Assembly (NCBI GenBank): GCA_947577075.1
Contig: CANPTW010000014.1
Location: 1 to 56,209 of the forward strand
Direction: 5' to 3'
Length of the DNA stretch: 56,209 nt
DNA from: an uncultured Oscillibacter sp.
GTDB taxonomy: Bacteria; Bacillota; Clostridia; Oscillospirales; Oscillospiraceae
The translations under genes and the position numbers were made by a program. Below are positions 1-56,209 of the stretch, piece by piece (position 1 is the first letter of the stretch; each line of letters starts with the position of its first letter). Below the pieces are notes generated by a model. It saw nothing but the letters and a program-made list of their open reading frames with translations, ran no database searches and was not told the DNA's origin.

Positions 1-37
1 ACGAGAGGAACCCAGGAGGGGTTCCTTTCGTTTTCAA
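1..37 (+). terminator. Rho-independent terminator-like hairpin
   Basis: An 8-bp stem (AGGAACCC / GGGTTCCT) is followed by a T-rich stretch. It probably ends a gene that lies left of the window. Confidence 0.6.
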
Positions 38-112
38 TCATAAGTTTTTCGGAACTTTTTAAGGTCCGAAAAACTTTTCGGGCTGGCGAAAATACTTTTT
101 CGACAGCCTCAG

Positions 113-142
113 GCGCCGCGCCGGATTTCTCCGGCGCGGCGC
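113..142. terminator. GC-rich hairpin after the DUF3298 gene
   Basis: A 13-bp inverted repeat (GCGCCGCGCCGGA and its complement, 4-base loop) lies just 3' of the minus-strand gene at 154-828. A short T5 run follows only on the plus strand, so a terminator role for the minus gene is plausible but weak. Confidence 0.4.
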
Positions 143-153
143 TCCGCGCTTTT

Positions 154-828
154 TCAGCCCGGCTCCTCCGCCCCCCCGTCATAGGGCATCCGGAACACCG
201 GGATTCCCTCCGACGCGGGGGCGATGGCGTACATGGGATAGAAGAAGGCCAGGCCCTCCTCCGTCAGATAGAAATTTTGGGGGTTGAAGCGCCGCAGCTC
301 CCTCCGCCAGCCCTCGTGAAAGCGGCCCGCCCCGGCCCGCTCCCGGCGCTGGATCTCCTCCGCCGCCTGGGCCAGAAGCTTCTTTTTCCAGGCCGTTCCC
401 ACGGGGAAGAAGTCCTTCAGCGGCGCGGGATAGCCCTCCGCCAGGTCCCAGGTGTCCCCCCGGCGGGTCAGCAGCGCCGGCCCGGAGCCCAGGGACTCCC
501 GCACCTGGGTATACAGGCTCCACAGGCCCCCCCGGTTATAGGTGACCCGGTAGTCCAGCTCCGCCCGAAAGGCGGGCAGGGGCCGGCTGGCCTCCAGGGC
601 GGCCCGGTACTCCGCCGCTGCCTGGGGGAGGAGGCACCGCTCGCAGTAACGGAGGAAGGAGCGGCACTGCAGCCGGTAAAAGCGCTTGATCCGGCGGGAG
701 ACGCCGTCCTCCGCCGGCACGGGAAGGGGGACCCGCGCCTCCCCCCGCAGCACCGGCACGCCCTCCACCTCCCACTCCCGTTCCGCCGCGAAGGGCTCCG
801 TATTCAGCGAACGCAAACCCGCTCCCAC
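154..828 (-). CDS. RsiV-like DUF3298 domain protein
   Basis: A 224-residue protein with no visible signal peptide or membrane segment. The C-terminal part reads FNPQNFYLTEEGLAFFYPMY...IPVFRMPYD, the pattern of the DUF3298/RsiV-like fold found in Firmicute cell-envelope and anti-sigma proteins. I chose the second GTG (828) because AAGGAG lies 8 nt upstream of it; the GTG at 834 would sit only 2 nt from that site. RsiV proteins bind lysozyme, but the membrane anchor of RsiV is absent here, so no ligand is inferred. It is divergent from the YerC-like gene. Confidence 0.7.
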   Translation of the reverse strand: MGAGLRSLNTEPFAAEREWEVEGVPVLRGEARVPLPVPAEDGVSRRIKRFYRLQCRSFLRYCERCLLPQAAAEYRAALEASRPLPAFRAELDYRVTYNRGGLWSLYTQVRESLGSGPALLTRRGDTWDLAEGYPAPLKDFFPVGTAWKKKLLAQAAEEIQRRERAGAGRFHEGWRRELRRFNPQNFYLTEEGLAFFYPMYAIAPASEGIPVFRMPYDGGAEEPG

Positions 829-914
829 AGCCACCGCTCCTTTCGTTTCTCCAGCCTATGCGGCGGGAGGGGCGGCGGTGCCCCGCCTTTTCAAAAATTT
901 CCCGGCAAGCCCCC

Positions 915-943
915 TTTACTTTCACGCACTGAAATGTTAAAAT
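915..943 (+). promoter_or_regulatory. Promoter for the yerC-like operon
   Basis: TTTACT, 17-nt spacer, TAAAAT. The -10 ends 35 nt before the GTG start at 979. Confidence 0.55.
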
Positions 944-978
944 AGTCCTGTTTATCAAAAAATACAGGAGGGCACAGC

Positions 979-1272
979 GTGAAGATCGGCAAAAAAGAAA
1001 AGAGCGGCCAGCTCTACAAGGCCATTTTGCAGCTCCGGGACGAGGAGGAGTGCTATCAGTTTTTCCAGGACCTTTGCACCGTGGCGGAGCTCCGGAGCAT
1101 GGAGCAGCGCTTTGAGGTGGCCTCCCTGCTGGACGACGGCATGATCTACAACGAGATCCTGGAGCGCACCGGCGCGTCCAGCGCCACCATCAGCCGGGTG
1201 AACCGCTCCTTAAACTACGGCACCGGGGCCTATGCCCAGCTCTTCGCCCGGATGAAGGACCGGCCGTCATGA
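979..1272 (+). CDS. YerC/YecD-type TrpR-related DNA-binding protein
   Basis: A 97-residue protein of the YerC/YecD family, small Firmicute proteins related to the Trp repressor. The conserved core is visible: the AELRSMEQRFEVASLLDDGM segment and a helix-turn-helix (EILERTGASSATISRVNRSL, about residues 61-80). It starts with GTG after AGGAGGG. Its stop overlaps the methyltransferase start (ATGA), so the two are translationally coupled. The regulated genes are unknown; tryptophan binding should not be assumed, because YerC-like proteins lack a demonstrated link to trp genes in most hosts. Confidence 0.85.
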   Translation: MKIGKKEKSGQLYKAILQLRDEEECYQFFQDLCTVAELRSMEQRFEVASLLDDGMIYNEILERTGASSATISRVNRSLNYGTGAYAQLFARMKDRPS

Positions 1273-2006
1273 GCGCTTACGGCGCCCTGGCCGCCAGCTA
1301 CGACGGATTGATGGCCGACGGGGCCTACCGCCGCCGGGCGGCGTTTCTCGCGCGGCGGCTCCGCAAAAGCCCCATCCCCGTGGAGACGGTGCTGGACCTG
1401 GGCTGCGGCACGGGGACCGTGGCCTGCCTCCTGGCGGAACGGGGCTATGGGGTCGTTGCCGCCGACGGCTCCGAGGAGATGCTGACCCAGGCGGCGGCCA
1501 AGGCGGCGGAGCTGGACCGCCCGCCCCTCTTCCTCCATCAGGCCATGCCCCGGCTCCGCCTGGCCCGGCCGGTGGACGCGGCGGTGTCCACCCTGGACTC
1601 CCTGAACTACCTGACGGCGGAGCGGGACCTGCGGGAGACCTTCCGCCGGGTCCGCCGCTGGCTGAAGCCGGGGGGGCTGTTTTTGTTCGACGTGAACACC
1701 CCCTATAAGCTCCGGCGGATGGACGGGCAGCTCTATATGGACGAGACGGAGGAGTCCCTGTGCGCCTGGCGGACCTTCTTCTCCGAGAAGCGGCAGGTCT
1801 GCACCTATCAGGTGGACCTCTTCCGCCTCCGGCCCGACGGGGCCTGGGACCGCTCCTTCGAGGAGCACCGGGAGCGGGCCTGGACGGAGGAGGCGCTCCG
1901 GCGGTATCTGGCCGAGGCGGGCTTTGCCTCTGTGAGGCTGACGGGGGACCTGACGGACAAGCCCCCGGAGCCGGACGAGGACCGCTGGCAGTTCGAATGC
2001 AGTTAA
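1269..2006 (+). CDS. Class I SAM-dependent methyltransferase
   Basis: A 245-residue soluble protein. Motif I (VLDLGCGTGTVA) lies near residues 41-52 with the acidic residue of motif II following (VVAADGSEEML). A later LKPGGLFLFDVNTPYKL segment is typical of the Rossmann-fold Methyltransf_25 group that precedes comE or hslO-type genes in clostridia. The substrate cannot be read from the sequence. It overlaps the YerC-like gene by 4 nt and is 16 nt from hslO, so all three are probably co-transcribed. Confidence 0.85.
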   Translation: MSAYGALAASYDGLMADGAYRRRAAFLARRLRKSPIPVETVLDLGCGTGTVACLLAERGYGVVAADGSEEMLTQAAAKAAELDRPPLFLHQAMPRLRLARPVDAAVSTLDSLNYLTAERDLRETFRRVRRWLKPGGLFLFDVNTPYKLRRMDGQLYMDETEESLCAWRTFFSEKRQVCTYQVDLFRLRPDGAWDRSFEEHRERAWTEEALRRYLAEAGFASVRLTGDLTDKPPEPDEDRWQFECS

Positions 2007-2022
2007 AGCGAGGAGTTTTTCA

Positions 2023-2901
2023 ATGTGTGATCAGTTAATTCGGGCCATCTCTCAGGACGGCCTTATAAAAGTCTCCGCCGTGTCCGCCCGGGACCTGACG
2101 GAGCGGGCCCGGCAGATCCACAAGACCCTGCCGGTGGCCACGGCGGCCCTGGGCCGCCTCCTGGCGGCGGCCTCCCTGATGGGCAGCGCCTTGAAGGAGG
2201 AGGACGCCAGCCTCACCCTGCAGATCAAGGGCGGGGGCCCCCTGGGGACCCTGCTGGCGGTGTCGGACCACGAAGGCAACGTCCGGGGCACGGTGGAACA
2301 CCCCGCGGTGGACCTCCCCCTCCGGGAGGACGGGAAGCTGGACGTGGGCGCCGCCGTGGGGAACCAGGGCACCCTGACGGTGATCCGGGACCTGCGGATG
2401 AAGGAGCCGTATGTGGGCAGCGTGGGCCTCCTCTGGGGGGAGATCGCCGAGGACATTGCCCTCTACTTCGTGGAGAGCGAGCAGATTCCCACGGCCTGCG
2501 GCCTGGGGGTGCTGGTGGACCGGGACCAGAGCGTCCTGTCCGCCGGGGGATATCTGGTCCAGCTCCTCCCCGGCGCGGGGGAGGAGACGGCGGAGGCCCT
2601 GGAGGCCTCCCTCCGGGCGGCGGGGCCGGTGACGGAGCTTTTGAAGGCCGACCCGGACCCGGAGGCCCTGCTCCGGCAGGCGCTGCCGGGCCTTCCCCTG
2701 GACGTCCTGGAGAAGCGCCCCGTGGAGTACCGCTGCGACTGCAGCCGGGAGCGGATGGAGCGGGCCCTCATCAGCCTGGGCCGGGAGGAGCTGCGGGCCA
2801 TGATCGCCGAGCAGGGGGGCGCGGAGCTGACCTGCCGCTTCTGCGACAACGTGCAGCGCTTCACGAAGGAGGACCTGGAGGCCCTGCTGGCAAGCTGCTG
2901 A
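2023..2901 (+). CDS. hslO: Hsp33 redox-regulated chaperone
   Basis: A 292-residue protein, the usual length for Hsp33. The N-terminal holdase domain starts MCDQLIRAIS. The C-terminal zinc site has the diagnostic Cys-X-Cys (YRCDCSRERME) and Cys-X-X-Cys (LTCRFCDNVQRF). In the reduced cytosol these cysteines bind Zn2+ and hold the protein inactive; oxidative unfolding releases zinc and activates the holdase. This is probably the last gene of the operon that starts at 979. Confidence 0.95.
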   Translation: MCDQLIRAISQDGLIKVSAVSARDLTERARQIHKTLPVATAALGRLLAAASLMGSALKEEDASLTLQIKGGGPLGTLLAVSDHEGNVRGTVEHPAVDLPLREDGKLDVGAAVGNQGTLTVIRDLRMKEPYVGSVGLLWGEIAEDIALYFVESEQIPTACGLGVLVDRDQSVLSAGGYLVQLLPGAGEETAEALEASLRAAGPVTELLKADPDPEALLRQALPGLPLDVLEKRPVEYRCDCSRERMERALISLGREELRAMIAEQGGAELTCRFCDNVQRFTKEDLEALLASC

Positions 2902-2931
2902 AAGAAAATGGGGGGATTTTGGAAAACCCCA

Positions 2932-2960
2932 TTGACAAGGCCAAAATCTGCTGATATACT
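2932..2960 (+). promoter_or_regulatory. Strong promoter of the rplU operon
   Basis: A perfect -35 (TTGACA), 17-nt spacer, and TATACT -10. Transcription would start near 2967, leaving an ~80-nt leader before rplU. Confidence 0.85.
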
Positions 2961-2966
2961 AGGGAA

Positions 2967-3047
2967 GCCGCTTTGAATGGGCCTTTTTAAGTGCGCCTTG
3001 CGCGCCGCCCCCGACAGCGAGCCCGTAATGAAGGAGTTGAAACAAGC
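2967..3047 (+). ncRNA. Probable ribosomal protein L21 leader
   Basis: An ~80-nt leader lies between the promoter and rplU. It contains a small GCGC-CTT-GCGC hairpin and complementary GGGC/GCCC segments, and it ends in GCCCGTAATGAAGGAG just before the start. Firmicute rplU genes often carry an autogenous L21 leader (Rfam L21_leader). The assignment rests on context and partial recall of the consensus, not on a covariance search. Confidence 0.5.
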
Positions 3048-3359
3048 ATGAACGCAATCATCGTGACCGGCGGCAAACAGTACAAGGTGGCCGAGGGCGA
3101 CGTGGTCTACATCGAGAAGCTGGACCAGGAAGCCGGCGACACCGTGAAGTTCGACCAGGTCCTGGCCGTCATCGACGGGGAGAAGGCCACCTTCGGCGCC
3201 CCCACCGTGGCCGGAGCCTCCGTGGAGGCCAAGGTCGTGAAAAACGGCAAGGGCAAGAAAATCCGCATCTTCAAGTACAATCCCAAGAAGGGCTACCGCA
3301 AGCGTCAGGGCCATCGCCAGCCCTATACCAAGGTCGAGATCGGCAAGATCTCCGTCTGA
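3048..3359 (+). CDS. rplU: 50S ribosomal protein L21
   Basis: A 103-residue protein starting [14 protein letters not shown], with the C-terminal [18 protein letters not shown] signature (here [16 protein letters not shown]). L21 binds 23S rRNA in the large subunit. The ATG at 3048 is preferred because GAAGGAG precedes it at suitable spacing and the protein then has the family's standard length. It is followed by prp after 2 nt and then rpmA, the conserved Firmicute order. Confidence 0.97.
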
Positions 3360-3361
3360 GC

Positions 3362-3694
3362 ATGACCCGGGTCACATTTTACACCGAGGGCGGCCGGATC
3401 ACCGGCTTTGAGGCCAGGGGCCACAGCGGCTGGGCCGCGGCGGGGGAGGATCTCCTCTGCGCGTCCGTCACCGCCGCGGTCACCCTGGTGGAGGCCACCG
3501 TCAACGACGTGCTGGGCCTCGCCGCCGCGGTGCGGGTGGACGAGCGCAAGGCGCTGGTTTCCCTGCGCCTTCCCGGCGGGCTGGCCCCCGGGGCGGAGAG
3601 CACCTGCCAGAGCCTTCTGACGGGGCTGATGCTCTATTTCGCCATGCTTCACGACGAGTACCCGGAGAATATCGAAGTCTTGGAGGCGGACTGA
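3362..3694 (+). CDS. prp: Ribosomal-processing cysteine protease Prp
   Basis: A 110-residue protein of the YsxB/Prp family. The catalytic His lies in GHSGWA (H21) and the catalytic Cys in the LLCAS motif (C33), with the conserved spacing. Prp removes the N-terminal extension of L27 in Firmicutes. The substrate is encoded next door (rpmA at 3733) and carries the matching cleavage motif. The gene lies between rplU and rpmA, its normal place. Confidence 0.95.
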
Positions 3695-3732
3695 CGCCTC
3701 TGGAAACTCTATCAGAAAGGATGGTCCCTGAC

Positions 3733-4014
3733 ATGATTCGCATTGGTTTACAGTTCTTCGCCCACAAGAAGGGCGGCGGCTCCACCAAGAACGGCCGCGA
3801 TTCCAAGGCCAAGCGCCTGGGCCCCAAGCGGGCCGACGGGCAGTTCGTCCTGGCCGGCAATATCCTGGTCCGCCAGCGCGGCACCCACATCCACCCCGGC
3901 GTGAACGTGGGCCGCGGCAGCGACGACACCCTGTTCGCCACCGCCAGCGGCACGGTCCGCTTCGAGCGGCTGGGCAAGGATCGCAAGCAGGTTTCTGTTT
4001 ACGAGGCCGAGTAA
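3733..4014 (+). CDS. rpmA: 50S ribosomal protein L27 with cleavable N-terminus
   Basis: A 93-residue precursor starting [17 protein letters not shown]. The short extension ending in LQFFA in front of HKKGG is the Prp cleavage motif; removal exposes the N-terminus that reaches the peptidyl-transferase centre. I prefer the ATG at 3733 to the one at 3721 because GGATGG lies 8 nt upstream and the extension then has the usual length. A terminator follows at once, and obgE, normally the next gene, is 1.9 kb away. Confidence 0.96.
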
Positions 4015-4024
4015 GCGTTTTGAA

Positions 4025-4056
4025 AGGGCCTGGACTTCCCGTCCGGGCCCTTTTTT
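4025..4056 (+). terminator. Terminator after rpmA
   Basis: A GGGCCTGGA / TCCGGGCCC-type stem followed by six T. It ends the rplU-prp-rpmA transcript, so obgE is not in that transcript. Confidence 0.85.
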
Positions 4057-4082
4057 CAAGCTGCGGGAGAGGAGGAGCCGCC

Positions 4083-4775
4083 ATGGCGGGCTATGTGACA
4101 TTCTGGTCCAAGGAGCATGTCCGGAATCTGGAGCGGGCCAAGGACATTGGGCCGCTTTCCGTGATCTACGGGGGGCCCCACACGAAGATGCCCTCCATCG
4201 CGGCGGTGAAGCCGGGAGATGTGATTTACCCCGTCTCCATTCAAAGCGGGACGCTGTGCGTCATGGCCCGGCTGGAGGTGGAGCGGGTGGAACCCGCCCT
4301 GGACTACCTCATGCGGGAGGTGGGCCGCCCCGCCGGGGCGGTGGTCCCCCGGGGCATGGCCCTGGAGCGGACGGGCCGGGGGGCGGAAAACCTGCTGGAC
4401 GGGCGGGAGCTGGATTTCACCCATTCCGTCTTCGCCCTGTCCGACGGGACACGGCTGGAACGGGGCGAGGCCCTGCCCCAGGACCTGATAAGGGTCTACA
4501 CCCAGGCCCATTATATGGATCGGCCGCACCGGCGCCACCAGGAGCCCCAGACCTGCTGCGCGGAGCTGGCGGCCAGCGGGCGGGGAAGCGCCATTTGTGC
4601 CCGGCCCCTGCCGGCGGAAGTGATACCCGCGCTGCGGTTCGGGCCGTCCAGGTCCAGGGAGAAGCCCCTGAAGCTGAACAAGGACGGTCTGCCCACCCCG
4701 GCGTCCCTCAGCGGCTTTGTGCGGAAAATGAGCCCGGAGACCCGGGCGCTGTTTGAGGAGGGGTTTGCGCCCTGA
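4083..4775 (+). CDS. Hypothetical protein, possibly PUA/EVE-like fold
   Basis: A 230-residue protein starting MAGYVTFWSKEHVRNLE; AGGAGG precedes the ATG by 5-6 nt. There is no membrane segment. The stretch VKPGDVIYPVSIQSGTLCVMARLEVERVE resembles the barrel core of PUA/EVE-like modified-base or RNA-binding domains, but this is similarity by eye only. A pair of cysteines (QTCCAEL) and a basic C-terminal third follow. Its stop lies 18 nt before the first long repeat arm. Confidence 0.5.
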   Translation: MAGYVTFWSKEHVRNLERAKDIGPLSVIYGGPHTKMPSIAAVKPGDVIYPVSIQSGTLCVMARLEVERVEPALDYLMREVGRPAGAVVPRGMALERTGRGAENLLDGRELDFTHSVFALSDGTRLERGEALPQDLIRVYTQAHYMDRPHRRHQEPQTCCAELAASGRGSAICARPLPAEVIPALRFGPSRSREKPLKLNKDGLPTPASLSGFVRKMSPETRALFEEGFAP

Positions 4776-4793
4776 CGGGCAGGGGGGATTTTT

Positions 4794-5019
4794 CCGGCCC
4801 TTCGGGCGGGGAGGAATGCAGCTATGATGATAGCTGGGCAATGCACCCCCCATTCTCTCTTTTGCGAAAAGAGAGAATGCGCCGTGCACGGTGGAAGAGA
4901 GAAAACGGGGGCGCGCAGGCAGTGCCTCCGGTTCCAGGCATATCTTCTGCCCGCGGCGGGGTGCGGGCGGGGGTTTGTCCTGTGAAGAATCGTCTGCCCT
5001 TCTCTTTCCGCTGCCGCTA
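4794..5019 (+). repeat. Long repeat arm L1 (type A)
   Basis: About 226 bp. In order it carries an outer CCGGCCCTTCGGGCGGGG hairpin, a TATGATGATAGCTGG segment, a near-perfect hairpin built from ATTCTCTCTTTT and AAAAGAGAGAAT, the palindrome CCGTGCACGG, and an inner end reading CTTTCCGCTGCCGCTA. It is inverted relative to the arm at 5619-5843, and most of its length matches. It contains apparent open frames, but these recur only because the DNA repeats. Confidence 0.85.
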
Positions 5020-5056
5020 ACCTGGCGGTAGGGGCGGGTTCTGCTCCCCGCGGCTC

Positions 5057-5311
5057 CTACAGGCGGCCTAGGGTGATGCCTATGGACAGGGCGCTGCAAA
5101 AGGACGCCTCGTCTTCTAAATGCACGACCTCCAGCTTCTGCGTCAACAACGCGTCCAGATGCTTTTCCTGCTCCGCCGTCAAAGTCGACCGGAATGCCTC
5201 CCAGCCCCTCTCCATATCAGACACCATCTGCCGGTATTCCGCTGTCTGGAGATACTGGAAAACTTGGTTTTCCTGGGCGTGAAAATAGAGGCCTTCAATA
5301 AGAGACTGCAC
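5057..5311 (-). CDS. Small DUF6809-like protein
   Basis: An 84-residue acidic helical protein, first residues MQSLIEGLYFHAQENQV and ending SFCSALSIGITLGRL. The N-terminal SLIEGLYF and C-terminal xSFxxAxxxGxxLG patterns match the DUF6809-like small proteins common in Firmicute accessory DNA. I chose the GTG at 5311 because AAAGGGGTGA sits 7 nt upstream and the promoter at 5352-5380 excludes longer starts. It is divergent from the XRE gene and lies inside the L1/R1 repeat pair. Function unknown. Confidence 0.65.
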   Translation of the reverse strand: MQSLIEGLYFHAQENQVFQYLQTAEYRQMVSDMERGWEAFRSTLTAEQEKHLDALLTQKLEVVHLEDEASFCSALSIGITLGRL

Positions 5312-5351
5312 AAAATCACCCCTTTTGATGCGCATCGTTTGGATATATTTT

Positions 5352-5380
5352 AGTATACTCATACCAGGATGAATTGTCAA
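5352..5380 (-). promoter_or_regulatory. Promoter of the DUF6809-like gene, facing the XRE start
   Basis: On the minus strand: TTGACA, 17-nt spacer, TATACT. The -35 lies only 19 nt from the ATG of the divergent XRE gene, so a protein bound here could control both directions. Confidence 0.8.
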
Positions 5381-5399
5381 GAGATATCAGGAGAAAAGT

Positions 5400-5621
5400 A
5401 TGAGCAGTTTTTCTGAGAATTTAAAGGTATGCAGAAAGCGCCGCCGTGAAAGCCAAGAGGTTGTCGCCGTGCGCTGCGGCATTGCGGGCGGCACTTACCG
5501 CCGCTATGAGTCCGGAGAACGGGAGCCGAGCCTCTCTATGTTCTGCGCGTTTGCCGATTACTTCGGCGTAACCCTGGACCAACTGGCGGGGCGTGAGCCG
5601 CTGCCGTTTGGGGAAGACTAG
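5400..5621 (+). CDS. Small XRE-family regulator (module 1)
   Basis: A 73-residue protein that is essentially one lambda-repressor-type helix-turn-helix (residues ~7-62; VAVRCGIAGGTYRRYESGER) with a short tail, GVTLDQLAGREPLPFGED. AGGAG precedes the ATG. The tail GVTLDQLxGRxPLP is shared with both XRE proteins of module 2 at 12573 and 12828. The TAG stop lies inside the inner end of repeat arm R1, so gene and arm are physically joined. Likely controls its own divergent promoter region. Confidence 0.85.
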   Translation: MSSFSENLKVCRKRRRESQEVVAVRCGIAGGTYRRYESGEREPSLSMFCAFADYFGVTLDQLAGREPLPFGED

Positions 5622-5843
5622 CGGCAGCGGAAAGAGGAGGACAGGCGATTCTTCGACCGCCAAAACCCCCGCCCGATCTACGCCGCGGGCTGGAGACATG
5701 CCTGGAACCGGAGGCACTGCTTGCGCGCCCCCGTTTTCTCTCTTCCACCGTGCACGGCGCATTCTCTCTTTTCGCAAAAGAGAGAATGGGGGGTGCATTG
5801 CCCAGCCATCGCTGACCACCAATCCGCCCCGCCCGAAGGGCGA
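5619..5843 (-). repeat. Long repeat arm R1 (type A, inverted)
   Basis: The reverse complement of L1 with near-identity through the ATTCTCTC hairpin, CCGTGCACGG palindrome and GGGGGCGCGC segment. Its outer end (CGCCCGAAGGGCG) lies 37 nt before the obgE start. L1 and R1 together bound a 1.05-kb cassette. Confidence 0.85.
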
Positions 5844-5880
5844 GTACAACCCCCCTCTTTTGGGAAAAAGGAGATTCCAA

Positions 5881-7161
<1,281 letters not shown>

Positions 7162-7163
7162 AA

Positions 7164-7193
7164 AACGAGAGGGACGTCCGTCCCTCTCGTTTG
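7164..7193. terminator. Bidirectional terminator after obgE
   Basis: ACGAGAGGGAC / GTCCCTCTCGT stem with A-rich and T-rich flanks. It lies between the convergent obgE and chromate-transporter genes. Confidence 0.8.
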
Positions 7194-7211
7194 CTTATGG
7201 GAGCAGGCCCT

Positions 7212-7823
7212 TCACGCCCCGGCGAAGCCGAAGGCCACGCCCACCGCGGCGGACAGGCCGATGAACACGATGGGGTGGAGCCCCGTGATCTTCTTGGGCG
7301 CAAAGTTGGTCAGCACGATCAGCACCGCCGCCAGGAGAAGGCCCGGCACGTTAAACAGGCTCCCCCCGCCGAGGACGGGCGCCTTCACCAGCCCCCCCTC
7401 CCCGGCGACGAGCTGGACGCTGGTCAGAACCTCCAGCACCACCGCCGCGCAGGCCGCGCCGATGAGCCCCGTGGAGGCGGGGCGGAGGCCGTAAAAGGCC
7501 CGGTCCACATAAGGGTTGTTCCGGAAGCTGTGGAGCACCGCCGCCACAATGAGGATGACGATGATGGAGGGGGTGATCTCCCCCAGGGTGGCCACCACCG
7601 CCCCCGGGATTCCCGCGGCAGTGAAGCCCACGTAGGTGGCCATGTTGATGCCGATGGGGCCCGGCGTGGACTCGGACACCGCCAGCATGTTCATCAGGTC
7701 CGTGTAGGTGTACCAGCCCGTGGACTCGCCGATGGCCTGGAGAAAGGGCAGGGTGGCCATGCCGCCCCCCACGGCGAAGAGCCCGGTCTTGAAAAACTCC
7801 CAGAAGAGCCGCAGATAGATCAT
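7212..7823 (-). CDS. Chromate transporter family protein, second half
   Basis: A 203-residue integral membrane protein (about six hydrophobic segments) of the short CHR family. The diagnostic GLFAVGGGMATLPFLQ and ESTPGPIGINMATYVG motifs are visible. Firmicutes often encode the transporter as two such halves. The start at 7823 overlaps the upstream half by ATGA. The transported anion is not proven; chromate or sulfate are family guesses. Confidence 0.9.
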   Translation of the reverse strand: MIYLRLFWEFFKTGLFAVGGGMATLPFLQAIGESTGWYTYTDLMNMLAVSESTPGPIGINMATYVGFTAAGIPGAVVATLGEITPSIIVILIVAAVLHSFRNNPYVDRAFYGLRPASTGLIGAACAAVVLEVLTSVQLVAGEGGLVKAPVLGGGSLFNVPGLLLAAVLIVLTNFAPKKITGLHPIVFIGLSAAVGVAFGFAGA

Positions 7824-8380
7824 GCCCGCTTCGCCTCCAGATTCTTCAAAATGATGCCCGCCGCCGCCGCCGCGACGACGAACCACACCGGGGAGAGCTT
7901 TAAAAACAGGCCCCCCAGAAGGACCGCCGCGAAAATAACCGCCGTCCGCTTATCCACCACGGACTTTTTCAGCAGCTTGAGCACGGCGTTGAAAATCAGC
8001 ACGCACACGCAGACCTGGATGCCCGCGAAGGCGTTCTTCACCCAGGCGAGGTCGGCGAAGTTGGAGATCAGCCCCGCCAGAATGGAGATGATGACCACGG
8101 AGGGGAACACCAGCCCCAGGGTGGCGGCAATGCCCCCCGAAACGCCCCCGCGCTTCTGCCCGATGAAGGTGGCCGTGTTGACGGCGATGATGCCCGGGGT
8201 GCACTGGCCGATGGCGTAGTAATCCGTCAGCTCCTCCTCGGTGGCCCAGTCCTTGTTGTCCACCACCTCCCGCTGGAGAATGGGCAGCATGGCCATGCCC
8301 CCGCCGAAGGTCATGACCCCCATCTTCGCAAAGGTCCAGAAGAGCTCCCAGAGCTCCCGGAATTGGTTCTTTTCGTTCAT
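7820..8380 (-). CDS. Chromate transporter family protein, first half
   Basis: A 186-residue CHR-family membrane protein with the paralogous motifs GVMTFGGGMAMLPILQ and QCTPGIIAVNTATFIG. The ATG at 8380 follows AAGGAGAG. It is paired with the gene at 7212-7823, and the two halves likely form a heterodimeric carrier. It lies 66 nt downstream of birA on the same strand and may be in one transcript with it. Confidence 0.9.
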   Translation of the reverse strand: MNEKNQFRELWELFWTFAKMGVMTFGGGMAMLPILQREVVDNKDWATEEELTDYYAIGQCTPGIIAVNTATFIGQKRGGVSGGIAATLGLVFPSVVIISILAGLISNFADLAWVKNAFAGIQVCVCVLIFNAVLKLLKKSVVDKRTAVIFAAVLLGGLFLKLSPVWFVVAAAAAGIILKNLEAKRA

Positions 8381-8446
8381 AAGCGCCTCTCTCCTTACAG
8401 CCTGCATGCCCCCCCGGCGCCGTCCGCGCACCGGGGACGCAGGTTC

Positions 8447-9448
8447 TTATTCCGTATAGCCCCACAGTCCCCGGACGGACACCTCGCCGGAGCGGACCGT
8501 CCGCTCCCGGCCATCGGCCCCCCGGACCACCAGGCTGAATTCCTCGTCCACGTCCACCGCCTGGGCCGTCTCCCGCGCTCCCCCGCCGAAGGGGATGAGC
8601 TGGACGGTCTTCCCCAGGTTCACGCAGCGGCGGCGGTAGGCCGCCCGGTACGCCGACAGGTCCCCCGCCAGCAGCGCGGCATAGGCCCGGTCCAGCTCCT
8701 CCAGCAGCGCCGCCGCCAGCCGGGGCCGGGACACCGGCCTCCCCAGGACCTGGAACAGGGACGTGGCCATCTCCCGGACCTCCGGGGAGAAGTCCTCCGG
8801 CCCCTGGCCCACGTTGATCCCAATGCCCAGCACCAGGGACTGGACCCGGCCGCTCTCCGCCTCCAGGGACAGCTCCGTCAGGATGCCGCAGAGCTTCTTC
8901 CCGTTTAAAACCGGGTCGTTGGGCCATTTCAGCCCCGGGCGGAGGCCGCAGACCCGCTCCACCGCGGCGCACACCGCCACCCCCGCCAGGGCCGTCGCCG
9001 GCGGCAGGCGGTCCGGCGGCAGCGGGGGCCGCAGGAGCACGGACAGGTAAATCCCCTGCCCCCGGGGGGACTGGAAGGAGCGGTCCATCCGCCCCCGGCC
9101 CGCCGTCTGGCTGTCGGCGACGGCGACCGTGCCGTCGGGGGCGTCCGCCTGGGCCTTCAGATAGGTGCTGGTGGAGTCCAGCTCCGCGAAGCACCGCAGC
9201 TCCCGGCCCACGATATGGGTCTTCCCCAGGAAGCTCCGGATCTCCGGCTCCGTCAGGGCGTCCGGCGCGGCCAGCAGGCGGTAGCCCAGGCCCGTCCGGG
9301 CTTCAATCTCATAGCCCTCCCGCCGCAGGGCGTCCACCGCCTTCCACACGGCGGCCCGGCTGAGGCCCAAACGGCGGCTCAAATCCTGGCCGGAGAGGAA
9401 CGCCTCCCCGTTCCGCAGCAGCGCCAGCACGTCTTCCCGGCTGCTCAT
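8447..9448 (-). CDS. birA: Bifunctional biotin ligase/repressor BirA
   Basis: A 333-residue protein. An N-terminal winged helix (residues ~1-60, LSRRLGLSRAAVWKAVDALRREGY) binds DNA. A catalytic BPL domain carries GRGRMDRSF (the biotinyl-AMP loop), SPRGQGIYLSVLLRP and KWPND, and an SH3-like C-terminal domain follows. It attaches biotin to carboxylase carrier proteins and probably represses biotin genes. The ATG at 9448 follows AGGAGGG. Confidence 0.95.
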   Translation of the reverse strand: MSSREDVLALLRNGEAFLSGQDLSRRLGLSRAAVWKAVDALRREGYEIEARTGLGYRLLAAPDALTEPEIRSFLGKTHIVGRELRCFAELDSTSTYLKAQADAPDGTVAVADSQTAGRGRMDRSFQSPRGQGIYLSVLLRPPLPPDRLPPATALAGVAVCAAVERVCGLRPGLKWPNDPVLNGKKLCGILTELSLEAESGRVQSLVLGIGINVGQGPEDFSPEVREMATSLFQVLGRPVSRPRLAAALLEELDRAYAALLAGDLSAYRAAYRRRCVNLGKTVQLIPFGGGARETAQAVDVDEEFSLVVRGADGRERTVRSGEVSVRGLWGYTE

Positions 9449-9474
9449 AGCATCCCTCCTTCTCAAGCGGAATC

Positions 9475-9503
9475 AGTGTAGCACATTTTTCCGGGCCTGT
9501 AAA
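9475..9503 (-). promoter_or_regulatory. Promoter of birA
   Basis: Minus strand: TTTACA, 17-nt spacer, TACACT. Confidence 0.6.
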
Positions 9504-9581
9504 TACGGCAGCCCCCCGAAATGGGCGCCGCCCCCGGAAATGGGGAAAGCCGCCCGGCCGGAGGGGCCCGCCAAAGACGGA

Positions 9582-9616
9582 CGGGCGCCCGGAATCCCAT
9601 GATTCCGGGCGCCCGC
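9582..9616. terminator. Strong hairpin after trxA
   Basis: A long CGGGCGCCCGGAATC stem with a short loop, between birA and trxA. There is no clear T run on either side, so the terminator call is moderate. Confidence 0.45.
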
Positions 9617-9627
9617 TGCGCCATGTG

Positions 9628-9945
9628 TCACAGGGCCTTGCGGAGCGTTTCCTCATAGATCTCCATGGGATAGGCCCCGATTTTCCGGTCGAACTCCCGG
9701 CCCTCCTTCAAAAAGACCACGGTGGGGATGCTCATCACCCCGAAGCGCTCCGCCAGCTTCGGCTCCTCGTCCACATTCACCTTGGCCACCAGGGCCTTGC
9801 CCTCGTACCGGGCGGCCAGGTCCTCCATCACCGGGCCCACCATCCGGCAGGGGCCGCACCAGGGGGCCCAGAAGTCCACCATGGCCAGGGGAGCCTGCCC
9901 CACCGCTCCGTCAAATTCCTCCGTCTTGATCTGCGTTACCGCCAT
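9628..9945 (-). CDS. trxA: Thioredoxin
   Basis: A 105-residue protein with the WCGPC active site in FWAPWCGPCRM and the cis-Pro motif SIPTVV. It reduces protein disulfides in the cytoplasm. It lies 22 nt downstream of the reductase-like gene at 9968, so the pair is one operon. Confidence 0.96.
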   Translation of the reverse strand: MAVTQIKTEEFDGAVGQAPLAMVDFWAPWCGPCRMVGPVMEDLAARYEGKALVAKVNVDEEPKLAERFGVMSIPTVVFLKEGREFDRKIGAYPMEIYEETLRKAL

Positions 9946-9967
9946 ATTCTTAAATCTCCTTTATTTT

Positions 9968-10786
9968 TTATTCCGCTGGCCCTGACCGGGCCGCGAAGGC
10001 CGCCGCCTTCTGCCCGGCCACCTGGCCCTCGCCCAGGGCCTTGGACACCTGGAGGGGGCCGCCGGTGCAGTCCCCCGCGGCGAAGACGCCGGGGAGGTTT
10101 GTGCGCATCTCCCGGTCCACCGCCACAAAGCCGTTTTCCACCGCCAGCCCCGGAAGCAGGTCCCCCGGCGCCATGGCGGGCCGCAGAAGGAACACGCCCT
10201 CCACCGCCTCTGTCACGCCGCCGCAGGTGACGGACTCCACCCGCTCCCGGCCCTGGATGGAGCCGTCCTTCGGCCGGTCGAAATAGACCACCCGGCAGCC
10301 GATCCCCTCCAGGAATTCCGCCTCCTTTTTGGCCGAGGGCGTCCAGCCCAGGACGGCCACCCGCTTCCCCCGGAAGAGCATCCCGTCGCAGGTGGCGCAG
10401 TAGCTCAGCCCCCGGCCCAGCAGCTCCGCCTCGCCGGGGAGCTTTTTCCCCCGGACGGCGCCCGCCGCCAGCACCACGGCCCGGCCCTGGACCATGTCGT
10501 CCCCCACGCCAATATACCAGCTCTCCCCGGAGCGCAGGGCGCTGAGGGCCCGGCCCTCCCGGAACTCCGCCCCGGAAGCGGCGGCGTGGTGGTGGAGGGC
10601 GGTCAGCAGCTCCTCCCCCGAAAGGCCCGGAAGGCCCAGGCAGTTGTCGATCCGCTCCGCCCGCCAGAGGGGATTTTCCGACAGGGGGTTGGAAACCACC
10701 AGGGCGGTCCTTCCCCTGGCCCGGACGTTCAGCGCCGCCGACAGCCCCGCCGGCCCGCCGCCCAGGACGATCACATCATATGCCAT
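9968..10786 (-). CDS. Thioredoxin-reductase-like flavoprotein without a normal NADPH site
   Basis: A 272-residue protein, shorter than classical TrxB (~310). The FAD motif GGGPAG (9-14) and redox-active CATC (C130-C133, SYCATCDG) are intact, as is the C-terminal GVFAAGDCTGGPLQVSKALGEGQ. The second nucleotide motif is degenerate: GWTPSA (147-152) replaces GxGxxA, and no HRR-type 2'-phosphate loop follows (YFDRPKDGS). This resembles the ferredoxin/flavin-type reductases of clostridia that do not use NADPH. Operon with trxA supports thioredoxin as partner. Confidence 0.85.
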   Translation of the reverse strand: MAYDVIVLGGGPAGLSAALNVRARGRTALVVSNPLSENPLWRAERIDNCLGLPGLSGEELLTALHHHAAASGAEFREGRALSALRSGESWYIGVGDDMVQGRAVVLAAGAVRGKKLPGEAELLGRGLSYCATCDGMLFRGKRVAVLGWTPSAKKEAEFLEGIGCRVVYFDRPKDGSIQGRERVESVTCGGVTEAVEGVFLLRPAMAPGDLLPGLAVENGFVAVDREMRTNLPGVFAAGDCTGGPLQVSKALGEGQVAGQKAAAFAARSGPAE

Positions 10787-11246
10787 TCCCGCCGCCTCCT
10801 CCGCAAGGGTGTGTTTTCCTTATAGTATACCGCGCAGGCCCGGCTTTACAGCGGCAATTGCAACAAAATTTTGGATTGGGCCCTCCTCCGCAGAAAAATA
10901 TCCCGGCTCTCGGTTGCTTTTGGGCCGGGAGTCTGCTACACTGGAACGGGATTCAAGCCGGCCGGAAAGGGCGGCGCTCCGGGCGCGGAAACCGGAGGCG
11001 CCCTTCCGCAGGGCGGCCTGCGTCCCGCGGAAAAGGGGAACCGGGCCGCCGGAGGCGCGCCCCAGCAACCCGGTTTCCTATATTCAAAAAAGCGGCGGCG
11101 CCGGACCCAGGGGCGGACGCTGCGCGGAGTTGGGGGCGTCTCGGCCGCTTGGGCTATCCTATGCGCCGCGCCCCCGCCGCGCCACCGGGCCCGGACCCCA
11201 TGTCCCGGCCGTTTGCCGCCGCGCCGACAGAAAAGAGGGGCTTTTT
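10787..11246. other. 460-bp intergenic region, possible structured rpe leader
   Basis: No credible gene. A candidate plus-strand promoter (TTGCTT, 17 nt, TACACT) lies at 10914-10942. It would give a ~300-nt GC-rich leader with nested inverted repeats, for example GGCGGCC / GGCCGCC and GGAACCGGG / CCCGGTTTCC near 11010-11082. No known RNA family was recognised. Confidence 0.4.
10914..10942 (+). promoter_or_regulatory. Candidate promoter for rpe
   Basis: TTGCTT, 17-nt spacer, TACACT, about 300 nt upstream of the rpe start. Confidence 0.4.
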
Positions 11247-11897
11247 ATGGTCAAGATTGCGCCTTCCATTCTCTCCGCCGATTTTGCAAATCTGGAGCGG
11301 GATATTCAACGCATCTCCGCCGCCGACTACGTCCATGTGGACGTGATGGACGGCGTGTTTGTCCCCAACATCACCATCGGCGTCCCGGTGGTGAAGTCCA
11401 TTCGGCCCACCACAGAGCTGCCCCTGGACGTCCACCTGATGATCACCCGGCCCCTGCGCTATGTGGAGCAGTTCTGCGACGCCGGGGCGGACCTGGTGAC
11501 GGTCCATGTGGAGGCGGACACGGAGGAGAATATTCACGCCGCCCTTGACAAGATCCACGCCAGAGGGAAAAAGGCGGGCATTGTGCTCAAGCCCAAGACC
11601 CCCGCCGAGGCGGCGCTGCCCTTCCTTACAAAGGTGGAGCTGATTCTGGTGATGACCGTGGAGCCGGGCTTCGGCGGGCAGAAGTTCATGGCGGATATGA
11701 TGCCCAAAGTCTCCGCGCTGCGGAAGCTCATCGACGAAAGGAATCCCGCCTGTGAGCTGGAGGTGGATGGGGGCGTGGCCCCGGATACCTGCCGGACCTG
11801 CATCGACGCCGGGGCCAACGTGCTGGTGGCGGGAAGCGCGGTCTATAAGGCCGACGATATCCCGGCGCGGATTGCCGAGCTGCGGGGGGGCGTCTAA
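11247..11897 (+). CDS. rpe: Ribulose-phosphate 3-epimerase
   Basis: A 216-residue TIM barrel starting MVKIAPSILSADF. It contains HVDVMDGVFVPN, LDVHLMI, MTVEPGFGGQKF and EVDGGV, the metal-binding and catalytic motifs of the family. It interconverts ribulose-5-P and xylulose-5-P in the pentose phosphate pathway. AGAGGGG precedes the ATG. The stop lies 17 nt before repeat arm L2. Confidence 0.96.
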   Translation: MVKIAPSILSADFANLERDIQRISAADYVHVDVMDGVFVPNITIGVPVVKSIRPTTELPLDVHLMITRPLRYVEQFCDAGADLVTVHVEADTEENIHAALDKIHARGKKAGIVLKPKTPAEAALPFLTKVELILVMTVEPGFGGQKFMADMMPKVSALRKLIDERNPACELEVDGGVAPDTCRTCIDAGANVLVAGSAVYKADDIPARIAELRGGV

Positions 11898-11914
11898 AAG
11901 ACGGGGGGTGTTCT

Positions 11915-12166
11915 CGCCCTTCGGGCGGGGCGGATTGCAGCTAGGATGCTAGCTGGTTCATTGCACCCCCCATTTTCTCTTTTCATTCCCGAATGAAAAG
12001 AGAAAACGGGCCGTGCACGGTCCAAAAGAGAAAAGCAAGGGGATGCGGTTACGGGGGCGCGCAAGAGCTGCCCCCGGTTCCAGGCATGTCTCCAGTCCGC
12101 GGCGTGGATTGAGCGGGGGTTTTGGCGGTCGATGAATCATCTGCCCTTCTCTTTCCGCTGCCGCTA
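11915..12166 (+). repeat. Long repeat arm L2 (type B)
   Basis: About 250 bp with the same order of landmarks as L1. The central hairpin is the B variant, TTTTCTCTTTTCATTC against its complement with a 3-nt loop, and the GCCGTGCACGG palindrome is followed by an extra ~20 bp (GATGCGGTTACGGGGG). The inner end is CTTTCCGCTGCCGCTA. Confidence 0.85.
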
Positions 12167-12201
12167 ATCCGGCGGTTGGGGAAGTCTTCCGATATCCAAT
12201 A

Positions 12202-12447
12202 TCACGGTTCCAGGAGCTCCGCCATCAGCTGCGCACCGAGGCGGACGCCGGTGTAAAAGGACTCCTCCGCCTGACGGTCCGCAAGAATGCAGATGCCTGT
12301 CTTCAGCTTTTCCGCCGCTTCTTCTTCCACCGCGCGGAGCTGTGCGGCAACATGCCGCTCCTCCGAAGTTCTGGGCTCGTCCAAACTGCAAAATGACTGG
12401 AATGAAAACGGATCGTCATGATAGATGGCACTTAAAAAGCTAGGCAT
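12202..12447 (-). CDS. Small DUF6809-like protein (module 2)
   Basis: An 81-residue acidic helical protein starting MPSFLSAIYHDD and ending AEESFYTGVRLGAQLMAELLEP, the C-terminal signature of DUF6809-like proteins. GAAAGGAG lies 7-8 nt before the ATG at 12447. It occupies the same position and orientation in module 2 as the gene at 5057 does in module 1. Overall identity is low, but both share the SFxxxxxxG ending. Function unknown. Confidence 0.68.
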   Translation of the reverse strand: MPSFLSAIYHDDPFSFQSFCSLDEPRTSEERHVAAQLRAVEEEAAEKLKTGICILADRQAEESFYTGVRLGAQLMAELLEP

Positions 12448-12526
12448 AAGAAACGCTCCTTTCAACATTACGGGAGGAATCTTTCCACCGAGTCAGTTTT
12501 ATTCTTTTTTGTTTTAACCGTTTAGT

Positions 12527-12555
12527 ATTATATCTCGATTTGCTTATCCTGTCAA
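12527..12555 (-). promoter_or_regulatory. Promoter of the module 2 DUF6809-like gene
   Basis: Minus strand: TTGACA, 17-nt spacer, TATAAT, full consensus. Its -35 is 17 nt from the divergent XRE start, the same geometry as in module 1. Confidence 0.85.
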
Positions 12556-12572
12556 GACCTTGGGGGAATACT

Positions 12573-12818
12573 ATGGAAATTTTATCTCAAAATTTATATG
12601 CTCTTCGGAAGCGGAAGAATCTCTCCCGGGAAGCTGTGGCCAGGGCCTTGGAGATGTCCGCCATGACCTACCAGCGCTACGAAAAAAATCTCCGAAACCC
12701 TACGGCCCCCACACTGATAAAGCTGGCCGACCTCTACGGCGTGACCCTGGACCAGTTAGTGGGCCGGGCGCCTCTGCCCGACGCTGCTGGTGAAAGCTCC
12801 GATCCGTCAAAACACTGA
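12573..12818 (+). CDS. Small XRE-family regulator, first copy (module 2)
   Basis: An 81-residue protein, mostly a helix-turn-helix (LSREAVARALEMSAMTYQRY) with the GVTLDQLVGRAPLP tail and a short polar end. GGGGGA precedes the ATG. It is followed after 9 nt by a second XRE gene about two-thirds identical, so this is a tandem duplication. Likely binds the promoter region at 12527-12572. Confidence 0.85.
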   Translation: MEILSQNLYALRKRKNLSREAVARALEMSAMTYQRYEKNLRNPTAPTLIKLADLYGVTLDQLVGRAPLPDAAGESSDPSKH

Positions 12819-12827
12819 AGGGACATT

Positions 12828-13055
12828 ATGGAATCTTTAGCAAAGAATTTATTTACTCTTCGAAAGCGGGAGGATATCTCCCGTGAAGCTGTCTCACGGG
12901 TTTTAGAAATGTCCGCCAGAAGTTACGAGCGTTACGAAAAAAATCTCCGGGACCCCACGGCCCCGGTTTTGGTGAAGCTGGCGGATTTTTACGGCGTGAC
13001 CCTGGATCAGCTGGTAGGCCGGGCGCCCTTGCCTCCGGCGGAGGAGGAGCGCTGA
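12828..13055 (+). CDS. Small XRE-family regulator, second copy (module 2)
   Basis: A 75-residue protein (ISREAVSRVLEMSARSYERY helix-turn-helix; GVTLDQLVGRAPLPPAEEER tail). It is nearly collinear with its neighbour at 12573, differing mainly at scattered positions and the C-terminus. Two divergent copies could form homo- or heterodimers on the shared operator; this is inference. Confidence 0.85.
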   Translation: MESLAKNLFTLRKREDISREAVSRVLEMSARSYERYEKNLRDPTAPVLVKLADFYGVTLDQLVGRAPLPPAEEER

Positions 13056-13071
13056 CGGAGGGCATCCCCCT

Positions 13072-13100
13072 TTGACAAAAGGCGGCGGTTCTGCTATGGT
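13072..13100 (+). promoter_or_regulatory. Promoter into the structured non-coding segment
   Basis: TTGACA, 17-nt spacer, TATGGT, directed into a segment with no gene. Confidence 0.7.
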
Positions 13101-13231
13101 TTGCATAGAGGGGCGCTGTTATATAAATCCCCAAAAGCGTATTGACCGTCCGGATGGTCCCCGAACGGTCAACATAGTTCGCTATTAGATCGTATGGGCT
13201 GACCGCCGTGTGACAGCGCCCTTCTATGTTC
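13101..13231. ncRNA. Structured non-coding segment between two convergent promoters
   Basis: Terminal 16-nt arms (13104-13119 and 13213-13228) pair with a single wobble. An inner TTGACCGT / ACGGTCAA stem (13142-13149, 13165-13172) lies inside. Similar promoters point inward from both sides, so the inverted symmetry extends through the promoters (13072-13259). It could be a MITE-like insertion or a structured RNA made from either strand. No Rfam family was recognised. Confidence 0.5.
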
Positions 13232-13259
13232 ATTATACCAAACCGGCCCGCTTTGTCAA
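13232..13259 (-). promoter_or_regulatory. Minus-strand promoter into the structured segment
   Basis: Minus strand: TTGACA, 16-nt spacer, TATAAT. Confidence 0.7.
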
Positions 13260-13301
13260 GAGCCCCAGTGCCGGAATCCGGTCTTCCCCGGCGCGCCGGG
13301 T

Positions 13302-13556
13302 TAGCGGCAGCGGAAAGAGAAGGGCCGGCGATTCCTCGACCGCCAAAACTCCCGCCCGCACCGCGCCGCGGGCAGAAGATATGCCTGATATGGGGGGCAC
13401 CTCTTGCGCGCCCCCGTAACCGCGTCCCCTTGTTTTTCTCTTTTGGACCGTGCACGGCCCGTTTTCTCTTTTTATTCGGGAATAAAAAGAGAAAATGGGG
13501 GGTGCAATGAACCAGCTATCATCATAGCTGAACCCCACCCCGCCCGCAAGGGCCGG
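13302..13556 (-). repeat. Long repeat arm R2 (type B, inverted)
   Basis: The reverse complement of L2 in landmark order: TAGCGGCAGCGGAAAGAGA inner end, GTTACGGGGG-type segment, GCCGTGCACGG palindrome, AAAAGAGAAAA hairpin, TAGCTATCATCATAGCTG-type segment and CGCCCGCAAGGGC outer end. It bounds module 2 on the recR side. Confidence 0.85.
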
Positions 13557-13615
13557 AAAACCTCCCCCCGCCCGCCAGGGCCGGAAAACCTCCCCCCGCC
13601 CGAAGGGCCGGAAAA
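13541..13615 (+). repeat. 28-bp tandem repeat, about 2.7 units
   Basis: Units start at 13541, 13569 and 13597 and read CGCCCGCAAGGGCCGG followed by AAAACCTCCCCC with small changes. The unit is the outer end of the long repeat arm, so the arm terminus has been tandemly expanded just before recR. Confidence 0.85.
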
Positions 13616-13658
13616 ATCCCCCCCTCCCCGGAAGGGGAAGGAGAACAGGAGCCCCCCT

Positions 13659-14258
13659 ATGGAATACTTCCCCGCTCCGCTGGAAAAACTGGTGGAGCAG
13701 TTCGCCCGCCTCCCGGGCATCGGCGGCAAGTCCGCCCAGCGGCTGGCCTTCTTCGTCCTGGGTCTTCCGGAGAGCGAGGCCCAGGAGTTCGCCGCCGCCA
13801 TCCTGGACGCCAAGCGCAGCATCACCTGCTGCCCCGTGTGCCAGAACTTCACCAGCGGGGGCCTCTGCCCCATCTGCGCTTCCGCCAAACGGGACGGGAG
13901 CACCGTCTGCGTCGTGGCCGACCCCCGGGACGTGGCCGCCATCGAGCGCAGCCGGGAGTATAACGGCCACTACCACGTCCTCCACGGCGTCATCTCCCCC
14001 ATGAACCGGGTGGGGCCCGACGACCTGGCCATCAAGCCCCTCCTGGAGCGGGTGGCCAAGGGGGAGATCCGGGAGGTCATCATGGCCACCAACCCCGACA
14101 CCGAGGGGGAGGCCACGGCGATGTACATCGCCCGGCTCTTAAAGCCCTTCGGCGTCCGGGTGACCCGGCTGGCCTACGGCATCCCCGTGGGGGGGCACCT
14201 GGAGTTCGCCGACGAGGCCACCCTGACCCGCGCCCTGGAGGGGCGGCGGGAAATCTGA
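13659..14258 (+). CDS. recR: Recombination protein RecR
   Basis: A 199-residue protein, the standard length. It has a helix-hairpin-helix (LARLPGIGGKSAQRL-like, residues 12-30), a C4 zinc finger (C58, C61, C70, C73) and a Toprim domain starting VVADPRDV, with MATNPDTEGEATAMYI and the C-terminal AYGIPVGGHLEFAD. It acts with RecF/RecO in gap repair. It is usually downstream of dnaX-ybaB; here repeat module 2 lies immediately upstream. Confidence 0.97.
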   Translation: MEYFPAPLEKLVEQFARLPGIGGKSAQRLAFFVLGLPESEAQEFAAAILDAKRSITCCPVCQNFTSGGLCPICASAKRDGSTVCVVADPRDVAAIERSREYNGHYHVLHGVISPMNRVGPDDLAIKPLLERVAKGEIREVIMATNPDTEGEATAMYIARLLKPFGVRVTRLAYGIPVGGHLEFADEATLTRALEGRREI

Positions 14259-14351
14259 CTTGACGGGGCGGCGGAATTTTGCTGTCTTGAAGATACGAGG
14301 ATGCCGCAGCAATTGCGGCTGGCCCTATGGGTTTGGGCTTCCAACGAATTA

Positions 14352-14381
14352 GAAACCGTCACCGTGCCGGGTGGCGGTTTC
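14352..14381. terminator. Hairpin overlapping the end of the micro-gene
   Basis: GAAACCGTCACC / GGTGGCGGTTTC, 12 bp with one wobble. No good T run follows, so it may protect the RNA end or act as a weak terminator. Confidence 0.45.
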
Positions 14382-14436
14382 TGCGTTTCACAATGATCGT
14401 TGCCGTGAAGGTCCCGATGTGCAAGGTAATCCGCAT
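14359..14436 (-). CDS. 25-residue basic micro-protein
   Basis: ATG at 14436 is preceded by AAGGAGGTG at 7 nt, a near-perfect ribosome site. The product begins MRITLHIGTFTATIIVK and ends KRRNRHPAR: a short beta-rich hydrophobic half and a strongly basic tail. The stop codon lies inside a 12-bp inverted repeat (14352-14381). I recall similar ~25-residue proteins in related clostridia but cannot name a family. Confidence 0.55.
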   Translation of the reverse strand: MRITLHIGTFTATIIVKRRNRHPAR

Positions 14437-14550
14437 GCAGCCGCACCTCCTTTCGGAGGGACCGCCCGGCCGCCTGAACCGAAGAAGCGGTACCAATAGG
14501 CGCCGGCACACATCCTGCCGCCAGAATACCGCAGCCTTTGACAAAACGCA

Positions 14551-14573
14551 GGGCCCGGCGCTCGCGCCGGGCC
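14551..14573. terminator. Terminator of the SLH glycosidase gene
   Basis: A GGCCCGGCGC / GCGCCGGGCC stem with a short loop. T-rich sequence follows on both strands. Confidence 0.7.
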
Positions 14574-14602
14574 TTGCTTTCATGCTTGCAGGAAAGCGCC
14601 TC

Positions 14603-17600
14603 TCACAGCATGGTGTACAAAATCTTCGCCATCTGTCCCCGGGTGATGTTGGCCTGGGGGCGGAAGGTGCCGTCGGCATAGCCGCTGAGGATGCCCTGGG
14701 AAACCATGGTGCGGATGTAGAAGGAGGCGTAGCCGGGGATTTTGTCCGCGTCGGCAAAGGTCAGGTCCGCCAGGGCGTAGCCCTTCTCCTGGGACCGCCC
14801 GATCATGGCCGCCGCCTGGGCCCGGGTCAAATTCCCGGCGGGGTTGAAGTGGAGCTTCCCGTCTTTGCCCTGGGTTCCGGTGATTACGCCCTCCTTGTAA
14901 AGCGCCCGAATGGCGGGCAGGGCCTCCGCCGGAATCTTATCCAGGTCCGCGAAGGGCAGGGCCGCTTCCGCGTACTTCGCCGGGTCCAGCTTCAACGCGT
15001 TGTAGAGCATGACGGCAAAGTCCAGCCGGGTCAGGAGGTCGTCGGGCCGGAAGGTCCCGTCCGTATAGCCCCCGGAGATGCCCCGGTTGTACAGGAAGTC
15101 GCAGTAGTCCGCCCCCCAGTACTCCGCCGTGTCCGTGAACTTGTGCTCCGCGCCCTGGGCGGGGATCTCCACGGAGCAGCGCCCGATGTTGCCGGAGCGG
15201 TCCCGGGCGGTAACGGTAACCCGGCCCAGCTCCCGGCTCTCCCCGGGGCCGGGGAGGCTCACGGTAAACCGGCCCGTGGCGGGGTCGTACTCACCCAGGG
15301 GGGACCCGTCACAGGTGATGCGCACGTCCTCCGCCGGGAGGATGCCGTCCACGGCGTCGGTGATGGTTCCGGCGACGGTCCACTCCTCCTGGTTCAGCTC
15401 CGCCGTGATCACCGGGGCCTCGTTGTCCACGATGCCGTCAAAGGTGGCTGCCACCTGGTCCAGATAGATGGTCCCCTTGCCGGAGCCGCTGACCTCCAGG
15501 CCCCGGATGGTCATGCCCGGGGTCAGGCCGTTTACGGACGCCTGCTTCCAGCCGGAGACGTCCAGGGTGGTCAGGGGCAGGGCCTGGATCTCCTCCTCGC
15601 CGACGGAGCAGAGGAGGGACAGGGTGTTGCCCGAGCCGTTGCTGTCCACCCAGAGGTTCAGCCCGGTGTAGGGCTCCTTCAAAACGGCGGGCTGGGACGT
15701 GGCGTTCCAGCGGGCGGGGCCCTCGCTCAGGTCATAGTCCAGCCTGCCGGAGGCCCGGCCGAAGCGGACATAGTTCCCGTCCCGGTTCAGGCTGAAGGAA
15801 GCTCCCTCGCCGGAGCCCCGGAAGATGGTGGTTTCGCCCTCGAAATCCTCCAGAGTCTCCAGGTGCCGGGTGGAGACGGTCACGTCGATAGAGGCGCTCT
15901 GGGTCCCGGCGGAGACGGTGATTCTCCCCGTTCCCAGGGCCGCGGCGGTGAAGAGGCCCGTCTCGTCGATGGTCCCAATGTCCCCCTCCACGCTCCAGGA
16001 GAAGGCCGCCGGGTCCGCCTTCAGGGGCAGGTGCTTGTAGGCGGCGGAGCCGTGGAGCTGGACGGAGGCCCCGGGGGAGGCGGTGAGGCTGGTGATGATG
16101 GTGTTCTGCTCGTCCCGCACGGCCACCGCCCCCGGCGCGGCGACGGCGTGGACCACGGTGCTGCCCTCGCCGCCGCTCCCCTGGGCGGTAACGGTGACGT
16201 CCCCGCCCTCCAGGGGGGTGGTCAGCACATTGCCCGTCAGGGTCCCGGCGGAGGCGAAGAGCTCGCAGTACTCGTCCATGGGGATAAAGTTCGTGTCAAT
16301 GGCGGAGGCGGAGATCTCCACGCTGCTTCCCGCCAGGACATAGTCGTGGTCCGCGCTGACGTGGAAGTGGTCCAGCTGCCCGGTGGGCTGGCTGGAGGCC
16401 ACCAGAAAGACCTGGTTGGACACGGAGCGCTCCTTCCCGTCGGAGGGAATGTTAATCCGCCGGGCGGCGTACTCCGTGGGCTTGGTGACGGTCAGCGTGG
16501 TGGACCCGCCCCCGTCCAGGCAAAGGGCGCTGACGCAGCCCAGCTCGATGAGCCGCTGGGCCACCTGGGTCATGGTGGCGCCGATGGAGTGGCCGGACTT
16601 CCGGCCGTCCATGGTGTAGAAGATCAGGCTTCCGTCATAGCGCTGGCCCACGGCGGTCCGGGGGGCCGCCCCGCTGGGGAGCCCGGCGCACACCGCGCCG
16701 TTTTCCACCAGGGCGTAAAGACTGCCCACGGCGTACTCCACGTCGTTCCACCCGGGGTCGGGGGCGGAGGCGGTCACGGTGAGGAGGGTCCCGGCGGGGA
16801 TGGCGCGCAGCGTGTTCAGCGCCGTCTCTCCCGCCTTGGCGTTGGCGGTGAGGACCACCTGGCCCGCCCCCATCACCGTGGGAGAGGCGGCCTCCGGCTC
16901 CTCCGTCCGCTCCACCCGGAGCGTCATGGAGCCTCCGACGGAAAGCGCCCCCTCTTCAACGGTGCAGATCACGTCTACCCCGGGCTGGGTGCTGCCGGTG
17001 GTGTGGGCGGCGTTGAAATCATAGGTGTAGAGAAAAATCCCGCTCTCCGTCCGGGCCTTGTTGACGGCGGCGACCCGGAAGGACTTGTCCACCGTCTCCC
17101 CGGTGCCGTCGTAGAGAGGGGTCCCCGCCTCGTCCAGCAGGGGCTCTCCGGTCTCGCTGAACAGGGGCTCCCCGGTGCCGTCCCGCCCGGTGTAGTGAAC
17201 GCCCACGGAGATTCCCGGCTTCCCCAGAACAGCGGTCCCGTCGGCCCGGAAGCCGATGGCGTGATATCCCCCGTCGCTGGAGCGGAGCCGCCCCTGGGTG
17301 ACCACGAGGCCGATGGGCAGGCCGTTGTTCACATTGTAAAAATCGCCGTTGATCCCGGCCACCACCCGATAGCCCTGGGATTCCAGCGCCGCGGCGGTGT
17401 TGGACACGGTGCTCCGGTCCGTCAGCACGCCGCCGTAGGTGACGATGGGGGTCACGGAGTCGTTGGGCGTGTATGTAATCAGGTTTTCCGTCCGGTAGTC
17501 GGAGCTGACGCTGCTCCAAAAGACGTTGGTGGACAGCTGGGTCTGCCGGTTGAGCAGCGTGTCCGCCGCGGTCAGGTCGTCCCCCATGGCCTGAGAGGCC

Positions 17601-17677
17601 AGGGCGGGAGTCGCCAGGGCGGACAGCAGCGCCAGCGTCAGGAGCAGGGACAGCGCTCTGGGAAAAAATTGTTTCAT
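14603..17677 (-). CDS. Exported phosphodiester glycosidase-domain protein with three SLH domains
   Basis: A 1024-residue protein with a signal peptide (KQFFPRALSLLLTLALLSALATPALA). A NAGPA/phosphodiester glycosidase-type domain lies at ~60-430 (GINGDFYNVNNGLPIGL; SALCLDGGGSTTLTV). Ig-like and carbohydrate-binding-like beta domains occupy the middle, and three S-layer homology repeats fill the last ~190 residues (GGYTDGTFRPDDLLTR; SGYADGTFRPQANITR). It is probably held on the cell wall through SLH binding to secondary polymers and trims a surface glycan phosphodiester. Substrate unknown. Confidence 0.9.
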   Translation of the reverse strand: MKQFFPRALSLLLTLALLSALATPALASQAMGDDLTAADTLLNRQTQLSTNVFWSSVSSDYRTENLITYTPNDSVTPIVTYGGVLTDRSTVSNTAAALESQGYRVVAGINGDFYNVNNGLPIGLVVTQGRLRSSDGGYHAIGFRADGTAVLGKPGISVGVHYTGRDGTGEPLFSETGEPLLDEAGTPLYDGTGETVDKSFRVAAVNKARTESGIFLYTYDFNAAHTTGSTQPGVDVICTVEEGALSVGGSMTLRVERTEEPEAASPTVMGAGQVVLTANAKAGETALNTLRAIPAGTLLTVTASAPDPGWNDVEYAVGSLYALVENGAVCAGLPSGAAPRTAVGQRYDGSLIFYTMDGRKSGHSIGATMTQVAQRLIELGCVSALCLDGGGSTTLTVTKPTEYAARRINIPSDGKERSVSNQVFLVASSQPTGQLDHFHVSADHDYVLAGSSVEISASAIDTNFIPMDEYCELFASAGTLTGNVLTTPLEGGDVTVTAQGSGGEGSTVVHAVAAPGAVAVRDEQNTIITSLTASPGASVQLHGSAAYKHLPLKADPAAFSWSVEGDIGTIDETGLFTAAALGTGRITVSAGTQSASIDVTVSTRHLETLEDFEGETTIFRGSGEGASFSLNRDGNYVRFGRASGRLDYDLSEGPARWNATSQPAVLKEPYTGLNLWVDSNGSGNTLSLLCSVGEEEIQALPLTTLDVSGWKQASVNGLTPGMTIRGLEVSGSGKGTIYLDQVAATFDGIVDNEAPVITAELNQEEWTVAGTITDAVDGILPAEDVRITCDGSPLGEYDPATGRFTVSLPGPGESRELGRVTVTARDRSGNIGRCSVEIPAQGAEHKFTDTAEYWGADYCDFLYNRGISGGYTDGTFRPDDLLTRLDFAVMLYNALKLDPAKYAEAALPFADLDKIPAEALPAIRALYKEGVITGTQGKDGKLHFNPAGNLTRAQAAAMIGRSQEKGYALADLTFADADKIPGYASFYIRTMVSQGILSGYADGTFRPQANITRGQMAKILYTML

Positions 17678-17721
17678 AGGGGGCCTCCGTCTCGTGCAGA
17701 AAAATGAATCGAACGCCTTTT

Positions 17722-17750
17722 ACCATAGCACAAACCGGAGGGAAAGTAAA
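17722..17750 (-). promoter_or_regulatory. Promoter of the SLH glycosidase gene
   Basis: Minus strand: TTTACT, 17-nt spacer, TATGGT. Confidence 0.55.
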
Positions 17751-17897
17751 TGACAATTCGTAAACAAAATCCGACGGGGCTTCCTGGTTTTCCCAGCCCC
17801 GCCGTCCCGCCCCGGCGGAAGCGCCGCCCCCGGCTCCTCCGGGCTGGACAAACGGCCCCGGATGCTCTATCATAAAAGCGGAAAGGAGGGCGTTTCT

Positions 17898-18080
17898 ATG
17901 ACCGTCACCGTGGACGCCGGGCGCTGCATCGCCTGCGGCATGTGCGCCTATGCCGCGCCGGAGGTCTTCCGCATCGTCGGGAAATCCTCCACCGTCGCCG
18001 CCCAGCCGGAGGGGCCGGACAGCCGGGTCCGGGACGCCGCCAACGGCTGCCCCGTCAACGCGATTTCCATCCAAACGTAA
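17898..18080 (+). CDS. Single-cluster [4Fe-4S] ferredoxin
   Basis: A 60-residue protein with cysteines at 10, 13, 16 (CIACGMC) and 51 (GCPVNAI), enough for one [4Fe-4S] cluster, as in the Thermotoga/Desulfovibrio type. A small cytoplasmic electron carrier. GAAAGGAGG precedes the ATG. It is a single-gene transcript ended by a very long hairpin. It could serve the hydrogenase or the reductase at 9968, but no link is visible. Confidence 0.9.
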   Translation: MTVTVDAGRCIACGMCAYAAPEVFRIVGKSSTVAAQPEGPDSRVRDAANGCPVNAISIQT

Positions 18081-18083
18081 GGA

Positions 18084-18124
18084 CCTGGGGAGGGCCCCTG
18101 CCGCCGGCAGGGGCCCTCCCCAGG
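18084..18124 (+). terminator. Long hairpin after the ferredoxin gene
   Basis: A perfect ~19-bp stem (CCTGGGGAGGGCCCCTGCC and complement, 3-nt loop) followed by CTTTCG. Very stable, with a weak T run. Confidence 0.7.
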
Positions 18125-18186
18125 CTTTCGAAAAAAACGGACTTCCGGCGGAAGGGCGGCGCGTTCCGGAAAAACCCGGAAAGAGC

Positions 18187-18606
18187 TCAGCGGCCCTTGT
18201 GCTTTTCCTTTCGCTTCTCCCGCCGGAGGGCAAACTTGCGCGCCTCCTCCGTCTCCCGCTGCTCCCGGCTCCGGCGGGCCCGGGCCGCCTTCCCCGCTTC
18301 CCTCTGGAGGGCCAGCGCCTGCTGCGCCCTGGTGCCCATGGCGGCGGGACGGGTTTCCCGGCGGGCCTCCCGAAGGGCCCGCTTGGGGCTGACCCGCCTC
18401 TCCGGCGGGGATTCCCCCGGAAGGGACGGGCTGAAGGGCAGATGCCGCCAGCGCTCCAGCAGGAAGGCGTATACCTCCTGCTCCCCCGGCTCCGCGCCGA
18501 AGACGATCCGGCAAGCCTCATAGGTTCCCCCGCCGCCCCGCTCATAAAGGCAGGTCCAAAAGGGGGCCTCAAAGCGGACGGTCAGTCTTGCGTATCCTGT
18601 TTCCAT
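18187..18606 (-). CDS. yjdF: YjdF family protein (DUF2992)
   Basis: A 139-residue protein starting METGYARLTVRFEAPFW. A short beta domain contains ACRIVFGAEPGEQEVYAFLLERW, the DUF2992 signature, and a long very basic tail ends REKRKEKHKGR. AAGGAGG precedes the ATG. YjdF genes in Firmicutes are often controlled by the azaaromatic-sensing yjdF riboswitch, and a ~130-nt structured leader is present here. Biochemical role unknown. Confidence 0.85.
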   Translation of the reverse strand: METGYARLTVRFEAPFWTCLYERGGGGTYEACRIVFGAEPGEQEVYAFLLERWRHLPFSPSLPGESPPERRVSPKRALREARRETRPAAMGTRAQQALALQREAGKAARARRSREQRETEEARKFALRREKRKEKHKGR

Positions 18607-18735
18607 GCGTATTCCTCCTTTTTGTGTCTCCCGCGGAGAACGGACAACCAAAGGAGGCAGGTTACTGGCGCTCCGGCGGGGCGCAGGCGCCGGGGCACGC
18701 CCGGACTACCAACCGGGCCGTGTTTTTATCTCCGC
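18607..18735 (-). promoter_or_regulatory. Candidate yjdF riboswitch leader
   Basis: The ~129-nt leader runs from the predicted transcription start to the yjdF ATG. It contains paired GCCCGG / CCGGGC (from GGCCCGGTTGGTAGTCCGGGC) and a strong GGCGC/GCGCC stem. The call rests on gene identity and leader length; the consensus was not checked computationally. Confidence 0.5.
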
Positions 18736-18741
18736 CCTTCC

Positions 18742-18770
18742 ATCATAGCGGAAGCGCCGCCAAAACGCAA
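18742..18770 (-). promoter_or_regulatory. Promoter of yjdF
   Basis: Minus strand: TTGCGT, 17-nt spacer, TATGAT. Confidence 0.65.
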
Positions 18771-18815
18771 GGGGCTTTCCCGCCGGGGAAAACCCCGGGG
18801 GGAGGCGCTCCGCCC

Positions 18816-19319
18816 TCAATAGGCGCTGATGCCCAGGCTCTCGTCGTCCTCCCCCTTCTCAATGGCCCGGATTTCCACAAAATACTTCAGGTCCGGGCCC
18901 ACCTCCACCCGGACCCGCTCCCCGGCCCGGCGGCCCAGGAGGGCCCGGCCCACCGGGGATTCCTTGCTCACCAGGCCCTTCAGCGCATCCTGGCGCAGGG
19001 TGGTGACGATGCGGACCTCCATCTCCTTTTTGGCCATCTCGTTGTAAATCGTCACCCGGTCGAAAAGGCCCACGGCGTCCGCCGCCCCCTCCACCTCGAT
19101 GACCTTCGCCGTGCGGATCATCCGCTCCAGATAGCGGATGCGGCTCTCGTTCCGGTTCTTCGCCTGCTTGGCGCACTTGTACTCAAAGTTTTCGCTGAGG
19201 TCCCCGAAGGCCCTGGCGGTCTGCACCTCCTCAATCAGTTCCGGCCGCAGGACCCGGATCCGGTGGTCCAGCTCCTCCCGCATTTTTTTGATATCCACAG
19301 CCGTCAGCTCGTCATACAC
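18816..19319 (-). CDS. greA: Transcription elongation factor GreA
   Basis: A 167-residue protein with an N-terminal coiled coil and C-terminal FKBP-like domain. The tip motif is FGDLSENFEY, keeping the Asp/Glu that reach the polymerase active site. The C-terminal SPVGRALLGRRAGERVRVEV segment is typical. It rescues backtracked RNA polymerase by stimulating transcript cleavage. It starts with GTG 8 nt after AAGGAGG. Somewhat divergent, so it could be one of two paralogues in this genome. Confidence 0.92.
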   Translation of the reverse strand: MYDELTAVDIKKMREELDHRIRVLRPELIEEVQTARAFGDLSENFEYKCAKQAKNRNESRIRYLERMIRTAKVIEVEGAADAVGLFDRVTIYNEMAKKEMEVRIVTTLRQDALKGLVSKESPVGRALLGRRAGERVRVEVGPDLKYFVEIRAIEKGEDDESLGISAY

Positions 19320-19351
19320 GGCCCATTCCTCCTTCCAAGCGTCTGCCGTCC

Positions 19352-19380
19352 ATCATAGCCTCTCCCGCTCCCCCTGTCAA
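19352..19380 (-). promoter_or_regulatory. Promoter of greA
   Basis: Minus strand: TTGACA, 17-nt spacer, TATGAT. Confidence 0.75.
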
Positions 19381-19387
19381 GCCGCCC

Positions 19388-19416
19388 TTGACGGCGGGGC
19401 GGCGGGATGTTATCCT
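19388..19416 (+). promoter_or_regulatory. Promoter of yqeC-yqeB
   Basis: TTGACG, 17-nt spacer, TATCCT. It is divergent from the greA promoter only 8 bp away. Confidence 0.6.
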
Positions 19417-19447
19417 ATAGAAAGAACAACGAAAGGGAGGGGCCTCC

Positions 19448-20122
19448 ATGCGGCTGTCCGAACTGCTGAACGTCCGCCCCGGCGTCACCGCCGTCATCGG
19501 CGGCGGCGGGAAAACCACCCTTCTGCGGGTCCTGGGGGAGGAGCTGGCCTCCGGCGGGGCCCGGGTCCTCCTCTGCGCCACGGCGAAGTTTTTCCCCTTT
19601 GACGGCCTCCCCTGCCTGCCCGACCCCACCGTGGAGGCCCTGGAAGAGGCCCTTGCGTCCCGCCGCCTGGTCTGCGCCGGAACGCCGGTCCCCGGCACGG
19701 GGAAGCTCACCGCCCCGGCGGTTCCCATGGCCCGCCTGGCGGAGCTGGCGGACTACGTGCTGGCGGAGGCCGACGGTTCGGCGGGCCGCCCCCTGAAGGC
19801 CCACGCCCCCCACGAGCCGCCGGTCCCCCGGGAGGCGGGTCAGGTGATCTGCGTGGTGGGGGCCTCCGGCTTCGGCCGTCCCATCGGGGAGGCGGCCCAC
19901 CGCCCCGGCCTTTACGCCCGCCTGGCGGGGGTTGGTGAGGCGGCGTTCGCCTCCGTGGAGACGGAGGCGGCGGTGCTGCTGGCGGAGGGGCTCCACAGCC
20001 GGGTGTTCATCAACCAGGTTGAGACGCAGGAGGACCGGGGGCGAGCCTCCTCCCTGGCGGCGAGGCTGGACTGCCCCGCCGCGGCGGGGGCGCTGCTGAG
20101 AAAGGAGTTTGCACCATGCTAG
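19448..20122 (+). CDS. yqeC: Selenium-dependent hydroxylase maturation protein YqeC
   Basis: A 224-residue P-loop protein (IGGGGKTTLL, residues ~17-26) with a YVLAEADGSAGRPLKAHAPHEP motif characteristic of the YqeC family. YqeC genes co-occur with selD and yqeB in genomes with selenium-labile molybdenum hydroxylases. AGGGAGG precedes the ATG. It overlaps yqeB by 7 nt. Confidence 0.88.
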   Translation: MRLSELLNVRPGVTAVIGGGGKTTLLRVLGEELASGGARVLLCATAKFFPFDGLPCLPDPTVEALEEALASRRLVCAGTPVPGTGKLTAPAVPMARLAELADYVLAEADGSAGRPLKAHAPHEPPVPREAGQVICVVGASGFGRPIGEAAHRPGLYARLAGVGEAAFASVETEAAVLLAEGLHSRVFINQVETQEDRGRASSLAARLDCPAAAGALLRKEFAPC

Positions 20123-20907
20123 TCGTCATTCGAGGAGCCGGGGATATTGCCACCGGCATTGCCCTCCGGCTCCGGCGGGCGGGAATCCGGGTGGTCATGA
20201 CGGACCTGGAGCAGCCCACTGCCATCCGCCGGACCGTGGCCTTCTCCCAGGCCGTGGTCCACGGCGAGGCCGTGGTGGAGGACGTGACCGCCCGGCGGGC
20301 GGAGTCCCCCGCCCAGGCCCTGGAGCTGCTGAAAAGCGGCGTCATCCCCGTGCTGGCGGACCCGGAGGGGGCCTGCGTCCCCGTTCTGCGGCCCCAGGCG
20401 GTGGTGGACGCCATCCTGGCAAAGCGGAACCTGGGCACCCGGATCACCGACGCCCCGGCGGTCGTCGGCGTGGGGCCCGGCTTCACGGCGGGGGAGGACT
20501 GCCACGCCGTGGTGGAGACTATGCGGGGCCACTACCTGGGCCGGGTGCTCTACAAGGGCGCCGCCCAGCCCAACACGGGCATCCCGGGCCTCATCGGCGG
20601 CTTCGCCGGGGAGCGGGTCCTCCGGGCCCCGGCGGACGGGACCTTTCACCAGCTCTTGGACATCGGGGCCCGGGTGAAGCTGGGGGACGTAGCCGCCGAG
20701 GTGGCGGGCGCGCCTATGGTCTGCACCCTGGACGGGGTGCTCCGGGGCATTCTGCCGGAGGGGACCCCCGTCCGCAAGGGGATGAAGGCCGGGGACATCG
20801 ACCCCCGGTGCAAAATCGAGCACTGCTACTGCGCCAGCGACAAGGCCCTGGCCGTAGGCGGCGGGGTGCTGGAGGCGGTGCTGGGGCTGACCAAGGCGAT
20901 GGAATAA
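20116..20907 (+). CDS. yqeB: Selenium-dependent molybdenum hydroxylase system protein YqeB
   Basis: A 263-residue protein of the EF2563/YqeB family. It has an N-terminal Rossmann-like VVIRGAGDIATGIALRL and a conserved PNTGIPGLIGGFAGERVLRAP segment, then a biotinyl-like C-terminal half (GVLRGILPEGTPVRKGMKAGDIDPR). It is linked by genome context to SelD-dependent molybdenum hydroxylases; exact chemistry unproven. It overlaps yqeC, and selD lies 700 bp downstream beyond repeat pair 3. Confidence 0.88.
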   Translation: MLVVIRGAGDIATGIALRLRRAGIRVVMTDLEQPTAIRRTVAFSQAVVHGEAVVEDVTARRAESPAQALELLKSGVIPVLADPEGACVPVLRPQAVVDAILAKRNLGTRITDAPAVVGVGPGFTAGEDCHAVVETMRGHYLGRVLYKGAAQPNTGIPGLIGGFAGERVLRAPADGTFHQLLDIGARVKLGDVAAEVAGAPMVCTLDGVLRGILPEGTPVRKGMKAGDIDPRCKIEHCYCASDKALAVGGGVLEAVLGLTKAME

Positions 20908-20960
20908 GAGGGGGCTTTTCAAGCCAAAGGGGCTTGGGGGCGCCCTGGCGGGCAGGTTTT

Positions 20961-21185
20961 CCGGCCCTTCGGGCGGGGCGGATTGCAGCTATGATGATAG
21001 CTGGTCCAATGCACCCCCCATTCTCTCTTTTGCGAAAAGAGAGAATGCGCCGTGCACGGTGGAAGAGAGAAAACGGGGGCGCGCAAGAATTGCCTCCGGT
21101 TCCAGGCATATCTTCTGCCCGCGGCGTGGTGCGGGCGGGGGTTTGTCCTGTGAAGAATCGTCTGCCGTTCTCTTTTTGCTGCCGC
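20961..21185 (+). repeat. Long repeat arm L3 (type A)
   Basis: About 225 bp, nearly identical to L1 through the TATGATGATAGCTGG segment, ATTCTCTC hairpin, CCGTGCACGG and the GTTTGTCCTGTGAAGAATCG segment. The inner end is slightly degenerate (TTTTTGCTGCCGCA). Confidence 0.85.
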
Positions 21186-21313
21186 ACTGCCGACCGTACT
21201 TTAGAACTGCTTCTACCGCTTCCTCTTTCGGTTCCGGCGTAAAGCCTGGTTCCCTTCGGGGAACAAAGGATAGCCCAATTCAACCTCAGCCAGTCCGCCG
21301 CAACCGCCCGCAT
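21186..21313. other. 128-bp residual cargo of repeat pair 3
   Basis: No XRE or DUF6809-like gene is present. A small hairpin (GGTTCCC TTCG GGGAAC-type) occurs near 21248-21264. It may be what remains after cargo loss, or an unrelated cargo. Confidence 0.4.
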
Positions 21314-21566
21314 AAGCGGCAGCGGAAAGAGGAGAGCAGTCGATTCTTCGACCACCAAAACCCCCGCTAAACCTACGCCGCGGCCCGAAGATATGCCTGA
21401 TATGGGGGGCAGCCCTTGCGCGTCCCCCGTCCCCCGTAAAGCGGTTTTTCTCTTTTGGACCGTGCACGGCCCGTTTTCTCTTTTTGGCGCAACCAAAAAG
21501 AGAAAATGGGGGGTGCAATGCACCAGCCATCGCTGGCTGCCATTCCGCCCCGCCCGCAAGGGCGAG
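21314..21566 (-). repeat. Long repeat arm R3 (type B, inverted)
   Basis: It carries the B-type AAAAGAGAAAATGGGG hairpin and the extra spacer found in L2/R2, while its partner L3 is type A. The outer end lies 43 nt before the selD start. Confidence 0.85.
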
Positions 21567-21609
21567 TAAAATCCCCCCGCCCCGGAAGGGGCCAAAAAAG
21601 GAGCACACC

Positions 21610-22653
21610 ATGTCTGAAAACGAAGTCAAACTGACCAAGCTGGCCAAGTGCGCCGGCTGCGGCGCGAAGGTGGGCGCCGGCACCCTGGCCCGGCTGCTGG
21701 AGGGCATTCAGGTCCACCGGGACCCCAATCTGTTAGTCGGCTTTGACCGGAGCGACGACGCCTCCGTCTACAAGCTCTCCGAGGACCTGGCCCTGGTCCA
21801 GACGGTGGATTTCTTCCCCCCCATCGCCGACGATCCCTATCTCTTCGGCCAGATCGCCGCCGCCAACGCCCTCTCCGACGTGTACGCCATGGGCGGCGAG
21901 CCCAAGCTCTGCCTGAACATTATGGCCGTGCCCAAGGACATGCCCCCCGAGGCGGTCCACAACCTCCTCCGGGGGGGCTATGACAAGGTCTACGAGGCCG
22001 GGGCCCTCATCACCGGGGGGCACAGCATCCTGGACGACGAGCCCAAGTACGGCCTGGCCGTCACGGGCTTCGTTCACCCGGACAGGATGCTCACCAACTC
22101 CGGGGCAAAGCCCGGGGACGTGCTGCTTTTCACCAAGCCCCTGGGCATCGGCGTCCTGACCACCGCCGCCAAGGCGGGCCTGGCGCCCCCGGCGGCCATG
22201 GACCGGGCCCACGCGCTCATGACCACCCTGAACAAGGCCGCCCGGGACGTGATGGTCCGCTACCGCGTCCACGCCTGCACCGACGTGACGGGCTTCGGCC
22301 TCCTGGGCCACGGCCTGGAGCTGGCCCAGGGCAGCGGCGTGGAGCTGGAGGTGGACGCGGGCGCCGTGGACTTCCTCCCCGAGGCGGCGGAGCTGGCGAA
22401 AATGGGCGTTCTGCCCGAGGGGATGTACCGCAACCGCTCCTTTGCGGAAGGCTCCGTGGACCCCGGCGGGGCGGAGCTCTGGCAGCAGGACCTGCTCTAC
22501 GATCCCCAGACCTCCGGCGGGCTCCTCATGGCGGTGGACCCCGCCGACGCCGAGGCCCTGTACGAGGAATTAAAGCCCGCCGTTCCCAGCGCCCAGCGGA
22601 TCGGCGCCGTCCGGGAGTACCGGGGCGGGAAGCGGATCTTCCTGCGGCCGTAG
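21610..22653 (+). CDS. selD: Selenophosphate synthase
   Basis: A 347-residue protein. The N-terminal catalytic motif is KCAGCGAK with Cys17 and Lys20, so this is a Cys, not selenocysteine, form. GFDRSDDASVYKL, TVDFFPPIADDP, ITGGHSI, DVTGFGLLGH and DPQTSGGLL follow in order. It makes selenophosphate from selenide and ATP. With yqeC-yqeB next door, the likely sink is a selenium-dependent molybdenum hydroxylase. AAGGAG precedes the ATG at 21610. Confidence 0.96.
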   Translation: MSENEVKLTKLAKCAGCGAKVGAGTLARLLEGIQVHRDPNLLVGFDRSDDASVYKLSEDLALVQTVDFFPPIADDPYLFGQIAAANALSDVYAMGGEPKLCLNIMAVPKDMPPEAVHNLLRGGYDKVYEAGALITGGHSILDDEPKYGLAVTGFVHPDRMLTNSGAKPGDVLLFTKPLGIGVLTTAAKAGLAPPAAMDRAHALMTTLNKAARDVMVRYRVHACTDVTGFGLLGHGLELAQGSGVELEVDAGAVDFLPEAAELAKMGVLPEGMYRNRSFAEGSVDPGGAELWQQDLLYDPQTSGGLLMAVDPADAEALYEELKPAVPSAQRIGAVREYRGGKRIFLRP

Positions 22654-22724
22654 GTCCCCGGGGGCCCGTCCGCCGGAAGGCTCCGACGGGCTTTCCCCTT
22701 TCCGGGTCGGCGCTTTCGAAACAG

Positions 22725-22764
22725 GGGCCCGGCGGCAGATTCTGCCGCCGGGCCTCTTCTTTTC
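22725..22764 (+). terminator. Terminator after selD
   Basis: A GGCCCGGCGGCAGA / TCTGCCGCCGGGCC stem followed by TCTTCTTTT. Confidence 0.8.
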
Positions 22765-22771
22765 ATCCCAT

Positions 22772-23731
22772 TCAGTACCGGGGGAAGGAACGGACCGTGA
22801 CGTAACAGACGGCGGTGAACCCCGCCGCGTTGGTGGCGGTGATGTCGGCCCGGCCGGGATGCACGGCGGTCACGGTCCCGTCCTGGTCCACGACGGCGGA
22901 CCCCGTCTCCGAGGAAATCCAGGAAACGCTCTTGCTGGCGGCGTTGGCGGGCTGGACCGAGGCGGTGAGGCGCACGCTCTCCCCCGGGAACAGCGTCAGA
23001 GAGGTCCGACTCAGCACAACGCCGGACTCCGCGCCGCTGAACCGGACGCTCCGGCGGAGGGCGGGCTCCACAATGCGGGCGGCGATAACCGCCGCCGCGG
23101 CCCGGGTGACGCCCCGCCCGGGGTGGTAGGTGCCCTGGGCGTCGCTGCCCACCAGCACGCCGGCCCGGTAGAGGGTATAGACGCCGTAGCCGCCGGGTTC
23201 CTCGGGGGACACGTCGGGAATGCCCCCGTCCATGACGGTGTTGATCCCCGGCACCGCCTCGGCGGGAACGGCGTTGACCAGAATGGCCGCAAAGCTCCGG
23301 CGGCTGGCGGAAAGGCTGAAATCCTCATACTGCCTGGGGGTGAGAATCCCCATATTCAGGGCGTATTCCACATCGGTCTGCCCCGCCGGAACGCGCCAGT
23401 TGTTGTAGATGCAGTGAATCCGCACCGCCAGGGAAACCGCCTCCCCCAGGGTGACCCCCTGCTCCGGGGCGAAGTCCGGGCCCGCCTCCGTCAGGCCCCG
23501 CTCGTAGAGCACGGCCAGCTCCTCTTCGTACCACGCGCCGGCGGGCACGTCGGCGAAGACGCCGGGGGCGTAGTCCCGGACCTTTTCAAAGTGGTTGAGG
23601 CCCAGGGCCCGGCTGCTCCACCGCCAGCCGGTGGCGGTCTGCCCGTTCCAGGCTCCGTCCGCCAGGGCCATGGGCGTGGCCAGGGCCAGGCACAGCGCCA
23701 GCGCCGTCAGCATCGATACCAGTTTCTTCAA
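22772..23731 (-). CDS. Exported SLH-like protein with a BIG2 domain
   Basis: A 319-residue protein with a signal peptide (KKLVSMLTALALCLALATPMALA). Degenerate S-layer homology repeats occupy ~55-225 (GVFADVPAGAWYEEELAVLYERGL; YRAGVLVGSDAQGTYHPGRGVTR). A C-terminal bacterial Ig-like BIG2 domain follows (SLTLFPGESVRLTASVQPANA...VTAVHPGRADITA). Probably a cell-wall-associated structural or adhesion protein. Single-gene unit with its own promoter ~220 nt upstream. Confidence 0.85.
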   Translation of the reverse strand: MKKLVSMLTALALCLALATPMALADGAWNGQTATGWRWSSRALGLNHFEKVRDYAPGVFADVPAGAWYEEELAVLYERGLTEAGPDFAPEQGVTLGEAVSLAVRIHCIYNNWRVPAGQTDVEYALNMGILTPRQYEDFSLSASRRSFAAILVNAVPAEAVPGINTVMDGGIPDVSPEEPGGYGVYTLYRAGVLVGSDAQGTYHPGRGVTRAAAAVIAARIVEPALRRSVRFSGAESGVVLSRTSLTLFPGESVRLTASVQPANAASKSVSWISSETGSAVVDQDGTVTAVHPGRADITATNAAGFTAVCYVTVRSFPRY

Positions 23732-24027
23732 GGGAAGCCCTCCTCCGCCATTACGCGATCCGCAGGTCGTTTCTATATGGGTTACGAACGCGCCGATTCC
23801 GTCAGCATGGACAGATCCGCGTCAGAGATTTTCGCCGGCAGGGGAGAAAAACGCGGGAATCCCGACGGATTTCAGGGTTTTCCGCCCAAGGATCGGCGAA
23901 AATTCATGGCGTGAAGACGGTTCACCGGCACTTCCTTTTAAGCATAATCCCTCCCCCGGGATCCGTCAAGGGTTTTTGGGGAGATTGGCAAAAAAAGGAA
24001 GGTCCTCCCGCTTTTTTGACATGCAAA
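23732..24027. other. Intergenic region with a promoter and a palindromic repeat
   Basis: Holds a minus-strand promoter (TTGACG, 17 nt, TATGCT at 23940-23968) for the SLH/BIG2 gene and the ~78-bp repeat listed separately at 23829-23906. Nothing else is recognised. Confidence 0.45.
23829..23906 (+). repeat. Short palindromic repeat, copy 1
   Basis: It begins TTTTCGCCG and ends CGGCGAAAA, with the core CGCGGGAATCCCGACGG. The core recurs, with inverted-repeat ends, at 49909-49984 on the other strand. Confidence 0.6.
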
Positions 24028-24050
24028 AGCGGACGGCAGCGCCGTCCGCT
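24028..24050. terminator. Terminator of the radical SAM gene
   Basis: AGCGGACGGC / GCCGTCCGCT with T-rich sequence on both sides. Confidence 0.7.
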
Positions 24051-24068
24051 TTCCTTTACGCCGTTCGC

Positions 24069-24956
24069 TCACGCGATCCGTGCCAGCCACTTCAGGTCAT
24101 AGGGCTCGAAGACCACCCGTTCATAGGCCGCCACGTCCAGGGGCGTGCCGTCCCAGTCGCCGTGGATGTCCCCGTTCTGCTTGATGAGGATGTCGTACAG
24201 GATGTCATAGGTCGCCCCGTCCTTGGGGTCCGTCTCCACGATGGTGGAGTAGGGCAGGGTCTTGTGATAGGTCAGCTCCATCCCCTGATAGTCGAAGTGG
24301 AAACCGCAGCGCATCCGGCACCCGTCCAGCCCGGTGTACCGGGCGATCTTCTTCAGGTCCTGGAGGATCTTGTCCCCCTCCTCCTCATAGAGGTTCTCCG
24401 GCGTGGTGGCGGTGTAGTCGAACCGGAACTGAATGGAGGCCCCGGGGACCTTCTTAAAACGGTCCAGGTAGGGGACCAGGTCCTGGGCGGGATAGTCCTT
24501 ATAGAGCACGCAGTTCACCCGGAAGGGCACAGGCAGCCGGGCCAGCAGGCCGTCGTTGGACTCCACCACGTATTTCTGCATGTGCCGGGAGACGTTGATG
24601 CAGGTGATCTTGCCCTTGTTCCTCTCCGCGAAGGCCAGGATGTCCTCCTCCGTCTGGAACTCGGACACGGGCAGGGTGGTGTTGATATAGACCTTGTGGG
24701 TGGCGGGGATCTCGTCCAGCATGGACTGGAGAACCTCCAGGTCGGCGAAGGGCTCGCCGCCGGTGAACACAAAATCGCAGTAGGGCGTGATGGCGTCCAT
24801 CCGGCGGATGCTGGCGCGGATTTTCTCGGCGGAGAAGCCGGTCAGGTCCGCGTACTCGCCTTTATTGATGCAGAAGGGGCAGTGGTTCCTGCAGTCGTAG
24901 GGAACAAAAACCGTCACCGTGGCGCCGCCCTCCCGCGTCTTGTAGGGATGCTTCAT
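24069..24956 (-). CDS. Radical SAM protein, substrate unknown
   Basis: A 295-residue cytoplasmic protein. The cluster motif is CRNHCPFC (CX3CX2C) within VPYDCRNHCPFCINKGEY, followed by the GGE motif FVFTGGEPF. There is no SPASM-type cysteine-rich tail; one late RMRCGFHF pair is present. The start MKHPYKTREGG follows AAAGGCGAG. No precursor peptide or partner enzyme is adjacent, so the reaction cannot be assigned. Confidence 0.85.
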   Translation of the reverse strand: MKHPYKTREGGATVTVFVPYDCRNHCPFCINKGEYADLTGFSAEKIRASIRRMDAITPYCDFVFTGGEPFADLEVLQSMLDEIPATHKVYINTTLPVSEFQTEEDILAFAERNKGKITCINVSRHMQKYVVESNDGLLARLPVPFRVNCVLYKDYPAQDLVPYLDRFKKVPGASIQFRFDYTATTPENLYEEEGDKILQDLKKIARYTGLDGCRMRCGFHFDYQGMELTYHKTLPYSTIVETDPKDGATYDILYDILIKQNGDIHGDWDGTPLDVAAYERVVFEPYDLKWLARIA

Positions 24957-24992
24957 AACGTCGTCTCGCCTTTCCGTCTTATAGTGGTAACG

Positions 24993-25010
24993 GTACGGCC
25001 CGGGCCGTAC
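24993..25010. promoter_or_regulatory. Perfect 18-bp palindrome upstream of the radical SAM gene
   Basis: GTACGGCCCGGGCCGTAC lies ~37 bp before the start codon, next to a TATAAG-like -10 (minus strand). A possible operator. Confidence 0.5.
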
Positions 25011-25171
25011 ACAAACCCTTATTTTAAAGGATTTTTCCCGGAAGGTCAAGAGCAATTCGGAAATTTGCTGTTGAAAAATATGCCCCTGGAAACGCGTGGA
25101 GGGCCCAAGGGCGCGGGACAGCCCCGCCGGCCTCCGTTCTGCCGCCGGAATATAAAATTTCCCACGCCCTA

Positions 25172-25200
25172 TTGACAACGATCCTTGTCAGTGCTATACT
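25172..25200 (+). promoter_or_regulatory. Promoter of the XRE-DUF3169 pair
   Basis: TTGACA, 17-nt spacer, TATACT. The -35 is part of the first operator dyad (25172-25190). Confidence 0.85.
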
Positions 25201-25245
25201 CGGTTTTGACAAGAATCATTGTCATAAAGACAACCCCTCTTGTCA
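25172..25245 (+). promoter_or_regulatory. Array of three GACAA-N-TTGTC operator dyads
   Basis: TTGACAACGATCCTTGTCA (25172-25190), TTGACAAGAATCATTGTCA (25206-25224) and GACAA-N6-TTGTC (25229-25244). They cover the -35 and the leader of the XRE gene, the expected layout for autorepression. Confidence 0.7.
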
Positions 25246-25265
25246 AAACGCAGGGAGGTGACGGA

Positions 25266-25481
25266 ATGCCGCTGTACAACCGGCTGAAGGAGCACCGGGC
25301 CCGCCTGGGGGTGAACCAGCAGGAGCTGGGGCGCCTGGCGGGGGTTTCCCGGCAGACCATCAGCCAAATTGAGCGGGGAGACTACTCCCCCTCCGTGACC
25401 CTGGCGCTGAAGCTGGCGAAGATCTGCGCCGTGCGGGTGGAAGACATCTTTACCTATGAGGAGGAAGGGACCCATGAATAA
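25266..25481 (+). CDS. Small XRE-family regulator (YozG-like)
   Basis: A 71-residue helix-turn-helix protein (LGRLAGVSRQTISQIERGDYSPSVTLALKLAK), the compact type commonly paired with a membrane protein in Firmicutes. GGAGGTGA precedes the ATG. It overlaps the DUF3169 gene by 8 nt. Likely autoregulates through the dyads at 25172-25245. Confidence 0.9.
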   Translation: MPLYNRLKEHRARLGVNQQELGRLAGVSRQTISQIERGDYSPSVTLALKLAKICAVRVEDIFTYEEEGTHE

Positions 25482-26241
25482 ACAAGAGAAGGGCGAGAAC
25501 TGGAAGGCTCTGCCCAAGTTCGTCCTGACCATGCTGGGGTCGCTGCTTTTGGGCGGCGTCATCGGCTTTGCCGTCGGATGCAGCCGGGCCTTCGGCCTGG
25601 AGGCCGCCGCCCTGGCGGAGGGGCTCAGCCGCGCCCTGGAGGCCGCCACCCCCTGGGGCATCCCCGTTACATCGGTTCCGACCCTGGGGGGCTGCTTTCT
25701 CCTCTACCGCTCCGCGGCGAAAAAGTACGCTGCCTGGGACGGCGGGGACGAGGACGAGACTTCGGAGTCCATCGACGCGGCTTTAAACTGGGTCTTGCTC
25801 CTCAGCGCCGTTCAGCTCCTCATCAACTTTTTCTTCATGGCCGCCTTCTGCGTCTACTGCATCGACGGGGACATGTCCGCCCTGGCCCTGGTGGGGGTGT
25901 TCGTCCTCTCCTGCGGCCTCGTTCTCTTCGCCCAGCAGAAGGCCGTGGACCTGACCCGCCGGATGAACCCGGAGAAGCACGGCAGCGTCTACGACACGAA
26001 GTTCCAAAAGAAGTGGCTGGAGAGCTGTGACGAGTCGGAGCGCCGCCAGATCGGCCAGGCCTGCTACCGGGCCTACATGGTGGCCAGCCGGTTCTGCCTG
26101 GGGCTCTGGCTGGTGCTGGTGGTTGCGAGCATGGTCTTTGAGATGAGCGTCCTCCCGGTCTTCGTCCTGCTGCTGGTCTGGGGGGTCCTGCAGGTGACCT
26201 ACAGCCTGGAGTGCCTCCGGATGGGGAGGCGTTCCGCGTAA
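25474..26241 (+). CDS. DUF3169-type membrane protein
   Basis: A 255-residue protein with about six hydrophobic segments (~18-38, 55-80, 105-130, 138-160, 205-228, 232-248) and a cytoplasmic YDTKFQKKWLESCDESERRQIGQACYRAY stretch typical of DUF3169. It overlaps the XRE gene, and such pairs recur across Firmicutes. Function unknown. Confidence 0.75.
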   Translation: MNKQEKGENWKALPKFVLTMLGSLLLGGVIGFAVGCSRAFGLEAAALAEGLSRALEAATPWGIPVTSVPTLGGCFLLYRSAAKKYAAWDGGDEDETSESIDAALNWVLLLSAVQLLINFFFMAAFCVYCIDGDMSALALVGVFVLSCGLVLFAQQKAVDLTRRMNPEKHGSVYDTKFQKKWLESCDESERRQIGQACYRAYMVASRFCLGLWLVLVVASMVFEMSVLPVFVLLLVWGVLQVTYSLECLRMGRRSA

Positions 26242-26339
26242 GGGCGGGCCCGCCCGTTCCACGGGAGCGCCGGGCCGCAGGAAGACGGGCCGCCGAGGGC
26301 GGCGGCCCCTGCCATATTATCAAAGAGGAGGAATTCAAT

Positions 26340-26498
26340 CTGTACGAGTATCAGGTTTTGAGCTTTCTCCAGCTCAAGGAGTGTGAGGAGGCGCTCAACC
26401 GCCTTGCTGAGGAGGGCTGGCGTTTGGCGGCCATGTGTCCCAACCTGGTGATGAGCATGGGGGTCATTGTCACCCTGGAGCGGGAGATTAAAAATTAG
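26340..26498 (+). CDS. Small DUF4177-like protein with probable CTG start
   Basis: A 52-residue protein reading YEYQVLSFLQLKECEEALNR...EEGWRLAAMCPN, like the compact DUF4177 fold. The only well-placed ribosome site (AGAGGAGG, 8 nt) points to CTG at 26340; no ATG or GTG lies near it. The TAG stop falls inside the terminal inverted repeat of the MITE-like element that follows. Confidence 0.6.
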   Translation: MYEYQVLSFLQLKECEEALNRLAEEGWRLAAMCPNLVMSMGVIVTLEREIKN

Positions 26499-26656
26499 AG
26501 CAGTTCTCTAAAATAATGAGAAAAAAGGAAGCGAGGGCGGGAATTGCAGGGCAAGGCGGAGGACGCAGGCGGGCTGGCGCCCGTCAAGGACGACAACGCG
26601 GCCATGCAATTTCCGAACCGCTGAACTTTTCTCAGTATTTTTGAGAAGTGCTCTAA
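26495..26656. mobile_element. 162-bp MITE-like element
   Basis: Terminal inverted repeats of ~30 bp (starting TTAGAGCAGTTCTC on the left and ending GAGAAGTGCTCTAA on the right) with about 27 matching positions. The 100-bp interior is GC-rich and non-coding. It is non-autonomous; no transposase with these ends is in the window. Confidence 0.75.
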
Positions 26657-26659
26657 GAA

Positions 26660-26694
26660 GAGGCCGGAGGACACGCGCCCTCCGGCCTTTTTTT
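26660..26694. terminator. Terminator, bidirectional
   Basis: An AGGCCGGAGG / CCTCCGGCC stem followed by seven T on the plus strand. It lies between convergent genes. Confidence 0.8.
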
Positions 26695-26697
26695 GAT

Positions 26698-27375
26698 TCA
26701 GCCTGCCTTCTCCGGGGCCCCAGGAACCGCCGGGGGGGCCAGAACCTCCTCCGGCAGTCCGCTGTCCGCAGGGACCCGCTCAAAGGAGAACGCCCCGCCG
26801 GTCTTCCGCCCGTGGACCAGGATGGTGTAATCCCCGGTCCTGGGAATCTCCACGGACTGTTCCCCGTTCAGCGGGGACCCCTCCAGAAGGGTCTCCCCGT
26901 CCTCGCCGCTGACCTCCACCTCCAGCCAGCCGCTGTATGTGTCGATCCGGCCCGCCAGGGTATCCCCGGCCTCCAGATAGAGGGTGTGGGAGTCGAAGCC
27001 GTTGAAGAACGCGTAGTCCATGCGGTAGCCGGTTTCGTCGGCGCAGCGGGAGCAGTCGCGGGCGTTGAAAACCTCCCCGTTTTCCCAGGCCCAGGCGGCG
27101 GCGTAGAACACCAGCCCCGCCCCGACGAGGAGGAAGCAGAGGAGCATTCCAACCCAGTCGTACTTGACTTTTCCGCCGCCCCGGGCGGACAGCAGGGTTT
27201 CCACTCCCAGGGCCACCAGGATGAGGGGGGAGGCCTTCAGCAGCCACCCGATCTCCACCTGGGGCCACAGCAGGGAGACCAGCATCCCCAGCCCCGCCGC
27301 CACCAGGACCACCCCCAGGGTAAAGGTCCCCACCCGGCGCTGGGGCCGGGCGGCCATTCCCTCACCGGCCGTCAT
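26698..27375 (-). CDS. Membrane protein, LiaF/DUF5668-like N-terminus
   Basis: A 225-residue protein. Two or three hydrophobic segments (~16-65 and 75-95) match the short multi-pass repeat seen in LiaI/LiaF-type proteins (TLGVVLVAAGLGMLVSLLW...ASPLILVALGVETLL). An extracellular beta-rich domain with a CSRC pair and a Pro-rich tail follows. AGGAGG precedes the ATG. Last gene of the sigma-factor operon starting at 29131; overlaps the upstream gene by 14 nt. Probably an envelope-stress component. Confidence 0.65.
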   Translation of the reverse strand: MTAGEGMAARPQRRVGTFTLGVVLVAAGLGMLVSLLWPQVEIGWLLKASPLILVALGVETLLSARGGGKVKYDWVGMLLCFLLVGAGLVFYAAAWAWENGEVFNARDCSRCADETGYRMDYAFFNGFDSHTLYLEAGDTLAGRIDTYSGWLEVEVSGEDGETLLEGSPLNGEQSVEIPRTGDYTILVHGRKTGGAFSFERVPADSGLPEEVLAPPAVPGAPEKAG

Positions 27376-28153
27376 GGTCCGCCTCCTGGCTCTCCTGGAG
27401 CTCCTTCTCGTACTTCTCCACGTTGAACTCCGACTTCCATTCCAGGGTCACGGGCACGGGTTCCGCGGGCTGTTCCGGCTCCTCCGCCTGGGGGACCTCC
27501 GGGGCCTTAGGGTCCGGCTTCTCATGGAAGGCGCTCTCCGCCTGCGTCCAGGGGGTTTCTCTCATCCTCGGGGGCTCCGCGGGGCCCCTGGGGGGCGTGT
27601 AGGAGGGGCCGTCATAGGAACCGCCGTCCTTGGGGGCCTTGGGCCCCTTGATGAACCAGATGCCCAGGGCGATGATCAGCACCGTCCCCAGGATCCGGGG
27701 CATATCCCAGACCAGCAGATCGTACAGCCAGTCGACGAGCCACATGTCCCGCCAGGGGGCCAGCAGGTTCCGGGCCACGGTCATATACAGGCTGTACGCC
27801 CCCACCGCCACCAGCAGCCAGCCGATGAGGCTCCCCCGGCGGCTGAGAATGCGGCTAAGCTTCCGGGCGTCCATGTCGGACAATCCGAACATGAACTCAT
27901 CCTCCGGGGCCATCCCCTCCCGAATCTGGCGGCGGAGGTTGAAGCTGTCAAAGAACGAGTAGGCCCACAGGGGCAGGATGAGGACCGACAGGGCTCCCAT
28001 CTCCAGGAACACCGCGATAAACACCATGACGGTGAAAATCATGGTCTGGGAAATGCCCCGTTTCATGTAGCCCAGACACATCTGTCCGCAGCCGGGGACG
28101 CAGGACCAGAGCAGGTACCAGCAGCCCCACAAAAATTTTTTAATGGCTTTCAT
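27362..28153 (-). CDS. Membrane protein of the ECF sigma operon
   Basis: A 263-residue protein. An N-terminal TM2-like segment (WSCVPGCGQMCLGYMKRGISQ) is followed by about four transmembrane helices up to ~165 and then a long Pro/Glu-rich cytoplasmic tail. ATGA overlap with the anti-sigma gene shows translational coupling. Role unknown; likely part of the sensory output of the operon. Confidence 0.65.
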   Translation of the reverse strand: MKAIKKFLWGCWYLLWSCVPGCGQMCLGYMKRGISQTMIFTVMVFIAVFLEMGALSVLILPLWAYSFFDSFNLRRQIREGMAPEDEFMFGLSDMDARKLSRILSRRGSLIGWLLVAVGAYSLYMTVARNLLAPWRDMWLVDWLYDLLVWDMPRILGTVLIIALGIWFIKGPKAPKDGGSYDGPSYTPPRGPAEPPRMRETPWTQAESAFHEKPDPKAPEVPQAEEPEQPAEPVPVTLEWKSEFNVEKYEKELQESQEADHDGR

Positions 28154-28623
28154 GCCTCGTTTCCTCCTTCTATAAACCGACCGGGCCGGAACCCGTCAAA
28201 AAAATCCGACAGTCCGCCCACGGTTCCCCGCAGGGTATCGCTGACCCCTCCGGCCAGCTCCGTCAGCTGCCGGGAGACGCTGGGCCGGTCCTCCGGCAGG
28301 GCGGGCCGGGGGAACTCCGCCCGCTCCCCGCCCCACAGAACCGTCAGGGCCAGGGCGACGGCGGCGGCCGCCGTGGCGTACCGGCCGGTAACCAGGCGGA
28401 TGGCCCGGCTCCGGACCCGGCTCCAAAGGGCCCTCCGGCAGGACCGCTCCGGGACCAGCAGCGTCCCCTCCTCCAGGGCCAGGGCGTAGCGCTGTAAACA
28501 GTAATCGCAGAAGGCCAGATGCTCCGCGATCTCCAGCCGCTCCAGCTCGTCAAACGCGTCCTCGTTCCGGGCCAGGGCCTCCAGGGCCCCGGTGCTCAAA
28601 TGCCCGTCCTCACGGAATACCAT
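28150..28623 (-). CDS. Anti-sigma factor with zinc-finger-like motif
   Basis: A 157-residue protein. The N-terminal HLAFCDYCLQRYAL segment has the HxxxCxxC of zinc-binding anti-sigma domains, and one transmembrane helix follows at ~82-100 (ATAAAAVALALTVLW). I chose the ATG at 28623, 8 nt after GGAAGGGAG. It overlaps the sigma gene by 14 nt, the usual coupling of an ECF sigma and its inhibitor. Confidence 0.8.
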   Translation of the reverse strand: MVFREDGHLSTGALEALARNEDAFDELERLEIAEHLAFCDYCLQRYALALEEGTLLVPERSCRRALWSRVRSRAIRLVTGRYATAAAAVALALTVLWGGERAEFPRPALPEDRPSVSRQLTELAGGVSDTLRGTVGGLSDFFDGFRPGRFIEGGNEA

Positions 28624-29131
28624 GTCTTCCACTCCCTTCCAATGCCTCCCGCAGGAGCTTTTTCCCCCGGGAGAGCTGTGTATAAACGGTTTTCACCGGC
28701 CTGCCCAGGGCCAGGGCCGCCTCCTCCGGGCTCCGCTCCTCCAGCAGGCACAATCGGCACACCTGCCGGTAGGGCTCCTTCAGCGCTTGAAGCGCTGTTA
28801 CGATCTCCGCCTCCCCGCTCCGCCGGAGGACCGCCTCCTCGGCGGGCGGGGCCAGGCCTCTGGTCAGCGCTTCTTCCCCGGGGAGCACCGTCCGGCGGTT
28901 CCAGGCGCTTTGGAGGTGGTCCTTGGCCTTGTTGGCGGCGATGCGGCTGAGCCACTGCCGTTCGCAGCCCTCCGGCATGCCCGCCCGGTGAATGTAGGCG
29001 GAGAGAAAGGTCTCCTGGGTCAGGTCCTCCGCCGCCGCGGCGTCCCGGACCAGCTGGAAGCAGACGGTATACACCAGCCGCTCATATTGCAGCACCAGCT
29101 CCGAGAACCGCTCCTTTGTCATGGCTGCCAC
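28610..29131 (-). CDS. ECF RNA polymerase sigma factor (first of two)
   Basis: A 173-residue protein with region 2 (YERLVYTVCFQLVRDAAAAEDLTQETFLSAY) and region 4 (LKEPYRQVCRLCLLEERSPEEAALALGRPVKTVYTQLSRGKKLL). A GTG at 29131 follows GGGGGGTGG; an ATG at 29122 is the alternative. The promoter TGAAGA-N17-CGTA upstream looks like an ECF promoter, suggesting autoregulation. The operon includes an anti-sigma factor and two membrane proteins. Confidence 0.9.
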   Translation of the reverse strand: MAAMTKERFSELVLQYERLVYTVCFQLVRDAAAAEDLTQETFLSAYIHRAGMPEGCERQWLSRIAANKAKDHLQSAWNRRTVLPGEEALTRGLAPPAEEAVLRRSGEAEIVTALQALKEPYRQVCRLCLLEERSPEEAALALGRPVKTVYTQLSRGKKLLREALEGSGRHGIP

Positions 29132-29204
29132 GCCGTCCTGCCACCCCCCTCCCAGGTCCGCCGGGACGCCTCCCGGCGGACCCCCTGTCGTCCGACGCCT
29201 ATAA

Positions 29205-29231
29205 TACGAAACGCCGCCGTGAAATTCTTCA
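29205..29231 (-). promoter_or_regulatory. Probable autoregulated ECF promoter
   Basis: Minus strand: TGAAGA, 17 nt, CGTA(TTATA). It resembles the TGAAAC-N16-CGTA class recognised by many Firmicute ECF sigma factors. Confidence 0.5.
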
Positions 29232-29291
29232 AAAAATTAAGAATTTTTTCTCCGGCCTTCCAGGCGGTCCCAGCGGAGGAGACGCGGCGCC

Positions 29292-29456
29292 TATTCACAA
29301 ATGAATTGATTCTATTCATTTGTGAATAAACGGCCCCTGTATTCCGGTTCTTTGCGCGGTTTTCACAGAAACGGCGCCGCAGTCTCCACGTTTTTCACAA
29401 AGGGGCGGCCGCGGGGTCCGCGTGCGCCCTCCCTCCGGTCTATTCAAAAATGAATA
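29292..29456 (+). promoter_or_regulatory. Three TATTCA-N4-TGAAT(A) operator boxes
   Basis: Boxes at 29292-29307, 29313-29328 and 29441-29456. The first two are 21 bp apart (two helical turns) and together form a 15-bp stem. They lie in the 500-bp region between the sigma operon and the crotonase gene. Confidence 0.65.
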
Positions 29457-29560
29457 ATCCGCGGGATTTCCAAAAAATACCCTGTCCCAAACGGAGAAAA
29501 GACCCCCCGTTTTTTTGGCATTCTGAACAGGAAACTGTCTTCTCCGGCAGAAACTGCGGC

Positions 29561-29590
29561 TTGAAAACCTGGCACGGAATTTGCTATAAT
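29561..29590 (+). promoter_or_regulatory. Promoter of the crotonase gene cluster
   Basis: TTGAAA, 18-nt spacer, TATAAT, 57 nt before the start codon. Confidence 0.75.
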
Positions 29591-29647
29591 ATCGGTCGGG
29601 TAAAAACGGGGGAAGGGCCCCGAAAAAAATGAAGGAGGATCCCAACT

Positions 29648-30448
29648 ATGTATCAGACCGTTCGTTATGAGAAGCAGGATGGCATCGGCATTGCCACCAT
29701 CAACCGCCCCGAGGCGCTGAACGCCCTGAATTCTCAGGTCGTTTCCGACCTGGAGGCGCTGATCGGCGAGGTGGAGAAGGATACGGAGCTCCGGGCCTTC
29801 ATCCTCACCGGCGAGGGCCGCTCCTTCGTGGCCGGGGCGGACATCGGCGAGCAGAAGCCCATGGACGTGGCCCAGGGCCGCAAGTGGGGCCAGCGGGGCA
29901 GCGCCCTGTTCCGCCGCATCGAGAAGCTGGAGATTCCCACCATCGCGGCGGTGAACGGCTTCGCCCTGGGCGGCGGCTGTGAGATCGCCATGAGCTGCGA
30001 CATCATCCTGGCGGCGGGCCCCAACGCCGAGGGCAAGGGCGGCGCGAAGTTCGGCCAGCCGGAAGTGGGCCTTGGCATCACCCCCGGCTTCTCCGGCACC
30101 CAGCGGCTCCCCCGCCGGGTGGGCGTGGCCAAGGCCAAGGAACTGATCTTCTCCGGCAAGGTCATCGGCGCCGACGAGGCCAAGGCCATCGGCCTGGTGA
30201 ACGAGGTCTACGCCCCCGAGGAGCTGCTGGACGCCGCGGTGAAAATGGCCCAGTCCTTTGCGGTCAACGCCCCCATCGCGGTGAAGTACTCCAAGGCCTG
30301 CATCGACCGGGGGATGCAGATGGACATCGACGACGGCATCGCCCTGGAAAACGAGCTCTTCGCCATGTGCTTCGCCACCGAGGACCAGAAGGAGGGCATG
30401 GGCGCCTTCCTGGAGAAGCGCAAGGAAAAGCACTTCCAGAACAAATAA
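29648..30448 (+). CDS. crt: Enoyl-CoA hydratase (crotonase)
   Basis: A 266-residue crotonase-fold enzyme. The oxyanion-hole and acid/base motifs are present: SFVAGADIGEQ, NGFALGGGCEIAMSCD and KFGQPEVGLGITPGFSGTQRL with both catalytic Glu. It hydrates crotonyl-CoA to 3-hydroxybutyryl-CoA or the reverse. AAGGAGG precedes the ATG. First gene of a cluster with CoA-transferase, AbfD, acyl-CoA dehydrogenase and Etf, which defines its likely substrate. Confidence 0.92.
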   Translation: MYQTVRYEKQDGIGIATINRPEALNALNSQVVSDLEALIGEVEKDTELRAFILTGEGRSFVAGADIGEQKPMDVAQGRKWGQRGSALFRRIEKLEIPTIAAVNGFALGGGCEIAMSCDIILAAGPNAEGKGGAKFGQPEVGLGITPGFSGTQRLPRRVGVAKAKELIFSGKVIGADEAKAIGLVNEVYAPEELLDAAVKMAQSFAVNAPIAVKYSKACIDRGMQMDIDDGIALENELFAMCFATEDQKEGMGAFLEKRKEKHFQNK

Positions 30449-30545
30449 CTTACGTTTTCTCGTGAGAAAAAGTAAGCCAAAAGAGCTTTGACTCGCTCTG
30501 ACTGCCTGGCAGTAAACCGGGCCGTTGCGACGGCGACGGAGGAAT
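30449..30545 (+). repeat. Hairpin-plus-tail intergenic element, copy a
   Basis: A CTTAC...GTAAG hairpin starts right after the crt stop. The tail contains CTCGCTCTGACTGCCTGGCAG and GCGACGGCGACGG. Same family as 35181, 36096, 37356 and 47817. Confidence 0.65.
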
Positions 30546-30609
30546 CCAAAATCGAAAGTCAAGTTTTCTTTCAGTCTCATTTTATCACAGAAAAAGGAGT
30601 TCGGAAAGC

Positions 30610-32166
30610 ATGAAAAAAGTTCGCGTCATTACCGCTGAGGAAGCGGCGCTGATGGTCAAGGACGGCGACACCGTCTCCACCGGCGGATTCGTCAGCTGCG
30701 CCTGCCCCGAGGCGCTGACCAAGGCCCTGGAGCAGCGCTTCGTGGAAACCGGGCACCCCCGGGACATGACGCTGTTCTTCGCCGCGGGCCAGGGCCACCG
30801 GGACGGCACCGGCGGCGACCACTTCGGCCACGAGGGCATGTGCAGGCGGGTGGTGGGCGGCCACTGGGACCGGGCGGCGAAGCTGGGCGAGCTGGCCCTG
30901 GCCAACAAGCTGGAGGCCTATAACCTGCCCCAGGGCGTCATCACCCACATGTACCGGGACATCGCCGCCCACAACATCGGGACCATTACCCACGTGGGGC
31001 TCTACACCTTCGCCGACCCCCGGAACGGCGGCGGCAAGCTGAACGACGTGACCAAGGAGGACTTGGTGAAGCTGGTGAACATCGAGGGGGAGGAGCGGCT
31101 TCTCTACAAGCCCATCCCCATCGACGTGTGCCTGGTCCGGGGCAGCTACGCCGACGAGTACGGCAACTGCACGGTACATCGGGAGATCGGCCCCCTGGAC
31201 GTCACCGCCCAGTGCCAGGCCACCAAGAACTCCGGCGGCATCGTCATCGTCCAGGTGGAGAAGATCGTCCAGGGCGGCACCCTGGACCCGAGGCTTGTGA
31301 AGATCCCCGGCATCTATGTGGACGCCATCGTGGTGGGCTCCCCCGAGGACAACAACCAGTGCCTGGGCATGCCCTATGACGGGGCCCTCAGCGGCGAGTT
31401 CCGCATCCCCGTGGACGACATCCCCTCCATCCCCCTGGACGCCAAGAAGATCCTGGCCCGCCGGGCCGCCATGGAGCTGCCCCAGGACGCCATCGTGAAC
31501 CTGGGCACCGGCGCGCCGGAGAAAATCGCCAACGTGGCGGCGGAGGAGGGCATCTCCGACAAGATGACCCTGACGGTGGAGGCGGGAAGCATCGCCGGCG
31601 TTCCCTACGGCGGCACCCAGTTCGGCGGCGCGGCCAACTCCATGGCCATCCTGGACCACAACGTCCAGTTTGACTTCTACCAGGGCGGCGGTCTGGACGT
31701 GGCCTTCCTGGGCCTGGCGGAGACAGCGCCCAACGGGGACCTGAACGTCTCCAAGTTCGGCACCCGCCTGGCGGGCGCGGGCGGCTTCATCGACATCACC
31801 CAGAACGCGAAAAAGGTGGTCTACTGCGGCACCTTCACCGCCAAGGGCCTCAAGACCGAGTGCCGGGACGGCAAGCTGGTCATCACCCAGGAGGGTGCGA
31901 AAAAGAAATTTGTCAACCAGGTGGAGCACATCACCTTCTCCGGCACCTACGCCAACAAGGTGGGCCAGCCCGTGCTGTACGTCACCGAGCGGGCCGTCTT
32001 CGAGCTCCGGCCCGAGGGCGTCACCCTCATCGAGATTGCCCCGGGCATCGACCTCCAAACCCAGGTGCTGGACCAAATGGAGTTCATGCCCAAAATCGCC
32101 GAGGACCTGAAGCTCATGGACGAGCGCATCTTCAAAGATGAGCTGATGGGCCTTGCCAACGACTAA
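30610..32166 (+). CDS. Acyl-CoA:carboxylate CoA-transferase (fused alpha/beta)
   Basis: A 518-residue family I CoA-transferase with both halves fused, like propionate CoA-transferase or YdiF. The N-half has FAAGQGHRDGTGGDHFGHEGM; the C-half has LGTGAPEKIANVAAEEG and the catalytic Glu in TVEAGSIAG. It transfers CoA between acetyl- or butyryl-CoA and a short hydroxy- or fatty acid. Position before AbfD suggests activation of 4-hydroxybutyrate or release of butyrate. AAGGAG precedes the ATG. Confidence 0.88.
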   Translation: MKKVRVITAEEAALMVKDGDTVSTGGFVSCACPEALTKALEQRFVETGHPRDMTLFFAAGQGHRDGTGGDHFGHEGMCRRVVGGHWDRAAKLGELALANKLEAYNLPQGVITHMYRDIAAHNIGTITHVGLYTFADPRNGGGKLNDVTKEDLVKLVNIEGEERLLYKPIPIDVCLVRGSYADEYGNCTVHREIGPLDVTAQCQATKNSGGIVIVQVEKIVQGGTLDPRLVKIPGIYVDAIVVGSPEDNNQCLGMPYDGALSGEFRIPVDDIPSIPLDAKKILARRAAMELPQDAIVNLGTGAPEKIANVAAEEGISDKMTLTVEAGSIAGVPYGGTQFGGAANSMAILDHNVQFDFYQGGGLDVAFLGLAETAPNGDLNVSKFGTRLAGAGGFIDITQNAKKVVYCGTFTAKGLKTECRDGKLVITQEGAKKKFVNQVEHITFSGTYANKVGQPVLYVTERAVFELRPEGVTLIEIAPGIDLQTQVLDQMEFMPKIAEDLKLMDERIFKDELMGLAND

Positions 32167-32465
32167 GTCCAAGGGGGACTGCGTCCCCCTTAGACGCTCC
32201 GCCGCGCCCTTGACGCGGCTCCGCTGAGCCCCCTCACCGCGTCGAAAGGGATCTCACTTCGCTGCATTTCCGCCTCCCGGCGAAAATTCCGCGTGTTTCA
32301 TTCCTTTCTCCGTCCCCACCGGACCCACATGGTTCCGGCGGGGACCCGTTGGCGAACGTGACGCGCCCCATGGCGCGGGCAGTGGAGTTCCGGCCAGGCA
32401 AAGCCCGCCCGGAACAAATTTGAACCTTGTATCAATACCCCCATTAAAATCAGGAGGATATTAAA
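32167..32465. other. 299-bp intergenic region within the butyrate cluster
   Basis: A perfect hairpin AAGGGGGAC TGC GTCCCCCTT (32171-32191) follows the CoA-transferase. GGACCC/GGGACC-type complementary blocks occur near 32320-32345. An AT-rich stretch just before AbfD (32419-32460) may hold a promoter, but no clear hexamers were found. Confidence 0.4.
32171..32191 (+). terminator. Hairpin after the CoA-transferase gene
   Basis: A 9-bp perfect stem with a 3-nt loop and no long T run. Possible partial terminator. Confidence 0.45.
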
Positions 32466-33941
32466 ATGGCCTTAATGACCCCCCAAGAGTACATCGAGAG
32501 CCTGCGCAAGCTGAAGACCCGGGTCTACATGTTCGGCGAGGAGATCAAGAACTGGGTGGACCACCCCATGATCCGCCCCTCCATCAACTGCGTCGCCATG
32601 ACCTACGCCCTGGCCCAGGACCCCCAGTACGCGGACCTCATGACCGTGAAGTCCAGCCTGACGGGCCACACCGTCAACCGCTTCACCCACCTGCACCAGT
32701 CCACCGAGGACCTCATCAACAAGGTAAAGATGCAGCGCCTGCTGGGCCAGAAGACCGCCAGCTGCTTCCAGCGCTGCGTGGGCATGGACGCCTTCAACGC
32801 CGTCTTCTCCTGCACCTTCGAGATCGACGAGAAATACGGCACCCACTACCACGAGAACTTCAAGAACTTCCTCACCATGGTCCAGGACAACGACCTGACC
32901 GTGGACGGGGCCATGACGGACCCCAAGGGCGACCGCTCCAAGGCTCCCAGCCAGCAGGCGGACCCGGACATGTACGTCCACGTGGTGGAGCGCCGGGACG
33001 ACGGCATCGTGGTCTGCGGCGCGAAGTGCCACCAGACCGGCTCCATCAACTCCCACTGGCACATCTTCATGCCCACCATCTCCATGGGCGAGGCGGATAA
33101 GGACTGGGCGGTGAGCTTCGCCTGCCCCACCGACGCCGAGGGCATGTACATGATCTACGGTCGTCAGTCCTGCGACACCCGGAAGCTGGAAGAGGGCGCG
33201 TCCATCGACGTGGGCAACGCCAAGTTCGGCGGACAGGAGGCCCTGGTGGTCCTGGACCACGTCTTCATCCCCAACGAGTACATCTTCCTCAACGGCGAGT
33301 ATGAGTTCGCCGGCATGATCGTGGAGCGCTTCGCGGGCTACCACCGCCAGAGCTACGGCGGGTGCAAGGTGGGCGTCGGCGACGTGGTCATCGGGGCCAC
33401 CGCTCTCGCCGCGGAGTACAACGGCGTGGAGAAAGCCAGCGCCGTCAAGGACAAGCTGATCGAGATGACCCACCTGAACGAGACGCTGTACTGCTGCGGC
33501 ATCGCCTGCTCCAGCCAGGGCTTCAAGACCAAGGCGGGGAACTACCAGATCGACCTGCTCCTTGCCAACGTCTGCAAGCAGAACGTCACCCGGTTCCCCT
33601 ATGAGATCGTGCGCCTTGCCGAGGACGTGGCCGGCGGCCTGATGGTCACCATGCCCTCTCAGAAGGACTTCGAGTCCGACACGGTGGTCGGCCGGAACGG
33701 CGAGACCATCGGCGATATCTGCAACAAGTTCTTCGCCGCCCGGGAGGGCGTTTCCACCGAGGACCGCCAGCGGGTCATGCGCTTCCTGGAGAACATGTGC
33801 CTGGGCGCCGCCGCGGTGGGCTACCGCACCGAGTCCATGCACGGCGCGGGCTCTCCCCAGGCCCAGCGCATCATGATCGCCCGCCAGGGCAACATCCAGG
33901 GCAAGAAGCAGCTTGCCAAGGACATCGCGGGTATCAGGTAA
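32466..33941 (+). CDS. abfD: 4-hydroxybutyryl-CoA dehydratase / vinylacetyl-CoA isomerase
   Basis: A 491-residue flavin and [4Fe-4S] enzyme. The cluster ligands known from Clostridium aminobutyricum (C99, C103, H292, C299) are matched at C100, C104, H293 and C300 (ASCFQRCVGMDAF; GYHRQSYGGC), so the radical dehydratase should be active. It converts 4-hydroxybutyryl-CoA to crotonyl-CoA. AGGAGG precedes the ATG. Neighbouring crotonase, CoA-transferase and butyryl-CoA dehydrogenase genes make a 4-hydroxybutyrate (GABA or succinate derived) to butyrate route likely. Confidence 0.95.
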   Translation: MALMTPQEYIESLRKLKTRVYMFGEEIKNWVDHPMIRPSINCVAMTYALAQDPQYADLMTVKSSLTGHTVNRFTHLHQSTEDLINKVKMQRLLGQKTASCFQRCVGMDAFNAVFSCTFEIDEKYGTHYHENFKNFLTMVQDNDLTVDGAMTDPKGDRSKAPSQQADPDMYVHVVERRDDGIVVCGAKCHQTGSINSHWHIFMPTISMGEADKDWAVSFACPTDAEGMYMIYGRQSCDTRKLEEGASIDVGNAKFGGQEALVVLDHVFIPNEYIFLNGEYEFAGMIVERFAGYHRQSYGGCKVGVGDVVIGATALAAEYNGVEKASAVKDKLIEMTHLNETLYCCGIACSSQGFKTKAGNYQIDLLLANVCKQNVTRFPYEIVRLAEDVAGGLMVTMPSQKDFESDTVVGRNGETIGDICNKFFAAREGVSTEDRQRVMRFLENMCLGAAAVGYRTESMHGAGSPQAQRIMIARQGNIQGKKQLAKDIAGIR

Positions 33942-33963
33942 GCCCCCTCTTCCTCATCAACCC

Positions 33964-33994
33964 GGACCGGGCCCGGGGCCCCGGAGCCCGGTCC
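33964..33994 (+). terminator. Hairpin between abfD and bcd
   Basis: GGACCGGGC / GCCCGGTCC with an inner CCGGGGCCCCGG. No T run follows, so it may be a processing or partial termination site. Confidence 0.45.
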
Positions 33995-34041
33995 AGGCAA
34001 TACATGGATTTCCAAAATTTTAAATAAGGAGAGAACATCAC

Positions 34042-35181
34042 ATGGATTTCAATCTGAGCCGTGAGCACCAGCTGATCCGGAAGATGATGGCCGAGTTCAC
34101 CGAGAACGAAGTGAAGCCCATCGCCGCCGAGACGGACCTGACCAGCGAATACCCCCGGGAGAACATCGAGAAGCTGTTCAACCTGGGCGTCATGGGCATG
34201 TGCGTGCCCAAGGAGTACGGCGGCACCGGAGCGGACCCCCTGGCCTCCGCCATCTGCATCGAGGAGCTCAGCAAGCAGTGCGCCTCCACCGGCGACATCG
34301 TGGCCACCCACAACGGCCTGTGCTGCGACCCCATTCTGACCCACGGCACCGAGGAGCAGAAGAAAAAGTATCTCCCCATGCTGACCACCGGCCATAAAGT
34401 CGGGGCCTTCGCCCTGACGGAGCCCAACGCGGGCTCCGACGCCTCCAAGGGCCAGACCGAGGCCAAGCTGGAGGGGGACCACTATGTGATGAACGGGTCC
34501 AAAATCTTCATCACCAACGGATACGTGGCGGACGTCTTCGTGGTCTTCGCCATGACGGACAAGACCAAGGGCACCAAGGGCATCTCCGCCTTCATCGTGG
34601 AGAGCAGCTTCCCCGGCTTCAGCGTGGGCAAGCACGAGGTGAAGATGGGCCTCCACGGCTCCCCCACCGCCGAGATCGTGTTCACCGACTGCATCGTCCC
34701 CAAGGAGAACATGCTGGGCAAGGAAGGCCGGGGCTTCCCCATCGCCATGCAGACCTTGGACGGCGGCCGCATCGGCATCGCGGCCCAGGCCCTGGGCATC
34801 GCCGAGGGCGCGCTGACCGAGGCCAAGGAGTACACCAAGGGCCGCGTCCAGTTCGGCAAGCCCATTTCCAAGTTCCAGAACACCCAGTTCACCTTCGCCG
34901 ACATGGAGATGGGCTGCGAGGCGGGCCGCCTGCTGACCTATCAGGCCGCCGTCCTCAAGGGCCAGGGCGTCCGCTACACCAAGGAGGCCGCCATGGCCAA
35001 GCTCTGGTGCTCCGAGCACGCCATGAAAACCACCACCAAGGCGCTGCAGATGTTCGGCGGCTACGGCTACACCAAGGACTATCCCATGGAGCGCATGATG
35101 CGGGACGCCAAGATTACGGAAATCTACGAGGGCACGTCCGAGGTCCAGCGCATCGTCATCTCCGCGAATATGGGACTGTGA
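34042..35181 (+). CDS. bcd: Short-chain acyl-CoA dehydrogenase (butyryl-CoA dehydrogenase type)
   Basis: A 379-residue FAD enzyme. AFALTEPNAGSDAS and FITNGYVADVFVVFA form the FAD/CoA region. The catalytic Glu is in EIYEGTSEVQRIVI near the C-terminus. It reduces crotonyl-CoA to butyryl-CoA; with the two Etf genes next in line it probably forms an electron-bifurcating Bcd-Etf complex that also reduces ferredoxin. AAGGAGAG precedes the ATG. Confidence 0.93.
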   Translation: MDFNLSREHQLIRKMMAEFTENEVKPIAAETDLTSEYPRENIEKLFNLGVMGMCVPKEYGGTGADPLASAICIEELSKQCASTGDIVATHNGLCCDPILTHGTEEQKKKYLPMLTTGHKVGAFALTEPNAGSDASKGQTEAKLEGDHYVMNGSKIFITNGYVADVFVVFAMTDKTKGTKGISAFIVESSFPGFSVGKHEVKMGLHGSPTAEIVFTDCIVPKENMLGKEGRGFPIAMQTLDGGRIGIAAQALGIAEGALTEAKEYTKGRVQFGKPISKFQNTQFTFADMEMGCEAGRLLTYQAAVLKGQGVRYTKEAAMAKLWCSEHAMKTTTKALQMFGGYGYTKDYPMERMMRDAKITEIYEGTSEVQRIVISANMGL

Positions 35182-35272
35182 TACTTTCTTGAAAGAAAGT
35201 ATCCAAAGAACTTTATCGCGCTCTGAGGCCCGGTAATCAACCGAGATGAAGCGACGGCAACCGGGCACTCTG
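35181..35272 (+). repeat. Hairpin-plus-tail intergenic element, copy b
   Basis: A perfect 22-nt palindrome (ATACTTTCTT and its complement) starts in the bcd stop codon. The tail is TCGCGCTCTGAGGCCCGGTAAT...GCGACGGCAACCGG. Confidence 0.65.
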
Positions 35273-35294
35273 TAAATTTGGAGGAAGATAAACT

Positions 35295-36095
35295 ATGAAA
35301 ATCATTGTCTGTGTCAAGCAGGTCCCCGATACCTCCGGTAAGGTGGCCGTCAACCCCGACGGCACGTTGAACCGGGCTTCCATGCAGACCATCACGAACC
35401 CCGACGACATGAACGCGGTAGAGGCCGCCCTGAAGCTGAAGGACGAAACCGGCTGCAAGGTGATTGTGGTCACCATGGGCCCTCCCCCGGCGGCCTCCAT
35501 GCTCCGGGAGCTGATGGCCATGGGCGCGGACGAGGCCGTGCTGGTCTCCGCCCGGGAGTTCGGCGGCTCCGACACCTACGCCACCTCCCAGATCCTGGCC
35601 GCCGCCGTGGACACCATCGGCGTGGAAAAGGACGACGTGGTCATGTGCGGCCGGCAGGCCATCGACGGCGACACCGCCCAGGTGGGCCCCCAGATGGCCG
35701 AGAAGCTGGGCCTGCCCCAGGTCACCTACGCCGCCGACATCCACAAGGACGGGGAAAACATCACCGTCAAGCGGATGCTGGAGGACGGCTATATGACCAT
35801 CAAGGTCAAGACCCCCTGCCTCCTGACCTGCATCAAGGAGCTCAACGAGCCCCGGTACATGTCCATCGGCGGAATCTACGAGACTTACAACAAGCCCCTG
35901 GCCACCTTCGACTATGAAAAGCTCAAGGACCACCGGCTCATCAACGTGGACACCATCGGCCTGAAGGGCTCCCCGACGAACATCTTCAAGAGCTTCACCC
36001 CGCCCCAGAAGGGCGTCGGCGTGATGCTGGAGGGCAACGGCAAGGAAACCTGCGAGGAGCTGGCCGCCATCCTCATCAAGAAACACATCATCTGA
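35295..36095 (+). CDS. etfB: Electron transfer flavoprotein beta subunit
   Basis: A 266-residue protein starting MKIIVCVKQVPDTSGKV. It has VVTMGPPPAASMLRELMAMGADEAVLV and the signature CGRQAIDGDTAQVGPQMAEKL. It binds the bifurcating FAD and NADH in Bcd-Etf systems. GGAGG precedes the ATG. It is preceded and followed by hairpin-plus-tail elements. Confidence 0.95.
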   Translation: MKIIVCVKQVPDTSGKVAVNPDGTLNRASMQTITNPDDMNAVEAALKLKDETGCKVIVVTMGPPPAASMLRELMAMGADEAVLVSAREFGGSDTYATSQILAAAVDTIGVEKDDVVMCGRQAIDGDTAQVGPQMAEKLGLPQVTYAADIHKDGENITVKRMLEDGYMTIKVKTPCLLTCIKELNEPRYMSIGGIYETYNKPLATFDYEKLKDHRLINVDTIGLKGSPTNIFKSFTPPQKGVGVMLEGNGKETCEELAAILIKKHII

Positions 36096-36190
36096 CTTAC
36101 GTTTCTTAGAAGAAACGTAAGCAAAAGAATTTTGTCTCGCTCTGACAGCCTGGCGATGAACCAGGCCGGAGCGACGGCAACGAAGACCTG
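36096..36190 (+). repeat. Hairpin-plus-tail intergenic element, copy c
   Basis: A perfect 26-nt palindrome (CTTACGTTTCTT and its complement) begins right after the etfB stop. The tail has CTCGCTCTGACAGCCTGGCG, ATGAACCAGGCCGGAGCGAC and GGCAACG, with a GCCTGG / CCAGGC mini-stem. Confidence 0.7.
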
Positions 36191-36227
36191 CTGAATTTAA
36201 AGTCTGTAGAGAGGTGTAACTAAACAT

Positions 36228-37337
36228 ATGTCTACTTTTAATAGCGCGGATATCGCTGCCTTCAAGGACGTTTGGGTCTTCTGCGAGCAGCGCGAGGGCA
36301 AGCTGATGCCCACCGATTTCGAGCTGATCTCCAAGGGCCGGGACCTGGCCAACGAGCTGGGCGTGAACCTCTGCGGCCTCCTCCTGGGCGGCGAGGGCAT
36401 CGAGGCCACGGCGAAAGAGCTGGGCGGCTACGGCGCGGACAAGGTCTATGTCTGCGAGAGCCCGCAGCTGTCCGTCTACAATACCGACGCCTACGCGAAA
36501 GTCATCTGCGACGTCATCGAGGACCTCAAGCCCGAGGCCTTCCTGATCGGCGCCACCAACATCGGCCGTGACCTGGCCCCCCGCTGCGCGGCCCGGCTCC
36601 ACACCGGCCTCTGCGCCGACTGCACCCACCTGGATATCGACGTGGCCAACTACATCCAGTTCCTGCGGGAGGCCTCCACTCTGGACGTGGACGGCCAGAA
36701 GTGGGACATGGAGGACCGGAACCTGAAGATGACCCGTCCGGCCTTCGGCGGCCACCTGATGGCCACCATCATCTGCCCCCGCTTCCGTCCCTGCATGGCG
36801 ACGGTGCGCCCGGGCGTCATGAAGAAGAACCCCTTCGACCAGGCCAAGGCCGACGCCTGCGTCATTGAGAAGCCCGCGTTCACCCTGAGCGAGGCGGACG
36901 TGAAGACCGAGGTCACGGAAGTGGTCAAGGCGGCGAAGAAGCTGGTGGACCTGATCGGCGCGGACTTCATCGTGTCCGTGGGCCGCGGCATCAGCAAGGA
37001 CGTGGAGGGCGGCATCAAGCTGGCCGAGGAGCTGGCGGCGGAGCTGGGCGGCGTTGTCGGTGGCTCTCGCGCCACCATCGACAGCGGCTGGCTGAGCGCG
37101 GACCATCAGGTGGGCCAGACGGGCAAGACGGTGCACCCGAAGGTGTACGTAGCCCTGGGCATCTCCGGCGCGATCCAGCACAAGGCGGGCATGCAGGACT
37201 CCGAGTGCATCATTGCCGTGAACAAGAACGACACGGCCCCGATCTTCGAGATCGCGGACTACGGCATCTGCGGGGACCTGTTCAAGGTGACCCCGCTGCT
37301 GACCGAGGCCATCCGGGCCGCCAAGGCAGCGAAGTGA
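36228..37337 (+). CDS. etfA: Electron transfer flavoprotein alpha subunit
   Basis: A 369-residue protein. The C-terminal FAD domain carries GGVVGGSRATIDSGWLSADHQVGQTGKTVHPKVYVALGISGAIQHKAGM, the EtfA signature, and NKNDTAPIFEIADYGICGDL. It is slightly longer than minimal EtfA. Partner of EtfB and butyryl-CoA dehydrogenase. AGAGGTG precedes the ATG. Last gene of the cluster. Confidence 0.95.
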   Translation: MSTFNSADIAAFKDVWVFCEQREGKLMPTDFELISKGRDLANELGVNLCGLLLGGEGIEATAKELGGYGADKVYVCESPQLSVYNTDAYAKVICDVIEDLKPEAFLIGATNIGRDLAPRCAARLHTGLCADCTHLDIDVANYIQFLREASTLDVDGQKWDMEDRNLKMTRPAFGGHLMATIICPRFRPCMATVRPGVMKKNPFDQAKADACVIEKPAFTLSEADVKTEVTEVVKAAKKLVDLIGADFIVSVGRGISKDVEGGIKLAEELAAELGGVVGGSRATIDSGWLSADHQVGQTGKTVHPKVYVALGISGAIQHKAGMQDSECIIAVNKNDTAPIFEIADYGICGDLFKVTPLLTEAIRAAKAAK

Positions 37338-37355
37338 CACTTTCCTGAAAAAGAC

Positions 37356-37393
37356 ACGGGGCCTCTTGGCGGCAAAGCCGCCAAGAGGCCCCG
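37356..37393 (+). terminator. Long hairpin after etfA
   Basis: A perfect 17-18-bp stem (ACGGGGCCTCTTGGCGGC and complement, AAA loop). No T run, but very stable; it ends the butyrate cluster. Confidence 0.65.
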
Positions 37394-37404
37394 TATATCT
37401 GTAG

Positions 37405-37475
37405 GGTAACGTATCCCAGGAGCTTTGCCCGCCGGCCCGCCGGTGATGAACCAGGCCGGAGCGGCGGCGGAGAAC
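37405..37475 (+). repeat. Hairpin-plus-tail element, copy d (tail only)
   Basis: AGGAGCTTTGCCCGCCGG followed by GGTGATGAACCAGGCCGGAG and CGGCGGCGG matches the tails of copies a to c. The usual leading hairpin is replaced by the etfA terminator. Confidence 0.55.
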
Positions 37476-37487
37476 CTTCAGCAAGCC

Positions 37488-37514
37488 GAGCCGGACGGGG
37501 GAACCGTCCGGCTC
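37488..37514. terminator. Hairpin at the 3' end of the metal ATPase gene
   Basis: A GAGCCGGACGG / CCGTCCGGCTC stem followed by CTTTCTCC on the plus strand. It separates convergent transcripts. Confidence 0.6.
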
Positions 37515-37523
37515 CTTTCTCCG

Positions 37524-39449
37524 TCACTTTCGGAACTCCTCCACATGGAGGCAGCGCATGGCGTTGAGGATGGCGATAAACGCCACGCCCACGTCGGCGA
37601 AGACCGCCTCCCACATGGTGGCCACGCCGAAGGCCCCCAGCAGCAGCACCGCGCCCTTCACTCCCAGGGCAAACCAGATGTTCTGCTTCACGATCCCCAG
37701 GGTCTTCCGGGAAATCCGCATGGCGGCGGCGATTTTCGCCGGATTGTCGTCCATCAGCACCACATCCGCCGCCTCGATGGCCGCGTCGGAGCCCAGGGCC
37801 CCCATGGCGATGCCGATGTCCGCCCGGGTGAGGACCGGCGCGTCGTTGATGCCGTCCCCCACGAAGGCCAGGGCGGCCCCGGGGGACTTCTTTGCCAGCA
37901 GGGCCTCCACCCGTTCCACCTTGTCGGCGGGAAGGAGCTGGGCATGGTACTCGTCGATCCCTAAGTCCCGGGCCACGGCCTTGGCGGCGGCCTCCGCGTC
38001 CCCGGTGAGCATGACGGTCTTTTTCACGCCCGCCGCCTTCAGGCTCTCCACCAGGGTTTTAGCCTCGGGCTTGGGCAGGTCCGAGATGAGGATGTGCCCG
38101 GCGTAGCGCCCCTCCACCGTCACATGGACGATGGTCCCCGGCAGGTCACAGGGTTCCCATTGGACCCCCTCCTTTTCCATCAGGCGGCTGTTGCCGGCGG
38201 AGACGGTTTTGCCGTCCACGTTGGCGGTAACGCCGTGGCCGGCGATCTCCTCCACCTCCGTCACCCGGTTGGGGTCAAGGTCCCTTCCCCAGGCCCTGCG
38301 GAGGGAGACGGAGATGGGATGGCTGGACCAGCTCTCCGCCAGGGCGGCGGCCTCCAGCAGGGCGTCCTCCGTGACGCCCTGGGCCGGGTGCAGGGCGGCG
38401 ACGGTAAAGCTCCCTTGGGTCAGGGTGCCGGTTTTGTCGAAGACCACCGTCTCCGTCTTCGCCAGAGTCTCCAGGTAGTTGCTGCCCTTCACCAGGATGC
38501 CGCACTTGCTGGCCCCGCCGATGCCGCCGAAGAAGCTCAGGGGCACGGAGATCACCAGGGCGCAGGGGCAGGAAATCACCAGGAAGATCAGGGCCCGGTG
38601 GAGCCAGCCGGTCCAGTCCGTCCCCGCCAGGAAGGCGGGCTGGGCGGAGGACGGGATCAGCGCCAGGGCGATGGTGGGAATCAGGAACAGGGCCGTGGCG
38701 GCGATGACGACGCAGGGGGTGTAGTACCGGGCGAAGCGGGTGATGAAGTTCTCGCTGGCGGCCTTCTTCTCCCCGGCGTTCTCCACCAGGTCCAGGATCT
38801 TGGAGACGGTGGACTCCTCACAGGGCTTGGTAACCCTGACCCGCAGCAATCCCGACTGGTTCACGCAGCCGCTGATGACGGCGTCCCCCGGCCCCACGTC
38901 CCGGGGCACGGACTCGCCGGTGAGGGCGGCGGTGTCCAGGGCGGAGGCGCCCTCCAGAACCTCGCCGTCCAGGGGGACCCGTTCGCCGGGGCGCACCACG
39001 ATGACGGCCCCCACCTCCACGTCCTCCGGGTCCACCTCCTCCAGGGAACCGTCCTCGCTTTCCAGGTTGGCCACGTCCGGCCGGATGTCCATCAGGGCGG
39101 CGATGGACTGGCGGGACCGGCCCACGGCGTAGTCCTGGAAGAGCTCGCCGGTCTGGTAAAAGAGCATGACGAAGACCGCCTCGGCGTACTCCCCGGTGGC
39201 GAAGGCCCCCACGGTGGCCAGGGCCATGAGGAAGTTCTCGTCGAAGACCTGGCCGTTGAGGATGTTGCGGACGGCCTTCCACAGAATGTCCCAGCCGACG
39301 ACGCCGTAGGGGACCAGATATAAAAGCCAGAGAAGGGCCCCGCCGCCCTGGGGCAGCAGCGGCGAAAGCAGCTTGACAGCAACCAGCAGAACCGCCGCCG
39401 CCAGAATTCGATACAGCATTTTCCGCTGCTTGCGGGTGAGGTTGTTCAT
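37524..39449 (-). CDS. Heavy-metal translocating P-type ATPase (Zn/Cd/Pb type)
   Basis: A 641-residue P1B-ATPase with about eight transmembrane helices. It has the CPC motif of helix 6 (ISCPCALVISVP), DKTGTLTQG phosphorylation site, SHP motif (SWSSHPIS) and GDGINDAPVL hinge, plus TGES in the actuator domain. CPC plus ArsR/SmtB control suggests zinc, cadmium or lead efflux. There is no N-terminal metal-binding domain; a separate HMA protein is encoded just upstream. AAGGAGG precedes the ATG at 39449. Confidence 0.92.
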   Translation of the reverse strand: MNNLTRKQRKMLYRILAAAVLLVAVKLLSPLLPQGGGALLWLLYLVPYGVVGWDILWKAVRNILNGQVFDENFLMALATVGAFATGEYAEAVFVMLFYQTGELFQDYAVGRSRQSIAALMDIRPDVANLESEDGSLEEVDPEDVEVGAVIVVRPGERVPLDGEVLEGASALDTAALTGESVPRDVGPGDAVISGCVNQSGLLRVRVTKPCEESTVSKILDLVENAGEKKAASENFITRFARYYTPCVVIAATALFLIPTIALALIPSSAQPAFLAGTDWTGWLHRALIFLVISCPCALVISVPLSFFGGIGGASKCGILVKGSNYLETLAKTETVVFDKTGTLTQGSFTVAALHPAQGVTEDALLEAAALAESWSSHPISVSLRRAWGRDLDPNRVTEVEEIAGHGVTANVDGKTVSAGNSRLMEKEGVQWEPCDLPGTIVHVTVEGRYAGHILISDLPKPEAKTLVESLKAAGVKKTVMLTGDAEAAAKAVARDLGIDEYHAQLLPADKVERVEALLAKKSPGAALAFVGDGINDAPVLTRADIGIAMGALGSDAAIEAADVVLMDDNPAKIAAAMRISRKTLGIVKQNIWFALGVKGAVLLLGAFGVATMWEAVFADVGVAFIAILNAMRCLHVEEFRK

Positions 39450-39499
39450 GGGAAACGCCTCCTTAAAAAACGGGCCCGCCGGGAGGCGGACCCTAAATC

Positions 39500-39718
39500 T
39501 CACAGGTTGATCACGCAGTCCGGCTCCACCTTTTTGCACACGGCCACGATCTCCTTCATGATGTCGTCAAACCGGGCGTCGTCCGCGTCCACGGTCATTT
39601 TCTGGGCCATGAAGCTGACGGTGGCGTCGTTTACCCCGTCGATTTTTTTAATGGCCTCTTCCATTTTCGCGGCGCAGTTGGCGCAGTCCAGATCGGTGAG
39701 CTTGAAACGCTTTTTCAT
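39500..39718 (-). CDS. Small HMA-domain metal-binding protein
   Basis: A 72-residue ferredoxin-fold HMA protein with CxxC (DLDCANCAAKM) and the typical IDGVNDATVSFMAQKMTVD strand. It probably delivers the metal to the ATPase that lacks its own HMA domain, working like a split N-terminus. 50 nt upstream of the ATPase gene. Confidence 0.92.
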   Translation of the reverse strand: MKKRFKLTDLDCANCAAKMEEAIKKIDGVNDATVSFMAQKMTVDADDARFDDIMKEIVAVCKKVEPDCVINL

Positions 39719-39764
39719 GGTGTGTTCCTCCTGATATGTTGATATGTCTACGCATAGGGAAAAC

Positions 39765-40127
39765 TTACTCCCGGACGTGCTCCAGCCCCTGGTCGATGAT
39801 GGTCTTCACGTGGTCGTCCGCCAGGGAGTAGAAAACCGTCTTCCCCTCCCGGCGGGACTTCACCAGCCGGACGTTCTTCAGCGCCCGGAGCTGGTGGGAG
39901 ACGGCGGACTGGGTGAGCCCCAGCAGCGCCGCGATGTCGCACACGCACATCTCCGCCTCGAAGAGCACGTACAGAATGCGGACCCGGGTGGAGTCCCCGA
40001 AGATGCGGAACAGCTCCGTCAAATCGTAGAGGGTATCCTCCCCCGGCAGCTCCCGCCGGACCTTCTCCACAAGGTCCCCGTGGGCGTGGATGAAGTCGCA
40101 GCACTCCACAGTATAGCGGTCCTCCAT
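39765..40127 (-). CDS. ArsR/SmtB-family metal-sensing repressor
   Basis: A 120-residue winged-helix protein (CVCDIAALLGLTQSAVSHQLRALKNVRLV). Candidate metal ligands are the CVC at the start of the recognition region, N-terminal Cys-Cys (VECCDF) as in CadC, and an alpha-5 DDHVKTIIDQGLEH site as in CzrA/SmtB. GAAAGGAGG precedes the ATG. It heads the HMA/ATPase operon, and a dyad operator overlaps its promoter. Confidence 0.92.
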   Translation of the reverse strand: MEDRYTVECCDFIHAHGDLVEKVRRELPGEDTLYDLTELFRIFGDSTRVRILYVLFEAEMCVCDIAALLGLTQSAVSHQLRALKNVRLVKSRREGKTVFYSLADDHVKTIIDQGLEHVRE

Positions 40128-40146
40128 GAGTCCGCCTCCTTTCAAA

Positions 40147-40176
40147 TGAACAATTGAACGAGTGTTCATATGTTCA
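40147..40176. promoter_or_regulatory. ArsR-type operator
   Basis: Outer TGAACA...TGTTCA and inner TGAAC-N4-GTTCA dyads, just downstream of the -10 on the minus strand. Typical SmtB/CzrA site. Confidence 0.75.
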
Positions 40177-40203
40177 TTATACACGGCGTCGCTCCTTTGT
40201 CAA
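40176..40203 (-). promoter_or_regulatory. Promoter of the metal-resistance operon
   Basis: Minus strand: TTGACA, 16-nt spacer, TATAAT. Confidence 0.8.
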
Positions 40204-40220
40204 GCCCCTTTTCAAAAAAG

Positions 40221-40249
40221 TTGAAAAGGGGCCGGGGCTGTGGTATACT
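40221..40249 (+). promoter_or_regulatory. Promoter of the thioesterase gene
   Basis: TTGAAA, 17-nt spacer, TATACT, 37 nt before the ATG at 40287. Confidence 0.75.
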
Positions 40250-40286
40250 GACGCTGTTTTTCACTACGCGATTAGGAGGGTGCTTT

Positions 40287-40721
40287 ATGGAGGATATGGA
40301 GAAGCTCCGGCTGGAGACGCTGAAGCTGGGGGCCAACGCCTTCACGGCGTACAATTTCATCCGGCTGGAATCCGTGGAGCCGGACCGGGCGGTATACTGC
40401 CTGGACGTCCGCCCGGAGAGCCGGAACCCCTGGGGCATGGTCCACGGCGGGGCGCTGTACACCCTGGCGGACGACGCCGCCGGGGCGGCGGCCCACAGCG
40501 ACGGGCGGCACTACGTCACCCAGCACGGGGACCTGCACTTTCTGGACAACCGGGCCCACGGGACCGTCCGGGCCGCGGGCCGGGTCCGCCACCGGGGGCG
40601 GTCCACGGTGCTGGTGGACGTGGAGATCACCGACGGGGCCGGGGCCCTGCTGGCCACGGGGGCGTTTTCCTATTTCTGCGTGAACGCGGCGCGGATGGCC
40701 CAGCGGGCGGAGGAACCCTGA
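40287..40721 (+). CDS. Hotdog-fold thioesterase (PaaI/YdiI type)
   Basis: A 144-residue hotdog protein with the NPWGMVHGGALYTLADDAAG motif (catalytic Asp/Glu region) and GDLHFLDNRAHGTVRAAGRVRHRGR. It hydrolyses an acyl-CoA thioester; the chain is unknown. Monocistronic with its own promoter, and AGGAGGG precedes the ATG. Confidence 0.9.
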   Translation: MEDMEKLRLETLKLGANAFTAYNFIRLESVEPDRAVYCLDVRPESRNPWGMVHGGALYTLADDAAGAAAHSDGRHYVTQHGDLHFLDNRAHGTVRAAGRVRHRGRSTVLVDVEITDGAGALLATGAFSYFCVNAARMAQRAEEP

Positions 40722-40741
40722 AGGCCCCTCCGCCTCTCAAC

Positions 40742-40773
40742 GGGGAGCGCCCTCCGGCGGGAGGGCGCTCCCC
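40742..40773 (+). terminator. Hairpin after the thioesterase gene
   Basis: A GGGGAGCGCCCTCC / GGAGGGCGCTCCCC perfect stem with a 4-nt loop; no strong T run. Confidence 0.6.
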
Positions 40774-40850
40774 CTGCGGCTATCCACATTTTCACCAAAA
40801 AGTAATACCTTTCGGCGGAAAACTTCGCCGCCGGCCGGGGCATTCCGTCA

Positions 40851-40879
40851 TTGACGCTGACGGAAAAAACCATCATAAT
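40851..40879 (+). promoter_or_regulatory. Promoter of carA-carB
   Basis: TTGACG, 17-nt spacer, CATAAT, 37 nt before the carA ATG. Confidence 0.6.
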
Positions 40880-40916
40880 AGAGGGGATGAACCATCACAA
40901 AACCAGGGAGGCATCC

Positions 40917-41981
40917 ATGGAAAAAGGCTATTTGGTCCTGGCGGACGGCCAGATCTTTCAGGGGCTCCGGTTCGGCGCCCGGGCGGAAGCCATCGGCGAG
41001 CTGGTCTTCACCACCGGCATGTGCGGCTATGTGGAGACGCTGACGGACCCCAGCTACGCGGGGCAGATCGTCATGCAGACCTATCCCCTCATCGGCAACT
41101 ACGGGGTCATCCCCGAGGACTTCGAGGGGGCGTGCCATGTCAAGGGCTACGTGGTCCGGGAGCACTGCGGCCACCCCTCCAACTTCCGCAGCCGGGGGGA
41201 CCTGGACGGCTTTTTGAAGGAGCGGAACATCCCCGGCCTCTACGGCGTGGACACCCGGCAGCTGACCCGGATCATCCGGGAGTCCGGCGTCATGAACGCA
41301 CTCCTCTGCGACGAGGTTCCGGCGGATCTGACCCCCCTCCGGGAGTACGCCGTCACCGGCGTGGTAAACGCCGTCACCAGTCAGGCGCCCGCCGTCTATG
41401 AGGCGGAGGGCGGGACCCGTTTCCATGTGGCCCTGCTGGACTACGGCGCGAAACGCAACATCGTTCAGGAGCTCCGGAAGCGGGGCTGCGAGGTGACGGT
41501 GCTCCCCGCCTCCGCGGCGGCGGAAGACGTGCTGGCCATGAAGCCGGACGGCGTCATGCTCTCCAACGGCCCCGGGGACCCGGCGGAGAACGTCTACCAG
41601 ATTGAGCAGATTCAAAAGATCCTGGGCAGGGTCCCCCTCTTCGGCATCTGCCTGGGCCACCAGCTCACCGCCCTAGCGGCGGGGGGAAAGACCTATAAAC
41701 TCAAGTACGGCCACCGGGGGGTCAACCAGCCCGTCCGGGATTTGAACGGCGTGCGGACCTACATCACCAGCCAGAACCACGGCTACGCCGTGGACGGAGA
41801 CAGCGTGAAAATCGGCCGCGTCTCCTTTGCCAACGCCAACGACGGAACCTGTGAGGGTCTGGATTACCCCGGCCTCCGGGCCTTCACCGTTCAGTTCCAC
41901 CCCGAGGCCCGGGGCGGCCCCCGGGACACCGCGTTTTTGTTTGACCGCTTTGTGGAGCTGATGGAAGGAGGCGAGCTGTAA
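40917..41981 (+). CDS. carA: Carbamoyl-phosphate synthase small subunit
   Basis: A 354-residue glutaminase subunit. The class I amidotransferase domain has the nucleophile in FGICLGHQL and the His-Glu pair in FHPEA, after an N-terminal CPSase_sm_chain domain (GYLVLADGQIFQG...FTTGMCGYVETLTDPSYAGQI). It supplies ammonia to CarB. GGGAGG precedes the ATG. TAATG overlap with carB couples translation. Confidence 0.96.
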   Translation: MEKGYLVLADGQIFQGLRFGARAEAIGELVFTTGMCGYVETLTDPSYAGQIVMQTYPLIGNYGVIPEDFEGACHVKGYVVREHCGHPSNFRSRGDLDGFLKERNIPGLYGVDTRQLTRIIRESGVMNALLCDEVPADLTPLREYAVTGVVNAVTSQAPAVYEAEGGTRFHVALLDYGAKRNIVQELRKRGCEVTVLPASAAAEDVLAMKPDGVMLSNGPGDPAENVYQIEQIQKILGRVPLFGICLGHQLTALAAGGKTYKLKYGHRGVNQPVRDLNGVRTYITSQNHGYAVDGDSVKIGRVSFANANDGTCEGLDYPGLRAFTVQFHPEARGGPRDTAFLFDRFVELMEGGEL

Positions 41982-44900
41982 TGCCCCTGGACAAGACGAT
42001 TCAAAAGGTCCTGGTCATCGGATCCGGCCCCATCGTCATCGGCCAGGCCGCCGAGTTCGACTACGCCGGGGCCCAGGCCTGCCGGGTCTTGAAGGAGGCC
42101 GGGGTCAACGTGGTCCTGTGCAACTCCAACCCCGCCACCATCATGACGGACCAGGCCATGGCGGACGAGATTTACTTGGAGCCCCTGACCGTGGAAACCA
42201 TGAAGCGCATCATCCGCAAGGAGAAGCCGGACTCCCTCCTGGCGGGCCTGGGGGGCCAGACGGGCCTGACCCTGGCCATGCAGCTCAGCAAGGAGGGCTT
42301 CCTCCAGGAGCAGAACGTCCGCCTCCTGGGCACGGACGCCGCCGCCATCTCCCGGGCCGAGGACCGGGAGCTCTTCAAGGAGGCCATGGCGGAGATCGGC
42401 CAGCCCGTCATCGCCTCCGACATCGCGGAAACCGTGGAGGGGGCCCTGGCCGTGGCGGCGAAGATCGGCTACCCCGTCATCGTCCGCCCCGCCTTCACCC
42501 TGGGGGGCGCCGGGGGCGGCGCGGCCCAGAATGAAGCCGAGCTCCACATCATCGCCCAGACGGGCCTGGACGCCTCCCCCATCACCCAGGTCCTCATTGA
42601 GAAGGCCATCTTCGGCTGGAAGGAAATCGAGTTCGAGACCATGCGGGACTCCGCGGGCAACGTCATTGCCGTCTGCTCCATGGAGAACCTGGACCCCGTG
42701 GGGGTCCACACCGGGGACTCCATCGTGGTGGCCCCCACCCAGACCCTGGCGGACCGGGAGTTTCAGATGCTCCGCTCCGCCTCCCTGGACATCATCACCC
42801 ACCTCGGCATCGTGGGGGGCTGCAACGTCCAGCTGGCCTTAAATCCGGACAGCTTCGAGTACGCCGTCATCGAGGTGAACCCCCGGGTCAGCCGGTCCTC
42901 CGCCCTGGCCTCTAAGGCCACGGGCTACCCCATCGCCAAGATCACGGCCAAGATCGCCCTGGGGTACACCCTGGACGAGATCAAGAACGACATCACCGGG
43001 AAGACCTGCGCCTGCTTCGAACCGACGCTGGACTACATCGTGGTGAAGATGCCCAAGTGGCCCTTCGACAAATTCGCCGACGCCTCCCGCTCTTTGGGCA
43101 CCCAGATGAAGGCCACGGGCGAGGTCATGTCCATCGCCCCCAGCTTTGAGATGGCCCTGATGAAGGCCATCCGGGGGGCGGAAATCGGCATGGACTCCCT
43201 GAACCGGAAAAATACGGACCCCGCCCCCATTTGGGAGCGCCTCCGGCGGGTGGACGACCGGCGCATTTTCACCGTCTTCGAGGCCCTGAAATCCGGCGTC
43301 AGCGTAGACGAGATTTTCTCCATTACCAAGATTGACCGCTGGTTTCTCTGGAAGCTCCGCCGGCTGGTGGACTTCGAGCAGGCCCTGGAACGGGACGGCC
43401 TCACCGCCGAGCACTATGCCGAGGGCAAGCGCCTGGGCTACCCGGACGAAACCCTCCTCCGCCTCTCCGGGGCGGAACGCCTCCCGGAGGAGCCCAAAAC
43501 CGCCGTCTACAAGATGGTGGACACCTGCGGCGCGGAGTTCGACGCGGAAACGCCGTACTTCTATTCCAGCTTCGATACGTTCTGCGAGTCCCGGGCCTTC
43601 CCCCGGTCGGGGCGGCCCGTCATCATGGTCCTGGGCTCCGGCCCCATCCGGATTGGCCAGGGCATCGAGTTCGACTACTCCTCCGTCCACTGCGTCTGGA
43701 CCCTGAAAGAACTGGGCTACGACGTGGTGATCGTCAACAACAACCCGGAAACCGTCTCCACGGACTACGACACCGCCGACCGGCTGTACTTTGAGCCGCT
43801 GTACCCCGAGGACGTCATGCACATCATCGATGTGGAAAAGCCGGTGGGCGTAGTGGTGGCCTTCGGCGGCCAGACGGCCATCAAGCTGACCCAGTACCTG
43901 GACAGCCACGGCATCCGGATCATGGGCACCTCCGCCGAGTCCATCGACATGGCGGAGGACCGGGAGCGCTTCGACGAGCTGCTGGAGCGCTTCCACATCA
44001 AGCGGCCCCAGGGCCGGGGCGTCCTGGGCATGGAAGAGGCCCTGCAGGCGGCGGGTGAGCTGGGCTACCCCGTGCTGCTCCGGCCTTCCTACGTCATCGG
44101 CGGACAAAATATGGTCATCGCCCACAACGACGAGGACGTCCGGACCTACATGAACGTGATCCTCTCCGGGAAGGTGGAGAACCCCGTCCTGGTGGATCAG
44201 TACCTCATGGGCAAGGAATTGGAGGTGGATGTCATCTCCGACGGGGTGGACGTGCTCATCCCCGGCGTCATGCAGCACATCGAGCGCACCGGCGTCCACT
44301 CCGGGGACTCCATCGCCGTCTACCCGCCCTTCTCCATCGGGGACCGGATGCTCAAGGTCATCGTGGACTGCTCCGAGAAGCTGGCCCTGTCCCTGGGGAC
44401 CAAGGGACTCATCAACATCCAGTATCTTATCTATCAGGGGGAGCTGTACGTCATCGAGGTGAACCCCCGGGCCAGCCGGACGGTGCCTTATATCTCCAAG
44501 GTCACCGGGGTCCCCATGGTGGACCTGGCCACGCGGGTCATGGTGGGACAGCCCCTGAAATCTCTGGGCTACGGCACGGGGCTTTACAAGCAGCCCCCCT
44601 ATACCGCCGTCAAGGTCCCCGTCTTCTCCTTCGAAAAGCTCACCGACGCCAACGCCGCCCTGTCCCCGGAGATGAAGTCCACCGGGGAGGTTCTGGGCCT
44701 GGGTAAGAACATGCAGGAGGCGTTGTTCAAGGGCCTGGTTTCCGCCGGCTATAAGGTGGAGATCGCGGGGGGCACCCCGCAAAATCGAAGATTTTGTGGG
44801 GAGAGGCGGAGCAGCGGAGTGAGTGAGCTTTCGCCGCAGGCGGAAGCGAAGGATACGGCGCTTGCGACGCCGACGGGCGGCGTCCTCATCTCCGTCAACC

Positions 44901-46114
44901 GCCGGGACCAGCCGGAGATTCTGGACACCGCCCGGAAGCTGGACGAGCTGGGCTTCCGGCTCTACGCCACCGACGGCACCGCCCATGAGATCGAGCGCCT
45001 GGGCACCAGCGTGGAGATCGTGGGGAAGCTGGGCCAGGACAACCGGGTCTTCCAGCTCCTGGAGGACGGGAAGATCGACTACGTCATCCTCACCGGGTCC
45101 ACGGAGCCGGAGTACATCCGGGACTTCATCCGATTGAACCACCGCTGCGTCCAGCTGGGCATCCCCTGCCTCACCTCCCTGGACACCGCCGGGGCCCTGG
45201 CGGATATCCTGGAGTCCCGGTATAACCAGGGGAACACGGAGCTGGTGGACATCTGCCACCTCCGGGAGCGGCGGGAAACCCTGCCCTTCACCAAGATGCA
45301 GACCTGCGGCAACGACTACATCTTCCTGGAGAACTTCGACGGGCGGATCACCTGCCCGGAGTCCCTGTGCGTCACCTTCTGCCACCGGCACTACGGCGTG
45401 GGGGCCGACGGCATCATCCTGCTGGAGCGCTCCGGGATTGCCGACGCGAAAATGCGCATGTTCAACGCCGACGGCAGCGAGGGAAAAATGGCGGGCAACG
45501 CCCTGCGGTGCGTGGGGAAGTATCTCCACGACAAGGGCTTTACGGACAGGGAGACGCTGACGGTGGAAACCGCCAGCGGCGTGAAGGCCGTGACGCTGTA
45601 CACCGTGGGGGGCAAGGTCACCTCCGCCAGCGTGGACATGGGCCGGGCCGCCCTGGACACGGCGGCCCTGAAGTTCACCATCGCGGAAAAAGAGGTGGTG
45701 AACTACCCCGTCCGCATCGCCGGGCGGCCCTACAACATCACCTGCGTGGACATGGGGAACCCCCACTGCGTGGTCTTCTGCGAGCGGGTGGACGCGGTGG
45801 ACATCGACTTCATCGGCCCCCGGTTCGAGCACGCCCCCTATTTCCCGGAGCGGATCAACACGGAGTTCATCCGGGTGGTGAACCCCAGCACCATCAAGAT
45901 GCGGGTCTGGGAGCGGGGCAGCGGGGAGACTATGGCCTGCGGCACCGGGGCCTGCGCGGCGGTGGTGGCCGCCGTGGCCAACGGCCTGTGCGAGAAGGGC
46001 CGGGACATCACCGTCCGGGTCAAGGGCGGGGAGCTGATTGTCCACTACACCGACGAGGCCGTCACCCTGACGGGGGACGCGAAACTGGTGTACACGGGAG
46101 AGATTGAATACTAA
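41981..46114 (+). CDS. carB-dapF: Carbamoyl-phosphate synthase large subunit fused to diaminopimelate epimerase
   Basis: A 1377-residue single open frame. CarB spans ~1-1100: ATP-grasp 1 (1-400), oligomerisation region, ATP-grasp 2 (~550-927) and MGS-type regulatory domain (966-1100; GGVLISVNRRDQPEIL). DapF spans 1101-1377, from FTKMQTCGNDYIF to the C-terminal LVYTGEIEY, without its own start Met. Two oddities are visible. Residues ~931-965 are an Arg/Ser/Ala-rich insertion encoded by repeat-like DNA. In DapF the first catalytic Cys position is Ala1171 (GKMAGNALRC) while the second, Cys1320 (MACGTGACA), is present. It would join pyrimidine/arginine and lysine/cell-wall precursor synthesis in one polypeptide unless cleaved. 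Confidence 0.92.
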   Translation: MPLDKTIQKVLVIGSGPIVIGQAAEFDYAGAQACRVLKEAGVNVVLCNSNPATIMTDQAMADEIYLEPLTVETMKRIIRKEKPDSLLAGLGGQTGLTLAMQLSKEGFLQEQNVRLLGTDAAAISRAEDRELFKEAMAEIGQPVIASDIAETVEGALAVAAKIGYPVIVRPAFTLGGAGGGAAQNEAELHIIAQTGLDASPITQVLIEKAIFGWKEIEFETMRDSAGNVIAVCSMENLDPVGVHTGDSIVVAPTQTLADREFQMLRSASLDIITHLGIVGGCNVQLALNPDSFEYAVIEVNPRVSRSSALASKATGYPIAKITAKIALGYTLDEIKNDITGKTCACFEPTLDYIVVKMPKWPFDKFADASRSLGTQMKATGEVMSIAPSFEMALMKAIRGAEIGMDSLNRKNTDPAPIWERLRRVDDRRIFTVFEALKSGVSVDEIFSITKIDRWFLWKLRRLVDFEQALERDGLTAEHYAEGKRLGYPDETLLRLSGAERLPEEPKTAVYKMVDTCGAEFDAETPYFYSSFDTFCESRAFPRSGRPVIMVLGSGPIRIGQGIEFDYSSVHCVWTLKELGYDVVIVNNNPETVSTDYDTADRLYFEPLYPEDVMHIIDVEKPVGVVVAFGGQTAIKLTQYLDSHGIRIMGTSAESIDMAEDRERFDELLERFHIKRPQGRGVLGMEEALQAAGELGYPVLLRPSYVIGGQNMVIAHNDEDVRTYMNVILSGKVENPVLVDQYLMGKELEVDVISDGVDVLIPGVMQHIERTGVHSGDSIAVYPPFSIGDRMLKVIVDCSEKLALSLGTKGLINIQYLIYQGELYVIEVNPRASRTVPYISKVTGVPMVDLATRVMVGQPLKSLGYGTGLYKQPPYTAVKVPVFSFEKLTDANAALSPEMKSTGEVLGLGKNMQEALFKGLVSAGYKVEIAGGTPQNRRFCGERRSSGVSELSPQAEAKDTALATPTGGVLISVNRRDQPEILDTARKLDELGFRLYATDGTAHEIERLGTSVEIVGKLGQDNRVFQLLEDGKIDYVILTGSTEPEYIRDFIRLNHRCVQLGIPCLTSLDTAGALADILESRYNQGNTELVDICHLRERRETLPFTKMQTCGNDYIFLENFDGRITCPESLCVTFCHRHYGVGADGIILLERSGIADAKMRMFNADGSEGKMAGNALRCVGKYLHDKGFTDRETLTVETASGVKAVTLYTVGGKVTSASVDMGRAALDTAALKFTIAEKEVVNYPVRIAGRPYNITCVDMGNPHCVVFCERVDAVDIDFIGPRFEHAPYFPERINTEFIRVVNPSTIKMRVWERGSGETMACGTGACAAVVAAVANGLCEKGRDITVRVKGGELIVHYTDEAVTLTGDAKLVYTGEIEY
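44768..44878 (+). repeat. Repeat-like in-frame insertion within carB
   Basis: A hairpin CCCCGCAAAATC GAA GATTTTGTGGGG is followed by GGCGGAGCAGCGGAGTGAG, a CGCCGCAGGCGG mini-stem and GCTTGCGACGCCGACGG. It encodes ~35 low-complexity residues between ATP-grasp 2 and the MGS domain. Its layout (hairpin then GCGACG-type tail) resembles the intergenic elements. Confidence 0.65.
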
Positions 46115-46139
46115 TCGGATACTATCGACAGATTACTAC

Positions 46140-46172
46140 AAAAAGGACCGCCCTCCCGGGCGGTCCTTTCCT
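46140..46172. terminator. Terminator after carB-dapF
   Basis: An AGGACCGCCC / GGGCGGTCCT stem with TTTCCTTTC; A-rich on the other side, so it works for both convergent genes. Confidence 0.8.
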
Positions 46173-46173
46173 T

Positions 46174-47226
46174 TCAATACTGGTAGATCAGATAATTCTC
46201 CAGCAGCGTCACCATGCGCTGGTACTCCAAAGGAGACTCCGCGTATTCCTTAATGCTCTCGTGGACGGGCCAGCTGCTGTTGTGCTCCGCGTTGTACCGT
46301 TGCGTCAGCCCGGCCAGGAACCGCGCTGCAGTCTTGGCGCTGACGCTGCCCTCCCGGAGCTGTTCCGCCGCGGTTCTGCCTCTGCCGCCTTCCGGACGGT
46401 AGCTGTAGTCTATCTGGTCCAGATTCCCCACCAGGGCAAGCATCTGGTACGCGCAGTACCGCAGCCGCCGCCAATCCTTCGTGTCGAGGGTGTCCCGGAA
46501 CTCCAGCGCCCAGGCGTAGGGCTGGCTGCTGGTGTGCAGGGAGGTGGTATAGGGCCCCAGCTCTTGGGAAATCTGAAGCAGCTCCGCGATGCGCCCCAGG
46601 GCGGGAGCGTCGCCGCAGTAAGGCGTTTTCGCCTCCAGCAGGTCCATGGTTCTCTGGCTGATGACCACGCCGTCCGCCCAGAGGAGCCGTCCGGACTTGC
46701 CGCCCAGCCAGACTTCCTGGATGAAATTCAGCGGTACGATCAGCTCAGCCTCTCCGGAGGAATAAAGGGGGGAAGCCAGCACGTCCCGGGCGTAGATGGA
46801 GGTGACGCCGTCCACCGTCTCCAGCTTCCAGCCGTGGAAGGCGCCGCCGGAGTCCATGGAAGCCAGCATCAGCCGCAGCCTGTCTCCGCTGTCATGAGCG
46901 CTCAGCACCGCCACGCTCTGGGCCTGAAGGGGCGTGCCGATGACGAACACCTTTAGGGCCAGTCCCCCCAGCAGAACCATCGCCGTGCACACAACCGCCA
47001 GGACGATTTTCCGGACGGTCCCCTTCTTCACCCGTTTCAGGAAATCCACCTCCCTGGCGGCCTCCTCCGGCTCCGGAGGGGAGGCCATGGCCTCCTTCCG
47101 GGCGGTACAGTCCGGGCAGCCCTCCAGGTGCCGCTCCACCGCCGCTTTCGACTCCTCCCCCAGGAGGTTTTCCACATAGCTGGGCAGCAGGTCCCGCACC
47201 ACGCCGCAGGTCAGATCATTCTTCAT
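46174..47226 (-). CDS. Anti-sigma factor, zf-HC2 plus extracellular domain
   Basis: A 350-residue protein. An N-terminal zinc finger (CGVVRDLLPSYVENLLGEESKAAVERHLEGCPDC, HxxxCxxC) leads to one transmembrane helix at ~73-97 and a ~250-residue outer domain with no family I recognise. It overlaps the sigma gene by 11 nt. It likely sequesters that sigma factor until an envelope signal is sensed. Confidence 0.82.
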   Translation of the reverse strand: MKNDLTCGVVRDLLPSYVENLLGEESKAAVERHLEGCPDCTARKEAMASPPEPEEAAREVDFLKRVKKGTVRKIVLAVVCTAMVLLGGLALKVFVIGTPLQAQSVAVLSAHDSGDRLRLMLASMDSGGAFHGWKLETVDGVTSIYARDVLASPLYSSGEAELIVPLNFIQEVWLGGKSGRLLWADGVVISQRTMDLLEAKTPYCGDAPALGRIAELLQISQELGPYTTSLHTSSQPYAWALEFRDTLDTKDWRRLRYCAYQMLALVGNLDQIDYSYRPEGGRGRTAAEQLREGSVSAKTAARFLAGLTQRYNAEHNSSWPVHESIKEYAESPLEYQRMVTLLENYLIYQY

Positions 47227-47707
47227 CGCGCATACCTCCGTTCCGCAGTTTCTCCTTGCTCCGGTAAAAGGTCACCCGGGCCCAGGTCTCCGTCTTTCCG
47301 CACACGTCCCCGATCTCCCGGAAGCTCAAACCCCCGAAGGCCCGGAGATAGACCACCTCTCGCTGGGCCTCCGGCAGGCCGTGGACCAGCTTCAAAAGGT
47401 CCATCCGCCCCTCCTGTTCCAGCACGCTCTCCTCCGCCGAGGGGCCGGGGGACTCCGGCAGGTCCTCCGGGGGAACCGGGGCCTCCCGCTTTTGCTTCCG
47501 CAAATGCTGGAACCACAGGTGCTTGGCAATCTGGCAGAGCCAGACGGAGACCTTGCAGGTCCCGTCGAAGCGGTCCACGGACCGGACGGCCTGATAAAAA
47601 GTCTCCTGGGTCAGCTCCTCCGCCAGGCGCTCGTCCCGGGTCTTCGCCAGGAGGAACTTATAGACCGTCCGGGCGTGCTGCTGATAGACCTTCTGCATGT
47701 CCTCCAT
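47216..47707 (-). CDS. ECF RNA polymerase sigma factor (second of two)
   Basis: A 163-residue SigW/SigM-like protein with region 2 (HARTVYKFLLAKTRDERLAEELTQETFYQAV) and region 4 (LPEAQREVVYLRAFGGLSFREIGDVCGKTETWARVTFYRSKEKL). AAGGAGG precedes the ATG. Paired with the anti-sigma gene. Unlike the pair at 28-29 kb, no membrane accessory genes follow. Confidence 0.92.
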   Translation of the reverse strand: MEDMQKVYQQHARTVYKFLLAKTRDERLAEELTQETFYQAVRSVDRFDGTCKVSVWLCQIAKHLWFQHLRKQKREAPVPPEDLPESPGPSAEESVLEQEGRMDLLKLVHGLPEAQREVVYLRAFGGLSFREIGDVCGKTETWARVTFYRSKEKLRNGGMRDEE

Positions 47708-47782
47708 CCGCCGTTCCTCCTTCCGCCTGTTCTGCCCATAGATCCCCCGGGCGGGGCGTTCGTTACAGCTCTGCCCAAAAAA

Positions 47783-47812
47783 ATTGACGGGCCGGAGCCC
47801 GTCAATTTTTTC
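47783..47812. terminator. Bidirectional terminator downstream of the hydrogenase
   Basis: An ATTGACGGGC / GCCCGTCAAT stem flanked by A7 and T6. Confidence 0.85.
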
Positions 47813-47816
47813 GTCG

Positions 47817-47868
47817 GCCGGAGATTTCGCCGCTCCGGCTTGGCTGATTGCCGGACCGTCGGAGCGGG
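47817..47868 (-). repeat. Intergenic tail element, copy f
   Basis: The minus strand reads CCGACGGTCCGGCAATCAGCC followed by AAGCCGGAGCGGCG, with a TCCGGC / GCCGGA stem around the conserved loop. It matches the tails of the elements in the butyrate cluster. Confidence 0.55.
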
Positions 47869-47963
47869 AAGACGTTCGTTTGCTGCCGTTTCCCCCTTGG
47901 GGACGTACTCCACTAAGCGCTTGCTCTGCAAAATCAAGTGCCGTTCCGGTCCTTCAAGAAACG

Positions 47964-49505
47964 TTAGTCGTGGGGCGTAATCTCGTACTTCTTCTCCACC
48001 TCTTCCAGGCGGTCCAGGTAGGGGCTTTCCGTGCAGCTCATGGAGGGGGCCTCGTTCTTGAACTTCTCCACGGTCATGGCGCTGTCCCGCACGGGGCTGA
48101 TGGTGCCCGCCCCCGCGACGCAGCCGCCGGGGCAGCCCATGCCCTCCAGAAGATAGCCGTCCCGCTTGCCCGCCTTGGCCATGGCCAGCATCTTGCGGCA
48201 GTTCTTCAGTCCGTCGCCGTACTCGATTTTGACCTGCCGGTCCGGGTCGATGTGCTTCACGGCCTCCACCACGGCGGCGGCCACGCCCCCGCCCACGGCG
48301 AAGCCCCGGCCCATGCCGGTGCCCTCGTCCATCTCGTCCTCGGGGTTGGCCTGGAGCTTGGCAAAGTCGATGTCCGCCGCGTCGAAGATGCCCTGGAGCT
48401 CCTCAAAGGTGAGGACGAAGTCCACGTCGGAGCGGATGGTCCGGCGGTTGGCCTCCAGCTTCTTGGCGGAGCAGGGCCCGATGAAGACGGTTTTCGCGTC
48501 CGGGTGGTCCTTCTTCACCATCCGGGCGGTGATGACCATGGGGGTCAGGGCCATGGAGATGTAGTCGGCGAACTCGGGGTAGAGCTTCTTGGCCATGACG
48601 CTCCAGGCCGGGCAGCAGGAGGTGCCCATCCAGGGCTGCTTGGCGGGAACCTCCTCCAGGAAGTCGTGGGCCTCCTCCACGGTGCACAGGTCCGCGCCGA
48701 TGGCCACCTCCACCACGTCGTAGAAGCCCAGGACCTTCATGGCGGCATGGAGCTTGGCGGGGGTGGCCTCCTTGCCGAACTGGCCCACGAAGGCCGGGGC
48801 CACGCAGGCGACGACCTTCTCGCCCTTGCGCAGGGCCTGGCAGACCTGATAGATCTGGCTCTTGTCGGCGATGGCGCCGAAGGGGCAGTTCACCAGGCAC
48901 ATGCCGCAGGAGACGCACTTGTCGTAGTCGATCTGGGCCCGGCCCAGCTCGTCGGACTTGATGGCGTCCATGCCGCAGGCCGCGGCGCAGGGCCGCTCAA
49001 TCTTGCTGATGGCCCGGTAGGGGCACTGGTTGAAGCACTTGCCGCATTTGATGCATTTTTCCTGGTCGATGTGGCAGTGCTTGTCCTTGTCCATGTAGAT
49101 GGCGTCCTTGGGGCAGACGTTCATGCAGGGGTGGGAGATGCAGCCCTGGCAGTTGTCCGTAATGCGCAGCTGCTTGGGGGGACAGGCGTTGCAGGCGAAG
49201 GGAATGATGTTCACCAGGGGGTTTTGGAAGTGCTTCTGGGACTTCTCCGCGGAGGCCAGGTCCTCGCTGACGGGGATAGTCTCCCCGGCGTAGCGGATGT
49301 TCAGGCCCAGGGCCAGGCGGACCCGCTCCTCGACAATGGCCCGCTCCAGGAATACGTCGTGGCGGTGCCGGGCCACCTCGCCCTGAATCATCTTCAGGGG
49401 GATCTGGTCCAGCAGGCGGGGATCTCCGCCCTCCAGGGCCAGCTTGGCCACCTCTTTGAATACGGTGCGGCGAATGTCGTCCACCGCGCTGTGCACACCT
49501 CTCAT
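47964..49505 (-). CDS. [FeFe] hydrogenase, monomeric
   Basis: A 513-residue protein. The N-terminal ~200 residues hold several [4Fe-4S] motifs (CQGCISHPCMNVCP; CIKCGKCFNQCP; CVSCGMCLVNCP). The H-cluster domain has TSCCPAW, a GPCSAKKLE form of motif 2 and EGMGCPGGCVAGAG motif 3. The motif 2 and overall length fit the less-studied group B rather than the CpI-like group A. It likely oxidises ferredoxin from butyrate fermentation to make H2. GGGAGG precedes the ATG at 49505. Confidence 0.93.
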   Translation of the reverse strand: MRGVHSAVDDIRRTVFKEVAKLALEGGDPRLLDQIPLKMIQGEVARHRHDVFLERAIVEERVRLALGLNIRYAGETIPVSEDLASAEKSQKHFQNPLVNIIPFACNACPPKQLRITDNCQGCISHPCMNVCPKDAIYMDKDKHCHIDQEKCIKCGKCFNQCPYRAISKIERPCAAACGMDAIKSDELGRAQIDYDKCVSCGMCLVNCPFGAIADKSQIYQVCQALRKGEKVVACVAPAFVGQFGKEATPAKLHAAMKVLGFYDVVEVAIGADLCTVEEAHDFLEEVPAKQPWMGTSCCPAWSVMAKKLYPEFADYISMALTPMVITARMVKKDHPDAKTVFIGPCSAKKLEANRRTIRSDVDFVLTFEELQGIFDAADIDFAKLQANPEDEMDEGTGMGRGFAVGGGVAAAVVEAVKHIDPDRQVKIEYGDGLKNCRKMLAMAKAGKRDGYLLEGMGCPGGCVAGAGTISPVRDSAMTVEKFKNEAPSMSCTESPYLDRLEEVEKKYEITPHD

Positions 49506-49581
49506 CGCAATTTCCTCCCTATTTTTCAGGCGGCGGCGCCGCCCAATACTTGCAAAAGAGCTCCCTCTCCGGTTCACGTTC

Positions 49582-49610
49582 ATTATAGCGGACATGGCGG
49601 CACATTGCAA
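49582..49610 (-). promoter_or_regulatory. Promoter of the hydrogenase gene
   Basis: Minus strand: TTGCAA, 17-nt spacer, TATAAT. Confidence 0.75.
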
Positions 49611-50139
49611 GAGGTTCTTGCTGGCAGGCGGGGCGCGCTCCCCCGGGCCCCTCCGGGCAAAAAAAGTCCGGCGGAGGGGGCCTCGCCCCGCCGCCGGCTG
49701 CAAAGAGGGAAAAGAAACAGAAAGAGAGGAAATCGTGTCTCCAACCTGGAGGATGGTATTAGCATACCCGGTAAATTTGAAATCAATCTGGATTTTTTAT
49801 AAATATTTTGTGAACCCTCCCGCGTTTCAGGCGGTTTTCAGGCTCCGGGGGTAGGCTTTGCCCCAGAGGATGCCTTCCAATTCCCAAACCCCCGTCTTGG
49901 GACGTCCTTTTCCGCCAAGCTGCGCTGCTTCGGCTTGAAAGCCGTCAGGATTCCCGCGCCGAAGCGCCTTGCCTGGCGAAAAAACCAGCCCCCCGGCATC
50001 CCGGGAATTGGAGGACGCCCTCCAGGGCCGGCGGAGGACCGGCGGGGCGGGGGACCCCATTCCGGATTTTCCGCCGGTTTTCCCGCCGAATCCGGCTTCC
50101 GGGTTTTTCCCCCCGCCCGCCTCTTCCCGGCCGATCAAA
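49611..50139. other. Intergenic region without a credible gene
   Basis: About 530 bp. It contains an AT-rich patch (49755-49815) unlike its surroundings and the second copy of the short palindromic repeat (49909-49984). Nothing else is recognised. Confidence 0.45.
49909..49984 (-). repeat. Short palindromic repeat, copy 2
   Basis: On the minus strand it starts TTTTTCGCC, has the core GCGCGGGAATCCTGACGG and ends TTGGCGGAAAA. Shares core and terminal inverted ends with 23829-23906. Confidence 0.6.
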
Positions 50140-50169
50140 TTGACAAATCCGGGTGGAATGGGATATAAT
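50140..50169 (+). promoter_or_regulatory. Promoter of the DUF4340/two-component operon
   Basis: TTGACA, 18-nt spacer, TATAAT. Confidence 0.8.
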
Positions 50170-50306
50170 CCTTCGTATACCAATTTGCCAGCCCGGCTCC
50201 CCCCGGCGCCGCCCGGCCGAATGCGGTTCCGGGGGCGGCGCATCCGGGGCCCAGACCCGAAAACGTCCCGGCGGCCGCCGCCGGCTTTAAAACAGGAGGA
50301 ACTTCC

Positions 50307-51410
50307 ATGACCTGGAAAGAGAGACGGACCGTCACGCTGCTGCTGTCCATCATCGCGGTGCTGTTCGCGGCGCTGCTCATTGTCTTCGGCATGCGCTACC
50401 GGGAGGGGCGGGAGGAGGCCCTGGCGGAGGGAAAGAGCGCCGGGGACCCCTCCGGCGCCGCCGCCCTGGCCAACCCCGGGGCCTACAGCGCCCTGCGCTA
50501 TTACAACGGCTCCGCAACCCTCTCCTTCTCCCTGGACGAAGCGGGGCGCTGGATCTGGGCCGACGGGCCGGACTTTCCCCTGAACGACGCCACGGTGACG
50601 TCCATTCTGGAAACCCTGTCCTCCCTGAAATTCCAGCAGGTCCTTCCCGCCACGGAGAGCCGGGAGGAATACGGCCTGGACGAGCCCTCCGCCACTCTCG
50701 CCGCCTCCGCCGGCGGCGCGGAGCAGACCCTGGACTTCGGCAAGGCCACCACCGACGGAGACAGCTATTACCTGATGATGAACGGCGATGAGTCCACGGT
50801 CTACATCGTGGCCGACACCCTGGTCCGGCTGATGCAGACCCCCATTTACGACATGTGCGCCCTGCCGGAGCTGCCGGACCTCTCGGAGCAGAACCTCCGG
50901 GCCATCACTATCCAGGGCCCCGTGCCCCCGGCGGAGTCCCCGGAGGAGGACGGCGGGGAGAGCCCGGAGAGCCCCGAGCCGGAGGAAGCCCCGGAGCGCC
51001 CCACCGTCTCCCTCAACGCCCGCCGCTCCGGCGGGGAGGACCAGTCCGCCCTCTGGTTCTCCGGAAACGACAACGTCACCGCCAACCCCCTGCTGCAGGA
51101 CCTGCTCCACGACCTCAGGACCATGGCCATGGCCAAGTGCGTGGATTACCGCCCCAGCGGCGAGGCGGCGGAGATCTGCGGCTTCAAGACCCCCGACGCG
51201 ATCTTGAAGGTGGAGTACGCCGAAAACGGGGCGGACCAGACCTTCACCCTCACCGTGGGCGCCCGGATGCCCGACGAGTCCGGCCGCTATGTCCGGCTGG
51301 GGGAGGACACCACCATCTACGCCCTGGCCACGGACAGTCTGGACGCCCTCATGTCCATTTCCGTCAACGGGATGCGGGGCGCGGCCCAGGACGGCCGGGC
51401 CGAAGCGTGA
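50307..51410 (+). CDS. DUF4340 domain exported protein
   Basis: A 367-residue protein with an N-terminal membrane anchor (TVTLLLSIIAVLFAALLIVFGM). DUF4340-type repeats follow (WADGPDFPLNDATVTSILETLSSLKFQQVL; YGLDEPSATL; TLDFGKATTDGDSYYLMMNGDESTVYIV), then a Pro/Glu-rich linker near 210-232 and a second half. DUF4340 proteins often accompany ABC-type surface systems; here it precedes a two-component pair, 12 nt from the response regulator, so it may be its sensor partner or target. Confidence 0.85.
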   Translation: MTWKERRTVTLLLSIIAVLFAALLIVFGMRYREGREEALAEGKSAGDPSGAAALANPGAYSALRYYNGSATLSFSLDEAGRWIWADGPDFPLNDATVTSILETLSSLKFQQVLPATESREEYGLDEPSATLAASAGGAEQTLDFGKATTDGDSYYLMMNGDESTVYIVADTLVRLMQTPIYDMCALPELPDLSEQNLRAITIQGPVPPAESPEEDGGESPESPEPEEAPERPTVSLNARRSGGEDQSALWFSGNDNVTANPLLQDLLHDLRTMAMAKCVDYRPSGEAAEICGFKTPDAILKVEYAENGADQTFTLTVGARMPDESGRYVRLGEDTTIYALATDSLDALMSISVNGMRGAAQDGRAEA

Positions 51411-51422
51411 GGAGGCGCCGCC

Positions 51423-52100
51423 ATGCGGGTACTGGTAATTGAAGACGAGGCCCGGCTGGCCGCCACGCTTCAGGACCTTCTGGAGCTGGGCGGCTACACC
51501 GCCGACGTCTGCCACGACGGCGAGGCCGGGCTGGACGACGCCTTGACGGGCATTTACGACGTGATCCTGCTGGATGTGATGCTGCCCAAGCTGGACGGCT
51601 TCACCGTCCTGCGCCGCCTCCGGGAGGCGGGGAACGCCACGCCGGTGCTGATGCTCACTGCCCGGGACCAGGTCGCCGACAAGGTGGCGGGCCTGGACCA
51701 GGGGGCGGATTACTACCTCACCAAGCCCTTTGACCCCAAGGAGCTGCTGGCCTGCGTCCGGGCCCTGACCCGGCGGCAGCCGGAGCTGCGGAATACCGAC
51801 GTGCTGGAGTTCAGCGGCGTGAAGCTGGACAAGAACAGCTTCACCCTCTCCTGCGGCGAGCGGTCCGTCCGCCTCAGCCGGAAGGAGTTCGACATCTGCG
51901 AACTTTTGATGCTGAACCGGAACCTGGTGCTCACCAAGGAGTCCCTGCTTCTGAAAATCTGGGGCTATGAGTCCGAGGCCGAGGACAACAATGTGGAGGT
52001 CTATATCTCCTTCCTCCGCAAGAAGCTGGCCCACATCCGCGCCGGGGTCCGCATCCGCACCATCCGCATGGTGGGCTACTGCCTGGAGGAGGAGCCCTGA
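51423..52100 (+). CDS. OmpR-family response regulator
   Basis: A 225-residue protein. The receiver has EDEAR, phospho-acceptor Asp in DVILLDVMLPKLDGF (about residue 51), and the conserved Lys in YYLTKPFDPKEL. The winged helix contains RLSRKEFDICELLMLNRNLVLTKESLLLKIWGY. 103 nt before the histidine kinase. Confidence 0.95.
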   Translation: MRVLVIEDEARLAATLQDLLELGGYTADVCHDGEAGLDDALTGIYDVILLDVMLPKLDGFTVLRRLREAGNATPVLMLTARDQVADKVAGLDQGADYYLTKPFDPKELLACVRALTRRQPELRNTDVLEFSGVKLDKNSFTLSCGERSVRLSRKEFDICELLMLNRNLVLTKESLLLKIWGYESEAEDNNVEVYISFLRKKLAHIRAGVRIRTIRMVGYCLEEEP

Positions 52101-52203
52101 CTCAAACGGGCGTTTCGTCAACTGTGACTTCCTCTTATCTTCTCCCCATTCTTCTGGGAGTTTTTCACAATATCCACAAAATTATCAACAAGGGGGACCC
52201 GCC

Positions 52204-53466
52204 TTGATCCGAAAGCTGCGGCTGAAATTCGTGGCCGTCTGCATGGCCATGGTCACCGCCGTGCTGGCGGTGGTGTGCTTTGCCATCTTTGCCGCCCTCC
52301 GGGGAAACGTGGAGGATTTGAGCCGCCAGATTCTCCACCGGGTAATCCAGGAGGAGGCCCTCCCCGGCGGGAGGAAGCCGGAAGTCGGCGTGGAGATCGG
52401 CGGGGACAAGCTGCTGCTGCCCTATTTCACCGTCAACGTCTGGCCCGGCGGCGGGGGGAACCACACCGCCTACGTCACCGGCGGCACCTACGCCGGGCTG
52501 GAGGACACGGCGGAGCTGGCCTCCATTTTGGAGGACTGCCTCAGCCGGGCGGAGCCGGAGGGCGTGATCGCGGGCTACGGCCTCCGCTACCTCCGGCAGG
52601 ACAACGGCCTCTACCGGAAGCTGGCCTTCGTGGACATGTCCATGGAGCGCCGCCTGCTCCGGGAGATGATGGGGTCCTATCTGCGCATCGTCCTGGCGGC
52701 CTTTCTGCTGCTGCTGGGGGTGTCGGCGATCCTGGCCCGGTGGGCGACGGCCCCGGTGGCGCGGGCCTGGGCCCAGCAGCGCCAGTTCCTCTCCGACGCG
52801 TCCCACGAGCTGAAAACGCCCCTGACCGTCATTTTGTCCAACGCGGAGCTCCTCTCCGCCCTGCCCCTGGAGGAGCGGCCCGCCCGCTGGACGGACAACA
52901 TCCTCTCCGAGTCCCGGCAGATGAAGCGCCTGGTGGAGGAGATGCTGACCCTGGCCCGGGGGGACCGCCCGGCCTCTCCGGCGGCCCTGGGGGAGATCTC
53001 CCTGTCCGACGCGGCGGAGGACTGCGCCCTGGCCTTCGAGCCGGTGGCCTTCGAGGCGGGGAAGCCCCTGGAATACCGGGTGGCGCCGGGCGCGGCGGTG
53101 CTGGGGGACGGCGGCAAGCTGCGCCAGCTGATCTCCATCCTGCTGGACAACGCCGTGAAGTACGGCGCGGCGGGCGGGACCATCACCCTGACCCTGGAGA
53201 AGACGGACCGGCAGGCCCGGCTGACGGTGGCCAACCCCGGGGAGCCCATTCCGGCGGAGCAGCTGGGGCGGCTGTTCGAGCGGTTCTACCGGGCGGACGC
53301 CTCCCGGGGGGAGCAGAGCGGCTTCGGCCTGGGGCTGAGCATCGCCGCCCTCATTGCCCAGGAGCACAAGGGGACCCTGAAGGCCGAGAGCGGCCGGGAG
53401 GGAACCCGGTTCGTGTTCACCGTGCCGCTGAGCCAAATGTCAAGACTAAATTACAAAAAATTATAA
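52204..53466 (+). CDS. Sensor histidine kinase
   Basis: A 420-residue protein starting with TTG after AAGGGGG. Two transmembrane helices (~9-32 and ~160-182) enclose a ~125-residue extracytoplasmic sensor. HisKA follows (SDASHELKTPLTVILSNAELL), then HATPase with LLDNAVKYG, NPGEPIP and GFGLGLSIAALIAQ. A weak CTCCC...GGGAG-T5 hairpin lies between it and the response regulator, so kinase levels may be attenuated. Signal unknown. Confidence 0.93.
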   Translation: MIRKLRLKFVAVCMAMVTAVLAVVCFAIFAALRGNVEDLSRQILHRVIQEEALPGGRKPEVGVEIGGDKLLLPYFTVNVWPGGGGNHTAYVTGGTYAGLEDTAELASILEDCLSRAEPEGVIAGYGLRYLRQDNGLYRKLAFVDMSMERRLLREMMGSYLRIVLAAFLLLLGVSAILARWATAPVARAWAQQRQFLSDASHELKTPLTVILSNAELLSALPLEERPARWTDNILSESRQMKRLVEEMLTLARGDRPASPAALGEISLSDAAEDCALAFEPVAFEAGKPLEYRVAPGAAVLGDGGKLRQLISILLDNAVKYGAAGGTITLTLEKTDRQARLTVANPGEPIPAEQLGRLFERFYRADASRGEQSGFGLGLSIAALIAQEHKGTLKAESGREGTRFVFTVPLSQMSRLNYKKL

Positions 53467-53485
53467 AAAGTTTTTAATGGCCTTA

Positions 53486-53523
53486 AAAACGGGGGTCCCG
53501 CTCCAGGTTGGATCCCCGTTTTC
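53486..53523 (+). terminator. Terminator after the histidine kinase gene
   Basis: AAAACGGGG / CCCCGTTTT stem around an 18-20 nt loop, ending in a short T run. Confidence 0.7.
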
Positions 53524-53619
53524 CGCGCCTCCACAACGCTGGCGGTGCAAAAATGGCGCAAAGAATAGACCGGCGCCCCTGGGCTGTTCCGGCCTGGTCG
53601 TTTTCCCGTGTTCAGCTGG

Positions 53620-54666
53620 TCAGGCCGCCACGGTCATGTATTCGTCATAGAGCATTTGCGGCGTTTTCCACTCCAGGATCCGGCGCGGATAGTTGGCCAG
53701 CCACTCCTCCACCTCTGCCACCTCCGCCGCGCTCACATTGTCAAAGTTGGTCCCCTTTGGAAAAAACCGCCTTATGATCCGGTTCATGTTCTCATTGGAT
53801 CCCCGCTCATAGGCAGAATATGGGTGGCAATAAAAAATCTTTGTGCGCGGTTTCCTGGCCCGCTTGGATCTCTCCATCCCCTCGCAGTCCTGGAACTCGC
53901 ACCCATTATCTACTGTGATAGACCGGAAAACCTCCCGGAACTTTGCGCCCATGCGCCGCTCCATGCGGTCCAGCGCCCGGACCACGCTTTCCATGGTGTG
54001 ATCTGGCACCCGTACAATGACGGGGTAACGGGTCAGCCGCTCGGTCAGGACCACCAGGGCCGCCTTGCTGCCTTTGCACCCCATAACGCTGTCCATTTCC
54101 CAGTTCCCAAACGTGTCCCGGCTGTTGATCTCCTCCGGGCGCTGTTCGATGGTGTCCCCCTTTGCCGGTCTGGCCCGTTTCTGGCGGTCCCGGTCCTCCG
54201 GTTTCCGGTGGTCGCCTTTATATAGCAGGTCCTCCTCTGTCACGTTCAGGAAAATGTCCCCCCGATAAATCCAGTTGTAAAGGGTAGTTTCACAGATTTC
54301 TGTATCAAACTTTTTCCCGTCAATCTTGATTTGTGCTAGGGCAGCGCCGGGGGACCGCTTTTTATTTATGATCTGGTCCTCTATGTACTCCACAAAAGCA
54401 AAGTCTTTGCCCAGCTTAATGTCCGGCCCCTTTGCCCTCAAATTCTCCTGGTATTTCCGCTCCGCCACGTCCGCGCAGTATCTTTCCACAAATTCGTATT
54501 CACTGGTTTGCTGAACGCACATTCCCCGCGCTATTTCATTGTATATCGTTTTTTTGCAAACTCCTATTTCTTTTGCAATCGCCGCCGGTTTCGCCCCGGT
54601 CCGCAGCGCCCCCTCAATTTTCAGCCGCTGCTCCCACTGGATATGATGATAGCCCTTGTAATTCAT
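53620..54666 (-). CDS. IS30-family transposase
   Basis: A 348-residue protein. The N-terminal helix-turn-helix (WEQRLKIEGALRTGAKPAAIAKEIGVCKKTIYNEI) precedes a DDE domain: NWEMDSVMG (Asp), ITVDNGCEF (Asp) and YSAYERGSNENMNRIIRRFFPKGTNF (Glu), the IS30 signature. AAGGAGG precedes the ATG at 54666. I could not find convincing terminal inverted repeats around it, so it may be a fixed gene of the element rather than a free IS. Confidence 0.92.
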   Translation of the reverse strand: MNYKGYHHIQWEQRLKIEGALRTGAKPAAIAKEIGVCKKTIYNEIARGMCVQQTSEYEFVERYCADVAERKYQENLRAKGPDIKLGKDFAFVEYIEDQIINKKRSPGAALAQIKIDGKKFDTEICETTLYNWIYRGDIFLNVTEEDLLYKGDHRKPEDRDRQKRARPAKGDTIEQRPEEINSRDTFGNWEMDSVMGCKGSKAALVVLTERLTRYPVIVRVPDHTMESVVRALDRMERRMGAKFREVFRSITVDNGCEFQDCEGMERSKRARKPRTKIFYCHPYSAYERGSNENMNRIIRRFFPKGTNFDNVSAAEVAEVEEWLANYPRRILEWKTPQMLYDEYMTVAA

Positions 54667-54685
54667 AGCAGCCTCCTTTTTGCAT

Positions 54686-54720
54686 GACAAAACCGGCGCG
54701 GTGCAATACCACGCCGGTTT
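54686..54720 (-). terminator. Terminator of the XRE gene
   Basis: AAACCGGCG / CGCCGGTTT with TTTTG on the minus strand, between the XRE and transposase genes. Confidence 0.7.
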
Positions 54721-54962
54721 CACTCTCTCCCCAGCAGCCACAACACGGAAACGTCCAAAATATCCGCTATTGTGGTAACTTCATAATCTGCCACATACCT
54801 GCTGCCGCTCTCAATCCTGCTTATGCTGTCCCGCTCCATGGGGATCCCTGTTAGTTGTAACTGTCTGCATAAATCAGACTGTGAAAAGCGTTTCGCCAGG
54901 CGGGCCAGTCTTATGCGATCACCACAAATATTTCTTTTTCCGTGAAATGTGTATGCCCTCAT
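54720..54962 (-). CDS. XRE-family regulator of the mobile element
   Basis: An 80-residue helix-turn-helix protein (FSQSDLCRQLQLTGIPMERDSISRIESGSRYVADYEVTTIADIL) ending LWLLGRE. A typical phage or ICE repressor-like small protein, unrelated in tail sequence to the XRE proteins of the repeat modules. Confidence 0.85.
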   Translation of the reverse strand: MRAYTFHGKRNICGDRIRLARLAKRFSQSDLCRQLQLTGIPMERDSISRIESGSRYVADYEVTTIADILDVSVLWLLGRE

Positions 54963-55106
54963 GGTTTCCTCCAGCCGCCGAAATAACCAACACTTTTCTT
55001 GATATTACCACGGTTTTTTCAATAGACCCGTTGGAATATCCAGCATTTGAAAAAATAGTTGTTTCAGCTTATGGAGGAGGGCCGAAAGTGTCCCGGCCCT
55101 CTCTTT

Positions 55107-55328
55107 TTACTCCTCCGGCGGTTCTTCCCCCAGGACCTCCGCCGCCAGCTTGTCCATGGCCTGCTCCATAAATTTGTTTACGCTGCACCCCATGGCCGCC
55201 GCCGCCGCTTTATAGCGATCCTTTTTCCCGCGTTTGACATATCCGGCCAGCCGATCATACGTCTTTTCGTTAAATTCCCGCTTGTAATCCGTGGCGCTCA
55301 TTCCGTTTTCCTTTTTCGGTCTACCCAT
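55107..55328 (-). CDS. Ribbon-helix-helix-like DNA-binding protein
   Basis: A 73-residue protein starting MGRPKKENGMSATDYKREF. The region EKTYDRLAGYVKRGKKDRYKAAAAAMGCSVNKFMEQAMDKLA looks like an Arc/MetJ-type ribbon-helix-helix. GAGGTGATAAAA precedes the ATG. It is the best candidate for binding the three ATCTA-N4-TAGAT dyads next to its promoter. Confidence 0.75.
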   Translation of the reverse strand: MGRPKKENGMSATDYKREFNEKTYDRLAGYVKRGKKDRYKAAAAAMGCSVNKFMEQAMDKLAAEVLGEEPPEE

Positions 55329-55370
55329 TTTTATCACCTCGCCGTCATTGTACCACACATTTTTATTTTT

Positions 55371-55447
55371 ATCTATTGTTAGATTTCAATGAAAATCTAA
55401 CGTTAGATTTGTTTACTTTGCCACTTGTTTTCATCTAACGTTAGATG
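55371..55447. promoter_or_regulatory. Three ATCTAACGTTAGAT-type operators
   Basis: ATCTATTGTTAGAT (55371-55384), AAATCTAACGTTAGATTT (55393-55410) and CATCTAACGTTAGATG (55432-55447). They cover both divergent promoters; the third fills the spacer of the plus-strand promoter. Confidence 0.8.
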
Positions 55448-55453
55448 TATAAT
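55425..55453 (+). promoter_or_regulatory. Plus-strand promoter with operator in its spacer
   Basis: TTGTTT, 17-nt spacer that is itself an operator palindrome, TATAAT. Confidence 0.8.
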
Positions 55454-55485
55454 ATAGACAGTTCAAGAGGAAAGGGGGTGGACGG

Positions 55486-55626
55486 GTGGCAAAGGGCAAG
55501 AAAAAGCGCCGCAGGCAAAAGCCCACGGCGCAACCCAAAAGAATGGACAGTCTGGCCGACAACATTCTGGCGGGTATTATCTCCGGCCTGATAGTCTTAG
55601 CAATCCAGAAATTGCTTGACTGGTAA
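55486..55626 (+). CDS. 46-residue basic membrane micro-protein
   Basis: GTG start 5 nt after GGGGGTG. The first ~19 residues are very basic (AKGKKKRRRQKPTAQPKR). They are followed by a single hydrophobic helix (NILAGIISGLIVLAIQKLL) and end in DW. It is expressed from the operator-controlled promoter. Could be a small phage/ICE membrane protein or toxin-like peptide; no family recognised. Confidence 0.7.
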   Translation: MAKGKKKRRRQKPTAQPKRMDSLADNILAGIISGLIVLAIQKLLDW

Positions 55627-55632
55627 AGGCCA

Positions 55633-55662
55633 GGGGTGTGGGGTCCCTAAACCCCACACCCC
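55633..55662 (+). terminator. Hairpin after the micro-protein gene
   Basis: GGGGTGTGGGG / CCCCACACCCC, 11-bp perfect stem, weak T content. Confidence 0.55.
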
Positions 55663-55708
55663 AAACTATAACGAAAACCCATTCATTTGTCAATAGGAGG
55701 GTGCAAGA

Positions 55709-55816
55709 ATGAAATTTTTAATTTCCCTGGCCATTTTCGTGGTCGTGTTCGTTCCAGTCAAATATGGGATCCAGGCGATCCGCCGGTATCTCAAAGGGAG
55801 GAGGGGCCAGAAATGA
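55709..55816 (+). CDS. 35-residue membrane micro-protein
   Basis: ATG follows AGGAGGGTG. One hydrophobic helix (LISLAIFVVVFVPVKYGI) and a basic tail (RRYLKGRRGQK). Its stop overlaps the next start (ATGA), so it is coupled with the gene at 55813. Function unknown. Confidence 0.7.
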   Translation: MKFLISLAIFVVVFVPVKYGIQAIRRYLKGRRGQK

Positions 55817-56037
55817 CAAGCCCGGAAATGATGGCGCGGGAAACGCTCAAAAACTCCAGCCTGGAAAAGCTGCTCGATTTGTGGGAACTCACCGACACGC
55901 TGAAAGGCCCGCAGGTCCCCACAGTACGCGGGTGGTTGATGGACGAAATAGAGCGGCGAAACCCGGACGGGTTCGACGCCTGGCTGGACCAGGACGCCCC
56001 GGAAGATCAGGACCTCCGCCGCTATGTTCTGGCCTGA
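55813..56037 (+). CDS. Hypothetical protein of the mobile element
   Basis: A 74-residue acidic protein starting MTSPEMMARETLKNSSLE. It contains DLWELTDTLKGPQVPTVRGWLMDEIERRNPDGFDAWLD, a pattern I associate with small proteins of Oscillospiraceae prophages and conjugative elements. Coupled to the 35-residue membrane protein. Confidence 0.75.
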   Translation: MTSPEMMARETLKNSSLEKLLDLWELTDTLKGPQVPTVRGWLMDEIERRNPDGFDAWLDQDAPEDQDLRRYVLA

Positions 56038-56042
56038 TACAA

Positions 56043-56077
56043 AGGACCCCCGGCATGGTGCCGGGGGTCCTCTCTTT
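56043..56077. terminator. Terminator between convergent genes
   Basis: An AGGACCCCCGGC / GCCGGGGGTCCT stem followed by CTCTTT. Confidence 0.75.
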
Positions 56078-56209
56078 ACTCTTTCCGATCCTCCAGGCGG
56101 GTGATCTGCTCCAGCATTTGCCGGAACTTGTCAAACCCGAACATGGCCGCAAAGGCCACGAAAAAGCCCAGGGCCACGGCGGCGGCCACCATGTACCAGA
56201 CAATGGGCA
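56076..56209 (-). CDS. Small membrane protein, 5' end outside the window
   Basis: An open frame from the window edge ends at TAA (56076). The visible part has one hydrophobic helix (MVAAAVALGFFVAFAAMFGF) and a charged tail ending EQITRLEDRKE. Start not seen. Confidence 0.6.
   Translation of the reverse strand, partial: PIVWYMVAAAVALGFFVAFAAMFGFDKFRQMLEQITRLEDRKE

Follow-up and report, generated by a model that had tools for sequence, protein, structure and literature searches.

Dispersed palindromic elements with paired, putatively triplex-capable ends in Oscillibacter and related gut bacteria

Arms and passenger genes in the window

The window analysed here, a stretch of 56,209 nt from an uncultured Oscillibacter sp., carries six arms of 240-275 bp, which form three head-to-head pairs located before obgE, recR and selD. 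Both repeat comparison and the profile confirmed this arrangement, which had been proposed in the original prediction, and the inverted repeats reach lengths of 258 nt (88% complementarity) and 148 nt (94%). Two arm types can be distinguished by their ends, type I (GCG..TGG) and type II (GGG..TCC). As delimited by the profile, element 1 possesses two type I arms (4782-5026, plus strand, and 5614-5856, minus strand), element 2 two type II arms (11903-12173, plus, and 13295-13568, minus), and element 3 a type I left arm (20950-21193, plus) together with a type II right arm (21309-21578, minus). The landmark order claimed earlier was seen in all six arms. The left arms do start close to stop codons and the right arms do end near gene starts, but the profile puts these distances at 5, 6 and 42 nt rather than 17-53 nt on the left, and at 24 nt (obgE), 90 nt (recR) and 31 nt (selD) rather than 37 to about 100 nt on the right.

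The pyrimidine/purine hairpin described in the original prediction is present, but it makes up only two thirds of the feature, because a third, mirrored purine tract had been overlooked. In each arm, a hairpin of a pyrimidine tract (Y1) and a purine tract (R1) is followed by a small hairpin (P3) and then by a second purine tract (R2) that mirrors R1. According to this mirror rule, the left arm of element 1 contains a predicted triplex unit at 4853-4905 on the plus strand (Y1 4853-4863, R1 4867-4877, P3 4879-4894, R2 4895-4905), in which R2 is an exact 11-nt mirror of R1 and the partner of the P3 loop, TGCA, lies at 4842-4845. The right arm of this element carries Y1 at 5776-5786, R1 at 5762-5772, P3 at 5745-5760 and R2 at 5734-5744 on the minus strand. 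In element 2, the left unit (plus; Y1 11973-11988, R1 11991-12006, P3 12008-12023, R2 12024-12039) has a mirror run of 12 nt, after which a C stands opposite a T-A inversion and the mirror resumes, and the right unit (minus; Y1 13480-13495, R1 13462-13477, P3 13445-13460, R2 13429-13444) likewise has a run of 12 nt. Element 3 has Y1 at 21021-21031, R1 at 21035-21045, P3 at 21047-21062 and R2 at 21063-21073 on the left (plus), and Y1 at 21493-21506, R1 at 21474-21487, P3 at 21457-21472 and R2 at 21443-21456 on the right (minus). In window order, the six R1-R2 mirror runs are 11, 11, 12, 12, 11 and 14 nt, and the linker between R1 and R2 is 17 nt in these arms, against 2-5 nt in three arms from a genome of another genus (G272).

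Two of the elements also carry small genes. Element 1 encodes a DUF6809 protein (5057-5362, minus, longest frame; 34.4 bits against a cut-off of 27), which is directed outward towards the left arm, and a small XRE-type HTH protein (5400-5621, plus; HTH_31 and HTH_3), also outward, whose stop codon overlaps the inner end of the right arm. A DUF6809-like protein with a provisional start (12202-12468, minus), scoring 25.5 bits and thus just under the same cut-off of 27, is present in element 2 along with a tandem duplicate of XRE HTH genes (12573-12818 and 12828-13055, both plus). As stated before, no transposase ORF was found between the arms of the window cassettes. The carriage of small regulators, also proposed earlier, did not hold up as the essence of these cassettes across a wider set: a sequence search with eight queries recognised an XRE gene in 15 of 59 arm pairs, eight of these 15 with a DUF6809-like partner, and neither gene in the other 44. 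Among 30 DUF6809 loci compared, just four had an arm nearby, in a sample picked by score that under-represents weakly scoring arm-borne copies. The XRE and DUF6809 genes are optional cargo of the elements. Furthermore, when the 115 ORFs of the 59 arm pairs (cores at most 1.7 kb apart) were clustered and the clusters judged by eye, the smallest only in part, no transposase-like ORF was found.

Concerted change of Y1, R1 and R2

The mirror rule was evaluated in arms from many genomes. Among 173 distinct arms (two of 175, having no recognisable hairpin, were left out), the parallel-complement run between Y1 and R2 averaged 12.1 nt, compared with 5.0 nt (sd 0.26) when R2 was shuffled; for the 73 unique combinations the values were 10.7 and 4.4 nt. 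A mirror described R2 better than a direct copy in 133 of 137 arms (three ties, one worse; two of 139 arms with a stem below 8 were left out) and in 65 of 68 unique arms. At the first eight positions, 1076 of 1096 triplet cells were T-A:A or C-G:G, and the tracts are A-rich with isolated G. As copies inside a genome are related, these sequence numbers overstate the independent changes.

In an alignment of 50 arms, chosen from 75 of 128 distinct ones, the parallel Y1-R2 columns were paired in 98.5% of cells and had a covariation of 0.633 against 0.320 after shuffling, a value reached by none of 500 shuffles and lower in all six slides. A second block of parallel columns gave 0.408 against 0.220, again with 0 of 500 shuffles. 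Two further measures were less discriminating: that of further pair types did not exceed the shuffles, and that of pairs changed on both sides was reached by 285 of 500 shuffles in the parallel columns and by 21 of 500 in the second block. Hairpin P1 was paired in only 64% of cells in the automatic alignment, and pairing between the P3 loop and the joint covaries in a few arms, where TCCA/TGGA occurs beside TGCA/TGCA.

The rule also extends beyond the sequence family of the window. In families from other genera (G342, G131 and G272), P1 and P3 differ in sequence while the mirror is kept. A motif-blind scan, covering DNA fetched mainly for these arms, found 331 Y-rich hairpins, of which 108 were followed by an asymmetric mirror 9-mer and five by an asymmetric direct copy. 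Taken together, Y1, R1 and R2 change together in the sequences compared, as a three-stranded fold would require. Since one arm (L099, 1 of 137) keeps the hairpin without a mirrored R2, and R2 is replaced in one of 173 arms, the mirror is not absolutely needed for persistence. Weak model matches in two other genomes were set aside: G052 lacks a proper hairpin, and the two matches in G095 are matching stretches behind what by eye is a tRNA-like sequence, although a partial mirror also occurs there (L342).

Copy number, pairing and dispersal

The genome of origin yielded 57 match rows for an arm, some being the same hairpin on the opposite strand, and 28 covariance-model matches, so the repeats in the window are not due to chance. 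Counting the genome of origin, 46 of the 61 genomes examined from the genus gave covariance-model matches, and two of them have at least 63 arm matches each. The expectation of a high-copy family whose arms are paired and which lacks its own transposase is supported. Neighbouring arms less than 3 kb apart were convergent in 59 cases, divergent in five and oriented the same way in three (67 pairs in total), as counted in the window and loci L009-L028 and L040-L155, which are part of a larger set of partly overlapping loci with 256 arms. The three same-way neighbours look like single arms with split matches, and solo arms exist too. Arm pairs are also present on contigs of a cultured isolate, Oscillibacter sp. 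1-3.

One genome, G071, possesses eleven elements with a core spacing of 403-405 nt that are 86-99% identical (mean 93%) and mostly sit in unrelated flanks. Two of them (L351 and L352), one of which lies beside an assembly gap, have about 50 nt of right flank in common, and therefore at least 10 separate sites can be counted. At least three of the 22 outer ends deviate from the common end. Presence and absence by site, as had been anticipated, was observed at selD, recR and obgE, where some species carry an element and others have none. For instance, 28 relative loci drawn from 27 genomes yielded no arm upstream of selD in a motif search, and in four close species the same two genes are just 45-49 nt apart. 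Occupied and empty sites, together with eleven copies averaging 93% identity in one species, indicate that the elements disperse. The suggested target duplications were not supported, as the longest flank repeat averaged 5.6 nt both in the 25 elements and in shuffled pairings; none was found in these 25, the pairs with an anchorable outer hairpin, whose exact ends remain approximate.

Proposed explanation and its alternatives

The repeats are dispersed, paired convergently and polymorphic by site, and their Y1, R1 and R2 tracts co-vary three ways within and between families. With moderate confidence, we interpret them as non-autonomous, dispersing palindromic elements with structured, triplex-capable ends, in which cargo genes are optional. 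Each element would be a palindrome of about 0.6-2 kb with a structured arm at each end. From the outside, an arm would consist of a GC hairpin, hairpin P1, the conserved TGCACCCCCCA joint and hairpin P2 (Y1-loop-R1), followed by P3, a small hairpin with a TGCA loop complementary to that joint, and by R2 mirroring R1. When the arm is single-stranded, R2 could lie as third strand on the P2 duplex, so that one strand would form a class II (purine-motif) triplex; a class IV (pyrimidine-motif) triplex could alternatively arise on the complementary strand. Judging from the conserved mirror, such a triplex probably forms in the cell, presumably in transiently single-stranded DNA such as the lagging strand or an excision intermediate, and a trans-acting enzyme may recognise both folded ends.

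The identity of the mover bears on a reading that we consider rather unlikely, namely that these are REPIN-like elements whose folded arms are recognised as single-stranded DNA by a RAYT (REP-associated tyrosine transposase). Inverted, intergenic pairs of structured repeats with no target duplication found (25 elements) fit it, as does the inverted doublet that is the REPIN unit (59 of 67 close neighbour pairs being convergent). In addition, RAYT/TnpA-like matches (NF047646, E<=0.001) occur in 18 of the 46 genomes of the genus that bear arms but in none of the 15 that do not (Fisher p=0.003, genomes treated as unrelated), although some, as in G007, better fit an IS200-type TnpA, and a RAYT would be expected throughout the repeat-carrying genomes. 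No RAYT match was found in G071 (95% complete, at least 63 arm matches) or in G342 and G131 (each 100% complete); G000 and G272 gave none either, which at 83% and 71% completeness is less telling. High copy number in complete genomes lacking a match weakens this reading. RAYT-type matches are also present in three arm-free genomes of other genera, three of four inspected RAYT-like genes adjoin apparent topoisomerase-subunit genes and none of the four loci has an arm, and the family cut-off was passed by only 1 of 41 genomes in one profile search and 0 of 29 in another. RAYT is thus associated with the arms and not necessary for them, and a REP-type transposase is not required. Less probable still is that the arms are static structural sites, such as replication pausing sites or nucleoid or transcription barriers, kept by host selection and not mobile DNA. 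BoxC/PIT elements, for which a block of DNA polymerase in vitro but no association with mobile elements was found (Holder 2015, PMC4666352), speak for this, whereas similar copies in unrelated flanks, polymorphic occupancy and the lack of a clear bias in flanking gene orientation (22 of 51 pairs classifiable, the other 29 unclassifiable) speak against it. A regulatory or toxin-antitoxin-like cassette, with the XRE/DUF6809 pair as functional unit and the arms as operators or terminators, is very improbable. The divergent gene arrangement does recur within elements, and other species have an arm-free XRE gene (by eye) at the same trmFO and recR sites, but 44 of 59 pairs lack these genes, 26 of 30 DUF6809 loci lack an arm, and the gene-free copies in G071 indicate that arms disperse without genes.

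The arms might instead act as RNA, a possibility to which we give limited though appreciable weight: passenger or crossing transcripts would have the sequence of the complementary strand and fold into a triple helix of the pyrimidine motif (Y2.R1-Y1) with a pseudoknot, stabilising or terminating the RNA. Pyrimidine-type triplexes form in RNA and purine-type ones do not (Holder 2015, PMC4666352). Where elements have cargo, its genes are directed outward, so that reading continues into the arms. At the base of the hairpin, type I arms have an A-T pair and most type II arms A.C; these would be A-U and G.U only in an RNA with the sequence of the complementary strand. A tract that is A/T-rich and has isolated C is well suited to the pyrimidine motif. 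Where R1 is T (15 cells), R2 is C in four, as in both arms of element 2, T in ten (all at positions 9-12) and A in one; such a C corresponds on the complementary strand to a G on a T-A pair, a favoured third base, which is weak evidence. Conversely, 44 of 59 pairs have no recognised cargo gene, convergent pairing is unnecessary for an RNA gene, G.U and U.G are absent from the first eight pairs of P2 (up to 173 parsed arms) even though an RNA hairpin would tolerate them, and the P3 pair beside CCG reads G.T on the opposite strand in all 50 arms. A wobble test for the folding strand was contradictory, with T.G exceeding A.C in P1, A.C at the hairpin base and that one P3 pair G.T throughout. The arms resemble the structured RNAs of Rfam in their covarying hairpins and likely pseudoknot, but no family matched at the gathering score (window, element 1 and six relative loci), and a relaxed threshold gave chance-level matches only.

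The three cassettes of the window belong to a large family of dispersed repeats in gut bacteria related to Oscillibacter. Well over 100 distinct copies, and several sequence families sharing little beyond the rule, keep three strands matched by compensatory change, which is the evolutionary trace expected of a functional fold. The elements offer concrete mutants and a route to test whether triplexes matter in living bacteria.

Comparison with known systems

A search of the literature found no paper describing these elements, and PMC7283042, in the part consulted, mentions Oscillibacter assemblies only. Searches with element 1 in the E. coli collection (near mode) and with one arm in the phage and plasmid collections (distant mode) gave no match. 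One matching stretch was seen in viral contigs. The elements resemble MITEs and mobile insertion cassettes in their inverted-repeat ends, dispersal, optional cargo and lack of an own transposase, but differ in that neither a parent transposon nor a target duplication was found and in that the ends are long multi-hairpin structures; for a DDE-type MITE, a parent with a transposase between the same ends would be expected, and none was found in the 59 pairs (cores at most 1.7 kb apart). With REPIN/BIME and RAYT systems they share inverted, intergenic, non-autonomous structured pairs with no target duplication found, whereas they are much longer, triplex-capable and, in several copy-rich genomes, have no RAYT match.

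The closest known kind is the BoxC/PIT/TM-ECO intrastrand-triplex repeats of Enterobacteria (Holder et al. 2015, PMC4666352), on which earlier work by Hoyne, Maher and others is cited there. Both kinds are intergenic, occur in tens of copies and have the order Y-loop-R-linker-R, in which the second purine block can lie on the first (class II). The arms have the class II order of Y, R and mirrored second R in sequence, and their mirror runs of 11-14 nt fit the class II size limits, but the 17-nt linker of the window arms does not, and their A-rich tracts with isolated G depart from the G/C-rich BoxC consensus. BoxC/PIT repeats are 34-37 nt long and G/C-rich, with a 3-nt linker and doublets tens of nt apart, whereas the present arms measure about 240-275 nt, have an A/T-rich tract and a 17-nt linker containing a hairpin that has a pseudoknot partner, and belong to elements of 0.6-2 kb, sometimes with genes. 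E. coli K-12 has five close inverted BoxC pairs, each of a type A and a type B (Holder 2015, PMC4666352), and four of the five are convergent like the present arms, as worked out from Table 1 of that paper, the order of the hrpB-mrcB pair being read in sequence. This shared convergent pairing links an old puzzle with a mobile-element setting. It may tentatively be speculated that bacteria possess a general class of mobile palindromes in which both ends, as single-stranded DNA, adopt three-stranded folds and are recognised in that form, the mover being an enzyme for which binding to triplex DNA is not yet known. The elements of the Oscillospirales and the BoxC doublets of E. coli would then be two branches of this class, seemingly unrelated in sequence and both made of convergent, mirror-rule hairpin pairs.

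Elements of the Window

All six arms of the original prediction were recovered in the window sequence with their landmark order, which runs from an outer GC hairpin through P1, a joint, P2 (pyrimidine tract Y1, loop and paired purine tract R1) and P3 (with a TGCA loop) to a second purine tract, R2. They form three convergent pairs (elements 1 to 3), located before obgE, recR and selD, names that the original prediction assigned from sequence alone, and, as it stated, no transposase was found inside the elements. Element 1 contains divergently oriented genes for a DUF6809 protein and an XRE protein; element 2 has two XRE genes in tandem besides a DUF6809-like one; in element 3, just ~120 nt separate the arms.

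The tandem XRE duplication of element 2 spans 12551-13033, with copies 76% identical. A second, distinct long palindrome in the same element (13056-13270; predicted fold -84.9 kcal/mol) has, by eye, promoter-like sequences at both ends facing each other, and its partial relatives are found in the recR loci of other species (L217 and L218) and in a further stretch, L129. At 13535-13644, immediately beyond the right arm of element 2, the outer GC hairpin recurs as 28-nt tandem repeats with an A-rich tail. An azaaromatic (yjdF) riboswitch lies at 18624-18739 on the minus strand (75.9 bits vs. gathering 45).

Mirror Relation and Other Pairings

In the arm, Y1 pairs with R1 in the hairpin, the 16-nt P3 segment follows one base on, and then comes R2, which is R1 read backwards. 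Across 173 distinct arms, the parallel-complement run between Y1 and R2 averaged 12.1 nt, vs. 5.0 (sd 0.26) with R2 shuffled among arms, and for the 73 unique combinations 10.7 vs. 4.4; at varying positions, mutual information mostly peaked on the diagonal. A mirror fitted better than a direct copy in 133, equally well in three and worse in one of the 137 arms with a stem of at least 8; 1076 of 1096 triplet cells were T-A:A or C-G:G. On an alignment of 50 arms, the ten pairs of P2 showed zero one-sided changes and one unpaired cell. The parallel Y1-R2 columns were paired in 98.5% of cells, with a covariation (0.633 vs. 0.320) reached by 0 of 500 shuffles, and the next Y1-R2 block was weaker (0.408 vs. 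0.220), yet scored above all shuffles; pair-type counts did not exceed shuffles for P2, the Y1-R2 columns or the next block.

Because relatedness inflates these tests, other sequence families weigh more. G342, a genome of another genus, has eight stretches with both ends visible, where a CCAAACC-type end is combined with a CCAGGACC-type end (in one case CCAAGACC), and each end has a mirrored Y1, R1 and R2 of its own; in two further genomes (G131 and G272), the surrounding stems are different again and the mirror is retained, with a slight lean towards the rule in all three, as their arms were found with a model containing the R2 columns. A scan blind to arm motifs returned 331 pyrimidine-rich hairpins, 108 of them followed by an asymmetric mirror 9-mer (starting 1-32 nt on), five by an asymmetric direct copy and seven by symmetric matches only, in DNA chosen mainly because of the arms, so that it tests the rule and not its genome frequency. 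The three-strand signature is unusually clear, and the structure is well supported.

In many arms, P1 has been exchanged entirely, still with a stem (one was parsed in 164 of 173), although only 64% of its cells pair on the automatic alignment. The TGCA loop of P3 is complementary to a TGCA just before CCCCCC in 118 of 139 arms. Coordinated changes of loop and joint are seen in a few arms, with TCCA and TGGA in three, and TGCG and CGCC (matching at three of four bases) in eight; eight others show a one-sided change or another frame, and 97% of cells pair in the 50-arm alignment. This complementarity and the joint changes suggest a pseudoknot, which would anchor P3 at the base of P2, the required entry point of the third strand.

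Distribution and Dispersal

The genome of the window gave 57 match rows for the arm, several of them at contig ends, as repeats behave in short-read assemblies. Of the other genomes searched by BLAST, 25 of 36 in the genus and 0 of 23 in other genera have the arm. With a covariance model trained on 50 arms, the count for the genus is 46 of 61 (own genome included); the own genome has 28 matches, and two genomes have at least 63 each. The arm family is genus-wide. Order-wide, the model matched 6 of 295 genomes (own included), clearly in two genomes that belong to the same family but to other genera (G342, at least 13 matches; G131, seven), weakly in a genome of another family that was convincing on inspection (G272), and doubtfully in G052 and G095. 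A pattern scan of named genomes gave at least 116 stretches, and the titles among the 80 matches listed were Oscillibacter, Dysosmobacter, Oscillospiraceae and, once, Clostridia. A contig of the viral collection, which may be host DNA, ends in one arm core (L156 6622-6678).

Within the window and the stretches L009-L028 and L040-L155, 67 pairs of neighbouring arms lie at most 3 kb apart, 59 convergent, five divergent and three same-way, the last of which look like split hits; the convergent pairs have 278-1719 nt between cores, and every one of their 59 interiors is distinct. Tandem repeats of inner arm halves were seen in L014 (2914-3039) and L015 (4825-5121; 174 nt apart).

The original prediction of a non-autonomous element family was supported in site occupancy: the selD, recR and obgE sites are occupied in some species and not in others. 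By motif search, no arm was found upstream of selD in any of the 28 relative loci examined, and in the four nearest species (G015, G033, G005 and G060) the same upstream gene ends 45-49 nt before selD, compared with 706 nt in the window. At recR, arms are present in six of 30 loci (window, G005, G060, G033, G001 and G006; one locus cut by a contig end), and rpe stands directly in front within 10-71 nt in eight of the 30; at obgE, they are present in three of 30 (window, G005 and G033; some loci cut). The genome G071 has eleven elements that are 86-99% identical (mean 93%) and whose cores lie 403-405 nt apart. Their two inner halves occur in either orientation, and their flanks are mostly unrelated; two elements have part of a flank in common, and one of these two lies beside an assembly gap. 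Target duplications, which the original prediction set as a check on the element reading, did not rise above shuffled pairings in 25 elements with anchored ends. The elements are real and dispersed, and their dispersal is well supported. In the G071 copies (L344-L353), an outermost hairpin was seen by eye outside the conserved ends, with a stem sequence that varies by copy and a stem retained in many.

Mobiliser and Cargo

Within the genus, RAYT/TnpA-like genes (NF047646) were detected in 18 of the 46 genomes with arms and in none of the 15 without (Fisher p=0.003, uncorrected for kinship). No such gene was found in three genomes that are 95-100% complete (G071, G342 and G131) or in G000 (83% complete) and G272 (71% complete), and three genomes of other genera contain such genes but no arm, so these genes are not a necessary mobiliser; no other candidates were found. 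In three species (L255, L257 and L258), a REP-type transposase-like gene adjoins apparent type II topoisomerase subunit genes at the same place, with no arms in the locus, and looks settled.

The proposal that the elements carry small regulators holds for 15 of the 59 pairs, in which a sequence search with eight queries found an XRE gene (eight also with a DUF6809-like gene), and fails as a description of their essence, since 26 of 30 DUF6809 loci examined are without an arm. Likewise, beside a gene that we take to be trmFO, XRE stands directly before it without an arm in G015, and in G000 an arm lies between the two. Hence these genes are passengers or neighbours. By eye, XRE genes with one arm or none also lie directly upstream of the trmFO-like gene or recR in different species (L013 1849-2093; L324 ~2023-2088; L232, at recR), these sites being occupied by the gene module or by arms.

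Triple-Helix Reading and Comparison with BoxC

To our knowledge, a mirror relation kept up by compensatory change has no explanation in duplex pairing; it is what a triple helix requires. The A/T-rich arm tract, in which G-C pairs are isolated, suits the pyrimidine motif more than the purine one, and wobble evidence on the folding strand, and on whether it folds as DNA or RNA, points both ways. In the class terms of Holder et al. (2015; PMC4666352), one strand of the arm would be class II (purine motif) and its complement class IV (pyrimidine motif); RNA, according to these authors, also forms pyrimidine triplexes, not purine ones.

Table 1 of the same paper lists BoxC of E. coli K-12, with 23 copies and five close inverted pairs, always type A with type B, and its authors found no mobility genes nearby. 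By the Table 1 coordinates, four of the five pairs have sense left and antisense right, convergent like the Oscillospirales arms, and the fifth is opposite; the hrpB-mrcB pair was convergent when read in sequence. Their BoxC search was limited to loops of 1-6 nt and would therefore pass over arms whose linker is 17 nt long. In our view, the Oscillospirales elements are a variant of the BoxC kind that is larger, A/T-rich and able to carry cargo.
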